This document shows, piece after piece, positions 1 through 64,000 of a stretch of DNA of 64,000 bases (positions are counted from its first letter, which is position 1; the number at the start of each line of letters is the position of its first letter). The notes beneath the pieces are model-generated. The model was not told the origin of the DNA, searched no databases, and saw nothing but the letters and a program-made list of their open reading frames with translations. The position numbers were made by a program, and so were the translations under genes. Source of the DNA: Siphonodentalium dalli (Eukaryota; Mollusca; Scaphopoda; Gadilida; Siphonodentaliidae). The stretch is taken from contig CP136066.1 of assembly GCA_032622095.1 (NCBI GenBank), forward strand, positions 103,375,319 through 103,439,318, written 5' to 3'.

Positions 1-3000
1 AGGATTTCGTAATCAATCCCGACCAAATGTAATTCCTTCAATTTCTCGATAGGAAATGTAGAAAGAATGTTTATGTTAAAATATTTCATAGTGATGTAAA
101 TAGGTCTATGTCTAAACTGGCAATTTCTTTATATGTGCACGTACTTCAATAGTTGCACTGTTCTTGGTGAAGTTCTGATATTTGGTTGAATTTTGGTCCA
201 CATCTCCATCTGCCGTGATCCCTTACACATATATTTAAACGGACATTGCTGATTCGAGCTTCCAAATTGTGTCCACGTAATTCGGAAGGAGGTATTTATA
301 TAAGACGGGTTGACGCATAGGCGATATATTGGTATACCGGCTTGATGTGCACTGAAAAATACTTTCCGTGGTTGATTTTCAGCTGTTACTAATTTCCCCC
401 ACAAGTGGAAGAAACGCTCTTTATTTCAACCATATAAGGAATATACAAACACTGAACGCTCTTTTCTGTTTCATTGATGTTTTGTGTTTTCGACCCAAAC
501 AACGTGGACTTCAATGCGTCATTCTGGGACACATAATGCTCGTATTTGTCGTTAGAATCTTTAGTCGCGACTATGGGGTTCATCGGCCATACACGAAAAT
601 GCTATATTTAGACAGTATTTTGGACAACAAGCAATGAGTATTTGGTCATGTTGTTGAAACCAGTGTCTGTAAATAGCCTTATTTTGTTGGTACTTTAATT
701 GCCTGCAAGCTTACATACTGATTTATGCTATTTCGATGACTTGACCTCGGTCAACTAAGCCGGATATATGGTGATTCGACGTCCAAATCTGCCAAAATTC
801 AACGGAATAACGGGGTATATAAGCTCACCATGAGCTAATTTCAAAATCAAATATTTTATTCCAACATGAAACTAGGTGAATACTTAGGTCTAATATGAAC
901 CTATTTGTACGAAGATATTTGGCCAGGTAATGAATTGCTCTTGTTGACTATACTATTGCGGACAAGCTGCAATAGTTGGAGTACTGTATTGATAATGTTT
1001 GGGCCTATGTGTGCGTTGATATCATTACATTCGAGAGTTTTGATGTATAGTCCGTAGACTGTGTGCATATGGTTTCACACGGAATGCTGTGGAAGACGCT
1101 TGCATCAGTGTTGATCTCATCGCAACTGCGAGTAGACTATTCTGGTCCAGAAGCTCTTTTCATTCAGCCAGAGCTGAATATAGTATTGAGGCCATTTTTC
1201 ACAAGTTAAACCAGATAACGACGACTGTCGTGATTACATAGCCAGTCAAGAAAACACTTTAATGTGCATTCCTGTTTCTGAAAAACGAATTGTCTATGAT
1301 GGTTTTCTGCTCAAGCTAATTACCAACAGGGTGAACAAGTGCAATTGAGGAATTATTTGCTTTGCCATGTGTGCCGACTGCGTGACTCTTCTCGACTAAA
1401 TGGTACTGAAAGAGACATATGACCATTTGGATGTCACACACGTGGTGTCTCGATGCTGCCTATAAAGCATGTGGAAGAGTAGCTCCGCCTTGTAAATCCA
1501 GAGTCCAACAACATAATGCTCGTTTGTGATTGTCGAGGTAGTAGGGCCGAATAATAGTTGGTATCGGCTCTTAAGGGCGCTCCCACTTGTTTTATCGGTG
1601 GTTAAAGCAGGATAAAATTATTTTAAACACCACTGACAATAGGATTTCGTAATCAATCCCGACCAAATGTAATTCCTTCAATTTCTCGATAGGAAATGTA
1701 GAAAGAATGTTTATGTTAAAATATTTCATAGTGATGTAAATAGGTCTATGTCTAAACTGGCAATTTCTTTATATGTGCACGTACTTCAATAGTTGCACTG
1801 TTCTTGGTGAAGTTCTGATATTTGGTTGAATTTTGGTCCACATCTCCATCTGCCGTGATCCCTTACACATATATTTAAACGGACATTGCTGATTCGAGCT
1901 TCCAAATTGTGTCCACGTAATTCGGAAGGAGGTATTTATATAAGACGGGTTGACGCATAGGCGATATATTGGTATACCGGCTTGATGTGCACTGAAAAAT
2001 ACTTTCCGTGGTTGATTTTCAGCTGTTACTAATTTCCCCCACAAGTGGAAGAAACGCTCTTTATTTCAACCATATAAGGAATATACAAACACTGAACGCT
2101 CTTTTCTGTTTCATTGATGTTTTGTGTTTTCGACCCAAACAACGTGGACTTCAATGCGTCATTCTGGGACACATAATGCTCGTATTTGTCGTTAGAATCT
2201 TTAGTCGCGACTATGGGGTTCATCGGCCATACACGAAAATGCTATATTTAGACAGTATTTTGGACAACAAGCAATGAGTATTTGGTCATGTTGTTGAAAC
2301 CAGTGTCTGTAAATAGCCTTATTTTGTTGGTACTTTAATTGCCTGCAAGCTTACATACTGATTTATGCTATTTCGATGACTTGACCTCGGTCAACTAAGC
2401 CGGATATATGGTGATTCGACGTCCAAATCTGCCAAAATTCAACGGAATAACGGGGTATATAAGCTCACCATGAGCTAATTTCAAAATCAAATATTTTATT
2501 CCAACATGAAACTAGGTGAATACTTAGGTCTAATATGAACCTATTTGTACGAAGATATTTGGCCAGGTAATGAATTGCTCTTGTTGACTATACTATTGCG
2601 GACAAGCTGCAATAGTTGGAGTACTGTATTGATAATGTTTGGGCCTATGTGTGCGTTGATATCATTACATTCGAGAGTTTTGATGTATAGTCCGTAGACT
2701 GTGTGCATATGGTTTCACACGGAATGCTGTGGAAGACGCTTGCATCAGTGTTGATCTCATCGCAACTGCGAGTAGACTATTCTGGTCCAGAAGCTCTTTT
2801 CATTCAGCCAGAGCTGAATATAGTATTGAGGCCATTTTTCACAAGTTAAACCAGATAACGACGACTGTCGTGATTACATAGCCAGTCAAGAAAACACTTT
2901 AATGTGCATTCCTGATTCTGAAAAACGAATTGTCTATGATGGTTTTCTGCTCAAGCTAATTACCAACAGGGTGAACAAGTACAATTGAGGAATTATTTGC

Positions 3001-3214
3001 TTTGCCATGTGTGCCGACTGCGTGACTCTTCTCGACTAAATGGTACTGAAAGAGACATATGACCATTTGGATGTCACACACGTGGTGTCTCGATGCTGCC
3101 TATAAAGCATGTGGAAGAGTAGCTCCGCCTTGTAAATCCAGAGTCCAACAACATAATGCTCGTTTGTGATTGTCGAGGTAGTAGGGCCGAATAATAGTTG
3201 GTATCAGCTCTTAA
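1..3214. repeat. Tandem array of a ~1,640-bp unit, block 1 (units 1 and 2)
   Basis: The sequence beginning AGGATTTCGTAATC at 1 recurs at 1641 with only a handful of differences over 1,640 bp. Unit 2 runs 1641-3214 and is then interrupted by the piggyBac-type element; its last 66 bp continue at 9084-9149, for a total of exactly 1,640. These two units carry an extra TTTATATA near 294-301 that units 3 onward lack. Small open frames of 64-91 codons occur on both strands, but homopolymer changes and indels in other units break them, so I treat the unit as noncoding satellite-like DNA. I found no rRNA, snRNA, tRNA or histone sequence in the unit. Confidence 0.97.
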
Positions 3215-3227
3215 CCCTTTGAACCCT

Positions 3228-3249
3228 AGCGGCCGGTATACCGGCCGCT
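3228..3249. repeat. Subterminal 22-bp perfect palindrome, copy 1
   Basis: A perfect palindrome with arm AGCGGCCGGTA starts directly after the 13-bp left terminal repeat. It is strikingly GC-rich against an AT-rich background. An identical copy lies 43 bp further in, at 3271-3292. No equivalent is present at the right end. Subterminal repeats are common transposase-binding sites in DNA transposons; that role here is inferred. Confidence 0.9.
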
Positions 3250-3270
3250 GCGTGAACCTCCATATGCCCC

Positions 3271-3292
3271 AGCGGCCGGTATACCGGCCGCT
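3271..3292. repeat. Subterminal 22-bp perfect palindrome, copy 2
   Basis: Base-for-base the same palindrome as at 3228-3249, separated from it by 21 bp. Conservation of both copies while nearby DNA is AT-rich suggests a protein-binding site, probably for the element's own transposase (inference). Confidence 0.9.
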
Positions 3293-3382
3293 GAAGCGGC
3301 ACGAAAACCGACTGCCACGTGTTTATTGTTTTTCGCTATATCCGATTCAATAACACATCGACGTCTATATTCTAGTTATTTA

Positions 3383-3590
3383 TCGAATATAAAAAGCATC
3401 TTTACATTATCTTTAGTTTGGTATTATTCATATTTGATGATTAAAATACACCAAAACATGTTAAAAATAAAAAATATATATATACATATTTTGACGGGAT
3501 TCGAACTCACGTCGCAATAAAACAGGAATTTAAGGTTTTACGCTCTCGCCACTCGGCTACGCACTGCGCTGTTAACTTATTGGAAAATAT
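3383..3590 (-). repeat. tRNA-derived SINE-like element, copy 1
   Basis: Read on the minus strand, 3570-3493 has an A-box-like TAGCCGAGTGGCGAGAGCG and a B-box-like GTTCGAATCCC, the internal promoter layout of a Ser/Leu-type tRNA. An AT-rich body follows, down to about 3383. A second, diverged copy with the same head and body lies at 4476-4680. It cannot be a functional tRNA because there is no matching acceptor stem. A tRNA-headed SINE is the simplest explanation; a duplication internal to the transposon is the alternative. Confidence 0.7.
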
Positions 3591-3892
3591 ATTAGTATTA
3601 AATAAATAGGCATATAACTGTATATATATAAACTTTATATCCAATCTGATTGAAATGCTTGACTATATATACCCCTACCCACCCATCTACACCCCCAATA
3701 ACAATTTCCCCGTGAATAGGCTTAACGGCACATTTGTTAAAAAATAAAATTAGTCTTTGAAATTGCAAATCTAATACCGTAGTAATAATATGACGGCCTA
3801 CCGGCACCAAACTAGAAATAAACGAACAACTACCTAAAAGCTAAATATTAAAATAGTTATTAGAACTGAACAAAATTAAAATCTGCCAAGAA

Positions 3893-3912
3893 CAGGGTTT
3901 GAACCCATACGC
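3893..3912 (-). repeat. Isolated B-box-like motif (possible third tRNA-derived fragment)
   Basis: On the minus strand GGGTTCAAACCCTG matches a Pol III B box, but I see no convincing A box at the right distance. Possibly the remnant of another SINE. Confidence 0.3.
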
Positions 3913-4475
3913 CTATGCTAGTAGCCTGACTGCTGGGATTTTGAAAGCTCAATGTTCAAAGTTCAATGTTCACTGATCCTAATGGCAATGCGCCCCCTGT
4001 CGTCATACATTGCTACTATTGAGTTCATCCATTGCATTTTAATGTGTCAAATAAAGCAAAACTAATATACAATTACCAAACGTAGTGTTGCACTGAGAAG
4101 ATCCAGACCAAGAATACAGACCAATTAATTCAGAGTTCTGCAGGTAAGCATATAAATATTATAATTGCATGCCATTCTGCGGTATCGAGGAAACGTCCGT
4201 ATTATCACATAAACAGTCTCAGTCTCACAACATTGACCGTGAACATGATCATCGACGACAGTGGTGATCGAACTATACAAGCGAGTTAATTAGTATATTT
4301 TAACATCATGTCCGGTTGTGTCATATTATTGTAACTAGTAAAGACATATTTTATTTGAAAACCTGGTCAACATATTACTTTTAAAAACATAGCCTTGTAA
4401 CGGTACTTGAAATAAGAACGTCTGCTCTTGCGTCGAATTTCAACTTCGCAAATTACTTGAATATATGTCGAAATT

Positions 4476-4680
4476 GAATATAAAAAGCATGTTTACATTA
4501 TCTTTAGATTGGTATTATTCATATATGATGATTTAAATACACAAAACACGTTAAAAATATATTATTATTATTTTTTTTTTTTACGGGATTCGAACTCAGT
4601 CGCAATCAAACACAAACTAAAAGTTATGCGCTCTGACCACTCGGCCACACATCACGCTTGTAACGTAATTGTAAATGCAA
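4476..4680 (-). repeat. tRNA-derived SINE-like element, copy 2
   Basis: Same structure as the copy at 3383-3590. On the minus strand, TGGCCGAGTGGTCAGAGCGC forms the A box and GTTCGAATCCCG the B box, followed by a poly-purine stretch and a shared AT-rich body. The tRNA head is closer to a Ser-type tRNA than copy 1 is. Confidence 0.7.
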
Positions 4681-4796
4681 CGTATTTATATTTTACGTCT
4701 GAGCTTTGTTGGAAGTTTTGTTCACATTTATGTAGGAAAATATTTGAATGTTTTGTAATGAATGAATAAAAAAACAAAAAATTGGAGGGCGGATGG

Positions 4797-4816
4797 GGGG
4801 GGGGGGGGGGGGGGGT
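4797..4816 (+). repeat. Poly-G run
   Basis: About 20 consecutive G inside the inferred intron; a smaller purine-rich run (GGGGGAGGGGGG) follows near 5107-5125. Exact length is uncertain in any assembly. Confidence 0.9.
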
Positions 4817-5139
4817 TACTTATTTGACCCTGATCCGGAGTACGTTGTTTTTAATAATAATAATAATAAAAAAAAAGGACAATAATTAATTAAAAATATC
4901 AGATGTTATGATTTCTTGAAACTGCATCGACGCCACATAACCGCTTACGCAGTTTTTATTAACCCTGCTCTAAAGCAGCCTTGTTATGTCGTAGTGTACG
5001 TCAGTAAAACTGTTAATTGTTTTCCCATTTCCCATAAACAGTAACGCAACGTTATTCTAACGTGCAAACTTAGAGTTATCCCTCCTGTATTGGTCGTTTC
5101 TGGGATTGGGGGAGGGGGGGGGGGGTATAGCACAGAAGG

Positions 5140-5300
5140 GACTATTCTCCACTGCCAAATAACAGTGATGTCATTATTATTTAGTTTGCGGGAAATGTGC
5201 AGCATCACTATTATTTGGTAATGAGACAATTAGAGCAAATATGTCATTGCTATTATTAATTGGGGAGGAGTAGCTTCACTATATATTTGACCATCACTAT
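5140..5300. repeat. Decayed AATAATAGTGATG foldback element
   Basis: Several inverted copies of CATCACTATTATTTGG and its complement occur here. This is the same motif that defines the TA-flanked miniature elements at 15015-15208 and 42861-43052. The ends are not clear. Confidence 0.45.
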
Positions 5301-5465
5301 TGGGGCCAATTGATGTTGATAAAACTGTCTAACTGTTGGGAATTTCATACCTAAATTACATTTAAATACATACCTATAAAACTCTCTTTTCTATTTTCAG
5401 TCATGGGGAAAACTCATGAAGAAAAGCAGTGGGCATATCAAGAGAGATATAAGACGTGAATTATT

Positions 5466-7384
5466 ATGCCTAAATTTTCGGTAGACGAGGTGGTCCGTCA
5501 AATTCTTGAATCGGACGCAGAAGATTTGGACGATGATGACTACGATAGCTCTGATTTGGAATGGGAAAATGACAGCACGGTGACACAGGGGGGCATTCAG
5601 ACGACAATCGCTCATGCAGCTCCAGCTCCAATTGTTCCAAGAACCGACACAACCAGGGGTCAATGCATGGGACAGTTGAGGTGCTGTGGACGTGGGCGAG
5701 GTATGGGGCGTGGGTTCAACTTCAACCCTGCATTAAGTCACGGTAGTCAGAATGTCCATACATGGAAAAAGGACACAAGTTCGTTTGTCGAAGGAGTCTT
5801 TACACCAAGAGAGAATCCCGGACCCAAGAATATTCCAATTGAAATAAGTGTTGACAGTACACCTCTTGATTATTTAAATTTATTTTGGGACGATTCACTG
5901 TGGAAGTTGATTGTGGACGAGACAAACCGTAACGCTCTTCGTGTGATTTCGGGAAACCTCAACAACTATGCTGCTAAATCCATAGTACGCAAACCGATAA
6001 CTTCGTCAGAACTGAAGGCATTTATGGGTCTTAGGATTTCAATGGAAATGCTAGTTCACAAGGACAAATATGCACACTATTGGAGATCGAAGGACTCGAG
6101 TATCACCAATACGCCCGGTTTCGCAGAGATCATGACTCGGGACAGATTCCTAGCAATATGGCAATTACTTCATTGCGTAGACGAAGATGATCCAACTTTG
6201 GATAAAACTGACAAAATTTACAAGACCCGGCCAATACTTGATTACCTGTTGGAAAAATTCAAGTATCATTATGATCCATACTGTGAGCTTTCTTTAGACG
6301 AGGGAATGATACCAACAAAGAATAGATTATCCTTCAAACAGTATATAAAGGATAAGCCAATCCGCTGGGGCATTAAAACATATCTTGTATGTGACAGTGC
6401 CAATGGGTATGTGTGTAATGCTGAAGTCTACACTGGAAAGAAAAGTGATTCTAATGAGATAGCAAACCTTGGAGTGACAGGGAATTTGGTCGTCCGGATG
6501 TGTGAGGAATTTTCGGGACAAAACTACACTATCTATACAGATATATTTTATACATCTGTTCAACTAGTTGAATATCTCCTAAAACACAAAAGCATACGAA
6601 TGTGTGGAACGGCCATGACGAACAGACGGGAATTTCCTAAAGCGATCATCAGAAAACAAAATGAAATGAAGAGAGGTGAGTGGGATATACTGTTCGATGG
6701 CAATGTAGCTGTAATAGTGTGGCGTGACAAAAAAAACCCATCTATTTTGTAACATCTGTCTACGTATCGTCACCACCTGAACATGTTCATCGTTACGATG
6801 CTACAGAGAAACGGAAGGTTCCTGTTCCGTGTCCAAAATCAGTGAAAGCATACAACGCTTACATGGGCGGAACTGACAAAAATGACCAAATGACCAGACT
6901 TCAAAAATGCCGCCGACACTACAAATGGCCAAGGCGATTGGTTATCAAATTCTTTATGTGGGCAGCATTCAACGCATACATACTAATGGGGTTTGTAAAG
7001 CCACACGACCAACCTAATAAACGGACATTCACCTTTCATTTATTTATTGAACAACTGTGCAATGAGCTTGTTGCAGACTCTCGGTTTATGGGGACCTTTG
7101 GATCGCGACACTTTGCAGACTGTTCAGACAATAATCGACTGATTGTTGACGCACACCATGATGCAGAAAGAGCAGAAAACGCTTCCAGTAATAACAGATG
7201 TGTCGTGTGTAGAGAGAAGTATCTTCGCGCGAAGAAGCGTGACCCCACAGCAACAGACAATGACTTACCGAAACGATGCAAAACTGTATATCGGTGTACA
7301 TTCTGCAAAGAATTCTTGTGTATTGGCAAGCCAGGCAATAACTGTTGGGTTGACTGGCATCACAAACAAGACTATTGGCGATAA
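5466..7384 (+). pseudogene. piggyBac-family transposase, one frameshift
   Basis: Cuts and joins the element's ends at TTAA sites in the nucleus. The first frame (5466-6752, 428 codons) begins with an acidic segment (residues 18-37), as in PGBD4-like relatives, followed by a Gly/Arg-rich patch. The three catalytic aspartates can be placed: D278 (SLDEG, 6297-6299), D359 (YTDIFYTS, 6540-6542) and the D of MGGTDKNDQ (6875-6877). The frame then switches at an A8 run (6729-6736). One A is missing, so the first frame stops at 6752 while family similarity continues in the +1 frame to 7384. The C-terminus has a cysteine-rich zinc domain (CVVC, CTFC, C, CWVDWH). The ATG at 5466 lies just past an inferred splice acceptor. 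An AATAAA follows at 7426. The shift may be a real inactivating mutation or a homopolymer error; everything else looks intact. Confidence 0.93.
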
Positions 7385-7869
7385 ACAGTTACAATGATAA
7401 TGACACTATGGGGTCACTCTCACCAAATAAATGCTGAAGGGTACACAGGTTTTGAAATTTCGTTCTAAATTACGTTTTGTTATCGTATCTGCCATGATTT
7501 TTGTAAGATAGCAAATGTTTACGTTCCAATGAAAATTAAATTGAACTGAAAACAAACTCGTAATGCGGGTCAGACATCCATGCAGAAACAAAGTTGAATT
7601 AACCGCATTAGTGCAGATCACAAACCATGTGTATATTCAGCACCCTTTCAAAAACGTGTGTACCCTTCAGCACTTTTTTGGTGAGAGTGACTTCTTCAGC
7701 TTAAATGACTGATGTCTATTCTAAGTGTTGTTTGTTTGAGTAGGCTAAGATATAACGCTATTCATTGTTTTTGTTCAATATAAATTATTTAATGTTATTC
7801 TACAATAAGAATAGTTCAGTTCATATCCAGCCATCTAGCACAATTTGAGATAGTTATTTATACCACAGA

Positions 7870-9010
7870 AGTCTAATATAACCAGCACCAAATGCCTAAA
7901 TTGGGGCATACTACATTTCAATGCTCAGGACAATTGACAATTTGATTTAGCAACTGGTGCTACTCTTAAACAGAAACTAGGTTCACTCTCATGGCCGGAT
8001 ATATCACATTTCACAACGGATCATTGGCTGCACAGAAAACGTCATTTCCCATGGCTCAATTACGATGATAAAAGATATTATTGCATTTTACATTGAATTC
8101 CGGGTAGTTGCATAGCAACCGTTACCAGGGGTGATAGTTTGACATCTATCCCGATCTAAAATACTAAGTGGTCCATGGGGAACACACCTCTACACTCTCA
8201 GACCTGTGGCACCAATTAAACATAATCAATACATTCGCCTAAACAATGTCTAAAATGGGGCATAATGCATTTGAATGCTCAGGGCAATTGTGTCATTTGA
8301 TCATTTTGGGTATTTGCTTAGCAACCGTTGCTACCCGTAAACAAAAGTTGGGTTCACACTTCTGACCAGATATATATCAAATTTCGCAATAGCGCATTGG
8401 CTGCACCGAAAACGCCACTTCCAGAGGCTGAATTACGACTATGAAAGTTATAATTGCATTTTACTTTCAATTCCGGGTAGTTGCATAGCAACCGTTACCA
8501 GGGGGTTATCGTATGGCAATGTATGTCGATCTTAAAATACTCATTGGTTCATGGGGAACATACCTGTACAGATTCAGACCTATGGCACCACTTAAACATA
8601 ACCAAGACACATACGCCTAGGCAATGCGTAAATTGGGGCATAATACAATCGAATGCTCGGGGCAATGATGTCACTGGGTCATTAGGGGTAATTGCTTAGC
8701 AACCGTTTATACCCTTAAACAAAAGTTGTGTTCACTCATCTCATAGATGTGTATAATATTTCACAATAGGACATGGGCTGCACCGAAAATGCCATTTACG
8801 AGGGCTGCGTTGCGATGATAAAAGTTGTAATTGCATTTTACTATACATTCCGGGTAGTTGCCTAGCAACCGTTGCCAGGGAGTAATCGAGTGGCAATGTA
8901 TCACGATCTTAAAATATTCAGTTGTCCATGGGGAACATACATGTAAAGTTTCAGACCTGTGCCTCCACTTAAACATAACAAACATATTGCTCCTAAACAC
9001 GGTCAACAAT
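7870..9010 (+). repeat. Three-copy ~375-bp tandem repeat at the right end of the piggyBac element
   Basis: The motif CCGGGTAGTTGC(A/C)TAGCAACCG occurs at 8100, 8473 and 8850, with matching flanks (AATTGGGGCATAAT, AAACAAAAGTTG, CATGGGGAACA). The copies differ by roughly 15-25 percent by eye, so the duplication is much older than the insertion into the satellite. There is no coding potential. TAGCAACCGTTGCTA-like inverted motifs recur within each copy. Confidence 0.88.
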
Positions 9011-9083
9011 TGATCAAAAATAACACTGGGAGCCCAGGGTCACGGTGTCGATCGTTGTGGGGAGCCAGGGTTCAAAGGGTTAA

Positions 9084-12000
9084 GGGCGCTTCCACTTGTT
9101 TTATCGGTGGTTAAAGCAGGATAAAATTATTTTAAACACCACTGACAATAGGATATCGTAATCAATCCCGACCAAATGTAATTCCTTCAATTTCTCGATA
9201 GGAAATGTAGAAAGAATGTTTATGTTAAAATATTTTATAGTGATGTAAATAGGTCTATGTCTAAACTGGCAATTTCTTTATATGTGCACGTACTTCAATA
9301 GTTGCACTGTTCTTGGTGAAGTTCTGATATTTGGTTGAATTTTGGTCCACACCTCCATCTGCCGTGATCCCTTACACATATATTTAAACGGACATTGCTG
9401 ATTCGAGCTTCCAAATTGTGTCCACGTAATTCGGAAGGAGGTATAAGACGGGTTGACGCATAGACGATATATTGGTATACCGGCTTGATATGCACTGAAA
9501 AATACTTTCCGTGGTCGATTTTCAGCTGTTACAAATTTCCCCCACGAGTGGAAGAAACGCTCTTTATTTCAACCATATAAGGAATAGACTAACACTGAAC
9601 GCTCTTTTCTGTTTCATTGCTGTTTTGTGTTTTCGACACAAACAACGTGGACTTCAATGCGTCATTCTGGGACACATAATGCTCGTATTTGTCGTTAGAA
9701 TCTTTAGTCGCGCCTATGGGGTTCATCGGTCATACACGAAAATGCTATATTTAGACAGTATTTTGGACAACAAGCAATGAGTATTTGATCATTTTGTTGA
9801 AACCAGTGTCTGTAAATAGCCTTATTTTGTTGGTACTTTAATTGCCTGCAAGCTTACATACTGATTTATGCTATTTCGATGACTTGACCTCGGTCAACTA
9901 AGCCGGATATATGGTGATTCGACGTCCAAATCTGCCAAAATTCAACGGAAGAACGGGGTATATAAGCTCACTATGAGCTAATTTCAAAATCAAATATTTA
10001 ATTCCAACATGAAACTATGTGAATACTTAGGTCTAATATGAACCTATTTGTACGAAGATATTTGGCCAGGTAATGAATTGCCCTTGTTGACTATACTATT
10101 GCGGACAAGCTGCAATAGTTGGAGTACTGTATTGATAATGTTTGGGCCTATGTGTGCGTTGATATCATTACATTCGAGAGTTTTGATGTATAGTCCGTAG
10201 ACTGTGTGTATATGGTTTCACAAGGAATGCTGTGGAAGACGCTTGCATCAGTTTTGATCTCATCGCAACTGCGAGTAGACTATTCTGGTCCAGAAGCTCT
10301 TTTCATTCAGCCAGAGCTGAATATAGTATTGAGGCCATTTTTCACAAGTTAAACCAGATAACGACGACTGTCGTGATTACATAGCCAGTCAAGAAAACAC
10401 TTAATGTGCATTCCTGATTCTGAAAAACGAATTGTCTATGATGGTTTTCTGCTCAAGCTAATTACCAACAGGGTGAACAAGTGCAATTGAGGAATTATTT
10501 GCTTTGCCATGTGTGCCGACTGCGTGACTCTTCTCGACTAAATGGTACTGAAAGAGACATATGACCATTTGGATGTCACACACGTGGTGTCTCGATGCTG
10601 CCTATAAAGCATGTGGAAGAGTAGCTCCGCCTTGTAAATCCAGAGTCCAACAACATAATGCTCGTTTGTGATTGTCGAGGTAGTAGGGCCGAATAATAGT
10701 TGGTATCGGCTCTTAAGGGCGCTTCCACTTGTTTTATCGGTGGTTAAAGCAGGATAAAATTATTTTAAACACCACTGACAATAGGATTTCGTAATCAATC
10801 CCGACCAAATGTAATTCCTTCAATTTCTCGATAGGAAATGTAGAAAGAATGTTTATGTTAAAATATTTTATAGTGATGTAAATAGGTCTATGTCTAAACT
10901 GGCAATTTCTTTATATGTGCACGTATTTCAATAGTTGCACTGTTCTTGGTGAAGTTCTGAAATTTGGTTGAACATAGGTCCACATCTCGACCTGCCGTGA
11001 TCCCGTACACATATATTTAAACGGACATGGCTGATTCGAGCTTCCAAATTGTGTCCACGTAATTTGGAAGGAGGTATAAGACGGGTTGACGCATGGACGA
11101 TATTTTTGTATACCGGCTTGATGTGCACTGAAAAATACTTTCCGTGGTTGATTTTCAGCTGTTACTAATTTCCCCCACAAGTGGAATAAACGCTCTTTAT
11201 TTCAACCATATAAGGAATATACAAACACTGAACGCTCTTTTCTGTTTCATTGATGTTTTGTGTTTTCGACCCAAACAACGTGGACTTCAATGCGTCATTC
11301 TGGGACACATAATGCTCGTATTTGTCGTTAGAATCTTTAGTCGCGACTATGGGGTTCATCGGCCATACACGAAAATGCTATATTTAGACAGTATTTTGGA
11401 CAACAAGCAATGAGTATTTGGTCATGTTGTTGAAACCAGTGTCTGTAAATAGCCTTATTTTGTTGGTACTTTAATTGCCTGCAAACTTACATACTGATTT
11501 ATGCTATTTCGATGACTTGACCTCGGTCAACTAAGCCGGATATATGGTGATTCGACGTCCAAATCTGCCAAAATTCAACGGAATAACGGGGTATATAAGC
11601 TCACCATGAGCTAATTTCAAAATCAAATATTTTATTCCAACATGAAACTAGGTGAATACTTAGGTCTAATATGAACCTATTTGTACGAAGATATTTGGCC
11701 AGGTAATGAATTGCTCTTGTTGACTATACTATTGCGGACAAGCTGCAATAGTTGGAGTACTGTATTGATAATGTTTGGGCCTATGTGTGCGTTGATATCA
11801 TTACATTCGAGAGTTTTGATGTATAGTCCGTAGACTGTGTGCATATGGTTTCACAAGGAATGCTGTGGAAGACGCTTGCATCAGTTTTGATCTCATCGCA
11901 ACTGCGAGTAGACTATTCTGGTCCAGAAGCTCTTTTCATTCAGCCAGAGCTGAATATAGTATTGAGGCCATTTTTCACAAGTTAAACCAGATAACGACGA

Positions 12001-12119
12001 CTGTCGTGATTACATAGCCAGTCAAGAAAACACTTAATGTGCATTCCTGTTTCTGAAAAACGAATTGTCTATGATGGTTTTCTGCTCAAGCTAATTACCA
12101 ACAGGGTGAACAAGTACAA
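9084..12119. repeat. Tandem ~1,635-bp unit, block 2 (end of unit 2, unit 3, left part of unit 4)
   Basis: Unit 2 ends at 9149, unit 3 runs 9150-10782 (1,633 bp) and unit 4 starts at 10783. Unit 4 stops abruptly at 12119 after GAACAAGTACAA and resumes at 49823 with TTGAGG. Unit 3 belongs to a second sequence type (GACTAACAC, GCTGTTTTG, CGACACAAAC) while unit 4 is of the first type (TACAAACAC, GATGTTTTG, CGACCCAAAC). Unit 4 also has a locally divergent stretch at about 10960-11110 that is not seen in the other copies. Confidence 0.97.
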
Positions 12120-12961
12120 CCCAGATAGCAATAATATGTTGGCCCAACGTTGGCCCAACCGTTGGCTAAACGTTGGGCCAACGTTGGGTCATACGGTTGG
12201 GCCAACGTAATTTTGCTCGTAGGCCCTACGTTGGGCCAACGTGTTGGGCCTACGTTGGGCCAACGTTGGCAAATCATAAGTTACGTTGGGCCAACGTTGG
12301 CCCACCTATTTTTTATGGTGGCCCCACGTTGGGCCAACGCGTTGGGCCTACGTTGGGCCAACGTTGGCAAATCACAAGTTACGTTGGGCCAACGTTGGCC
12401 CAACCTATTTTTTATGGTTGGCCCTACGTTGGGCCAACGTGTTGGGCCTACGTTGGGCCAACGTTGGCAAATCATAAGTTACGTTGGGCCAACGTTGGGC
12501 CAACCGTTGGCTAAACGTTGGGCCAACCGTTGGCTAAACGTTGGGCCAACGTTGGGTCATACGGTTGGGCCAACGTAATTTTGCTCGTAGGCCCTACGTT
12601 GGGCCAACGTGTTGGGCCTACGTTGGGCCAACGTTGGCAAATCATAAGTTACGTTGGGCCAACGTTGGGTCAACCTATTTTTTATGGTTGGCCCTACGTT
12701 GGGCCAACGTGTTGGGCCTACGCTGGGCCAATGTTGGCAAATCATAAGTTACGTTGGGCCAACGTTGGGCCAACGTTAGGCCAACCTATTTTTCATGGTT
12801 GGGCCTACATTGGTCCAACATGTGTGGCCTACTTTGGGCCAACGTTGGCAAATCATAAGTTACGTTGGACCAATGTTAGCCCAACGTTGGACCAATGTTT
12901 AGGCTAGCCAACATTGGACCAACGGTTGGAGCAACGGATCAACATATTATTGCTATCTGGG
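12120..12961. mobile_element. 842-bp miniature element with CCAACGTTGG array (left end of the insert)
   Basis: Perfect inverted repeats CCCAGATAGCAATAATATG at 12120 and its complement ending at 12961, with AA on both sides (12118-12119 and 12962-12963). Between the ends is an array built from GTTGGGCCAACG-like modules with a higher-order period of about 120 bp, and a ~360-bp internal duplication (CCGTTGGCTAAACG near 12163 and 12525). Long frames on both strands are by-products of the stop-free repeat. It has no transposase, so it is non-autonomous. Confidence 0.85.
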
Positions 12962-12992
12962 AATGGAAACATAACCAGAGTTACACATTTAA

Positions 12993-13252
12993 CCCTTTGA
13001 TGACAGGAGCTTCCTGACATTTTGCGAAAAAACCCTGTGCTTGGTGCCAATGCATTCTCTTATATATGCTAGTCACCCATAGGGCGCCTCAAGTATATAC
13101 GAGAATGTATTGGCCTAACAATATTTACCTTCATCTTGTAAGCTAGTGCATTCTCTTCTGCATGAGAGGCTATGGGAGACTCGATTACATAAGAGAATGC
13201 ACTGGCACAGGGTCTTTAATGTTGCACAAGCACAGCTCCCATCATAGAAGGG
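12993..13252. mobile_element. TTAA-flanked miniature element with ATTCTCTTATATATG stems, copy 1
   Basis: TTAA at 12989-12992 and 13253-13256. The ends match imperfectly (CCCTTTGATGACAGGAGC against the complement CCCTTCTATGATGGGAGC). The interior holds inverted copies of GCATTCTCTTATATATGC. The CCCTT end plus TTAA target resembles the piggyBac element of this window but is a different family. Confidence 0.85.
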
Positions 13253-14308
13253 TTAACACTTTTCTGACAAGCATATACTTCATACACATTCATTTGTATG
13301 GATGTTGAGATGATAAATTCAAAAGCCTAAGGCTGTTCGTTGAGCTTATTATCTGAACATCACTATAAATGAATGGGAATTCTTGGATAATTCTCAGTGC
13401 TGTTTTCTCTGCCGGCTGTCTGCTTAAATTTTTGGAACATCCCTGCAAATGAAGATACACTTTTAGAACTGAATTGGGAAATTGCTTTCAGTTATGAATG
13501 GGTTAAATTGAAAACTAATATCTTTGAAGTCATAGCAACAAGTGTCATATGCAACTACATCAGTAATAAATCATTAACACTGGAGATCTCTACCTATATA
13601 ATTTTCTTTCTTCAGTAATGACTTCACATTTGTAGTCAACAAATATTGTGAACTCCCAAAGAATTTCTGGAGAAAATCAGATGAAATTTGTTGAATTGTT
13701 TTATTCCTTAACACTTAATATTATAATAATTATAATCTTATTCAACAATTATAACAATATATAACAACTTTATTTTAATTTAAAATAAGTCAATAAATAA
13801 ATCATTTTAATAATTTGGGAAAAATCCTTAATATTATAAGGACTATGGTCATGGAATCTCAAATTTCCTATAAAAAAACGTAAATAATAAACAACATTTA
13901 GATGTATCCAAGTGTGACTACCTGCTAAACAAGCTAGATAAAACATCATAATTAATACTTGTGACACCAGCAACTACCAACGTGTCCCAATTTTATGACT
14001 GAAATTTCAATGTAAACATATGTATCACAAATTGGCCCAATAAAACATCTTATGGATATCTTACAACCAGACCAGGTGGCAGGCAGATCACAACACAGGG
14101 ATAAATCTTTATTAGATTAGTATGTCTGTCTGGAACAGGCAACCGACCACCCCACTGATTTGATTAAGTGACTAGGGAAGCATACATGTCTACTGGAAGT
14201 GATCTCTTCACTACAATATGACACACACTTGTGATGATGGCCCTCTGACTGGGCTGACTCATTTCAATCACTGTTGACACATGAAAATTGAGATTCCATA
14301 GTCCTTAA
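13253..14308. other. No gene recognised
   Basis: AT-rich sequence with short open frames that have no recognisable similarity. Nothing beyond low-complexity stretches near 13720-13810. Confidence 0.5.
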
Positions 14309-14786
14309 AGGTACTCAATCCGAACAGAGGGTCCCCATCTCAACAGATTCCAACAACAACAATCCGATCAGAGGGTCCTATATTACTATTTCTTTGGCTT
14401 TGGGGGTAAAAAATATTTGATTCGAGTCGAGGAACCCATCAAACAAAGCTCAGAGTTATTAGATATTGATTTTTGAAATTTGTTATTTACTCGAGATGAG
14501 TACTAATAATTGCCTTCAACTGCCGTAATCTGCTAGGGATGTGTACACCAAAATCTATTCAAACAGACAAGGATGGATAACTCTAAAATCAAGTGGTAAT
14601 AATAACGCAATTTTGACTGAGTTCTGGGCCAGAAAGTATTCCCGATAATGAAAAATAATAGATTTCTAAAATCGCTATCTAACAAATCTGAGCTTTGATG
14701 GGTGACTTCCTCGACTTGAATCAAATATTTTTGACCCCCGAAGCCATTGAAATAGTAATTGAGAGGAGTTTTATTGGATTGAGTAC
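14309..14786. mobile_element. TTAA-flanked miniature element AGGTACTCAATCC, copy 1
   Basis: TTAA at 14305-14308 and 14787-14790, with ends AGGTACTCAATCC and GGATTGAGTACCT. Long inverted arms include GGGGGTAAAAAATATTTGA and its counterpart, and GTCGAGGAACC. Related copies are at 26769-27207 and 42364-42799. TTAA targets are used by both piggyBac and Kolobok superfamilies, so the autonomous source is undecided. Confidence 0.88.
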
Positions 14787-15014
14787 CTTTAAAAGATAAT
14801 ACATTTAAATTTTACACATAAACCAGGCCTTAAAATCAGACTTGATCAGAAATTGACTCTCGCAAAATTTGATGTATTTTATGACCTGCAAACTCAGGCT
14901 TTTCATTGGAGTAGGAAACTTCATCGATAGAAATATATAGCATTAAAATGTTGAAATTATTAAGAAATTGCCACACAAGAGCTGGGTTTATCAAAGATAC
15001 CATGAGAGCCACTA

Positions 15015-15208
15015 CTCTTAGGTGCCTAATAATCGTGATGGCCTAATAATCGTGATGGCCTAATAATAGTGATGGGTGGTGATTTAGGCTGAAATTAATA
15101 ATAGTGATGGCAATTTCACTCTATGTCTCAATGCCAAATAATGGTGATCATTGGGAATTTTCTCCAAAATTAATAATCGTGCTGACACTATAATTAGGCA
15201 CCTGAGAG
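15015..15208. mobile_element. TA-flanked miniature element CTCTYAGGTGCC, copy 1
   Basis: TA at 15013-15014 and 15209-15210. Ends are CTCTTAGGTGCCTAATAAT and the complement of CTCTCAGGTGCCTAATTAT. The left half contains a short tandem repeat of GTGATGGCCTAATAATC. A TA target is typical of Tc1/mariner elements. A second copy lies at 42861-43052. Confidence 0.85.
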
Positions 15209-15609
15209 TAGGCTCCAGTGAATTGTGGTATTGTGCAACCTGCTTGAGTGCGGTAATTTATAAATAATCTCAACAAAATTGTGGTCCTATTTTTATTACA
15301 CATCACTTGGTTTTGGACAGTAGAGGATTCAAGAAAGTTCCACGAAATAGACCAGATTACTCATCGCACAAGCAGTCTGTTGAAAGTTATTCTAAGATCG
15401 ACAGAGATTGAAAGTTGGTTAATATGTGACAGAGTTTTCAACCTGTCCTAGTTAAGAAAACAGTAATTTCCATACTTCACAGTGTATTCAATTCACACAC
15501 GAGAAGTAAATGTTCATGCAAACTGGTTCAAAAAGAAATAGTTTCTCAAATGTGAAATATATTTTAGAAATTACCAGTGTGATGTAATTATGTGTTATCA
15601 ACGCATTAA

Positions 15610-15832
15610 CCCTTTCATGACGGGAGCGAGTGCATTCTCTTATATATGGGAGGCTCCCAAAAGGAAGCCTTGCATATATAAGAGAATGAATTGGCTTACA
15701 AGGTCAATATTGTTAGACCAATATGTGTTCTCTTATATAGGCAAGGTTCCCTATGGGAGAATCAAATATATAAGAGTATATGCATTGGAAAAGGTTTTTC
15801 GCAAATTTTTAGGAAGCTCCAGTTATGGAAGG
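15610..15832. mobile_element. TTAA-flanked miniature element with ATTCTCTTATATATG stems, copy 2
   Basis: TTAA at 15606-15609 and 15833-15836, with ends CCCTTTCATGACGGGAGC and the complement of CCTTCCATAACTGGAGC. Contains four inverted or direct copies of the TCTCTTATATA stem motif. Confidence 0.85.
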
Positions 15833-16067
15833 TTAAGCCATGTAATTTTGAGGTTATAGTCGGAAACTGAACTAAAAGAATACATAGTCATACATTGTAC
15901 ATTATTTAATTTTGTGTCAAAATTAATGCTCCTATATTCAAAATGACATCTGAAACATAATTGATTACTTAGCAATGTCAATCTAGTAACACAATACTCA
16001 CAATGACATAAAGATAGCCATTCATTTTAATTTCATCATTTTAGAATATATAGAGGATATCTGGTGT

Positions 16068-16213
16068 TTTTTAGTGGATACCGAAGATTATCTTATTTGT
16101 GACCATGACAAATGTCTATTTTTTCGCGAGTGGCTTGCCACGACCAAAAAATAAACATTTGTCACGGTCACGAATGAGATAATTTTAAGTATCCACTCAA
16201 AAACACTAGATTT
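16068..16213. repeat. Foldback element (GTGTTTTTNAGTGGATAC stem)
   Basis: TGGTGTTTTTTAGTGGATAC near 16069 pairs with GTATCCACTCAAAAACAC near 16190, and a second stem surrounds TGACAAATGT / ACATTTGTCA. Almost the whole 145 bp folds back. Confidence 0.75.
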
Positions 16214-16827
16214 TCTATTTATTTTACGTGTGCTTATGCCCATTATAAAAACGGGTCACATTCAAATCTAACATTTCATAATGGAATTATACGAATGCTA
16301 CTATATATGGTTAACATTTCACAATTTTATAATAGGTATTCAAGAAATTCAGATACGACATAGACGCGAATGTGAAAGTGTAATTTTCTATATCTTCATA
16401 GCTAGCGGTGGATAACGATTATTATCTGTTAGCTATTTCTTCTATAATCTATTGTTGAGCATATAATAAAGGTCTATTTCAGTATTGACAACAATTGTGA
16501 AAGAATAGATAAAGTTTTGGATAAATCATACACAATTAATACATTGAAGGCCCATTCAGATGGTGATGCGACTTCTGAGTCAACGCTCAATTAGGACAAA
16601 TGTAATATGACTATATAATGAATTCGCTCCATGCAAGCATAACGCAACCAAAGTGGCATCGAAAGAATAGGATTTGTACTAATTTAGCAATGTAACGATA
16701 AGCTTTCACCACAATATGAGTATGATTCATTGTCGGTAACAACCTACAAGTACACAAGGTAATAATAGTTTCATATGAAAGAATAAAGTTTGTGTGTCAC
16801 AAAATATACGTAACATTCAAGTTGCCA

Positions 16828-17432
16828 TCTCTCTGGCTAACAAGGCCACTCTCTGGCAGACAAAGCTGCATCTATGGCCAGAACATTGTTTTTTTTCAGG
16901 AGGCTGCAGGCGTTTCATTCAATTAAAAACAGAGTGGACAGGTATGTATAACCATTAACACATTCATTTTACTGACTAGATATTCTCCTTAACAACAGAA
17001 ATAGCGCACAACCAGGCACAACTAAAAACAATTGGCTTCCCAAAGCAAGTGGGTATTATTAGATATCATCAGAAATTGGTAATTCTCCATTGATTATAAT
17101 GATCTTTATTGAAAAACAAGAGTGGTGTGTTGTATTTATCTTCCACTACGATCCTCGTTTTTAATGTGTCACTGGCATAAAAGAAATGGGCAGGTGAGTG
17201 AAAAAGTCATACTCACTCACTTTGGGTTCTTAGTTGTATGCTATTTCTGTTGTTAGGGAGCATGGGTATGGTCAGGTTATACTCACAGTACAGGGTGAAT
17301 GTGTTATTTGATACATACCTGTCCATTCTGTGTTTATTTATTTAAATACCCCCAGCCTCACAAAAAAACAACATTATGGCCCTAGAGGCGCCTTCTCTGC
17401 CAGGGAGCAGCCTAATTGTCAGCCAGAGAGGA
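16828..17432. mobile_element. ~600-bp imperfect palindromic element (TCTCTCTGGCT ends)
   Basis: The left arm (TCTCTGGCTAACAAGG, CAGGAGGCTGCAGG, GAGTGGACAGGTATGTA, AACAACAGAAATAGC) finds its complement in reverse order on the right (GCTATTTCTGTTGTTAG, TACATACCTGTCC, CAGCCTCAC, CAGCCAGAGAG). This is a large foldback with arms of about 250 bp. A clear target duplication is not visible. Confidence 0.7.
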
Positions 17433-17448
17433 GGCACATCGAATGGTA

Positions 17449-17845
17449 GGTGTGTACATAGAACATATCAATGCTGTACATACTAGACTCATCAAAATGT
17501 CAATCGCAATTCAATGTCTGCATCTGTCAAGACAAATTAAAAAAAATCGTCAATTGCTTTGGTTTAAAGTATTATTTCCAGTTCAGTATTGATGCATACC
17601 AGTATATTGGGACATAACCGGGCAACTACCAACATAAGTTGACAGTCTATTGGTTTGGCGCCCATACATAGTAAATATCAATGTACATACTGGACTGAAA
17701 AAAAACTAAGTCACTGATGGGTTATCGAGATATCAATAATCGCAATTTAATGTCTGCATCTGTTAAGACTGTATTGACAAATTAAAAAATTCATTGTTAA
17801 TAGCTTTGATCAGTATTGATGCATACGAGTATATTAGGACATAGG
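17449..17845 (+). repeat. ~227-bp tandem duplication
   Basis: TACATAG...AATATCAATG...ATGTCTGCATCTGT...AGTATTGATGCATAC occurs twice with a spacing of about 227 bp. A weaker third trace is near 18410-18540. No coding potential. Confidence 0.6.
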
Positions 17846-17976
17846 GAGTATCACATATATAAGATAATGAACTGGTTTACAAGGTCAAGGCCATTGTATT
17901 CTCTTATATCGCATACATATCAAAATGCATTGACACAGGGTTTTTGCAAATTTTCAGGACACTCCAGTCATGAGTT
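17846..17976. mobile_element. Degraded TTAA miniature element (TCTCTTATATA family)
   Basis: Inverted TATATAAGATAATG / CATTGTATTCTCTTATAT stems and an end CACTCCAGTCATGAG followed by TTAA match the family at 12993 and 15610. The left end is not resolved. Confidence 0.5.
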
Positions 17977-19215
17977 AAAATCTTTCAACATGTTTAATCC
18001 ATTTTTGACAAGAAAACTGACATGTGTAGATTTTCAAAGAAAAGTCGACTATGCCATTGACATCATAAGTTATTATGGTCAATTGAAAGTAACATAGTCT
18101 GAGTTTATATCTATGACCCTTTGTTTTCAAGGTTGAATATATACACCGACGACACACTTGTGTGAACGCTTTTGAACATAAGGCATGACTTCAATCACAC
18201 CATAATAGCAAGAGATACAGTATGCCTTGAGAGCTATACTTACAAGGTTGAACAAGTACCATATAAACTAAAGTGTTCACACAAGTATGTCGTTCTGTGA
18301 TTATTACACACCTCTAAATCAACCACTTAATGTTTATTGTGTGATACAGTATCTATAAAGGAATTATGACAAGTGTATAATAAAAGTCAAAGCCACAAAC
18401 GTCAGACTATGTCCCCGTCAATGTATACTTAAATTTCCATCAACAGCTTTGATCCTGATTGTTAAATATGTGTTAAGGTTATCAACGGTAGGGCTGCAAC
18501 AAGAGATGTGATTCGCAATTAAATGTCAAGTACATTGTGATATGTACGACATGTATAATGTCATTTCCTGCATCACTTTAACCGTTAATTTAAGAAATTA
18601 GGCAATTCCAAGTCGACCCACATATTGTCTTCATAAAACTAAGATTATCAATCACCGACTATTAATTTATTAATATTTGTAATTATAAGCAATCAACATC
18701 GTTTCTGATGCATCTGTCGGCATATAGAAGAGTCTGATGGCGAACTACATGTACATACTTAGTATAAGTTGAATTGAAAATGACGTTGATTGCATATATG
18801 ATGCAGTGAAATAATAATGATCCATAGGTGCAGTCCTATTATAATTCAAGGGCGGTTGCAGTTTTTATTTGACAAAATAATGGGAAAAAAATGAGAGATG
18901 GATTCATCAATCCATTTGACATTTGACAATTAATCATCACTTATGTTAACTATGCTATGTTAACTCAGTTAATAAAATTTGAGTTCAGTCCCAATAATCA
19001 GCCAATAATGCTACCATTCTTCTTATTTGTCACACATTTTACTGACTGAGCAAATTGGGCATGGTCTGAAAAATATATACCACATTCACAGAATCAAGTA
19101 TTCAATATGTATTGCTCTTTTAGCAAATGAAGCAGTATCATGAGATGCTATGGCGTATTTAACAAGTAATTGTCAAATGTCAATCAGACTGGCATAATAA
19201 ATAATTAGACATTAA
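17977..19215. other. No gene recognised
   Basis: AT-rich sequence without a recognisable gene or clear repeat structure, apart from weak similarity to the 227-bp duplication near 18410-18540. Confidence 0.5.
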
Positions 19216-19571
19216 AGGGGTACTGTGCACTAAATTCGGCCATTTTTGGGACCATCTCCTTTTATTCTCAACAGAATATATGCAACAAATTAATTAATTT
19301 GAGCCATGGATGAGTCCAAAATATACTCATTTACCGTATGAATGATACAATTAACATGGTAATTATAACGAAAATGAATTGATGACTCCAGCCATAAATT
19401 CATTTTCGTTATAATTACCATGTTGTTTGTATCATTCATACAGCACACGAATGTATTTTGCACTAATCTATGGCTCAAATTCATTCATTTGTTGCATATA
19501 TTCTGTTGAGTATAACAGGAGAATCTCCGAGATGGTCCCAAAAATGGCTGGATTTAGCGTACAGTACCCCT
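19216..19571. mobile_element. TTAA-flanked near-perfect palindromic element (AGGGGTACTGT ends)
   Basis: TTAA at 19212-19215 and 19572-19575, with ends AGGGGTACTG and its complement. The arms pair over most of their length (CCATTTTTGGGACCATCTC, AGAATATATGCAACAAAT, TACCATGTT, AACGAAAATGAATT), giving a hairpin of roughly 170-bp arms. Confidence 0.88.
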
Positions 19572-19579
19572 TTAAGGTA

Positions 19580-19710
19580 TAAGGAATAATCCTTCACTCA
19601 CTTTTGCAGTCCAGCACTCTGGTACCAAATCACACTGGAAAAATCCAGTGTGCTTAAATATCAGAGTGTTGAACTGCATAAATGAAGTGCAGAAGGATTA
19701 TTCCTCAATT
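19580..19710. repeat. Foldback repeat, AGGAATAATCCTTC stem
   Basis: AGGAATAATCCTTC at 19584 pairs with GAAGGATTATTCCT near 19691, with further paired motifs (CAGCACTCTG / CAGAGTGTTG; ACACTGGA / TCCAGTGT). It abuts the previous element directly. Confidence 0.7.
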
Positions 19711-19904
19711 CAATCTACTTAGACTTTTCATAATGCTTCTTTGTTCTTTCCATCTCTCATCTTCTTCCCACCATTCCTGTCTTTCGCGAACCGCAACCAT
19801 CCTTGAATAATCCCTTTGATTTTTTCATTAGTTAGATTGGCACAAACCTGGTTTTGCCGAACAGCACCTGCATACAATATGGTTAAAGTATTATTACAAT
19901 ATTA

Positions 19905-20030
19905 GTTACCTTCGGCAACATCGGGGGTACATGGAGATTTAATACCTGGATGTCGATTTTAATGAGGGGTTCAAAAAGAGACATCCAGGTATTAAATCTC
20001 CATGTACCGCATGATGTTGCTGGAGATAAC
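19905..20030. repeat. Hairpin with ~30-bp stem
   Basis: GGTACATGGAGATTTAATAC followed by CTGGATGTC near 19926 is answered by GACATCCAG followed by GTATTAAATCTCCATGTACC near 19980, then CAACATC/GATGTTG pairs outside. Probably a miniature element. Confidence 0.75.
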
Positions 20031-20357
20031 GATTTTGTCCCCACAACAATAACCATATCTCCTTAATTTAAGTGTGTTTTTGGCGTGCGAAAGCAACGTC
20101 ACGATTGGTGGAAACTGCCAGTTCAAGGGTCATTCATATACTCCCGATGTTTCACATGCTCATATACCCCCGATGTTTGGCGCACGTTCTCTTATACCCC
20201 GATGTGAAGGGTGACGGGGGACATAGTGATTTAAACGTGGCGTTGTAGCCAATCAGATTGCTAGTTACAACCGGATGTGGGGACAAATGTAATTGAACAA
20301 TTCTGGGCTGTATAATATTTAAAACCTGTTCTATACTATAACTGGATTCTCCCATCA

Positions 20358-21140
20358 GTTTTTAGCTCACCTGAGCAGCCTTCATAATTGGCTACAGCAA
20401 TCAGCATTGCCGAAGCAATTTGCTGAAGCAAACTGGGCCATGGCATACTATTGCCGTAGCGGATTGCCGAAGCAAAACAATCTGAATTAAGTCTCAGGTG
20501 GAGCTATAGTCATCACTCCTCATCCGTCGTCCGTCCATCCATCCGTCAACAATTCTTAAACCTCTTCTTCAGAACCATAAGGCCAAAAAAAAACTCTTTG
20601 TTTCCGATACCCTGCCCGCCTGAGATTTTCTTGCCTGCCTCAATAGTCAAAAGTTAACTGTTAGAGTGTCAATGTGAATATTTATTGTTTTTCCCCAATC
20701 CCGAAAGCAAAAATAAGTCAGTTATTGGTAGAGAATCTCTACTAGAGATCATACTGCAGAGTAAATGAATTCAAGGGACAGCATGTTTTTACCCAATGCT
20801 TGGCTTATTTTCATTGCACATTTATCTACCATATTCCATGGGCTGTAACTACACTATTCTATCACTTACGGCTGAAAAGTTAAAAAAAAAAAAAATCCCT
20901 GCCTACCTGTCTGGAAAATTACCCCATTGTTATCGGAAACAGAAGTGTTTTGTTTTGGCCTAAACTGAATGGATTCATATTTGATGTGGATGTTCCCTAG
21001 GTGACACACATTAAATTTCTTCTCAAGAACCAATCGGCCTATTTAGCTTATGTTTGGTATGGAGGGTCCTTCGCTGACTGAGGTTTAGATTTGTAGTCCG
21101 GATCTATGTCAGAACAACTTGCATCCATACTCTATGGAAC
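20358..21140 (+). repeat. Dispersed repeat starting TTTAGCTCACCTGAG
   Basis: Begins TTTAGCTCACCTGAGC and continues with CTCAGGTGGAGCTATAGTCATCACTCC and a CCGTCCATCCATCCGTC run, then a diverged body. A complementary copy ends at about 26670. I associate this repeat style with molluscan genomes (recalled, not checked). Confidence 0.55.
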
Positions 21141-22081
21141 ACAAGCAAATCAACATCCATTTCTTAATTTATTAATATTAGATATCAGAATAATTAGTAA
21201 ATTCAGTCTATGAAAATAGCACCCAGAATTGGGCAGAAACAAAAATAATTGGCAATTTCTATGTCAATAACTGGTAAAAAAATAGGTGGACCCAGGGTTG
21301 CGATTTTTTTAAAGAAATATAAAAAACCAATTTTTTATTTAAATCTGATTTTTTAAATGGTGTAGTTAAAAGTGCTGAATCTGAGTGTAGTTACAAACAA
21401 TATTAACAATGTTAAGCAAAGCAGGTCATTGCTGGAGGAGCAAAAGCAGTATGCCTGAAGTTTCTATAGGGTTGCAAATTACTGTAAAATTAACTCTTTA
21501 CCAGTTGTGACGTAATATCAAATGTTGCGAGATATCTGGTGACATATTTTGACACACTAATTATAAAACGCTCCAGCTATATGGCTATATGCAAAATATG
21601 TCAAATCATGTCACCAGGTGTTTAATACCCCTCGACACAAAGCCAATGTTCAGCAAGTTATTATTTGACAGCTCTGCTATATAATTGATATTAATGGGAC
21701 AGCAATGAGGTCTTATCTTGATGGCTGTGCTGTTGGAATAATTTGATACACTATTATTTTAACTTAAATTGGACTCTTATTAACCCAAATATTCCATGTC
21801 CCGTCACTGTTTCACATTTAATCCAAGGCTGTGCTGGTTCAACATTACAGATCCTGCGCCAGTATATTCTCTTATATATGCAAGTGACCCTTAAATTCCA
21901 ATAATCATAGTAATTTACAGTCGCCAATGGATGGGTTAACATCTGCCAATCATGATTGGCCTCTCGTTTAAAATAAAATTCATTCATTTAAATCTTGATT
22001 TAAATAAATGATTTAAATTGTCCAACCTTGGGTGGACCAAACCCAAATTAGAAATTGAGCCAATTGAATAAAAATTAATAA

Positions 22082-25000
22082 TCATAATTTACCATTTACT
22101 CCCACCAGAACCTTTTCGCAAGCTGCAATTCCATTTTTATGGTCTCCCATCCCAGCCCAATTCAGTTTCTTGGCCAATTCATGGCTCACCAGCGCAGCCA
22201 TGATGTTTCTGACCACCGCTTCATCGTTCCGCCCACCGAGAACACTAAGTTGCACTATCTGAAATAATTCAAAAAGTGAAAAAATAATTAAGAATTTGTA
22301 AATGCTGCAAAGGGGGGGGGGAGGATGGGTGGTGTCATTGAACATTCTGACAAGAAGGCTCTAAAGATGGGCAGTACTCGGTATTTACCGTGCGGTATCG
22401 GTATCAGCTTAATACCGATTTACCGAACCGAATAAAAACTAAAAATACCGTATTTTCGGTCATGAAATTATTATGTGTTGCCAACGTATATGCGTGACCT
22501 TGTCACCGCGGCCATGCTATGCATGAATTGTATGACCGGTCAACCGTAAGCAACGAGAATCGGATAATTATGATAACTCAATGTAACAAGTCGGTACTAC
22601 ATGTATTAGTCTATTACAATGTTGTTACATCAAGGGCGCAGCTGCCCGAGGGCATCTTTGATCTTTACGACATATTCAATACCGCCCATCTCTAGAAGGC
22701 TCTTTTTTATCACTTTCAGGACACACCACCCTAGTTTTCTATTATTATAATAGTCTGGTATCATTTTAATACCAGTGTGAATTTTACACAAGCAAGTACA
22801 GTTTAAATGTTCTGCCTCCAGTAAGAAACAACGAGAGGTGGGCAACATATCCCATGTTTATGTCGAGAGTATGGCCCTGTGAATCGGAAATTTGGCAACC
22901 GAAACAAATCTTGAATTGAATCGGGGGTCCGATGTCGACATTGATATCGATTGGGACAAGCACTGGTCAAATAAAAATCATAGCTGAAAATTGGATAACC
23001 TTCTCATTATTGTTCTTAAAAGTTGAGATTTGTTTTAATATGAAAACAAATAACCAACCCAGAATTCAAACATTCTGCCGCTGACATCAACTCAACTTTA
23101 ATATTTTGAACGAAAATCAAAATTAGATATCACTTAATAGTAGAATAACATGTGATTTTCACGTCATGACTGGACGCCGACTATAATATGAATAACAAGC
23201 AGACGCAGATGGCGGTATCCCCCGTCGAAATGTGCAGTTGGGGAAGTGCATTATCAATAATGTTTGCGTTCTCTGTGTGTGCTAAAAAGAGGTGGGATTG
23301 TTGTATTTGGCTATGAAACTCTATCGAGGTAGGGAGTCAATGAGTGTATATAAGTCCATTGTGGGAACAAACGCACAATATATATATAAACATCGGAAAT
23401 AGGCCGATTGTGCCTCCAGTTATCGGAAATCGGTCCGATGGACTTTTTCATTATCGAAACATCACTAGTTAGATACATTAGAAACATTATAATGATTAGA
23501 GCATGTATTTAATATAGCATTGCAGAATTAAAAAGCCAAACTCACCAGGCCTTGTCCCAGTTCAGCATCCTCTCCCAGTCGTTTCTCTAATTCACAGAGA
23601 TCTTCATATGCCTTGACTGGGAGAGGAACTTTTTTGCTGTTATCTACATGTGTCTGTGAAGTTGTTGCTGTCGCATGGCGTTTCTGGCGTTGAAGAAGGA
23701 AGTCAAGTTTCATTGTATTGGCTGTGACCTCCTCCTTCAATTCCACGAGCAGAGTTAAGACTCTTCTTTCAAAAGCTGGAAATAGAATTTTAAAACAATG
23801 CAATGAGATTGGAAGAAAGTATTCTGCAATTAACTACTTTGTTTGTTGGCCGAACACCAAACAGGCCACATAGATCAAACAGACTGCAACTGTTACAAAC
23901 AAAAGTTTTAATGTGAAAATGAATATTATCAGGTGACATATCGGCAAATAGAGCCTTAACTCTCAGTATAATTAACATATAAATCCGAATCAAACATTAA
24001 CTCTTCCATGTGAAAAAAAACGAGGTGAAAGCGAAAATTACATATATGACTTTCTGTTTTAAAATGGCATTCTTGACTCAATTGTTTCTATTTGTAAAAA
24101 TTACTAAGTTGGGATGTTATATATCATTGGAGAGGTTTGGTTTTGTTTCTTCGACCTAACCCAAAATTTTGACACTGTAGCTTAATTATTTTGTCAAAAA
24201 GTTACAGTAAAGGGGCTTGTTTTGTGTAGATGAAACTAGAGGTGTGACGACTGTGTGTTATAGTGTTAGTTATAGCCATTCTGGATCATTTATATACAAA
24301 CAGCCCAAAGTGTGACACAGGCATGGCATGTGCCGGTTATTATTAACACAGTGACCAGTATGGAATATTCCACACAGAGCTATCACAACAATGACAGGCA
24401 GACATATGTACTTTTAAAGCCCTGACTGTCATCTCTGATTATTTCTTGTAAATGTCAGAACCAACTGATTTACTCTTTATTTATTACCTATCAGATATAT
24501 ATTATATATTAGAGTACAGTGAATGATTATTTAGTGATCTGAAAATCACCACTTTAATCATTTATTTATTTTGGCTCTATAGTATATAAAGTAGTCAACA
24601 TACCTGTAACTGACACTTTACTGGTAGGTGCCACAACTGGCACACATGGAGGTGGGGCCAAGACTTTTGGTATAGTTAGAATATTCTTTCTACGTTTTGG
24701 AGTAGGTACATCTACAATAAGGATCAGTCTTTTTAGAAATAAGAAATTGGTATTATAAGATATAATAAAAGGCCGTCCGGCCACAGTATCCCCCGAAAAA
24801 GTGGCTTCATTGGGGGCATCAGCTTTTCTGAAAAAACTAACGAGGACCCTAAATCTGATACTAAATTTCAGAACAATCCAACCAGTGTCCCCTGAAATGG
24901 TGGATAAACTATCATACCAAATTTGATTCAGATACGATCACACAAACTAAAGTTGCATCCGGAAACCAGAAATTAACAGGATTCTAAGTCGAAAAAGGGC

Positions 25001-28000
25001 CATAACTCTCTCAAAAATGGGCGGAGCAAACCCATATTCGAACGTGACCTGTATATAGGGCTGATAAACTCACATACCAAATTTGGTTCAGATATGATCG
25101 CACAAACTGAAGTTATCATCCAGAAACCAGAAAGCTGTTGCAGCTTTATTTGGCCGTTTTGGCCGGTTTGTTGGGTAAAGGGTTAAGTAACGAAAGTCGG
25201 CATTATGTCATACGTAATTAGCTCGATCGGCAAAAAATATTGGGTCGATAGAAAATTGATTGCAGTTAATTTCGGATGAATTACGGACAGTTACTGTTTT
25301 GGGGAATAAATATACATGTTGGTGGATGAACTACATCTATCCGTATCAATAACATTCCCATTGGAAACAGACAGTACTGTGAAATCGCTGCAAGTTCTTC
25401 GTAATAACATATATTAAGAACATAATAGACCGATTGTTCTAAGGTTTCTGTTCATTCCAATCCATGCTTTGTCATGCAGAACCGCAGCTGACATTGAATT
25501 TTATTCATATATAATGTGAATTGGATATCTTAAGTTCTAAACATAAGGTAATCAATTGAGTTCTGCATCTAGGGATCATGCACTGTGTAGAAAATTTATA
25601 TAGTGTGATACAGATTTCATATATATGTGGCGAATGATCACCATCACTGGTTGCGATCAAAGCACATAATTTGCATAATGCACGTCTATTCGGAATGGCA
25701 TACATAACATTACATACTATTATGGCTAACTTGTCAAACTTGTGCTTCAATTTTTGTGATTTCAGGTCATTCAGCGGACCGATTCGGTGTCGATCTCGAA
25801 TTGGTGCCCGATATCGACATCGAATCGAATCTCGAATATTCACAGGTCCAAATGAACATGCATGCACGTCATGAAAGGGTTAATTGGCTAATGTTTCCAT
25901 CGTACACAAACACTGCTATAGCTAACACAAATATAGACTCACAGTCATCTGATTCTTCCTCACTTGAAGTTAAACTTTCACTTGTTGTCACATACTTTTT
26001 GTTCACCTGTAAATATTGATGTTAGATTTATGGAATGACCAGTCTATTCGGTAACTGGAGAAGGCCCCATACGAAGACGGCCCCTCGTGAAAATGGCCCC
26101 AGAGAAATCGGCCCCCATGCAGTTATGTCCCTGGTCCCACCCTATTTAACCTGGTAACCCCATCTGAATAAATTTGAATCCCAGACACCAAAGAACCCTT
26201 CATACTAAATATCAGTAAAATAGACCTGATGGTCCTTGTGAAGGAAGCATATTAATAATTATTATGAAGGGAAACAGTCTTTCGCTTGGCCCTTACTTGA
26301 CCTGGTGACCCAATTTTAACAAATCTGAATTCCAGTCAATCAAGAACATTCCATGCTAGATAAGCCATTTGTACCTTTATACCAAATGTGAACCCATTGG
26401 CCCGATGGAATTTGAGAAGAAGTCGTTTTAAGACTTACTATGGTGGGAAAGAGTTATGGACCTAGCTTCGCAACTATTTGACCGAGTGACCTCATTTGAA
26501 CAAATCTGAATGTGAATCACCCAGGGAACATCCACACCAATTATGAACTCAATCGTTCCAAAGGATCTAGAGAAGATGTTCAAAGAATTGTTGATGGATG
26601 GACGGACAGACGACGGATGAGGAGTGATGACTATAGCTCCACCAGAGACTTCGTCTCAGGTGAGCTAAAAACAGGAGTTGTGCATCAAAGATGGCTGTTA
26701 TTGAGTTTTTTTTTTGCCCATAAGAGTTAATTTGTTCAACCGAGAAACACTACAAGTTGTCACATTAAAGGTACTCAATCCGATCAGAGGGTCCTATATT
26801 ACTATTCGAGTCGAGGAACCTACCAATCAACGCTCAGGGTGATCAGATATCGATATTTGAATTTTCGTTATTTCTATTCATTCTGGCCCAGAACACAGTC
26901 AAAATTGCGTTATTATTACCACTTGATTATAGAGTTATCCATCCTTGTCTGTTTGAATAGTGTTTTGGTGTACACATCTCAAGCAGATTATAAAGTTAAG
27001 GGCAATTATTAGTACTCATCTCGAGAAAATAACAAATTTAAAAAATCAATATCTTATAACTCTGAGCTTTGTTTGATGGGTTCCTCGACTCGAATAAAAT
27101 ATTGTTTACCCCCCAAAGCCAAAGAATTAGTAAAATAGGACCCTCTGATCGGATTGTTGTTGTTGTAATCTGTTGAGATGAGGACCCTCTGATCGGATTG
27201 AGTACCTCTAACTGTCATAAAAGGATAACAATAGACAAACTAAGGTTTGTAAAGCAGGTGAAAAAAACCAAACCTGGTTTTCAAACTTAATCAAGAAATT
27301 GTTATGAAAGAATTATAACAGATAAAACACTTGTTATTTTATCATATTATTAAATACCGTTTTCTTTCGTTTCAGTGGCAGCTCATTGTCTGTTTTTAAA
27401 TCAGTAGTCTTCAAAGCTAGCTTCGCTTTACTTTGCGCTTTCATATAAGTAACTGTAAAAATAATTGTTTTAAAGTAAATTGCGATGTTTTCACTGTTTC
27501 AAAATTGCTAAAATGTCAGAAAATTATAAAACATGTTGAGCCTTCTCTATGTTAAAACAAGAGCATCGCTAGGTGCTTCCAACTGTCTATTTTAACTATT
27601 TATCAATCACTCAATGACGGACACAAAATTCATCTGATGTATTTTCAACTTATAAGTTGTCACACAAAATTAACAGGTTCCCTGGTTCCCCAGAACAAAA
27701 GTTGACCTTTGTTGGACTAAGTATTATTTGGAGTGGGGTAAATTTTTGTTCTGCAGTAAAAATTCATTGGACGTAGCCCAGATTCATACTGGGCCCAGAT
27801 TCACAAGTTATTTTCATGAGACTAATCCACATACAAAATTTGAAAACAGTCAGATATATAAAACTAAAGCCTATTACATATACTGTTGACCATCTGGACA
27901 CTTTGAAAACTAAACACTGATATCAATAATTATCTAACAGTACTTATTTCATTTTTCAAAAATGAGTTCAGTATAACCAGGGTTTCCGCTATACCGACAG

Positions 28001-28681
28001 GGGGTCCCCTTGACGGCCCCGTTCCCGTCGCCAAGTTTTCCCCTCCTGCCATATCCCAGGACATACGGTACTGCATGTCTATAAAGGTATAAAGATGTTT
28101 AAAACTTCTGAATTTTGTTGGAATAGTACTAAGGAATTTTAAAAGGTGAATTTATTTTATATCTTGTGAGTGTACACACTCTAAACGCGTTGTTAGATTG
28201 AAACATGAAGTGATCGGAACTGACATCGCTAGAAGTTATGTCTTTGAGTCTGGTTAGTTACGTTGCGGTTAGTACCCGGTTATGTTATGCAAAAGAGCAG
28301 TATTTTAATCATACCTGTCATGTTTTATACCGCAAAATAAACTGTTCACTTTGTAATAGAGCGATAGAGAAATGTGGGAGTAGCCGCACCGGGCATCAAG
28401 GCATGTTACCCTTCCCCCTAGCGGAAACCCTGGTGTAACCCATTATTGTACAGTAATTTCAACATACCAGTTTTGGTCAGGATTCTTATTGAGCTGGTGC
28501 CAAATTCTTCATCAGGCTCCTCCTGTGCAACAACAGCTTGTGTTACCCGTCTGTCTGACCATCAAAGTGGTGGCCATTTAGTTTTGGACACCCCCACCAG
28601 CCACTTTATTGGAACTACATCCACCAAGTCATCGCCAAATTCTACCACTGCAAAGTGTGGCCTAAAATCAATATGTGGAGA
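22082..28681 (-). CDS. Multi-exon DUF4806-family gene with an in-frame stop
   Basis: Six minus-strand exons have good splice signals and matching phases: 28681(or 28661)-28468, 27452-27358, 26006-25943, 24711-24604, 23775-23546 and 22258-22082. Exon 1 encodes FAVVEFGDDLVDVVPIKWL and KWPPL, the N-terminal block I associate with DUF4806 proteins. Middle exons give a Lys/Arg and Ser/Glu-rich linker (LPLKRKK, SSEEESDD, PTPKRRK) with nuclear-signal character. Exons 5-6 give the DUF4806 core (ERRVLTLLVELKEEV, LPVKAYEDLCELEKRL, VLGG, RNIMAALVSHELAKKLNWAG). Function of the family is unknown. Exon 1 has an in-frame TGA after WPPL while the frame stays open on both sides, so this copy may be a pseudogene or nonsense allele. 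The exon with the start codon was not found. The last exon may end at its TGA (22082) or splice on at G|GTAAAT near 22092. Confidence 0.72.
22315..22545. repeat. TACCG-rich inverted repeat segment in intron
   Basis: CGGTATTTACCG, CGGTATCGGTATC, ATACCGATTTACCG and TACCGTATTTTCGG cluster at 22378-22460, a foldback-type repeat next to a short poly-G run (22311-22321). It lies in the last intron of the DUF4806-like gene. Confidence 0.5.
22920..23460. repeat. Diverged foldback segment (ATCGGNNATCGG motifs)
   Basis: GGGGTCCGATGTCGACATTGATATCGATTGGGAC near 22924 and ATCGGAAATAGGCCGAT...ATCGGAAATCGGTCCGAT near 23391-23440 suggest the two ends of an inverted-repeat element of about 520 bp. The ends are approximate. 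Confidence 0.4.
24800..25190. repeat. Dispersed repeat fragment ending at GTTGGGTAAAGGG-TTAA
   Basis: Contains a duplicated phrase (CATACCAAATTTG(A/G)TTCAGATA with CACAAACT(A/G)AAGTT, twice, ~170 bp apart). It ends GGCCGGTTTGTTGGGTAAAGGG followed by TTAA, the same right end as the nested element at 33641-34019. Intronic in the DUF4806-like gene. Confidence 0.55.
25860..25880. repeat. Orphan TTAA element end
   Basis: CGTCATGAAAGGGTTAA is the complement of the CCCTTTCATGACG end seen at 15610. I could not identify a matching left end. It sits 60 bp from an exon of the DUF4806-like gene. Confidence 0.4.
26040..26670 (-). repeat. Dispersed repeat TTTAGCTCACCTGAG, complementary copy
   Basis: Ends GTCTCAGGTGAGCTAAAA at about 26670. 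It includes the complement of the TCCGTC-rich motif (GGATGGACGGACAGACG) and the GTGATGACTATAGCTCCACC block that appears inverted at 20480. Intronic in the DUF4806-like gene. Confidence 0.55.
26769..27207. mobile_element. TTAA-flanked miniature element AGGTACTCAATCC, copy 2
   Basis: Left TTAA at 26765-26768; the right flank is CTAA, one base decayed. The ends and inverted arms match 14309-14786. It sits in the intron between exons 2 and 3 of the DUF4806-like gene. Confidence 0.85.
27977..28434. mobile_element. hAT-like miniature element (CAGGGTTTCCGCTA ends)
   Basis: CAGGGTTTCCGCTA near 27978 is matched by TAGCGGAAACCCTG ending near 28434. The flanks GTATAAC and GTGTAAC are near-identical, consistent with the 7-8-bp duplication of hAT elements. 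It lies in the first recognised intron of the DUF4806-like gene. Confidence 0.75.
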
Positions 28682-28920
28682 CTGTTAAGATTCAGATTAT
28701 TCAGCAGGTCATTACAGATTTTCACCAAAAAAAATAGAATTGTAATTGCACACATTCAAAGGGTTTCCACAATGGTTGCTTTGAGCGGAGGTAACCAAAT
28801 TACAGACCTACATATAGAAGTGGAACTTCTGAGTATTTACTCAAAATAATCAAGTTTCAAGATAATGTCACAAATGTCATGACAATAAAATATGCAGGAG
28901 ATGATATATGTCAAAATACT

Positions 28921-29445
28921 ACTGAGACAAAAAGTACATGTCCAAATGTCCCTGGATTGATACCAGCGACTGGGACTTCCAAAATGGCCATCCCAGCCCA
29001 CAAAGCAGTTTATACACTCCGCACCAGTACCAATAAAGATGTTACCAGGTAGATAATGGAATATGTACCATTTGAATCAATGATACCAAGACACCACAAA
29101 TATATCAATGTAATAGTAGTATATGAAAACTTCAAGCGGAAAATGGCAGCTAAACCAATCACTGAGACAAAAAGTACATGTCCAAATGTCCCTGGATTGA
29201 TACCAGCGACTGGGACTTCCAAAATGGCCATCCCAGCCCACAAGGCAGTTTATACACTCCGCACCAGTACCAATAAAGATGTTACCAGGTAGATAATGGA
29301 ATATGTACCATTTGAATCAATGATACCAAGACACCACAAATATATCAATGTAATAGCAGAATATGAAAACTGCAAGCAGAAAATGGAAGCTAAACAAATC
29401 ACTGAGACAGTAGATAATGGAATATGTATCATTTGAATCAATGAA
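28921..29445. repeat. 240-bp tandem repeat, two full copies plus partial third
   Basis: ACTGAGACAAAAAGTACATG occurs at 28921 and 29161, exactly 240 bp apart with very few differences. A partial third copy starts at 29401 (ACTGAGACAG then GTAGATAATGGAATATG). The near-identity implies a recent duplication. No coding role recognised. Confidence 0.92.
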
Positions 29446-30877
29446 CATAACATACATCGGACAGACAAAAAAGTCAACATTTCCAGATAAACAAAGATGA
29501 ATAACTCTAACTCTAGAACGGAAAACCTGAACAAAATGATTAAATACTCCATTAAATGTCTTCACAGTATAATCCAGTGCATTTATGGTTTCACCTCAAA
29601 TTTATTGCAACACAAAGTTTCTCAGTAGGAATAAGTACATTGACCCATTACAAACAACATACTAAAAATAAAAAACAACCTTTATTTCACAAGGCCATAT
29701 TCATTTTGTAGTGTACATGTACATCATCCTGATAACAGAACAGACAACCATTCCCAGATATTTTGAGTAGTTTTCAAATTATGTGCCTACAAAGTTGGGA
29801 GTTTATCTAAGTTCATAGCCTCAATTTCTCCAAAAAAAATTTAATCCATTTTTATGGTCTTGTATATTAAAAATTAAAGAAAAATGAAGAGAGTTATTGT
29901 TGTTTTAGTAATTGCATCTCTGGGTTGTGCACAAACAATTATTTCTCTCTATGCATATGATTGAGAGGACAAATAATTTTGAAGACTCAAAAAATCTGGA
30001 AAAGGTTTTCTGTTCTGTAATCATGGTTGTGTACTCTACATAATGGATATATAAATGGAAAACCCTGTGAAATCAGTTTTTCATAAACATTTTTGAAATG
30101 TCATAAATTGAGAATTTTTACCAAATTTTGACAAATTTATTTCACAAAATTCATCAATTTCGCCTTTCTTGATTCTTTTTGATTTTTAGTATGTTATTTG
30201 TAATGGGTAATAGTACTTAGAAACTTTGTGTTGCAATTAGTTTGAGGTGAAACCATAAATACACTGGACTATAAATGCACTAGACTAGTAGTGAACATCC
30301 ATACTAAATTTATTTGAGATCTGAGCACTATTGCTATGACATGAACAAACAAACGGATGGACTGTTTTGCATCTGTCCGTCATCCATCTGATGTACACTA
30401 AATAATTAAAACTAAACATAAGTTACATGTTATTATGATATTTAGGTGGAAAGACAGAGTACACATGTATGAAAACCCTGGTGGGTGTGTTACTCATAAA
30501 TGAGTCCCACTTTGAGGGCTACTAATTTTGGTTAATGCTTCAGGAAGATACAAGTGAATTTCCCATTTAACTGAACCTAGTAAGCATTCCAACTGTAGAG
30601 GCAGAATTGTAAAAATACACCATTATTGATATTATTAAACCTACAATATGCCCATCCAGGTGTTGGAAATGGATAAAGCTTTATGGAATATGTAAGCTAT
30701 TCAGGTAGTACAATATGTGAAAAAAAAGTAAGTAATTCTGAAAGTTTGACTCAATACTGAGTTACATGTCAACCAGGGTTTTGATGAATTTGCACTCTGT
30801 CCATCACCAGATTCATAATAAAGGGAACTCCGATTCAAAATACCACTGAGAGAAAAAGATATTGCAATCTAAAATCA
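29446..30877. other. No gene recognised
   Basis: AT-rich DNA between the transposase ORF and the 240-bp repeat. There is an inverted pair: AGTGCATTTATGGTTTCACCTCAAA near 29576 against TTTGAGGTGAAACCATAAAT near 30242. This defines a ~690-bp palindrome-ended segment, possibly another miniature element. Confidence 0.5.
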
Positions 30878-32935
30878 TCATAAATTGGTGTCAACAAAAG
30901 GCAATGCAATAAAATAATTGTGATGTGGGAGCAGGACACATTTGGCTTGCACTTCAGAAACATTTGTAATTCGAAAAGTTGAATTGAGATCTCTAACTTT
31001 GAATATCTGCAAGTAATCAGATTTAACTGGATTATCAAAAAAACTTTCCTTCGACTTGAAATATCGATAAGCCAAAAGTATTTCATCGCCTAGCTTTAAG
31101 ATGTTAAATAATTGACAGACTTTGTCTCCAATCAGAAAATTTTGGTCCTTTTGACAGACATAGATCTTAATCTTATTAAAGTACAAAGATCGGTATTGCT
31201 GATAATCACCTATAACAAATCCATTGGGCAATGGCCATTCAGAGTGTTGGCAAGATGGATATTTGACTGATTGGACAAAATTAGCAGGATATTCAGATAT
31301 TCTTCTAATTACCTGAGATAGAGCATTTGAAGGTTTGCGGATCATGTGTTTCAAAGTTTGAAGAAAACTTTCAAATGGGAATGCAGAAATATTATCCAGA
31401 GGTCCAAATCTAACAGCTTCGGCAGCTAAATGTACCAGTGCATGTACATTATAAACCAAGTTTTGTCTGCCATATATTACCTCAAAATTTGATACGAATG
31501 TGACCAATAGGTCATGAGCATATTGATTCAATCTTTGGTTCAGTGAATCACTGAGTAAAATCCTCATAGCAACAGATAGGGTCATAAAGTTATTAAACAT
31601 GTCTTTATTTAGCTTATTATGAAGTGAAACTGGTCCCGTATACAACAAAAACTGGCGAAATTCAGTTGCTTTCCAGCGATCTAAATGCACCAGTGATCGT
31701 GGTCTCCGGGAAAAATCTGTTGGGAAATACATATTGAAAACTGACAACTTATCCGATATTTCTTTGATAACATTTGGACCTAGTCTAAAATTTAGAGGGC
31801 CACTTGTCCATAACTTTAACAACTTCCTCATTACTCCAAGACAAACCAAATGCATGTAATCAATAGGAAAGCTTGATATCATTCCAATTCCAGTTCCTTC
31901 CAAGGGGGATGGACCTTTGTGGTATGTGCCATAGCCTAACTCATCAAATTCAACATCAGTTCTTAGGGGAGCATTAGTTTCAGGATATATTACTTTGTTC
32001 TGCCATTCTCCTTTTTGGGTACACTTATCACAGCCGCTATATGCAGAAAAGGGCATAACATTTTTCACATATGATTTGGCTGGGACATCACATATAATGG
32101 ATGTACACAAAATAGAGAATTCCATGCCATCAACATTAAGGCCTTCATCCTTTAAATGTATATATTCATCATTAAATTGCTTCAGATATAATACGACATC
32201 ATCTGGTTTTTTAACACCATAATAAATTCCAACAATGAAAGGCTTTCCATCACCAAAATTTGTGACTCTGGCAAGGATTGGCCAAAACTGATGGTTTGTA
32301 CTCTTGAAGAGTGGAAGTCCATCAATACTAAGTTGTAAGGATATTGAGTTCAAATTCAGAGCTGCAGTTGCATGATTCATTATGTAAGATGTCAGACCTG
32401 ACGAAATACCAAAGTGATGATATTCTCCACCACAGATATTTTGAATGTTGTAAACAGTCCTAGTCTTCAAGAGTGTCCTTGGGTCCTTTGGCAGATATGG
32501 GAAAAACAATCTTAAAATTTGGAGCAACCCCGCCAAAGCAACCAAAGATACTTTGAATTGTGTTGCCCAACATGCAAGTTTCTCAGCTAAGTTCAGTTCA
32601 GGTTCTGTGTCAGTATCACTGGGAGTTGTATTATCTGAATCAATGCTTGAATGATCCACATAATCATTAAAATCATCATTAATGCCTGTTGTAGCATCAG
32701 TATCAGTTGACAAATTACTATCAGAAGAAAAAGCATTATCTGCCGTATTATCAACTGCGATGACATTATTAGAAATTTCCATATCTAGTGGTTGTGTATC
32801 ATGACTATCCCGCTCAGAAACAATATCAGTAATATCATTTTCTGACCCTTCTATTTCCTTGATATGCGTTTCAACATTTGTTTTTATTTTCCTTCTCACA
32901 GTCCAGTATGAAGTTTGTTTTGAGGATTCATCCAT
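30878..32935 (-). CDS. Tnp2/CACTA-like transposase, 685 codons
   Basis: A single uninterrupted frame, by far the longest here. Residues 1-30 are basic (VRRKIKTNVETHIKE), 31-113 are acidic and Ser/Asp/Thr-rich, and the conserved core follows. Motifs I recognise from the metazoan Tnp2-like (En/Spm, CACTA-type) family are LPKDPRTLLKT (148-158), SIDGLPLFKS (203-212, D205), FWPIL (217-221), CDVPAKSYVKN (282-292, D283), GCDKC (301-305), FPIDYMHLVCLGVMRKLL (356-373), RWKATEFRQFLLYTGP (420-435), YNVHALVHL (495-503) and FPFESFLQTLK (519-529, E522). D205, D283 and E522 are candidate catalytic acids by analogy to the DDE fold. The start is the first ATG of the frame, preceded by AT-rich DNA. No termini immediately around the ORF were identified; the only convincing outer ends are those at 12120 and 49820. 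The DUF4806-like gene lies downstream on the same strand. Confidence 0.85.
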   Translation of the reverse strand: MDESSKQTSYWTVRRKIKTNVETHIKEIEGSENDITDIVSERDSHDTQPLDMEISNNVIAVDNTADNAFSSDSNLSTDTDATTGINDDFNDYVDHSSIDSDNTTPSDTDTEPELNLAEKLACWATQFKVSLVALAGLLQILRLFFPYLPKDPRTLLKTRTVYNIQNICGGEYHHFGISSGLTSYIMNHATAALNLNSISLQLSIDGLPLFKSTNHQFWPILARVTNFGDGKPFIVGIYYGVKKPDDVVLYLKQFNDEYIHLKDEGLNVDGMEFSILCTSIICDVPAKSYVKNVMPFSAYSGCDKCTQKGEWQNKVIYPETNAPLRTDVEFDELGYGTYHKGPSPLEGTGIGMISSFPIDYMHLVCLGVMRKLLKLWTSGPLNFRLGPNVIKEISDKLSVFNMYFPTDFSRRPRSLVHLDRWKATEFRQFLLYTGPVSLHNKLNKDMFNNFMTLSVAMRILLSDSLNQRLNQYAHDLLVTFVSNFEVIYGRQNLVYNVHALVHLAAEAVRFGPLDNISAFPFESFLQTLKHMIRKPSNALSQVIRRISEYPANFVQSVKYPSCQHSEWPLPNGFVIGDYQQYRSLYFNKIKIYVCQKDQNFLIGDKVCQLFNILKLGDEILLAYRYFKSKESFFDNPVKSDYLQIFKVRDLNSTFRITNVSEVQAKCVLLPHHNYFIALPFVDTNL

Positions 32936-33018
32936 GTTTCAGTTTTATCTTATATATATTTTATATCCCCTGTATATATGTTAAATTTGTAAGTTTGGCA
33001 TATATTTGAATACTCAAA

Positions 33019-33113
33019 TTACGTTTTAGCGCTCTGCTCATCCATTTGATTTATAGAAATTAGAATAGACTCTGCAGTGGTAGTGATAGACTGGTCAACT
33101 GGTTTCTGTAAAC
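33019..33113 (-). CDS. Possible terminal exon, unrecognised
   Basis: On the minus strand, TTTTTATTTTTAG|GTTTACAG is a good acceptor at 33114/33113. It is followed by 30 open codons (LQKPVDQSITTTAES...) ending in TAA at 33021-33019. No similarity recognised, and no upstream exon found. It could be the 3' exon of another minus-strand gene or chance. Confidence 0.25.
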
Positions 33114-33352
33114 CTAAAAATAAAAAGAATAAAAAATGTGTTAATCCAACAACCAACAATATAAGTTCTATATTTTCAGACTGACAAAATATTATGAGAA
33201 GTTACACCAAATCAGCATAGGCTACTGATGCACATTAAGCTCGTAATTAGTGCACTAATTCAGATTGTTTGGCCTTGGCAATCCGCTATGGCAACCCTTT
33301 GTCATCGCCCAGCTTGCTTCAACAATTTGCTTTGGCAATGCTGATTGCTGTA

Positions 33353-34158
33353 CTCTTGGGCTCCAATAAAACATGCATGCACGTTTATTATTTTCTTGGG
33401 TAATTTCCCCCTGCACAGTGCTTATTTGGGTCTGCACTTTTGAAATGAAAATTGAAATCAACACAAGATTTCTATATGATTCCGATATCAAAATGTTGAG
33501 CTTACCGGTATAACTTTATGCATGTACATGTATATGGCATACATGGGAACATTTAAATATTGAATAAAACACCACATGACACATACCATCTTAATTCCTA
33601 TAATTGACATACTATAGTACAATACAAATACTTTGTTTAACCCTTTACCCAACAGAAGGGCCCTGTGCCAATGCATTCTCTTATATATGCGAGTCGACCA
33701 TAGGTCGCCTCACATATATAAGAGAATGCATTGGCTTAACACATTAAAAATTATAATATTGTTAAAGAATGTAAGAAAAAATGGTAAAAAGTGTTAATTT
33801 TTTTTTTTTAGGCCAATGCATTCTCTTATATATGCGAGGCGACCTATGGTCGAGTCGCATATATAAGAGAATGCATTGGCCTAGGGCATAACTATAACCA
33901 TCACAATGTGGTCAATGAGCCGGTTCCAATGATATCCATATGTGTATGGTTTTATTGAGACAGACCCAAGATATTTTAGGCTGTTGAAGCTTTATTTGGC
34001 CGGTTTGTTGGGTAAAGGGTTAACCACAGTTAAAATGTTGATGTTTTGCTCAGAGTTCACCCTGCACTATTATTTGGGTCTGCATGTTTATTAAGTTCCA
34101 ATGGAATTTACCCACTGCACTATTATTTGGGCCTGCACTTTTATTTGGAGCCCAAGAG
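33353..34158. mobile_element. TA-flanked miniature element CTCTTGGGCTCCAA, copy 1 (carries a nested insertion)
   Basis: TA at 33351-33352 and 34159-34160, with ends CTCTTGGGCTCCAATAAAA and its complement. Repeated TTATTTGGGTCTGCAC motifs line both arms. It is split at a TTAA by another element (33641-34019); the copy at 36771-37320 has the uninterrupted sequence (TATGTTTAACAG) at that point. Confidence 0.88.
33641..34019. mobile_element. TTAA-flanked element CCCTTTACCCAAC with nested palindromes
   Basis: TTAA at 33637-33640 and 34020-34023, with perfect 13-bp ends CCCTTTACCCAAC. It contains two 67-bp hairpins (33668-33734 and 33813-33879), each folding on CCAATGCATTCTC and TTATATATG stems. 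The second is the reverse complement of the first, apart from one or two bases. Confidence 0.92.
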
Positions 34159-34499
34159 TAGTCAATTCTGAGGTGTGGTGTCTTACAATCATTGCAACAT
34201 TGAAGATTTCACCATGATTTATTGCTTTACATACATCATGTGAATAATTGTGTTCAGATAGCTCATGAGTCGTACTATTTTTCAAAATAATAATGGTAGA
34301 ATTTAAATACCAGTAAGGTAACTAAGAAACCATAACTCAAAACTAAGGCTTAGTGCCATAACACACAAACCTGGTTTTTAACTCAATCAATATATTGTTG
34401 TGAATGATCCATATGCCCCATATGAATGGAATCAGTTGAAGTATCTTCAATTTGTCAGTCATAAAATTGCTAAAAACATAGACAAACTAAGGGCTGTAC

Positions 34500-35075
34500 C
34501 TTTCTAATAATTTTGGAGATAGCCTCCGGCCACTATTTACATATCTTAAAATTTGGACAGAAACTTTGGCCACTATTACATATCTTATATTTTTTACATA
34601 GCCTCCAGGCCATAATTACATATTTTTTTCAATTTGGATGGCCTCTGGCCACGATTTACATATCTTAAAATTTGGATAGAGCCTCCGGCCACTATTTACA
34701 CATTTTAAAATTTGAACAGAGATCGGGCATCTATTTACATATTTAAAATTTTGGACATAGCCTCCGGCCACTATTTACACATTTAAAAATTTGAACAGAG
34801 ATCGGGCATCTATTTACATATTTAAAATTTTGGACATAGCTTCCGGCCACTATTTACACATTTTAAAATTTTAACAGAGATCGGGCATCTATTTACATAT
34901 TTTAAATTTTGGACAAAGCCTCCAGCCACTATTTACACATTTTAAAATTTTAACAGAGATCGGCATCTATTTACATATTTAAAATTTTGGACATAGCCTC
35001 CAGCCACTATTTACACATTTTAAAATTTTAACAGAGATCGGGCATCTATTTACATATTTTAAATTTGGACAGAGC
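34500..35075. repeat. Minisatellite, ~79-bp period
   Basis: GATCGGGCATCTATTTACATATTT recurs about every 79 bp from ~34725 to ~35037 (five copies), alternating with CCTCCGGCCACTATTTACAC. The first 200 bp show shorter, more diverged ~50-bp variants. Confidence 0.88.
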
Positions 35076-35139
35076 CTATAAAATTTACTATTTAAAAAAC
35101 TTCTCATAGTCATATTAGAGCTAAAACGATTCATCATCA

Positions 35140-35370
35140 TTTTGAAGTATTGTGATACGCTTTCACACGATACGCGTATCGTATCATGTGAAGTGTATCA
35201 CGATACACAAATATCACAATAGTAGGTCATTGTAAATGAAAATAACCCATATTTACTGTGTTTTTTTTTGAATTTAGGTAGAAATCCTTGCAAAACATGG
35301 TTTTTGTGTATCATGATATGTATCGTATGGTTGTTCATGTATCGTGATACGTATCGTTTAGTGACAACCA
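35140..35370. repeat. Foldback of GTATCGTGATAC motifs
   Basis: GTGATACGC, ACGATACGCGTATCGT (a perfect 16-bp palindrome), GTATCACGATAC, CATGATATGTATCG and ATCGTGATACGTATCG alternate on both strands. This looks like an inverted-repeat element about 230 bp long with unclear ends. Confidence 0.65.
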
Positions 35371-36770
35371 TATCAGTCCGGCAGGTCGCAATAAGTCAAC
35401 CGGCAGGATGCCTCATGCAAGCATCATTTTATTGAGATTTTTATCAACAAAACAGAAAAACCGCCTCTGTAACTTTTATGCGAACTTGACAAATGAAACA
35501 AGTTTCGTCATTGGATACAAATTAACCACAATCAGACTGCCGGATTATCATGACACGATGGACGGAAATAATGCCACTTTAGTAATATTTAGTTAAATCT
35601 ACGTATGTCCAGACTCGGGTTAAGTATATCATGGATCAAATTGTTAATTTTCTCTCAAAATTGGATATGTTTATGCAGTGTGGTTCCAGCATATTTACTG
35701 TTAATTGGAATCAGGCGTGCCGCGTACAGCTCTATAACAGACATAATCAGTTGTACAAAAAGGAGGGGAGGGTTATAGGTTCACGCAAGGCTGTATACAG
35801 TATACTAGTAATGTATATCACTAATGCTATCAGTATCATAAGTTACACATAACCAGATATCCCATCAATGCCAATAATAAACTTTCCTGTCTGACAAAAA
35901 AAAGAAGTTCCCAAGTATTTTCTATAATTAATTGAGTAGAGATTCAATCATTCATGGAAGGCCTAATTAAGTAATTAAATTATTAATTCATTTGAAAAAT
36001 ATTATGATTATTATGATTAATATAATCGCAAGTGTAGAAGTAAAAAAGGTAATTAAGCAGCTGTAAGTGTATGTCTGGAAATGTCTGTCTTCGACTTGGA
36101 AAATTCAATTGACATTATCAATAATAATTCAATGCCGGAAGTTGGCGAACTACATAAGTAAACAGACTGAAACTGAAAGTTGAAAGGCCAACTGAATTTA
36201 ATTTTTCAATTTAATTTTAAATTTAATGAAACTGAAAGTCTACAGATACACAAATCACAACACAGTCAATATTTTACACATTGACTCGGGACAATCGGAG
36301 TCGGGTACGCCCGTACTCGCCACTGGTCAGTATATTACATTGGCACTGCATTCTATAATTACTCACGTAGAAGTTGGAGTACGTTAAATTAACGCCATTC
36401 GCCCATTGATTGGGATTGGCCATATATTCAGTAAATCAATATTCTGTATCAGTGTATCATGCACTGACACTGTGACTGTCACTGCATGTGGACTGTGGTT
36501 GCCATACATTATGATACAATATTATATTAGTACACAAAGTGACAAACCTACAAGTTAGTACAAACCAAAAAAGTTGAAAGACGAAACGACTCTAATTTAT
36601 AGAAATTCGCCAGGCATTATTCAGAGAATATACTCAGTACCTTACTGGCTACTGCACTCTGACTATATAGTGTGAGTGAGAGTGAGTGCAGTGGGAATCG
36701 TCTATATATTAGATCTATATATAAACTCTAAACTTATAAAGCCTAACGTCAGTACTCTTGCCGTCTTGCC
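35371..36770. other. No gene recognised
   Basis: Two short plus-strand frames (35408-35596, 35631-35852) resemble nothing I recognise and are within chance length for this composition. AT-rich otherwise. Confidence 0.45.
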
Positions 36771-37320
36771 TCTCTTGGGCTCCAATTTTTTGAGTCCAAA
36801 TAAACATGCATGCACGTTTATTATTTTCTTGGGAAATTTCCCCCCTGCATAGTGCTTATTTGGGTCTGCACGTTTATTAATTTTCAGGCTATGAAAATTG
36901 AAATCAGCACAAACTCAAGATTTATATGTGAATTATGACTCCGATACCAAAATGATGAGTTTATAGTATTCTTTATGCATGTATATGACACACATGTGAA
37001 CATTTAAATACTGAATAAAACACCACATATGTCGATATGACATAACACATACTGTCAATGTCATTACTGATTACTATACTAATAACTACTAAGTACTATA
37101 AGTATAACTATGTTGATTACTATACTTGACCTACAGGCTACTGGAACTGTAAAAATAATATGTTTAACAGTTGATGTTTTGCTCAGAGTTTCTCCTGCAC
37201 TATTATTTGGGTCTGCACTTTTATTAACATTCAATGAAATTTCCCTCCTGCACTATTAGTATTAGTATTATTGCAATATTGTTGGGGTCTGCACTTTTAA
37301 GTTTTATTTGGAGCCCGAGA
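36771..37320. mobile_element. Miniature element CTCTTGGGCTCC, copy 2
   Basis: Ends TCTCTTGGGCTCC and GGAGCCCGAGA. Internal motifs are shared with 33353-34158 (ACATGCATGCACGTTTATTA, GTTGATGTTTTGCTCAGAG). It lacks the nested TTAA insertion. The flanking dinucleotides are no longer TA. Confidence 0.8.
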
Positions 37321-39170
37321 CTGGCGAGAGTAACGACTAACGTGACCAGAAGAAAAAAAACCCAACTCAGTCACAAGTTATCACTGTTGAATTAAAAATA
37401 ATCTGCCGATATTAAAGTTGCATTCTCAATTTATACACAATAAATGGTGTTAACGCAACAAACCTCAAGAGTGTGGCAGTGGCTTCTTCGACTTTTTATC
37501 GTCTGAAAAAATCACCAGCTTCCGCTACGTCATCACGTAAATCACGTTCACGAGTTTCGACCGCACGTTATTTCGGGCACCTGTTATATCCGCACGTTAT
37601 TTTCGGGCACCTGTTGCATCCACAAGCTTCCGCAGCGTCTCTCGCCGAAAACTGATTCTGGTAGAGATTAAATCCACCATTGTAACTAAACAAAATTACG
37701 TACACTATCGATGGGGATTAAATATTATAGAAGATCACATAATTGAGAACATGAGAACATTGTTAATTAATGTACGTACGTTAGTGCCATATATAAATAG
37801 ATGTATATATTATACGTATACGTACTTGCATCAATGATTGTTGATCGTTCATATATGTGATCTTCCAGACGAGTCCACTGATGTATTATCGCATTGCTGT
37901 ATGTCTATATATCGATTTATTTTAAAATAACGTTTTATTACTATTATATCAATATAATTAAGTATCAATTTTGTTTAACAAAATATAACAATCACATTTG
38001 CCTGGCCTATAACTGATCTGCGACCAGCAAGAGGTGGTGGGATTTTCCCACTGACAACAACGCCGTCTGCCGGAATTTTTTCAAAATTGTAGGTTAACTT
38101 GAAATTATGTCACACGTAAATATCGGTTTTTCATAAGTAACGAGGACATTTAAAGACTGCACGCAATTGCTGACAACAAGTATCCGAACCGCAACATATA
38201 CTCGTGTATACGTACACCTATAGTGGCTATACTGATAATTTAATTTTCCATTTTTCACAATTTGACTTTCAAAATTCATGCAATGTCAATTGTCGTACAG
38301 ACAGTCACTTTCCCAGTTCGGGATAACTGATCGCATTCTCTCTGCACAAACAGATCTCGGTTGATTTGCATGGACATACAATGTTCCAAGACATAAGAAA
38401 TCATATACTCTACAGTATTTTAAATTATTTTCCGATCGAGCTTTGACGAAAAAAAAAGTATTTGGTTCTGAAATGACCCTATCCATTTTTCCCAGTTCTG
38501 GATTTTTTTGTTGCCGGTTCGGGATAACTGAATATTTGACATACATGTATCTGTTATCTTATCTGTTATTTTTTGTGTATTAAAGTTTGATTTTATGTGA
38601 TTATATGCTAATTCCTTTCAACAGAATACATATTTGAGCTAATAAAACTGTTTAATGAGTGCGTGATAGCCTTTTGAAAATGACTTGATATCATGTTTTA
38701 TTCAGTTCAGGATTTTTTTTTAAACCTGCAGTATTTGCTTAATTCCAATGGTTACCTCATGTTTCTTCATGTGATTCTAAAAGACTAAAAGTAAAACATT
38801 TACTCACCATCACCATTATTAAAACAAATATAAAGATTAAATTTAATATACAAAATAATTGATGGTTAAACTATGACTGGGGTCAGCCTACCCAAAGTTG
38901 TCGATCCTGCTATAGTATTTATGTGATTGTACATAAGCATTGGTATAGTGTTACTTTAGAGAAGAATAGAATTTAATACTTTTATCGAATGTGTTGCGGA
39001 TGGCGCAAGGATATATTTCGCGAGAGCGTAGCTCGATAAAAGGTTCAAGATTATGATGCAAGTTGTGTTCTGTATTTATTGAAATTATTCTACACCGTTC
39101 AGTCACATAAGTGCAATCCATGAATGTCACCTTAATTGTTACTATACTAGTAGCTACCTTTATTGTTATT
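37321..39170. other. No gene recognised
   Basis: A locally GC-rich patch (37470-37650) contains two copies of CGGGCACCTGTT with CGCACGTTATTT. Further on, CCAGTTCGGGATAACTGA-like phrases occur near 38311 and 38513. No convincing coding frame. Confidence 0.45.
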
Positions 39171-39171
39171 T

Positions 39172-39236
39172 GAGATTTAGTCGGAAATATGGCTTTCCGA
39201 TGAATGGCAACAAGCCATATTTCCGACTAAATCCTG
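39172..39236. repeat. Hairpin with a 22-bp perfect stem (GATTTAGTCGGAAATATGGC)
   Basis: GATTTAGTCGGAAATATGGC near 39175 is followed after a short loop by its complement, and AGTTATCCATAATTCTGCTG continues outward. One arm with the same flank is found inverted near 48840-48892, so the hairpin belongs to a dispersed family. Confidence 0.75.
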
Positions 39237-39823
39237 AAAAGTTATCCATAATTCTGCTGTGGTTAAGGAGTCGATTAATTAGAGCATTACTGTATGGTTT
39301 ACTTATTGACATAAATCAGGGGAAAAACCCTATTTTCATATTATCAGCATCCCTGTCCAAAAAATGGTGTGTAATTACTGGAGCTTTGGGGTCTCAGTCC
39401 TGGAGCTCTAGTTTTTCTTATTAAATCAGCATCTCTTGCACAAATCTATAGTATTTCCATGATCATATAGTGTGAATGTGGTGTCACCGAGGGCTTTCTT
39501 CCCTCATATGGTGTGCCTGTATACTCGAAAATTGAAGGAAATCAATGTCCCTCCGACTAATACAGAAAGTAATGCTAATGCAAGTAGCCCCAGCTAATAT
39601 ACACCGAATATAATATAATGCTATCACGAGTCGCTCCAACTAAAACAGAAGGTGATACTATTGCAAGTCAGCCATTTTGATAAAGAAGTTGGGCTAGCTC
39701 CCTACCCAATGTACCCATCCAAACCAATGAAAGCACGAGGTGATATGACAAAAGGAGTTAATGCTAAGTTATCGAGAAACCTATTTATTCACCAGGGGTG
39801 TTTTGTTACATATAACCATGAAT

Positions 39824-39905
39824 TGTGCTTAAGCGCAATTGATTGCACTTAAGCGAAAAAAATTACACTTAAGCGCAATTAATTGCCCTTAAGCACAATT
39901 AATGA
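39824..39905. repeat. Palindromic tandem CTTAAGCGCAATT repeat
   Basis: Four CTTAAGC cores spaced about 20 bp, alternating with GCAATTAATTGC-type palindromes. Each CTTAAG is itself palindromic. Function unknown. Confidence 0.75.
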
Positions 39906-40019
39906 TTAAATGTGAATTTGGCCTCCCATATGGATGAAATTCAATTTATCATATAATTTGGCCATAAAAGCAGTTTCATAATTATCGATAATAGACACGT
40001 TTAATATCAGCGCGCGCGA

Positions 40020-40027
40020 TGACGTCA
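40020..40027. promoter_or_regulatory. CRE-like site TGACGTCA
   Basis: A perfect 8-bp cAMP-response-element palindrome next to a CGCGCGCG run, 383 bp upstream of the TatD-type ATG. A promoter role is only a possibility; a match of this length arises by chance. Confidence 0.3.
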
Positions 40028-40107
40028 CAGCGTTTTTCAAATAACTTGCGATCGTTGTAGTTTATGATTGTTGTTTTCGATGAATATTTCGCGTTGCTTC
40101 GGGTTTA

Positions 40108-40277
40108 TTTGATCATGTGATAAAAGGTATCTCACACTCGTCCTATGTTATACGTAATTTATCAACCTCGTCCTCTAAATTCTATTTGAGCCTCGGTAAA
40201 CCTCGGCTCAAATCGAATTTAGTGAACTCGGTTGATAAATTCCGTATAAAATAGAAACTCATGTGAGATCCTCTATT
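40108..40277. repeat. Foldback element upstream of the TatD-type gene
   Basis: GTATCTCACACTCG near 40128 pairs with CATGTGAGATCC near 40260. Inside, ACGTAATTTATCAACCTCG pairs with GAACTCGGTTGATAAATTCCGT, and GCCTCGGTAAACCTCGGC forms the loop stem. About 150 bp folds almost completely. Confidence 0.75.
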
Positions 40278-40409
40278 TACACCCCAACAACACCATTCTA
40301 TTTAGCTCTGTTTGAACAGTTGGGTCCACATAAAGTCCCAAAAAATAAACTAATTCTATTCTAAACACTCTTTTATTTATTTTTTCCAGGTAAATTATAT
40401 TGTGAGGAA

Positions 40410-41294
40410 ATGGCCAATAGTGCCATAGAAATGGAATGGCCGCAAGTAGCTTCAGGCATATGCCCAGATTTTTTGTTTTGTGAATGTAATAAGCGCAGGT
40501 GCAATTTAAAGGAACCATTGTTCGATTCTCATTGTCACCTGGACTTATTACATCACCACCATCACACAGAATTGTCAGATATTTTGTTGCCTAGGAATTT
40601 TGGGGGATGCATTACAAACTTTTCTCATCCCTGGTTTCATCGCATGGTACCTAAAATTCTTATGCAACAGAATGTCTTGCCGGTCTGGGGTTCAGTTGGC
40701 ATTCACCCCAAGTTTGCCAGTTTTTATAACCAGCGGCGCTACACTGACAGAATGGTAAATTATCTTTACCGTCCTGACATTGTTGCTGTTGGGGAGACAG
40801 GTATTGACCGTTTCCATCTGCAGACGAATCCCCCTCTGAATATTCAGAAGGAATCATTTCGTTTTCACTGCAGATTAGCGGTAAACCACTGCCTCCCAAT
40901 TGTTGTACATTGCAGGAAGGCTGAGAAAGATACTCTTTCTGTAATGAAAGAGTGTCTTCCTCAGAATTTCAATATTCATTTACATTGTTTTACTGGGGAA
41001 TGGGAATTTGCGCAGCAGTTTCTAAATTATTTCCACAATCTTTATATTGGTGTAGCTGGCAAGACTGACCTTGCTCCGGTGAAGTCAGTTATTGCTAATA
41101 CACCAATAGAAAGATTAGTTATAGAAACTGATGCGCCATTCCTTGTCCCTCCAAAGGCAAAAGGTAAGTATTCACACACCCATCCTGGTCTGGTTCTGTA
41201 CCAGGCTAAGGCAGTGGCTGACATGAAATCAATGTCAGTCGATGAGGTGTGTCGCCATACAATAGTTAATGCAAAGACACTATATGGTTTGTGA
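40410..41294 (+). CDS. TatD-family metal-dependent DNase, 294 codons
   Basis: TatD proteins are TIM-barrel, divalent-metal-dependent deoxyribonucleases. All recognisable metal ligands and signature motifs are present: FDSHCHLD (H41, H43), GSVGIHP (94-100), AVGETGID (E129), VVHCR (H167), LHCFTG (H192) and ETDAPFL (D241). The C-terminal helix block DEVCRHTIVNAKTLYGL is typical. A short cysteine-containing leader (CPDFLFCECNKRRC) precedes the barrel, more like animal TATDN2-type proteins than bacterial TatD. The ATG at 40410 is the first in the exon, but the frame stays open upstream through a strong acceptor (TTTATTTATTTTTTCCAG, ending 40389). The true protein may therefore have 5' exons that I could not find. 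It is intronless after the ATG and reads as intact. Which biological process it serves here is not visible. Confidence 0.9.
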   Translation: MANSAIEMEWPQVASGICPDFLFCECNKRRCNLKEPLFDSHCHLDLLHHHHHTELSDILLPRNFGGCITNFSHPWFHRMVPKILMQQNVLPVWGSVGIHPKFASFYNQRRYTDRMVNYLYRPDIVAVGETGIDRFHLQTNPPLNIQKESFRFHCRLAVNHCLPIVVHCRKAEKDTLSVMKECLPQNFNIHLHCFTGEWEFAQQFLNYFHNLYIGVAGKTDLAPVKSVIANTPIERLVIETDAPFLVPPKAKGKYSHTHPGLVLYQAKAVADMKSMSVDEVCRHTIVNAKTLYGL

Positions 41295-42363
41295 GCAAAT
41301 ATCTTGTTTCACCAAATATTTATATATTGTATATATATTAATCTATTGTTTCACCAAACACAATTAGGGAATAAGCGGTTTTGTGAAGTCAGACATCTAT
41401 GTTTGTATATAGTTTTTTACAGCAAGTTTTAGCTTAACTTGATGAAGTCAATTTTGAGCTATTTCCATTGGTTGGTCTTGGTGTCTATCATTTGTGCGTC
41501 CGCCAACAAATTCCTTTAGCACAACCTCACATCCATCATCTGATTATCACTAAACTTCATGTGGATCTTCACGTGACAACTTGAAGGGAACAAATTTCGT
41601 TAAAGACATATGTACTTGTTCGGGTGTGTGAAACTGATAAGTTAGTGTTCAGGTGTTATGCCAACTGGAGGAATTTAGCATTCTACTAACATCACCGAAA
41701 ATCTCAAGCAGATCGACTGTACCACTGCATAGAAAACATTGTCTGAACTACGCTAAATTGTAAATATTTAGTACTCAAATCGGGACGCCTCTATCGGCGA
41801 TAAACTAACGAAAACGATTTCACCATCGACAGTCACTGCATTTAATTAATATATTAGAATGACGGTGTGAGTTGTCAATTTAGATATAATAATTGTAAAA
41901 ATAGCTACTTTGAACAAGATTATTCTCCATTTATATTTGATCACCCAAACCGGTGTGTTTCACATCACTTTAAAAAACTTGGCCACTAGCGGTGACGTTG
42001 GATTTCACATTTGAATCCATTGGCATACCCTGCAGCCGACATTTATTGGAGATATGTTTTGAAAATTTACAGGCATGTTCAGGATCGCTTCTAGATGGGA
42101 GCTATCAAATTTGAATGATATTCGATTTAAAACATTGTTGCCGAAGCCATCTTTGATTTTATTCTGCATCACTAAGTACTTTGTCATACGGTATCCTACA
42201 TCAAACATTTCTTATTCATTTGATACCAAGCTTCATATGGCTCTTCGAGTTGACCTCAGGTATTACTGAAACATGTAAATTTGCTGCAGTCCCAAATGCT
42301 TTATTGACTAATGTATGACAGTATCCTTTCTCCAAGTTGAACTATGGTGTTTCGGCACTTTAA
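41295..42363. other. No gene; dispersed repeat fragment
   Basis: TTTTAGCTTAACTTGATGAAGTCAATTTTGAGC near 41427 starts a repeat also seen near 45947 (TTTAGCTCAACTTGACCAAGTC), followed by a GTGTCTRTC / CGTCCGCCA-type stretch. The rest has no recognisable feature. Confidence 0.5.
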
Positions 42364-42799
42364 AGATGCATAATCCGAATTAACGCTCCCAAATTACTAT
42401 CTCTGATTTCGGGGGTAAAAAATATCTGACTCGAGTCGATTAACCCACCATATGATCAGTTTAGAAGTTTTTTAAATTTGTTATTTTTCGAGATGTCTAC
42501 TTATTTGTGGCCCAGAAAAAACTCGTCAAACTGATGGTCTTGGACAAATTGCGGATGAAGATGGAAAACCTTCAAATTAAGGGGTAATGTGGCCAAATGT
42601 TGGGATACTCAAGTGATAATACGGCCATATTTCGTTGAACATCATGTTGATAAATAACACGTTTTGTGAAATTTTATACCATTGTTGACAGTGGTTAGCA
42701 TTATTTTGTTGTAGTTAATCGATTCTGATAACTAAAGCATATTTTGAAGAAATGTTGTAACTGTATGATATGGGGACCGTCTGATCGGATTGAGTACCT
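42364..42799. mobile_element. TTAA-flanked miniature element AGGTACTCAATCC, copy 3 (older)
   Basis: TTAA at 42360-42363 and 42800-42803. The right end GATCGGATTGAGTACCT is intact; the left end is diverged (AGATGCATAATCCG). Internal GGGGGTAAAAAATATCTGA matches the other copies. Confidence 0.8.
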
Positions 42800-42860
42800 T
42801 TAAATTATTTGCTATTGGCATTCGATATCAATTGAATACCATGGATTATGAGATTATTTA

Positions 42861-43052
42861 CTCTCAGGTACCTTAATAATAATAGTGATTACCTGATAAT
42901 AGTGATTACCTGATAATAGTGATAGGTGAGATTGTTGACTGAAATTAATAATTGCAATGTCCCTGTTTCATTACCAAATATTAATGATGGCTGATATTTT
43001 TGGTTGAAATTAATAATTGTATCAACACTTTTATTATATAGGCACCTGAGAA
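42861..43052. mobile_element. TA-flanked miniature element CTCTYAGGTGCC, copy 2
   Basis: TA at 42859-42860 and 43053-43054. Ends CTCTCAGGTACC and GGCACCTGAGAA. Contains three tandem GATTACCTGATAATAGT units, paralleling those in copy 1 at 15015-15208. Confidence 0.85.
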
Positions 43053-45944
43053 TATGCAGGATGGCTGTTAACAAGAGAATAGTTTCATCATATTTAAATA
43101 TATGTTTATAGCTTTAGTATGTAGTGACTAGCAATCTTGTTTTAAGGAGCAATGCATCAGTTTCGGTAATAGATGTATCATATAGAATTATGATACTTGA
43201 GATTTCATCATGCAAGCAGACATGAGTTACATGACAAAATATTTTTATTATGCAAGCAGACAGAGGTTAGGAATAATTGTAAATCAAGTCTTAACACAAA
43301 GTGTGGTTGCTGTGGAAGGGGACTCTGATCATAAATAAAACTCTAAAAGACTATGATGTCCATTCTGAGATTATCTGAGTACATGTAACCTGACTGAGAA
43401 CAAGCATGTATTAAAGTGCCTGGTATGTTGGAAACAGTTGACTTTGGTAGATGGTTGCCATTGAAGTCCATGTACTGCAAATCAAGCAGCAACACAGCCA
43501 GTATGAGACATCTTCATCGTGACATAACTGGTGAGTTGTGCATCGATGTCGAGTGAGCTGGCAGTGTGATTATGTTTTATTGAAAGCATTGGTACATATT
43601 AAATGCATGTAGTTGCAGAAATGTGTCAGGTTTTTTGTCTTCAGAATTTTTACGCAACAAAATTATCAGTAAAAATGGGATGGCACACCAATGGCAAGTG
43701 TTGGCATTGTCTGGTGTTATTGTTGTCTGAATGAATATGATAATTGTCAAAATATCTTTGAAGTGACATATTGTTTTGACTTCATTTATAATTAGACCCT
43801 GATCCTTTATAGACTATGAAAGGACCTGTAAAGTCAGTGATAATTTTGATGACATTATTTCTGCTTTCATTTTGTTAATAACATTAAATATTAAACAGTG
43901 GGTAAGTGTGAATCAGCACATAAATTTCTGTCAGTTGCTACTTAGCTGCTGACACTTTTTTATTCTAACTTAAATTGTGGATATTAATAATGATTCTAAG
44001 ACTTAGTTCTACACGGCTCAGATATACAGTACGTCACTGCAATTTTGCCTCTTTTATATTCAAATTAAGTTTAGATTATGGCAAATACAGGGCATAGCCA
44101 TCTTTTCATTTATAAAGAAAGGACTAGTAACAACGGGAAAATATCCCTATTCACCAATTCATTTGTTTATAAAGCCTGATTATAAATGGTTGTTCATTGT
44201 CTAAATGACAAAACAATTCAATTAACAGCAGCACAAATTGATTGGAAGACATTTGTATTATGAATCTTTTAAAAAAATCATCTTAAAACTGTGTGCTGTT
44301 TTGGCTGGTGCCAATAACAAAAATCACAATCAGGTTTATTATTCATTTGTCTGATTGGTGACAGAGTGAATATAGTATTGTTACTATTGTCAGGAATTTA
44401 TTTTACAAAAGGAGGAGCGGTAACAACCAGTGTATCACTTGTGGGCCAAGATAATGTGTGGAAAACAATAGTTGTGCAAAGTTTAATTTCTACTTTTCGA
44501 AACAAATGCAACTCCTTTTTTATTTCTTATGTAAATTATCCAAAGTTGATCTCCAGGATTCAGCCATCCTGCAATCTGGTCATATGTCTGGAGCACATGT
44601 AATATTAACATAATGATAGTCTGTTCGCCTGTCAGTCCTGAACAATTATAAATGCAATCATAGTTGATCGGCGGATTATTTGGATTATATGGTACAGTCA
44701 TTAATTGCAGACCATTAATTTAGAGAATGAATACAATTTTTAAAAGAGTAAAGTAACTTTCTTTTTCTTTCATTGATAGTGCTTTTTTGGTCAATTACAA
44801 TCTTCTAAGGGTATGCCTGTTTATGATGGCATGAGCAGACTAGGACTCTTGATGTGTTATATTATACTAAACATATCAATGCATGCAGACCATGAAAGGT
44901 GGATTAATTTTTGGTATTTTATGTCACTTATAATGTGGAAGATATAATCTCAACCTCAAAAACATATTAAACAATGAGCATTGGCTCAGAATTTATTTGA
45001 CATAAACAATTATAGTGTTGACAATTTGACATGACACATTATATCAGATGTCATCAAGAAATTATGACACTAGTCTACATCACATCAATAGTTTAGGATC
45101 TGACTGTGCAGTGCCACAATGAAGTACATGTACCTGTATTTGTTTGTATGTGACTTTATATACTGACACATTTTTGTTGAACATGAGGATGTCAGCTACA
45201 GTAAGCAAATAGCCGTCAAGCTTTACTCAGTACCCTGGCTTGAACAATGGCTTGATTATTCAATCATTGTGGTCAATTTATGAATCAGTTAAATTGAATT
45301 AAATCAAGTTGTTTTCTGGGGTTCCAAATACTTGTTTCATTATGTGTAATTTGTTGTTCTAGATGAACGATATGTAAAAATGTTATCGATTTTTATGAGG
45401 AAGTCGATTAAGAAGATACAATAATATAGGGAAACGTTTTATAGAAAAAAACATATTTGCCACCTGGTAAATTTGTTTAATAATTAAAAGAGAAACATAT
45501 GTATACTGCTCCATATGTGTTTTCTTTGTTGGAAAGTTAAACAAATAGACATAAATTTTAATTGTGAATTTTCTTAATATTTAAAACCATTCAGAGATAT
45601 ACTAGTATATACTTCAACTTGCAGGGGATACAATGGTCCTCTGTCCAATCGTCCATTAGTCAGTCCATCCATCTGTCTGTCAATTCACACATATACTATG
45701 TATCTCAGAAATGATATACCCCATCAGAGTGGCGTTCAAAGAAGGGTCCATTGATGTTATTCACATCCCCCCTTGGGTTTTCCATCTTTGTTTATGTGCA
45801 GAATGTCATGTTGGGGGTATATACCAGACAGTAGATCAATTGTTGTTAATTCAGGCTTACCGTGACTAAAACGGATCTTGTAAGATGTATATATGTACAG
45901 ATTATTGAAATTCTATTTAAAATTCTCAGTTGTGTTGAACTGTT
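43053..45944. other. No gene recognised
   Basis: AT-rich DNA with no recognisable gene. From about 45630 it carries a diverged dispersed repeat (CAGTCCATCCATCTGTCTGTC; TTCAAAGAAGGGTCCATTGATGTTATTCACAT) that recurs in tandem at 48240-48560. Confidence 0.5.
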
Positions 45945-46060
45945 TTAGCTCAACTTGACCAAGTCAAGTTTCAGCTATTGCCTTGTGTTGGCGTCTGTCG
46001 TCTGTTTGTCAGCAATTTCCGTTAGCACACCCTACAGGTCACATCTCTCATCCGTTAAAA
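45945..46060 (+). repeat. Dispersed repeat TTTAGCTCAACTTGACCAAGTC
   Basis: Begins TTTTAGCTCAACTTGACCAAGTCAAGTTTCAGCTAT and continues with GGCGTCTGTCGTCTG. It matches the fragment near 41427. Confidence 0.55.
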
Positions 46061-46077
46061 AACATGGCTGACAGCAG

Positions 46078-46215
46078 CAGGGTTGGGGTAATCTTAATCA
46101 GTAATCATAATAAAAGTAATTGATTAAAAAATTTGGAGTAATCGTCTGTAATCATGACATTTCTTGATTTCAAATGTACCTGTAATCATGATTACATTTT
46201 GATTACTTTTTGATA
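46078..46215. mobile_element. hAT-like miniature element, GTAATCATGATTAC family
   Basis: GCAGGGTTGGGGTAATC followed by CAGTAATCATAATAAAAGTAATTGATTA, then TGTAATCATGATTACATTTTGATTAC. This is the style of repeat widely seen as hAT miniature elements in animals. The right terminal repeat is not identifiable. Confidence 0.5.
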
Positions 46216-48215
46216 ATTTTACTAAAATATCCATATGGATGGCTATTGGATACTCAGTCTCATACTGTGGAGTGTGCAAAGATACAAACAACATATATAT
46301 CAGAAAGTTAGTTCAATTTTCATGTGTTATGTTAGTGGTACAGTGTGTATGAACATTCTGGCATTGGACACAGATAACAACACACAAAGGTTGAATACAG
46401 CATGAATGGCAATAAACTTGTGATACAGACAATTAAATGTTCTAATATGAAAAAAATAGGCTAGCGGACTTCAATTAGGATTAAATTGAATTGGGACTGC
46501 AAGCTGCAGACAATGGCTTTAGAGTCACACTGGTACAATAGGGCTAATTAACTGAACAAAGCAGGTATGATGTACATTGGTAGACCTAATTAGCTGGTTT
46601 GTCATTTACTGCACTCATAGAGTTAAGCCTAATTTAATCCTCATTAGGATTAACAACGGATGATTATAAAATAAATCTTAGTGTTATCTTCATTGTGTTG
46701 GGTAATGAATCTAACAGAACATGAAAATAATTTATAATTGTTTCTGGTGATATTTTCATAAATATTATGTGCTAGTTTGAATGCACGTAAGAAAATTAAA
46801 AATATATTAAAATATATTTACATAAATAAATACACATTATGACATAAAACATAATGTATTCCCAATAAGTTGGTGCATAACTTCATGATGAAACCTTTCC
46901 AATACATGTAAATGTAAAAAGTTAATATGTTTATTGCTTGCTTCTTTCTATTGTTTCAGTCTTTTCTTGTTTCCATGTTATGTGGTGATGTCTTTATTCG
47001 ATCAAATTTGATATGTTAATTTGAATTATCACCGCAGCCATCTTGGATTTAAAATATGAATCTCATCAGCACACCATGCAGTTCACTTTTATTGGAGTAT
47101 TGATTGAAAATGTACAGGTGTGTTTACTAACTTTACTATTGTTTAGGAGCCATAAAATGTCCCAAATTGATTGTATGTATTATTTGAAATAAAATCAATA
47201 TTAATTGATAGAAGACGGGTCATTGATACATTTTTATTATTTTATACCCATCGAACTATATTATTATAGTAAGGGGTAGATCATCTTTAATAATAACCTC
47301 ATTTGACAGTTAATTTTGTAAATAAAAAACGTGACACCAAATAGATCTGGTTAATAACACTGGCCTAAAATGTGTGGATTGCATATAACCCAACAGCAAT
47401 CTCCAGACATTTTTACAAGCAAGGATATTTCAAATATATTTGGACTAATCTTGCATGATAAATACTGGTATGTTACAGTTATACATGTACACATACCATA
47501 TATATTTCAATCAGTGCGATCCAACTCTACTGGTAAGTGAAGTCTTATGAATTCATGCAGTTGCTCAATATTGAAATATTTTTTTCATCATTTTAGAACC
47601 ATAACATTGTCTTCAATGATGTATCGATACTGTTAAAATGATCTATTTGTGTTATCCCTTAATATAGGGCTTTAAAATTGACATTCCAGTGAAATTAACA
47701 GAAATGATTGCCATTCTGAAGTTGGCTGCAAAAATCAATGCCACTTTCTAATGCTCAATATGCAGAATAATTTGTAAGTTTAGAATTATATGTTGCAATT
47801 TGAAATGCTGTCCCAAATATTATATATTAATATTACAGTTTTAACATTCGTTCAACATTTGGCCAACATTAGGCCAATGTTGACATGCCAATTTTGGGCC
47901 AACATTTTACGCTTCAACTGCTGAAGCCATTTTCACTATAACACTGTAATGCATGTGAGATGAAATACACTCAACTTGAGTCTGACTTTATACACAAATA
48001 ATTCCATCTCTAACTGTCTTTGCATTGAGTTTGCAACTCTAAACATTGGTGTTAAATGTCGATAATGGATTTATCACATGCATTAATTAAGTTACACAAT
48101 CTTCACTTTATTAAATATGGTTCTGTAATTCCACTGATTAAAAGCACAATTAGATAAGAAAATATCTTTACAGGTTTATTCGGGTTTTAATAATAATTGT
48201 TATATCCCAGAAGAT
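46216..48215. other. No gene; small trace of CCAAC-type repeat
   Basis: AT-rich. Near 47848-47912, TTGGCCAACATTAGGCCAATGTTG and TTGGGCCAACATT look like a decayed remnant of the array motif at the insert's ends. Confidence 0.45.
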
Positions 48216-48660
48216 GGGGGGGGGGGTATACTGGATTACATGCATCCTCCATCCATCCGTCTGCTCATATATCTCAACCATGGGTTATCAGATGGATGAT
48301 CAATGAAATTTGGTATGCAGGTTTGTCATCAGAAGAAAGGTTTTCAAAATAGGGTTCATTGAGGTTGTTCACATTTTCTGCTTAAGTGTTATCCCTCTTT
48401 GTTTTTCTGAAAATGTTGGATTTCTGTCCATCCACTCGTATTTCTCAACTATGGGTTATCAGATCTTGATGAAATTTGGTATGCAGGTTTGGCATCAGGA
48501 GTGCTTTCAAAAGAGGATTCATTGACGTCATTCACATTTTCCGTTCAAGAGTTATTATGCCTTTTTTATCTGAAAATGTTAGATTTCCATTCGTCATTTG
48601 TTAAAATTTTCACAATTTGGTTTCCGACAAGCCCATGTTTCAATTTTCACCATGGGGGGT
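48216..48660 (+). repeat. ~155-bp tandem repeat of a dispersed element
   Basis: TATYTCAACYATGGGTTATCAGAT...ATGAAATTTGGTATGCAGGTTTG occurs twice (about 48267 and 48438), with matching tails TTCATTGA(G/C)GT(T/C)(G/A)TTCACATTTTC. Related to the segment at 45690-45770. Confidence 0.7.
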
Positions 48661-49374
48661 ATCCCAGCACCCGTGGTGCAACCTCTTGTTTAATTTGAAT
48701 TAATATAGAGATATAACTTTATATTTCATGCGGAGATGAGAATTTGTACAGGGTAATTTTACCCGGGGAGTATTAATAGATAGGCTGCGTTGATCTCATA
48801 TGTCTTAAAGTTACAGTAATGCCCTAAGTAATCGACCACAGCAGAATTATGGGTAACTTTTCAGGATTTAGTCGGAAATATGGCTTTTTGCCATTCAGCG
48901 GAAAGCTCTCGGGTTAAAAGGGCACTAATATTTCATTTAAAAATATTTTGGCTATAGATGACCAAACGGCTGGACTCCAGGGGGGTCAATTCACCCAGGG
49001 AGTGTCATGGGATAGGTGTCGTTGATGCATCATATGTCTTAAAATGGCACTAATAATTAATTTAACTAAATAATTCATTATATACCAAAAATGGTTGGAA
49101 TCAGGTCTTGGAAAATTGATTAACAAGGGAAAATTTGATGTGAGGAGTGTCATGGTATAATTGTTGTTGGCCTCATTGACTCAAGGGGGCACTAATAAAC
49201 AATTTTGTTTAAAAATTAATTATATACCCAAAATCAGGTTGGACCCTGGTGATGAGTTGCATTAATAAAGGTATTATCTCTTGATTTTCCTAATAAATCA
49301 ACTGAAATAGATATTCTCAATTTATTTGCAAAATTAAAAATACACTGTTGAAATTTCAATTAGGTAGGTTGATA
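48661..49374. other. No gene; one arm of the GATTTAGTCGGAAATATGGC family
   Basis: The segment 48830-48892 matches the outer and stem sequence of the hairpin at 39172. Several imperfect phrases (GGCACTAATAA, GTGTCATGG(G/T)ATA) recur through 48930-49200, suggesting an old degenerate repeat. Confidence 0.5.
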
Positions 49375-49820
49375 GGTTGGGCCAACGGTTGGCTAAGTGT
49401 TGGCTTGCCAACGTTGGCCCAACGTTGGCTTAATGTTGGCTTGCCAACGGTTGGCTAAGCGTTGGCCTGCCATCGTTGGCCCAACGTTGGATTGCCAACG
49501 TTGGCCCAACGTTGGCTTAACGTTGGCATGGCCAACGGTTGGCATTGATACGTTGGGCCAACGTTGGCTTGCCAACGGTTGGCTAAGCGTTGGCTTGCCA
49601 ACCGTTGGCATTGATGCGTTGGGCCAACGTTGGCTTGCCAACGGTTGGTTAAGCGTTGGCTTGCCAACGTTGGCCCAACGTTGGTTTAACGTTGGCTTGC
49701 CAACGGTTGGCAATAATACGTTGGGCCAACGTTGGGCCAACGTATTTTTTGCCAACCGTTGGCAAGCCAACGGTTGTAACGTTGGGCCAACGTTGGCCCA
49801 ACGTATCATTGCTATCTGGG
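49375..49820. mobile_element. CCAACGTTGG array with one terminal repeat (right end of the insert)
   Basis: About 446 bp of GTTGGCTTGCCAACG, GTTGGCCCAACGTTGG and GGTTGGCTAAGCG modules, ending in the complement of CCCAGATAGCAATGATACG at 49820. Unlike the left array (12120-12961) there is no second inverted repeat at its inner edge, and the module vocabulary differs. It is a related but different family member whose inner end is lost or never existed. Long frames in it are repeat artefacts. Confidence 0.85.
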
Positions 49821-52800
49821 AATTGAGGAATTATTTGCTTTGCCATGTGTGCCGACTGCGTGACTCTTCTCGACTAAATGGTACTGAAAGAGACATATGA
49901 CCATTTGGATGTCACACACGTGGTGTCTCGATGCTGCCTATAAAGCATGTGGAAGAGTAGCTCCGCCTTGTAAATCCAGAGTCCAACAACATAATGCTCG
50001 TTTGTGATTGTCGAGGTAGTAGGGCCGAATAATAGTTGGTATCGGCTCTTAAGGGCGCTTCCACTTGTTTTATCGGTGGTTAAAGCAGGATAAAATTATT
50101 TTAAACACCACTGACAATAGGATTTCGTAATCAATCCCGACCAAATGTAATTCCTTCAATTTCTCGATAGGAAATGTAGAAAGAATGTTTATGTTAAAAT
50201 ATTTCATAGTGATGTAAATAGGTCTATGTCTAAACTGGCAATTTCTTTATATGTGCACGTACTTCAATAGTTGCACTGTTCTTGGTGAAGTTCAGATATT
50301 TGGTTGAATTTTGGTCCACATCTCCATCTGCCGTGATCCCTTACACATATATTTAAACGGACATTGCTGATTCGAGCTTCCAAATTGTGTCCACGTAATT
50401 CGGAAGGAGGTATAAGACGGGTTGACGCATAGACGATATGTTGGTATACCGGCTTGATGTGCACTGAAAAATACTTTCCGTGGTTGATTTTCAGCTGTTA
50501 CTAATTTCCCCCACAAGTGGAAGAAACGCTCTTTATTTCAACCATATAAGGAATATACAAACACGGAACGCTCTTTTCTGTTTCATTGATGTTTTGTGTT
50601 TTCGACCCAAACAACGTGGACTTCAATGCGTCATTCTGGGACACATAATGCTCGTATTTGTCGTTAGAATCTTTAGTCGCGACTATGGGGTTCATCGGCC
50701 ATACACGAAAATGCTATATTTAGACAGTATTTTGGACAACAAGCAATGAGTATTTGGTCATGTTGTTGAAACCAGTGTCTGTAAATAGCCTTATTTTGTT
50801 GGTACTTTAATTGCCTGCAAGCTTACATACTGATTTATGCTATTTCGATGACTTGACCTCGGTCAACTAAGCCGGATATATGGTGATTCGACGTCCAAAT
50901 CTGCCAAAATTCAACGGAATAACGGGGTATATAAGCTCACCATGAGCTAATTTCAAAATCAAATATTTTATTCCAACATGAAACTAGGTGAATACTTAGG
51001 TCTAATATGAACCTATTTGTACGAAGATATTTGGCCAGGTAATGAATTGCTCTTGTTGACTATACTATTGCGGACAAGCTGCAATAGTTGGAGTACTGTA
51101 TTGATAATGTTTGGGCCTATGTGTGCGTTGATATCATCATTACATTCGAGAGTTTTGATGTATAGTCCGTAGACTGTGTGCATATGGTTTCACAAGGAAT
51201 GCTGTGGAAGACGCTTGCATCAGTTTTGATCTCATCGCAACTGCGAGTAGACTATTCTGGTCCAGAAGCTCTTTTCATTCAGCCAGAGCTGAATATAGTA
51301 TTGAGGCCATTTTTCACAAGTTAAACCAGATAACGACGACTGTCGTGATTACATAGCCAGTCAAGAAAACACTTAATGTGCATTCCTGTTTCTGAAAAAC
51401 GAATTGTCTATGATGGTTTTCTGCTCAAGCTAATTACCAACAGGGTGAACAAGTACAATTGAGGAATTATTTGCTTTGCCATGTGTGCCGACTGCGTGAC
51501 TCTTCTCGACTAAATGGTACTGAAAGAGACATATGACCATTTGGATGTCACACACGTGGTGTCTCGATGCTGCCTATAAAGCATGTGGAAGAGTAGCTCC
51601 GCCTTGTAAATCCAGAGTCCAACAACATAATGCTCGTTTGTGATTGTCGAGGTAGTAGGGCCGAATAATAGTTGGTATCGGCTCTTAAGGGCGCTTCCAC
51701 TTGTTTTATCGGTGGTTAAAGCAGGATAAAATTATTTTAAACACCACTGACAATAGGATTTCGTAATCAATCCCGACCAAATGTAATTCCTTCAATTTCT
51801 CGATAGGAAATGTAGAAAGAATGTTTATGTTAAAATATTTTATAGTGATGTAAATAGGTCTATGTCTAAACTGGCAATTTCTTTATATGTGCACGTACTT
51901 CAATAGTTGCACTGTTCTTGGTGAAGTTCTGATATTTGGTTGAATGTTGGTCCACATCTCCATCTGCCGTGATCCCTTACACATATATTTAAACGGACAT
52001 TGCTGATTCGAGCTTCCAAATTGTGTCCACGTAATTCGGAAGGAGGTATAAGACGGGTTGACGCATAGACGATATATTGGTATACCGGCTTAATATGCAC
52101 TGAAAAATACTTTCCGTGGTCGATTTTCAGCTGTTACAAATACCCCCCCCACGAGTGGAAGAAACGCTCTTTATTTCAACCATATAAGGAATAGACTAAC
52201 ACTGAACGCTCTTTTCTGTTTCATTGCTGTTTTGTGTTTTCGACACAAACAACGTGGACTTCAATGCGTCATTCTGGGACACATAATGCTCGTATTTGTC
52301 GTTAGAATCTTTAGTCGCGCCTATGGGGTTCATCGGTCATACACAAAAATGCTACATTTAGACAGTATTTTGGACAACAAGCAATGAGTATTTGATCATT
52401 TTGTTGAAACCAGTGTCTGTAAATAGCCTTATTTTGTTGGTACTTTAATTGCCTGCAAGCTTACATACTGATTTATGCTATTTCGATGACTTGACCTCGG
52501 TCAACTAAGCCGGATATATGGTGATTCGACGTCCAAATCTGCCAAAATTCAACGGAATAACGGGGTATATAAGCTCACCATGAGCTAATTTCAAAATCAA
52601 ATATTTTATTCCAACATGAAACTAGGTGAATACTTAGGTCTAATATGAACCTATTTGTACGAAGATATTTGGCCAGGTAATGAATTGCTCTTGTTGACTA
52701 TACTATTGCGGACAAGCTGCAATAGTTGGAGTACTGTATTGATAATGTTTGGGCCTATGTGTGCGTTGATATCATTACATTCGAGAGTTTTGATGTATAG

Positions 52801-55800
52801 TCCGTAGACTGTGTGCATATGGTTTCACAAGGAATGCTGTGGAAGACGCTTGCATCAGTTTTGATCTCATCGCAACTGCGAGTAGACTATTCTGGTCCAG
52901 AAGCTCTTTTCATTCAGCCAGAGCTGAATATAGTATTGAGGCCATTTTTCACAAGTTAAACCAGATAACGACGACTGTCGTGATTACATAGCCAGTCAAG
53001 AAAACACTTAATGTGCATTCCTGTTTCTGAAAAACTAATTGTCTATGATGGTTTTCTGCTCAAGCTAATTACCAACAGGGTGAACAAGTACAATTGAGGA
53101 ATTATTTGCTTTGCCATGTGTGCCGACTGCGTGACTCTTCTCGACTAAATGGTACTGAAAGAGACATATGACCATTTGGATGTCACACACGTGGTGTCTC
53201 GATGCTGCCTATAAAGCATGTGGAAGAGTAGCTCCGCCTTGTAAATCCAGAGTCCAACAACATAATGCTCGTTTGTGATTGTCGAGGTAGTAGGGGCGAA
53301 TAATAGTTGGTATCGGCTCTTAAGGGCGCTTCCACTTGTTTTATCGGTGGTTAAAGCAGGATAAAATTATTTTAAACACCACTGACAATAGGATTTCGTA
53401 ATCAATCCCGACCGAATGTAATTCCTTCAATTTCTCGATAGGAAATGTAGAAAGAATGTTTATGTTAAAATATTTTATAGTGATGTAAATAGGTCTATGT
53501 CTAAACTGGCAATTTCTTTATATGTGCACGTACTTCAATAGTTGCACTGTTCTTGGTGAAGTTCTGATATTTGGTTGAATTTTGGTCCACATCTCCATCT
53601 GCCGTGATCCCTTACACATATATTTAAACGGACATTGCTGATTCGAGCTTCCAAATTGTGTCCACGTAATTCGGAAGGAGGTATAAGACGGGTTGACGCA
53701 TAGACGATATATTGGTATACCGGCTTAATATGCACTGAAAAATACTTTCCGTGGTCGATTTTCAGCTGTTACAAATACCCCCCCCCCCCCACGAGTGGAA
53801 GAAACGCTCTTTATTTCAACCATATAAGGAACAGACCAACACTGAACGCTCTTTTCTGTTTCATTGCTGTTTTGTGTTTTCGACACAAACAACGTGGACT
53901 TCAATGCGTCATTCTGGGATACATAATGCTCGTATTTGTCGTTAGAATCTTTAGTCGCGCCTATGGGGTTCATCGGTCATACACAAAAATGCTATATTTA
54001 AACAGTATTTTGGACAACAAGCAATGAGTATTTGATCATTTTGTTGAAACCAGTGTCTGTAAATAGCCTTATTTTGTTGGTACTTTAATTGCCTGCAAGC
54101 TTACATACTGATTTATGCTATTTCGATGACTTGACCTCGGTCAACTAAGCCGGATATATGGTGATTCGACGTCCAAATCTGCCAAAATTCAACGGAATAA
54201 CGGGGTATATAAGCTCACCATGAGCTAATTTCAAAATCAAATATTTTATTCCAACATGAAACTAGGTGAATACTTAGGTCTAATATGAACCTATTTGTAC
54301 GAAGATATTTGGCCAGGTAATGAATTGCTCTTGTTGACTATACTATTGCGGACAAGCTGCAATAGTTGGAGTACTGTATTGATAATGTTTGGGCCTATGT
54401 GTGCGTTGATATCATTACATTCGAGAGTTTTGATGTATAGTCCGTAGACTGTGTGCATATGGTTTCACAAGGAATGCTGTGGAAGACGCTTGCATCAGTT
54501 TTGATCTCATCGCAACTGCGAGTAGACTATTCTGGTCCAGAAGCTCTTTTCATTCAGCCAGAGCTGAATATAGTATTGAGGCCATTTTTCACAAGTTAAA
54601 CCAGATAACGACGACTGTCGTGATTACATAGCCAGTCAAGAAAACACTTAATGTGCATTCCTGTTTCTGAAAAACGAATTGTCTATGATGGTTTTCTGCT
54701 CAAGCTAATTACCAACAGGGTGAACAAGTACAATTGAGGAATTATTTGCTTTGCCATGTGTGCCGACTGCGTGACTCTTCTCGACTAAATGGTACTGAAA
54801 GAGACATATGACCATTTGGATGTCACACACGTGGTGTCTCGATGCTGCCTATAAAGCATGTGGAAGAGTAGCTCCGCCTTGTAAATCCAGAGTCCAACAA
54901 CATAATGCTCGTTTGTGATTGTCGAGGTAGTAGGGCCGAATAATAGTTGGTATCGGCTCTTAAGGGCGCTTCCACTTGTTTTATCGGTGGTTAAAGCAGG
55001 ATAAAATTATTTTAAACACCACTGACAATAGGATTTCGTAATCAATCCCGACCAAATGTAATTCCTTCAATTTCTCGATAGGAAATGTAGAAAGAATGTT
55101 TATGTTAAAATATTTCATAGTGATGTAAATAGGTCTATGTCTAAACTGGCAATTTCTTTATATGTGCACGTACTTCAATAGTTGCACTGTTCTTGGTGAA
55201 GTTCTGATATTTGGTTGAATTTTGGTCCACATCTCCATCTGCCGTGATCCCTTACACATATATTTAAACGGACATTGCTGATTCGAGCTTCCAAATTGTG
55301 TCCACGTAATTCGGAAGGAGGTATAAGACGGGTTGACGCATAGACGATATATTGGTATACCGGCTTGATGTGCACTGAAAAATACTTTCCGTGGTTGATT
55401 TTCAGCTGTTACAAATCCCCCCCCCCCACGAGTGGAAGAAACGCTCTTTATTTCAACCATATAAGGAATAGACTAACACTGAACGCTCTTTTCTGTTTCA
55501 TTGCTGTTTTGTGTTTTCGACACAAACAACGTGGACTTCAATGCGTCATTCTGGGACACATAATGCTCGTATTTGTCGTTAGAATCTTTAGTCGCGCCTA
55601 TGGGGTTCATTTGGCCATACACGAAAATGTTATATTTAGACAGTATTTTGGACAACAAGCAATGAGTATTTGGTCATGTTGTTGAAACCAGTGTCTGTAA
55701 ATAGCCTTATTTTGTTGGTACTTTAATTGCCTGCAAGCTTACATACTGATTTATGCTATTTCGATGACTTGACCTCGGTCAACTAAGCCGGATATATGGT

Positions 55801-58800
55801 GATTCGACGTCCAAATCTGCCAAAATTCAACGGAATAACGGGGTATATAAGCTCACCATGAGCTAATTTCAAAATCAAATATTTTATTCCAACATGAAAC
55901 TAGGTGAATACTTAGGTCTAATATGAACCTATTTGTACGAAGATATTTGGCCAGGTAATGAATTGCTCTTGTTGACTATACTATTGCGGACAAGCTGCAA
56001 TAGTTGGAGTACTGTATTGATAATGTTTGGGCCTATGTGTGCGTTGATATCATTACATTCGAGAGTTTTGATGTATAGTCCGTAGACTGTGTGCATATGG
56101 TTTCACAAGGAATGCTGTGGAAGACGCTTGCATCAGTTTTGATCTCATCGCAACTGCGAGTAGACTATTCTGGTCCAGAAGCTCTTTTCATTCAGCCAGA
56201 GCTGAATATAGTATTGAGGCCATTTTTCACAAGTTAAACCAGATAACGACGACTGTCGTGATTACATAGCCAGTCAAGAAAACACTTAATGTGCATTCCT
56301 GTTTCTGAAAAACGAATTGTCTATGATGGTTTTCTGCTCAAGCTAATTACCAACAGGGTGAACAAGTACAATTGAGGAATTATTTGCTTTGCCATGTGTG
56401 CCGACTGCGTGACTCTTCTCGACTAAATGGTACTGAAAGAGACATATGACCATTTGGATGTCACACACGTGGTGTCTCGATGCTGCCTATAAAGCATGTG
56501 GAAGAGTAGCTCCGCCTTGTAAATCCAGAGTCCAACAACATAATGCTCGTTTGTGATTGTCGAGGTAGTAGGGCCGAATAATAGTTGGTATCGGCTCTTA
56601 AGGGCGCTTCCACTTGTTTTATCGGTGGTTAAAGCAGGATAAAATTATTTTAAACACCACTGACAATAGGATTTCGTAATCAATCCCGACCGAATGTAAT
56701 TCCTTCAATTTCTCGATAGGAAATGTAGAAAGAATGTTTATGTTAACATATTTCATAGTGATGTAAATAGGTCTATGTCTAAACTGGCAATTTCTTTATA
56801 TGTGCACGTACTTCAATAGTTGCACTGTTCTTGGTGAAGTTCTGATATTTGGTTGAATTTTGGTCCACATCTCCATCTGCCGTGATCCCTTACACATATA
56901 TTTAAACGGACATTGCTGATTCGAGCTTCCAAATTGTGTCCACGTAATTCGGAAGGAGGTATAAGACGGGTTGACGCATAGACGATATATTGGTATACCG
57001 GCTTGATGTGCACTGAAAAATACTTTCCGTGGTTGATTTTCAGCTGTTACAAATTCCCCCCCCCCCCCCACGAGTGGAAGAAACGCTCTTTATTTCAACC
57101 ATATAAGGAATAGACTAACACTGAACGCTCTTTTCTGTTTCATTGCTGTTTTGTGTTTTCGACACAAACAACGTGGACTTCAATGCGTCATTCTGGGACA
57201 CATAATGCTCGTATTTGTCGTTAGAATCTTTAGTCGCGCCTATGGGGTTCATTTGGCCATACACGAAAATGTTATATTTAGACAGTATTTTGGACAACAA
57301 GCAATGAGTATTTGGTCATGTTGTTGAAACCAGTGTCTGTAAATAGCCTTATTTTGTTGGTACTTTAATTGCCTGCAAGCTTACATACTGATTTATGCTA
57401 TTTCGATGACTTGACCTCGGTCAACTAAGCCGGATATATGGTGATTCGACGTCCAAATCTGCCAAAATTCAACGGAATAACGGGGTATATAAGCTCACCA
57501 TGAGCTAATTTCAAAATCAAATATTTTATTCCAACATGAAACTAGGTGAATACTTAGGTCTAATATGAACCTATTTGTACGAAGATATTTGGCCAGGTAA
57601 TGAATTGCTCTTGTTGACTATACTATTGCGGACAAGCTGCAATAGTTGGAGTACTGTATTGATAATGTTTGGGCCTATGTGTGCGTTGATATCATTACAT
57701 TCGAGAGTTTTGATGTATAGTCCGTAGACTGTGTGCATATGGTTTCACAAGGAATGCTGTGGAAGACGCTTGCATCAGTTTTGATCTCATCGCAACTGCG
57801 AGTAGACTATTCTGGTCCAGAAGCTCTTTTCATTCAGCCAGAGCTGAATATAGTATTGAGGCCATTTTTCACAAGTTAAACCAGATAACGACGACTGTCG
57901 TGATTACATAGCCAGTCAAGAAAACACTTAATGTGCATTCCTGTTTCTGAAAAACGAATTGTCTATGATGGTTTTCTGCTCAAGCTAATTACCAACAGGG
58001 TGAACAAGTACAATTGAGGAATTATTTGCTTTGCCATGTGTGCCGACTGCGTGACTCTTCTCGACTAAATGGTACTGAAAGAGACATATGACCATTTGGA
58101 TGTCACACACGTGGTGTCTCGATGCTGCCTATAAAGCATGTGGAAGAGTAGCTCCGCCTTGTAAATCCAGAGTCCAACAACATAATGCTCGTTTGTGATT
58201 GTCGAGGTAGTAGGGCCGAATAATAGTTGGTATCGGCTCTTAAGGGCGCTTCCACTTGTTTTATCGGTGGTTAAAGCAGGATAAAATTATTTTAAACACC
58301 ACTGACAATAGGATTTCGTAATCAATCCCGACCGAATGTAATTCCTTCAATTTCTCGATAGGAAATGTAGAAAGAATGTTTATGTTAACATATTTCATAG
58401 TGATGTAAATAGGTCTATGTCTAAACTGGCAATTTCTTTATATGTGCACGTACTTCAATAGTTGCACTGTTCTTGGTGAAGTTCTGATATTTGGTTGAAT
58501 TTTGGTCCACATCTCCATCTGCCGTGATCCCTTACACATATATTTAAACGGACATTGCTGATTCGAGCTTCCAAATTGTGTCCACGTAATTCGGAAGGAG
58601 GTATAAGACGGGTTGACGCATAGACGATATATTGGTATACCGGCTTGATGTGCACTGAAAAATACTTTCCGTGGTTGATTTTCAGCTGTTACAAATTCCC
58701 CCCCCCCCCCACGAGTGGAAGAAACGCTCTTTATTTCAACCATATAAGGAATAGACTAACACTGAACGCTCTTTTCTGTTTCATTGCTGTTTTGTGTTTT

Positions 58801-61800
58801 CGACACAAACAACGTGGACTTCAATGCGTCATTCTGGGACACATAATGCTCGTATTTGTCGTTAGAATCTTTAGTCGCGCCTATGGGGTTCATTTGGCCA
58901 TACACGAAAATGCTATATTTAGACAGTATTTTGGACAACAAGCAATGAGTATTTGGTCATGTTGTTGAAACCAGTGTCTGTAAATAGCCTTATTTTGTTG
59001 GTACTTTAATTGCCTGCAAGCTTACATACTGATTTATGCTATTTCGATGACTTGACCTCGGTCAACTAAGCCGGATATATGGTGATTCGACGTCCAAATC
59101 TGCCAAAATTCAACGGAATAACGGGGTATATAAGCTCACCATGAGCTAATTTCAAAATCAAATATTTTATTCCAACATGAAACTAGGTGAATACTTAGGT
59201 CTAATATGAACCTATTTGTACGAAGATATTTGGCCAGGTAATGAATTGCTCTTGTTGACTATACTATTGCGGACAAGCTGCAATAGTTGGAGTACTGTAT
59301 TGATAATGTTTGGGCCTATGTGTGCGTTGATATCATTACATTCGAGAGTTTTGATGTATAGTCCGTAGACTGTGTGCATATGGTTTCACAAGGAATGCTG
59401 TGGAAGACGCTTGCATCAGTTTTGATCTCATCGCAACTGCGAGTAGACTATTCTGGTCCAGAAGCTCTTTTCATTCAGCCAGAGCTGAATATAGTATTGA
59501 GGCCATTTTTCACATGTTAAACCAGATAACGACGACTGTCGTGATTACATAGCCAGTCAAGAAAACATTTAATGTGCATTCCTGTTTCTGAAAAACGAAT
59601 TGTCTATGATGGTTTTCTGCTCAAGTTAATTACCAACAGGGTGAACAAGTACAATTGAGGAATTATTTGCTTTGCCATGTGTGCCGACTGCGTGACTCTT
59701 CTCGACTAAATGGTATTGAAAGAGACATATGACCATTTGGATGTCACACACGTGGTGTCTCGATGCTGCCTATAAAGCATGTGGAAGAGTAGCTCCGCCT
59801 TGTAAATCCAGAGTCCCAACAACATAATGCTCGTTTGTGATTGTCGAGGTAGTAGGGCCGAATAATAGTTGGTATCGGCTCTTAAGGGCGCTTCCACTTG
59901 TTTTATCGGTGGTTAAAGCAGGATAAAATTATTTTAAACACCACTGACAATAGGATTTCGTAATCAATCCCGACCAAATGTAATTCCTTCAATTTCTCGA
60001 TAGGAAATGTAGAAAGAATGTTTATGTTAAAATATTTTATAGTGATGTAAATAGGTCTATGTCTAAACTGGCAATTTCTTTATATGTGCACGTACTTCAA
60101 TAGTTGTGAAGTTCTGATATTTGGTTGAATTTTGGTCCACATCTCCATCTGCCGTGATCCCTTACACATATATTTAAACGGACATTGCTGATTCGAGCTT
60201 CCAAATTGTGTCCACGTAATTCGGAAGGAGGTATAAGACGGGTTGACGCATAGACGATATGTTGGTATAACGGCTTGATGTGCACTGAAAAATACTTTCC
60301 GTGGTTGATTTTCAGCTGTTATTAATTTCCCCCACAAGTGGAATAAACGCTCTTTATTTCAACCATATAAGGAATATACAAACACTGAACGCTCTTTTCT
60401 GTTTCATTGATGTTTTGTGTTTTCGACCCAAACAACGTGGACTTCAATGCGTCATTCTGGGACACATAATGCTCGTATTTGTCGTTAGAATCTTTAGTCG
60501 CGACTATGGGGTTCATTTGGCCATACACGAAAATGCTATATTTAGACAGTATTTTGGACAACAAGCAATGAGTATTTGGTCATGTTGTTGAAACCAGTGT
60601 CTGTAAATAGCCTTATTTTGTTGGTACTTTAATTGCCTGCAAGCTTACATACTGATTTATGCTATTTCGATGACTTGACCTCGGTCAACTAAGCCGGATA
60701 TATGGTGATTCGACGTCCAAATCTGCCAAAATTCAACGGAATAACGGGGTATATAAGCTCACCATGAGCTAATTTCAAAATCAAATATTTTATTCCAACA
60801 TGAAACTAGGTGAATACTTAGGTCTAATATGAACCTATTTGTACGAAGATATTTGGCCAGGTAATGAATTGCTCTTGTTGACTATACTATTGCGGACAAG
60901 CTGCAATAGTTGGAGTACTGTATTGATAATGTTTGGGCCTATGTGTGCGTTGATATCATTACATTCGAGAGTTTTGATGTATAGTCCGTAGACTGTGTGC
61001 ATATGGTTTCACAAGGAATGCTGTGGAAGACGCTTGCATCAGTTTTGATCTCATCGCAACTGCGAGTAGACTATTCTGGTCCAGAAGCTCTTTTCATTCA
61101 GCCAGAGCTGAATATAGTATTGAGGCCATTTTTCACATGTTAAACCAGATAACGACGACTGTCGTGATTACATAGCCAGTCAAGAAAACATTTAATGTGC
61201 ATTCCTGTTTCTGAAAAACGAATTGTCTATGATGGTTTTCTGCTCAAGTTAATTACCAACAGGGTGAACAAGTACAATTGAGGAATTATTTGCTTTGCCA
61301 TGTGTGCCGACTGCGTGACTCTTCTCGACTAAATGGTATTGAAAGAGACATATGACCATTTGGATGTCACACACGTGGTGTCTCGATGCTGCCTATAAAG
61401 CATGTGGAAGAGTAGCTCCGCCTTGTAAATCCAGAGTCCCAACAACATAATGCTCGTTTGTGATTGTCGAGGTAGTAGGGCCGAATAATAGTTGGTATCG
61501 GCTCTTAAGGGCGCTTCCACTTGTTTTATCGGTGGTTAAAGCAGGATAAAATTATTTTAAACACCACTGACAATAGGATTTCGTAATCAATCCCGACCAA
61601 ATGTAATTCCTTCAATTTCTCGATAGGAAATGTAGAAAGAATGTTTATGTTAAAATATTTTATAGTGATGTAAATAGGTCTATGTCTAAACTGGCAATTT
61701 CTTTATATGTGCACGTACTTCAATAGTTGTGAAGTTCTGATATTTGGTTGAATTTTGGTCCACATCTCCATCTGCCGTGATCCCTTACACATATATTTAA

Positions 61801-64000
61801 ACGGACATTGCTGATTCGAGCTTCCAAATTGTGTCCACGTAATTCGGAAGGAGGTATAAGACGGGTTGACGCATAGACGATATGTTGGTATAACGGCTTG
61901 ATGTGCACTGAAAAATACTTTCCGTGGTTGATTTTCAGCTGTTATTAATTTCCCCCACAAGTGGAATAAACGCTCTTTATTTCAACCATATAAGGAATAT
62001 ACAAACACTGAACGCTCTTTTCTGTTTCATTGATGTTTTGTGTTTTCGACCCAAACAACGTGGACTTCAATGCGTCATTCTGGGACACATAATGCTCGTA
62101 TTTGTCGTTAGAATCTTTAGTCGCGACTATGGGGTTCATTTGGCCATACACGAAAATGCTATATTTAGACAGTATTTTGGACAACAAGCAATGAGTATTT
62201 GGTCATGTTGTTGAAACCAGTGTCTGTAAATAGCCTTATTTTGTTGGTACTTTAATTGCCTGCAAGCTTACATACTGATTTATGCTATTTCGATGACTTG
62301 ACCTCGGTCAACTAAGCCGGATATATGGTGATTCGACGTCCAAATCTGCCAAAATTCAACGGAATAACGGGGTATATAAGCTCACCATGAGCTAATTTCA
62401 AAATCAAATATTTTATTCCAACATGAAACTAGGTGAATACTTAGGTCTAATATGAACCTATTTGTACGAAGATATTTGGCCAGGTAATGAATTGCTCTTG
62501 TTGACTATACTATTGCGGACAAGCTGCAATAGTTGGAGTACTGTATTGATAATGTTTGGGCCTATGTGTGCGTTGATATCATTACATTCGAGAGTTTTGA
62601 TGTATAGTCCGTAGACTGTGTGCATATGGTTTCACAAGGAATGCTGTGGAAGACGCTTGCATCAGTTTTGATCTCATCGCAACTGCGAGTAGACTATTCT
62701 GGTCCAGAAGCTCTTTTCATTCAGCCAGAGCTGAATATAGTATTGAGGCCATTTTTCACATGTTAAACCAGATAACGACGACTGTCGTGATTACATAGCC
62801 AGTCAAGAAAACATTTAATGTGCATTCCTGTTTCTGAAAAACGAATTGTCTATGATGGTTTTCTGCTCAAGTTAATTACCAACAGGGTGAACAAGTACAA
62901 TTGAGGAATTATTTGCTTTGCCATGTGTGCCGACTGCGTGACTCTTCTCGACTAAATGGTATTGAAAGAGACATATGACCATTTGGATGTCACACACGTG
63001 GTGTCTCGATGCTGCCTATAAAGCATGTGGAAGAGTAGCTCCGCCTTGTAAATCCAGAGTCCCAACAACATAATGCTCGTTTGTGATTGTCGAGGTAGTA
63101 GGGCCGAATAATAGTTGGTATCGGCTCTTAAGGGCGCTTCCACTTGTTTTATCGGTGGTTAAAGCAGGATAAAATTATTTTAAACACCACTGACAATAGG
63201 ATTTCGTAATCAATCCCGACCAAATGTAATTCCTTCAATTTCTCGATAGGAAATGTAGAAAGAATGTTTATGTTAAAATATTTTATAGTGATGTAAATAG
63301 GTCTATGTCTAAACTGGCAATTTCTTTATATGTGCACGTACTTCAATAGTTGTGAAGTTCTGATATTTGGTTGAATTTTGGTCCACATCTCCATCTGCCG
63401 TGATCCCTTACACATATATTTAAACGGACATTGCTGATTCGAGCTTCCAAATTGTGTCCACGTAATTCGGAAGGAGGTATAAGACGGGTTGACGCATAGA
63501 CGATATGTTGGTATAACGGCTTGATGTGCACTGAAAAATACTTTCCGTGGTTGATTTTCAGCTGTTATTAATTTCCCCCACAAGTGGAATAAACGCTCTT
63601 TATTTCAACCATATAAGGAATATACAAACACTGAACGCTCTTTTCTGTTTCATTGATGTTTTGTGTTTTCGACCCAAACAACGTGGACTTCAATGCGTCA
63701 TTCTGGGACACATAATGCTCGTATTTGTCGTTAGAATCTTTAGTCGCGACTATGGGGTTCATTTGGCCATACACGAAAATGCTATATTTAGACAGTATTT
63801 TGGACAACAAGCAATGAGTATTTGGTCATGTTGTTGAAACCAGTGTCTGTAAATAGCCTTATTTTGTTGGTACTTTAATTGCCTGCAAGCTTACATACTG
63901 ATTTATGCTATTTCGATGACTTGACCTCGGTCAACTAAGCCGGATATATGGTGATTCGACGTCCAAATCTGCCAAAATTCAACGGAATAACGGGGTATAT
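49821..64000. repeat. Tandem ~1.62-1.64-kb unit, block 3 (right part of unit 4, units 5-13)
   Basis: Unit starts, marked by AGGATTTCGTAATC, are at 50119, 51755, 53390, 55030, 56668, 58310, 59952, 61575 and 63198; the last unit is cut by the window edge. Lengths are 1,636, 1,635, 1,640, 1,638, 1,642, 1,642, 1,623 and 1,623 bp. Units 11-13 share a deletion of about 12 bp after CAATAGTTG. Units 6-10 carry a poly-C tract of 8-12 bases where type I units have CCCCC. Units 11 and 12 look identical as far as I can read. No function is visible. Confidence 0.97.

Follow-up and report, generated by a model that had tools for sequence, protein, structure and literature searches.

How did a single unit of a satellite array come to be split into two parts lying 37.7 kb apart? 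The question is raised by the window, that is, the whole stretch of 64,000 nucleotides analysed here, which occupies C6:103375319-103439318 in the host assembly (2,226,750,531 bases in nine contigs). A satellite with a repeat unit of ~1.64 kb fills the window apart from two interruptions, namely a piggyBac-type one with TTAA flanks at 3215-9079 and the 37,701-bp segment at 12120-49820, and scans for Rfam families and tRNAs gave 0 matches in the window. We suggest that the segment is a member of a family of giant CMC-type (EnSpm/CACTA-Mirage-Chapaev) transposons, which move by cut-and-paste and are present in multiple copies, and we give this reading a probability of about 0.87. The features at the insertion site are as follows.

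12118 to 12119, no strand: left target-site duplication AA, a single AA at empty sites
12120 to 49820, no strand: giant transposon in a satellite unit, 37,701 bp, based on the empty-site comparison and three further genomic copies
49821 to 49822, no strand: right target-site duplication AA, based on the empty-site comparison
49821 to 64000, no strand: satellite array, units of 1,623-1,642 bp

The satellite is broken after GTACAA (12119) and picks up at AATTGAGG (49821). The initial annotation had placed the insertion at these coordinates, and the re-reading gave the same junctions and insert length, as well as its figure of 1,633 bp for unit 3. The target site is uninterrupted at all 11 of its other occurrences in the window (nine GTACAATTGAGG and two GTGCAATTGAGG), so that the satellite does provide the clean empty-site reference that had been claimed for it. 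Since the empty sites carry a single AA, the AA noted earlier beside each end is a 2-bp target-site duplication. The ends themselves are organized as listed below.

12120 to 12159, plus strand: left terminal inverted repeat (L), ~40 bp, 37/40 match to the right end
49781 to 49820, minus strand: right terminal inverted repeat (R), ~40 bp, 37/40 match to the left end
12138 to 12936, no strand: left subterminal palindromic array, 14 CCAACGTTGG by motif count
49375 to 49804, no strand: right subterminal palindromic array, 11 CCAACGTTGG by motif count

The termini read CCC..GGG. A 23-bp inverted repeat with two mismatches had been described, which holds within that length, but the match really extends to ~40 bp. 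The 13-mer core of the terminal repeat occurs three times in the window, against 0.0016 expected. In the window motif count, the palindrome is found 14 times in 12120-12961 and 11 times in 49375-49820, with zero occurrences in the 36.4-kb interior and zero in 49821-64000.

Do other loci have the same ends, as the initial annotation proposed to check? A search of the 2.23-Gb genome with the 22-base terminal pattern gave 39 exact matches, compared with 0 for the reversed control, and many of the 39 are without an exact partner. Three further copies of the giant element were found on two contigs (C5 and C6), each with gaps. Copy 2 (C6:138844358-138876291, opposite orientation, 31.9 kb, flanks TA/TA) has parts of window 12417-26199 and 48382-49564 together with a 14.2-kb extra segment, and the intervening 22 kb is absent. 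Copy 3 (C6, ~127921185 to 127960110, ~38.9 kb, flanks AT/AT), whose left repeat is partly deleted, has parts of window 12533-22714 and of 43379-49643, with other mobile DNA in the middle. Copy 4 begins on the left at 178646104 of C5 and follows the window colinearly, with gaps, up to 35752, and contains the transposase and four DUF4806 exons; its sequence was followed to 178691903 without coming to a right end. When blocks of at least 300 bp and at least 88% identity are counted, copies 2-4 jointly cover 28,455 of the 37,701 bases, and the coverage has a single long gap.

35753 to 43378, no strand: stretch outside copies 2-4, of which 40796-42784 recurs at C1:182.81 Mb (96-97% identical, up to the end of the stretch compared there)

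The window element is about 2% diverged from the copies, with substitution distances of 0.0215, 0.0173 and 0.0207 (blocks of at least 500 bp and at least 90% identity, ends excluded). In addition, inward-facing repeat pairs bound smaller elements: 23,368 bp on C1 (flanks CA/CA), 16,185 bp on C2 (AC/AC), 9,899 and 15,722 bp on C2 (both AT/AT; with these common flanks, probably one duplicated locus), and 14,576 bp on C3 (GA/GA). A 697-bp member on C2 has flanks TT/AA and is without a target duplication, and at C6:138.88 Mb two pairs of 549 bp (flanks TT/TA) represent the L-to-inner-repeat modules of copy 2 and of its adjacent tandem duplicate. With these two modules omitted, a 2-bp target duplication is present in 8/9 two-ended elements of the family. 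The proposed check therefore yielded copies of 31.9 and ~38.9 kb with their own duplications and family members of 9.9-23.4 kb. The terminal-repeat pattern had 0 matches in the viral contig and genome contig collections, the left module had no match among phages, and a literature search with the terminal-repeat letters gave no transposon title among the matches listed.

Because the genome contains further copies, each of those traced to both ends having a 2-bp duplication of its own, the element is, as judged from sequence comparison, a multi-copy giant transposon, neither a one-off composite nor a mis-join. It is clear from the sequence of the sites that the unit from L to R moved and duplicated 2 bp, and the earlier proposal that all 37.7 kb was relocated in a single cut-and-paste event is supported. 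Most eukaryotic cut-and-paste elements measure a few kb; the element is large, as had been stressed, but it is no singular accident, as large size recurs in the family here.

Which genes, then, does the element carry? A transposase, an intron-containing DUF4806-type gene and a TatD-type nuclease had been annotated, and all three were recovered.

30878 to 32938, minus strand: CMC/EnSpm-type transposase, open frame of 686 codons as read (ATG the second) plus stop
28468 to 28661, minus strand: DUF4806-like gene, 5'-most exon found, with an in-frame TGA at 28562-28564; the same stretch is open in copy 4
27355 to 27450, minus strand: DUF4806-like gene, second exon (approximate), matching copy 4 at 97% aa
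23546 to 23775, minus strand: DUF4806-like gene, third of the exons found, matching copies 2 and 4 at 91% aa
22106 to 22258, minus strand: DUF4806-like gene, fourth exon found, present also in copies 2, 3 and 4
40365 to 41294, plus strand: TatD-type nuclease frame, all five motifs sought present, in-frame ATG at 40410
33641 to 34019, no strand: nested TTAA-flanked miniature element, missing at the same place in copy 4

For ten more interior open reading frames, no Pfam family scored above the cut-off. The transposase, an open 686-aa frame of EnSpm/CACTA (CMC) type with tnp2 / DUF4218 homology, has the residues D206, D284, C303xxC306, H499xxxH503 and E523, which are invariant in 21/21 proteins. 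Its core (residues ~114-560) is predicted to adopt a RAG1/Transib-like fold, the structural alignments with RAG1 / Transib having 8-12% identity. The C-terminus is predicted from structure comparison to form a BAH-like domain; none of the 21 proteins matched Pfam BAH at E <= 1. In copy 4 the transposase is 94% identical in amino acids over residues 1-606 and is broken by two stops and one frameshift; 4 synonymous and 22 non-synonymous substitutions over 673 codons separate it from that of the window, with no sign of purifying selection. Outside the host, 5 and 18 stretches in viral contigs and 31 in genome contigs were found, none of which was confirmed, and there was no match among plasmids.

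The DUF4806 assignment is based on a Pfam match of 24.8 bits against a cut-off of 25, and the DUF4806 protein search gave 456 candidates, none at E <= 0.001. Copy 2 keeps exons 3-4 and misses exons 1-2. Since the gene thus straddles the left breakpoint of the absent part, that part was more likely lost from copy 2 than gained in the window. The window gene is stopped while the transposase and TatD frames are open, so the window element may now depend on the DUF4806-like protein of another copy.

The TatD frame contains the metal-binding His, Glu and Asp motifs and scores 167.6 bits with Pfam. Is it a gene of the element or recent host cargo? The latter is unlikely, although the TatD region lies outside the coverage by copies 2-4 (copies 2 and 3 have no transposase or TatD match) and TatD-like domains are very common in the genome, with at least 133 matches, many of them 29-37% identical within long frames. 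For the best 11 of 63 transposase matches and 15 of at least 133 TatD matches, a divergent TatD lies within 7.5 kb at 4 of the 11 transposase loci (window included), against 0.0015 pairs expected by chance, and TatD is therefore probably an element gene, as far as these sequence matches can tell. The spacing is 7.4 kb in the window, and divergent pairs recur at three further loci (4.3-6.6 kb; TatD 52-58%, transposase 59-63%): C1:9.27 Mb (TatD 57%, transposase 59%, 6.6 kb apart), C1:200.97 Mb (52%, 59%, 4.4 kb) and C1:56.55 Mb (58%, 63%, 4.3 kb to an N-terminal transposase piece and 5.0 kb to the piece used in the computation). The two closest near-full-length relatives of the window TatD and one partial relative all adjoin close transposase relatives. 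TatD is nevertheless absent near most close transposase loci: there is none within 10 kb at 7 of the best 11, none nearby among the matches listed at C4:212.94, C7:159.4 and C5:178.72 Mb (transposase at least 52% identical), and the pairing over all transposase matches of at least 52% identity is 4/14. TatD fragments at C1:182.81 Mb (97-98% identical) and C6:152.06 Mb (81-87%) have no listed transposase nearby; at the former, the repetition includes downstream DNA, which speaks against recent cargo. The genes moved with the block, as initially described, but a role as passive cargo is not established for them, with the transposase and DUF4806-like gene colinear in copy 4 and TatD beside related transposases. 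In the literature within our search, outside which most subscription journals and Repbase Reports lie, DUF4806 or TatD is nowhere described as a transposon gene.

Still less probable is that the three genes belong to a nested CMC transposon, the CCCAGATAGC ends being served by an unseen enzyme. The transposase is present in only two of the four copies (window and copy 4), the termini are atypical of the clade, and nested elements do occur in the interior. However, the transposase stands at the same place in copy 4, a CMC transposase remnant occurs in different element(s) sharing these ends, the copy 2 breakpoint falls within the DUF4806-like gene as described above, and a limited scan for nested CMC ends around the transposase gave no convincing pair among the 40 best printed. 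These 40 pairs mainly look like dispersed miniature elements. Against the giant CMC family itself stand the CCC..GGG termini, the 2-bp duplications, the transposase in 2/4 copies (that of copy 4 broken, and the two showing no purifying selection between them), the close transposase loci and TatD fragments that lack the other gene nearby, and the 697-bp member without a duplication.

A one-off composite would require 36 kb of ordinary host DNA to have lain by chance between the first 842 bp, which resemble a small element in themselves, and a second end at 49820, the block then being moved once by an outside transposase (macrotransposition).

12940 to 12961, minus strand: inner terminal repeat in inverse orientation (M); AATG follows it in 4/4 copies read

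M is a perfect 22-bp inverse match to the left end and is followed by AA, and the module 12120-12961 has a self-complementarity score of 439, compared with a mean of 141 and a maximum of 184 for block-shuffled controls (n=30). En-bloc movement between nearby copies has been proposed for P elements, in the accessible part of PMC1562414. Such an event is nonetheless very improbable and is rejected, as the module, its inner AATG flank and the interior recur in copies 2-4, unless the four are segmental duplicates, against which their differing outer flanks (AA, TA, AT and TT) argue. The module as an independent MITE is likewise rejected, having no target duplication of its own here; because the flank of M is always AATG while that of L varies over the four copies, the left module belongs to the element rather than jumping alone. 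The right module is without an inner repeat of its own. An assembly mis-join of satellite to unrelated DNA has a negligible probability and is rejected, for although satellites are difficult to assemble, both junctions lie exactly at the inverted-repeat ends, a perfect empty site with a 2-bp duplication is rebuilt, and the same element occurs elsewhere with different flanks.

How would the giant transposon move? From its predicted fold, its intact residues, its position in copy 4 and the CMC remnant in same-ended elements, we infer that the window transposase catalyses the movement; this DDE enzyme would cut the two outer ~40-bp repeats and join them to a target with a 2-bp stagger. The palindromic subterminal arrays may serve as docking sites uniting the distant ends. 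In plant En/Spm, TNPA binds subterminal repeats; by analogy, the DUF4806-like (BEN-related) protein would probably bind the arrays, whose CCAACGTTGG presumably resembles a BEN-type palindrome. DUF4806 is called a BEN subtype in the accessible text of PMC11075544. The transposase may use its BAH-like tail to read chromatin and in picking targets, which would fit the landing in a satellite, and TatD, as a nuclease, may act after excision by trimming or repairing DNA ends. Taken further, and only tentatively, these giant elements could form a new CMC transposon lineage of animals that has a conserved kit of three genes (a transposase of RAG1 fold plus BAH, a BEN-like DUF4806 protein gathering the ends on palindromes, and a divergent TatD processing them), moving 30-40 kb and aiming at heterochromatin.

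A multi-copy family of 32-39 kb, with a satellite empty-site reference and ~2% divergence, lets one ask how a DDE transposase synapses far-apart ends, and the predicted RAG1-like and BAH-like chromatin-reader folds in one transposase bear on target choice by such enzymes. A firm link of TatD and DUF4806 to CMC transposases, if true, would help to explain widespread, poorly understood animal gene families, and the conserved kit, if true, would be a cut-and-paste system able to keep mobilising 30-40-kb units.

Among known systems, RAG1 / Transib has a similar fold over residues ~114-560 (predicted) but a 5-bp target duplication, in contrast to 2 bp here. Kolobok duplicates TTAA, and membership of KolobokP is rejected, with AA duplicated and no inner repeat in the right module. 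As far as the accessible text of PMC9587614 goes, KolobokP composite-like transposons likewise have terminal modules with short inverted repeats of their own around a transposase and a nuclease; however, they have two long direct terminal repeats, while the element has such a module at the left only, and their nuclease is a His-Me finger rather than TatD. Teratorn, in the part of PMC6431247 available, is likewise a giant animal DNA transposon with internal terminal repeats, but is a piggyBac-herpesvirus fusion of 41-182 kb; no Teratorn-like (piggyBac-herpesvirus) genes are present among the insert frames scanned. The same part of that source calls red-algal EnSpm elements of 16-20 kb significantly enlarged, whereas the window element and copies 2-3 span 31.9-38.9 kb. 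The CMC/CMCT clade (EnSpm, Mirage, Chapaev, Transib and Plavaka) is defined by DDE with C(2)C and H(3-4)H between the second D and E and by a target duplication of 2 to 5 bp, both of which the element has; its termini are 5'-CA..TG-3' 'in most cases', not all, and EnSpm duplications are 3 bp, according to the accessible text of PMC12730594. The element has CCC..GGG in place of the usual CA..TG, or of the 5'-CAC..GTG-3' of EnSpm/CACTA proper, and 2 bp in place of 3 (CAA before and AAT after it in the window). Subterminal repeat arrays are typical of CACTA elements, and the element shares these as well as the tnp2 / DUF4218 homology of its transposase; unlike EnSpm/CACTA and the wider CMC, it has an inner inverse terminal repeat and a TatD partner. 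Apart from these two features of EnSpm proper, the CAC..GTG ends and the 3-bp duplication, the element behaves like EnSpm/CACTA, and its enzyme is in the CMC clade.

Apart from the giant transposon, the satellite contains a piggyBac-type element, whose transposase is split between two overlapping frames near 6740, and the transposon itself holds several small repeats and miniature elements, as listed below.

3215-9079: piggyBac-type element in the satellite, 5,865 bp, flanked by TTAA, ends CCCTTTGAACCC
14305-14721, 26769-27207 and 42358-42803: miniature elements inside the insert, dispersed and probably related
19216-19571 and 33641-34019: other miniature elements inside the insert, flanked by TTAA
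28921-29409: 240-bp tandem duplication inside the insert, 97%
30881-31291 (-): predicted BAH-like fold, C-terminal on the giant-transposon transposase
34509-35077: 79-bp tandem array inside the insert

For the BAH-like region, a segment of matching length is present in all of the aligned proteins (21/21). Copy 4, a further genomic copy of the giant transposon, lacks the TTAA-flanked miniature element at 33641-34019; roughly 77 kb away from its left end, at C5:178723230-178723922, there is another transposase fragment (60%).

In copy 2, the module extending from the left end through the internal inverse terminal-repeat copy recurs 5.86 kb further on with identical flanks (C6:138875743-138882148), and this repeated module is a tandem duplication. 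In the middle of copy 3, within the giant transposon, lies an LTR-type element whose frames include pol-like and envelope-like ones. Another large family member, a 23.4-kb element on C1, likewise has an internal terminal-repeat copy, separated by about 4.6 kb from its L-type (left outer) end.

Elsewhere in the host assembly, TatD-like domains occur at many places inside long frames of about 1,000-1,200 aa, some of which have identical scores and frame lengths across several contigs. These long TatD-bearing frames look like another mobile family carrying TatD.
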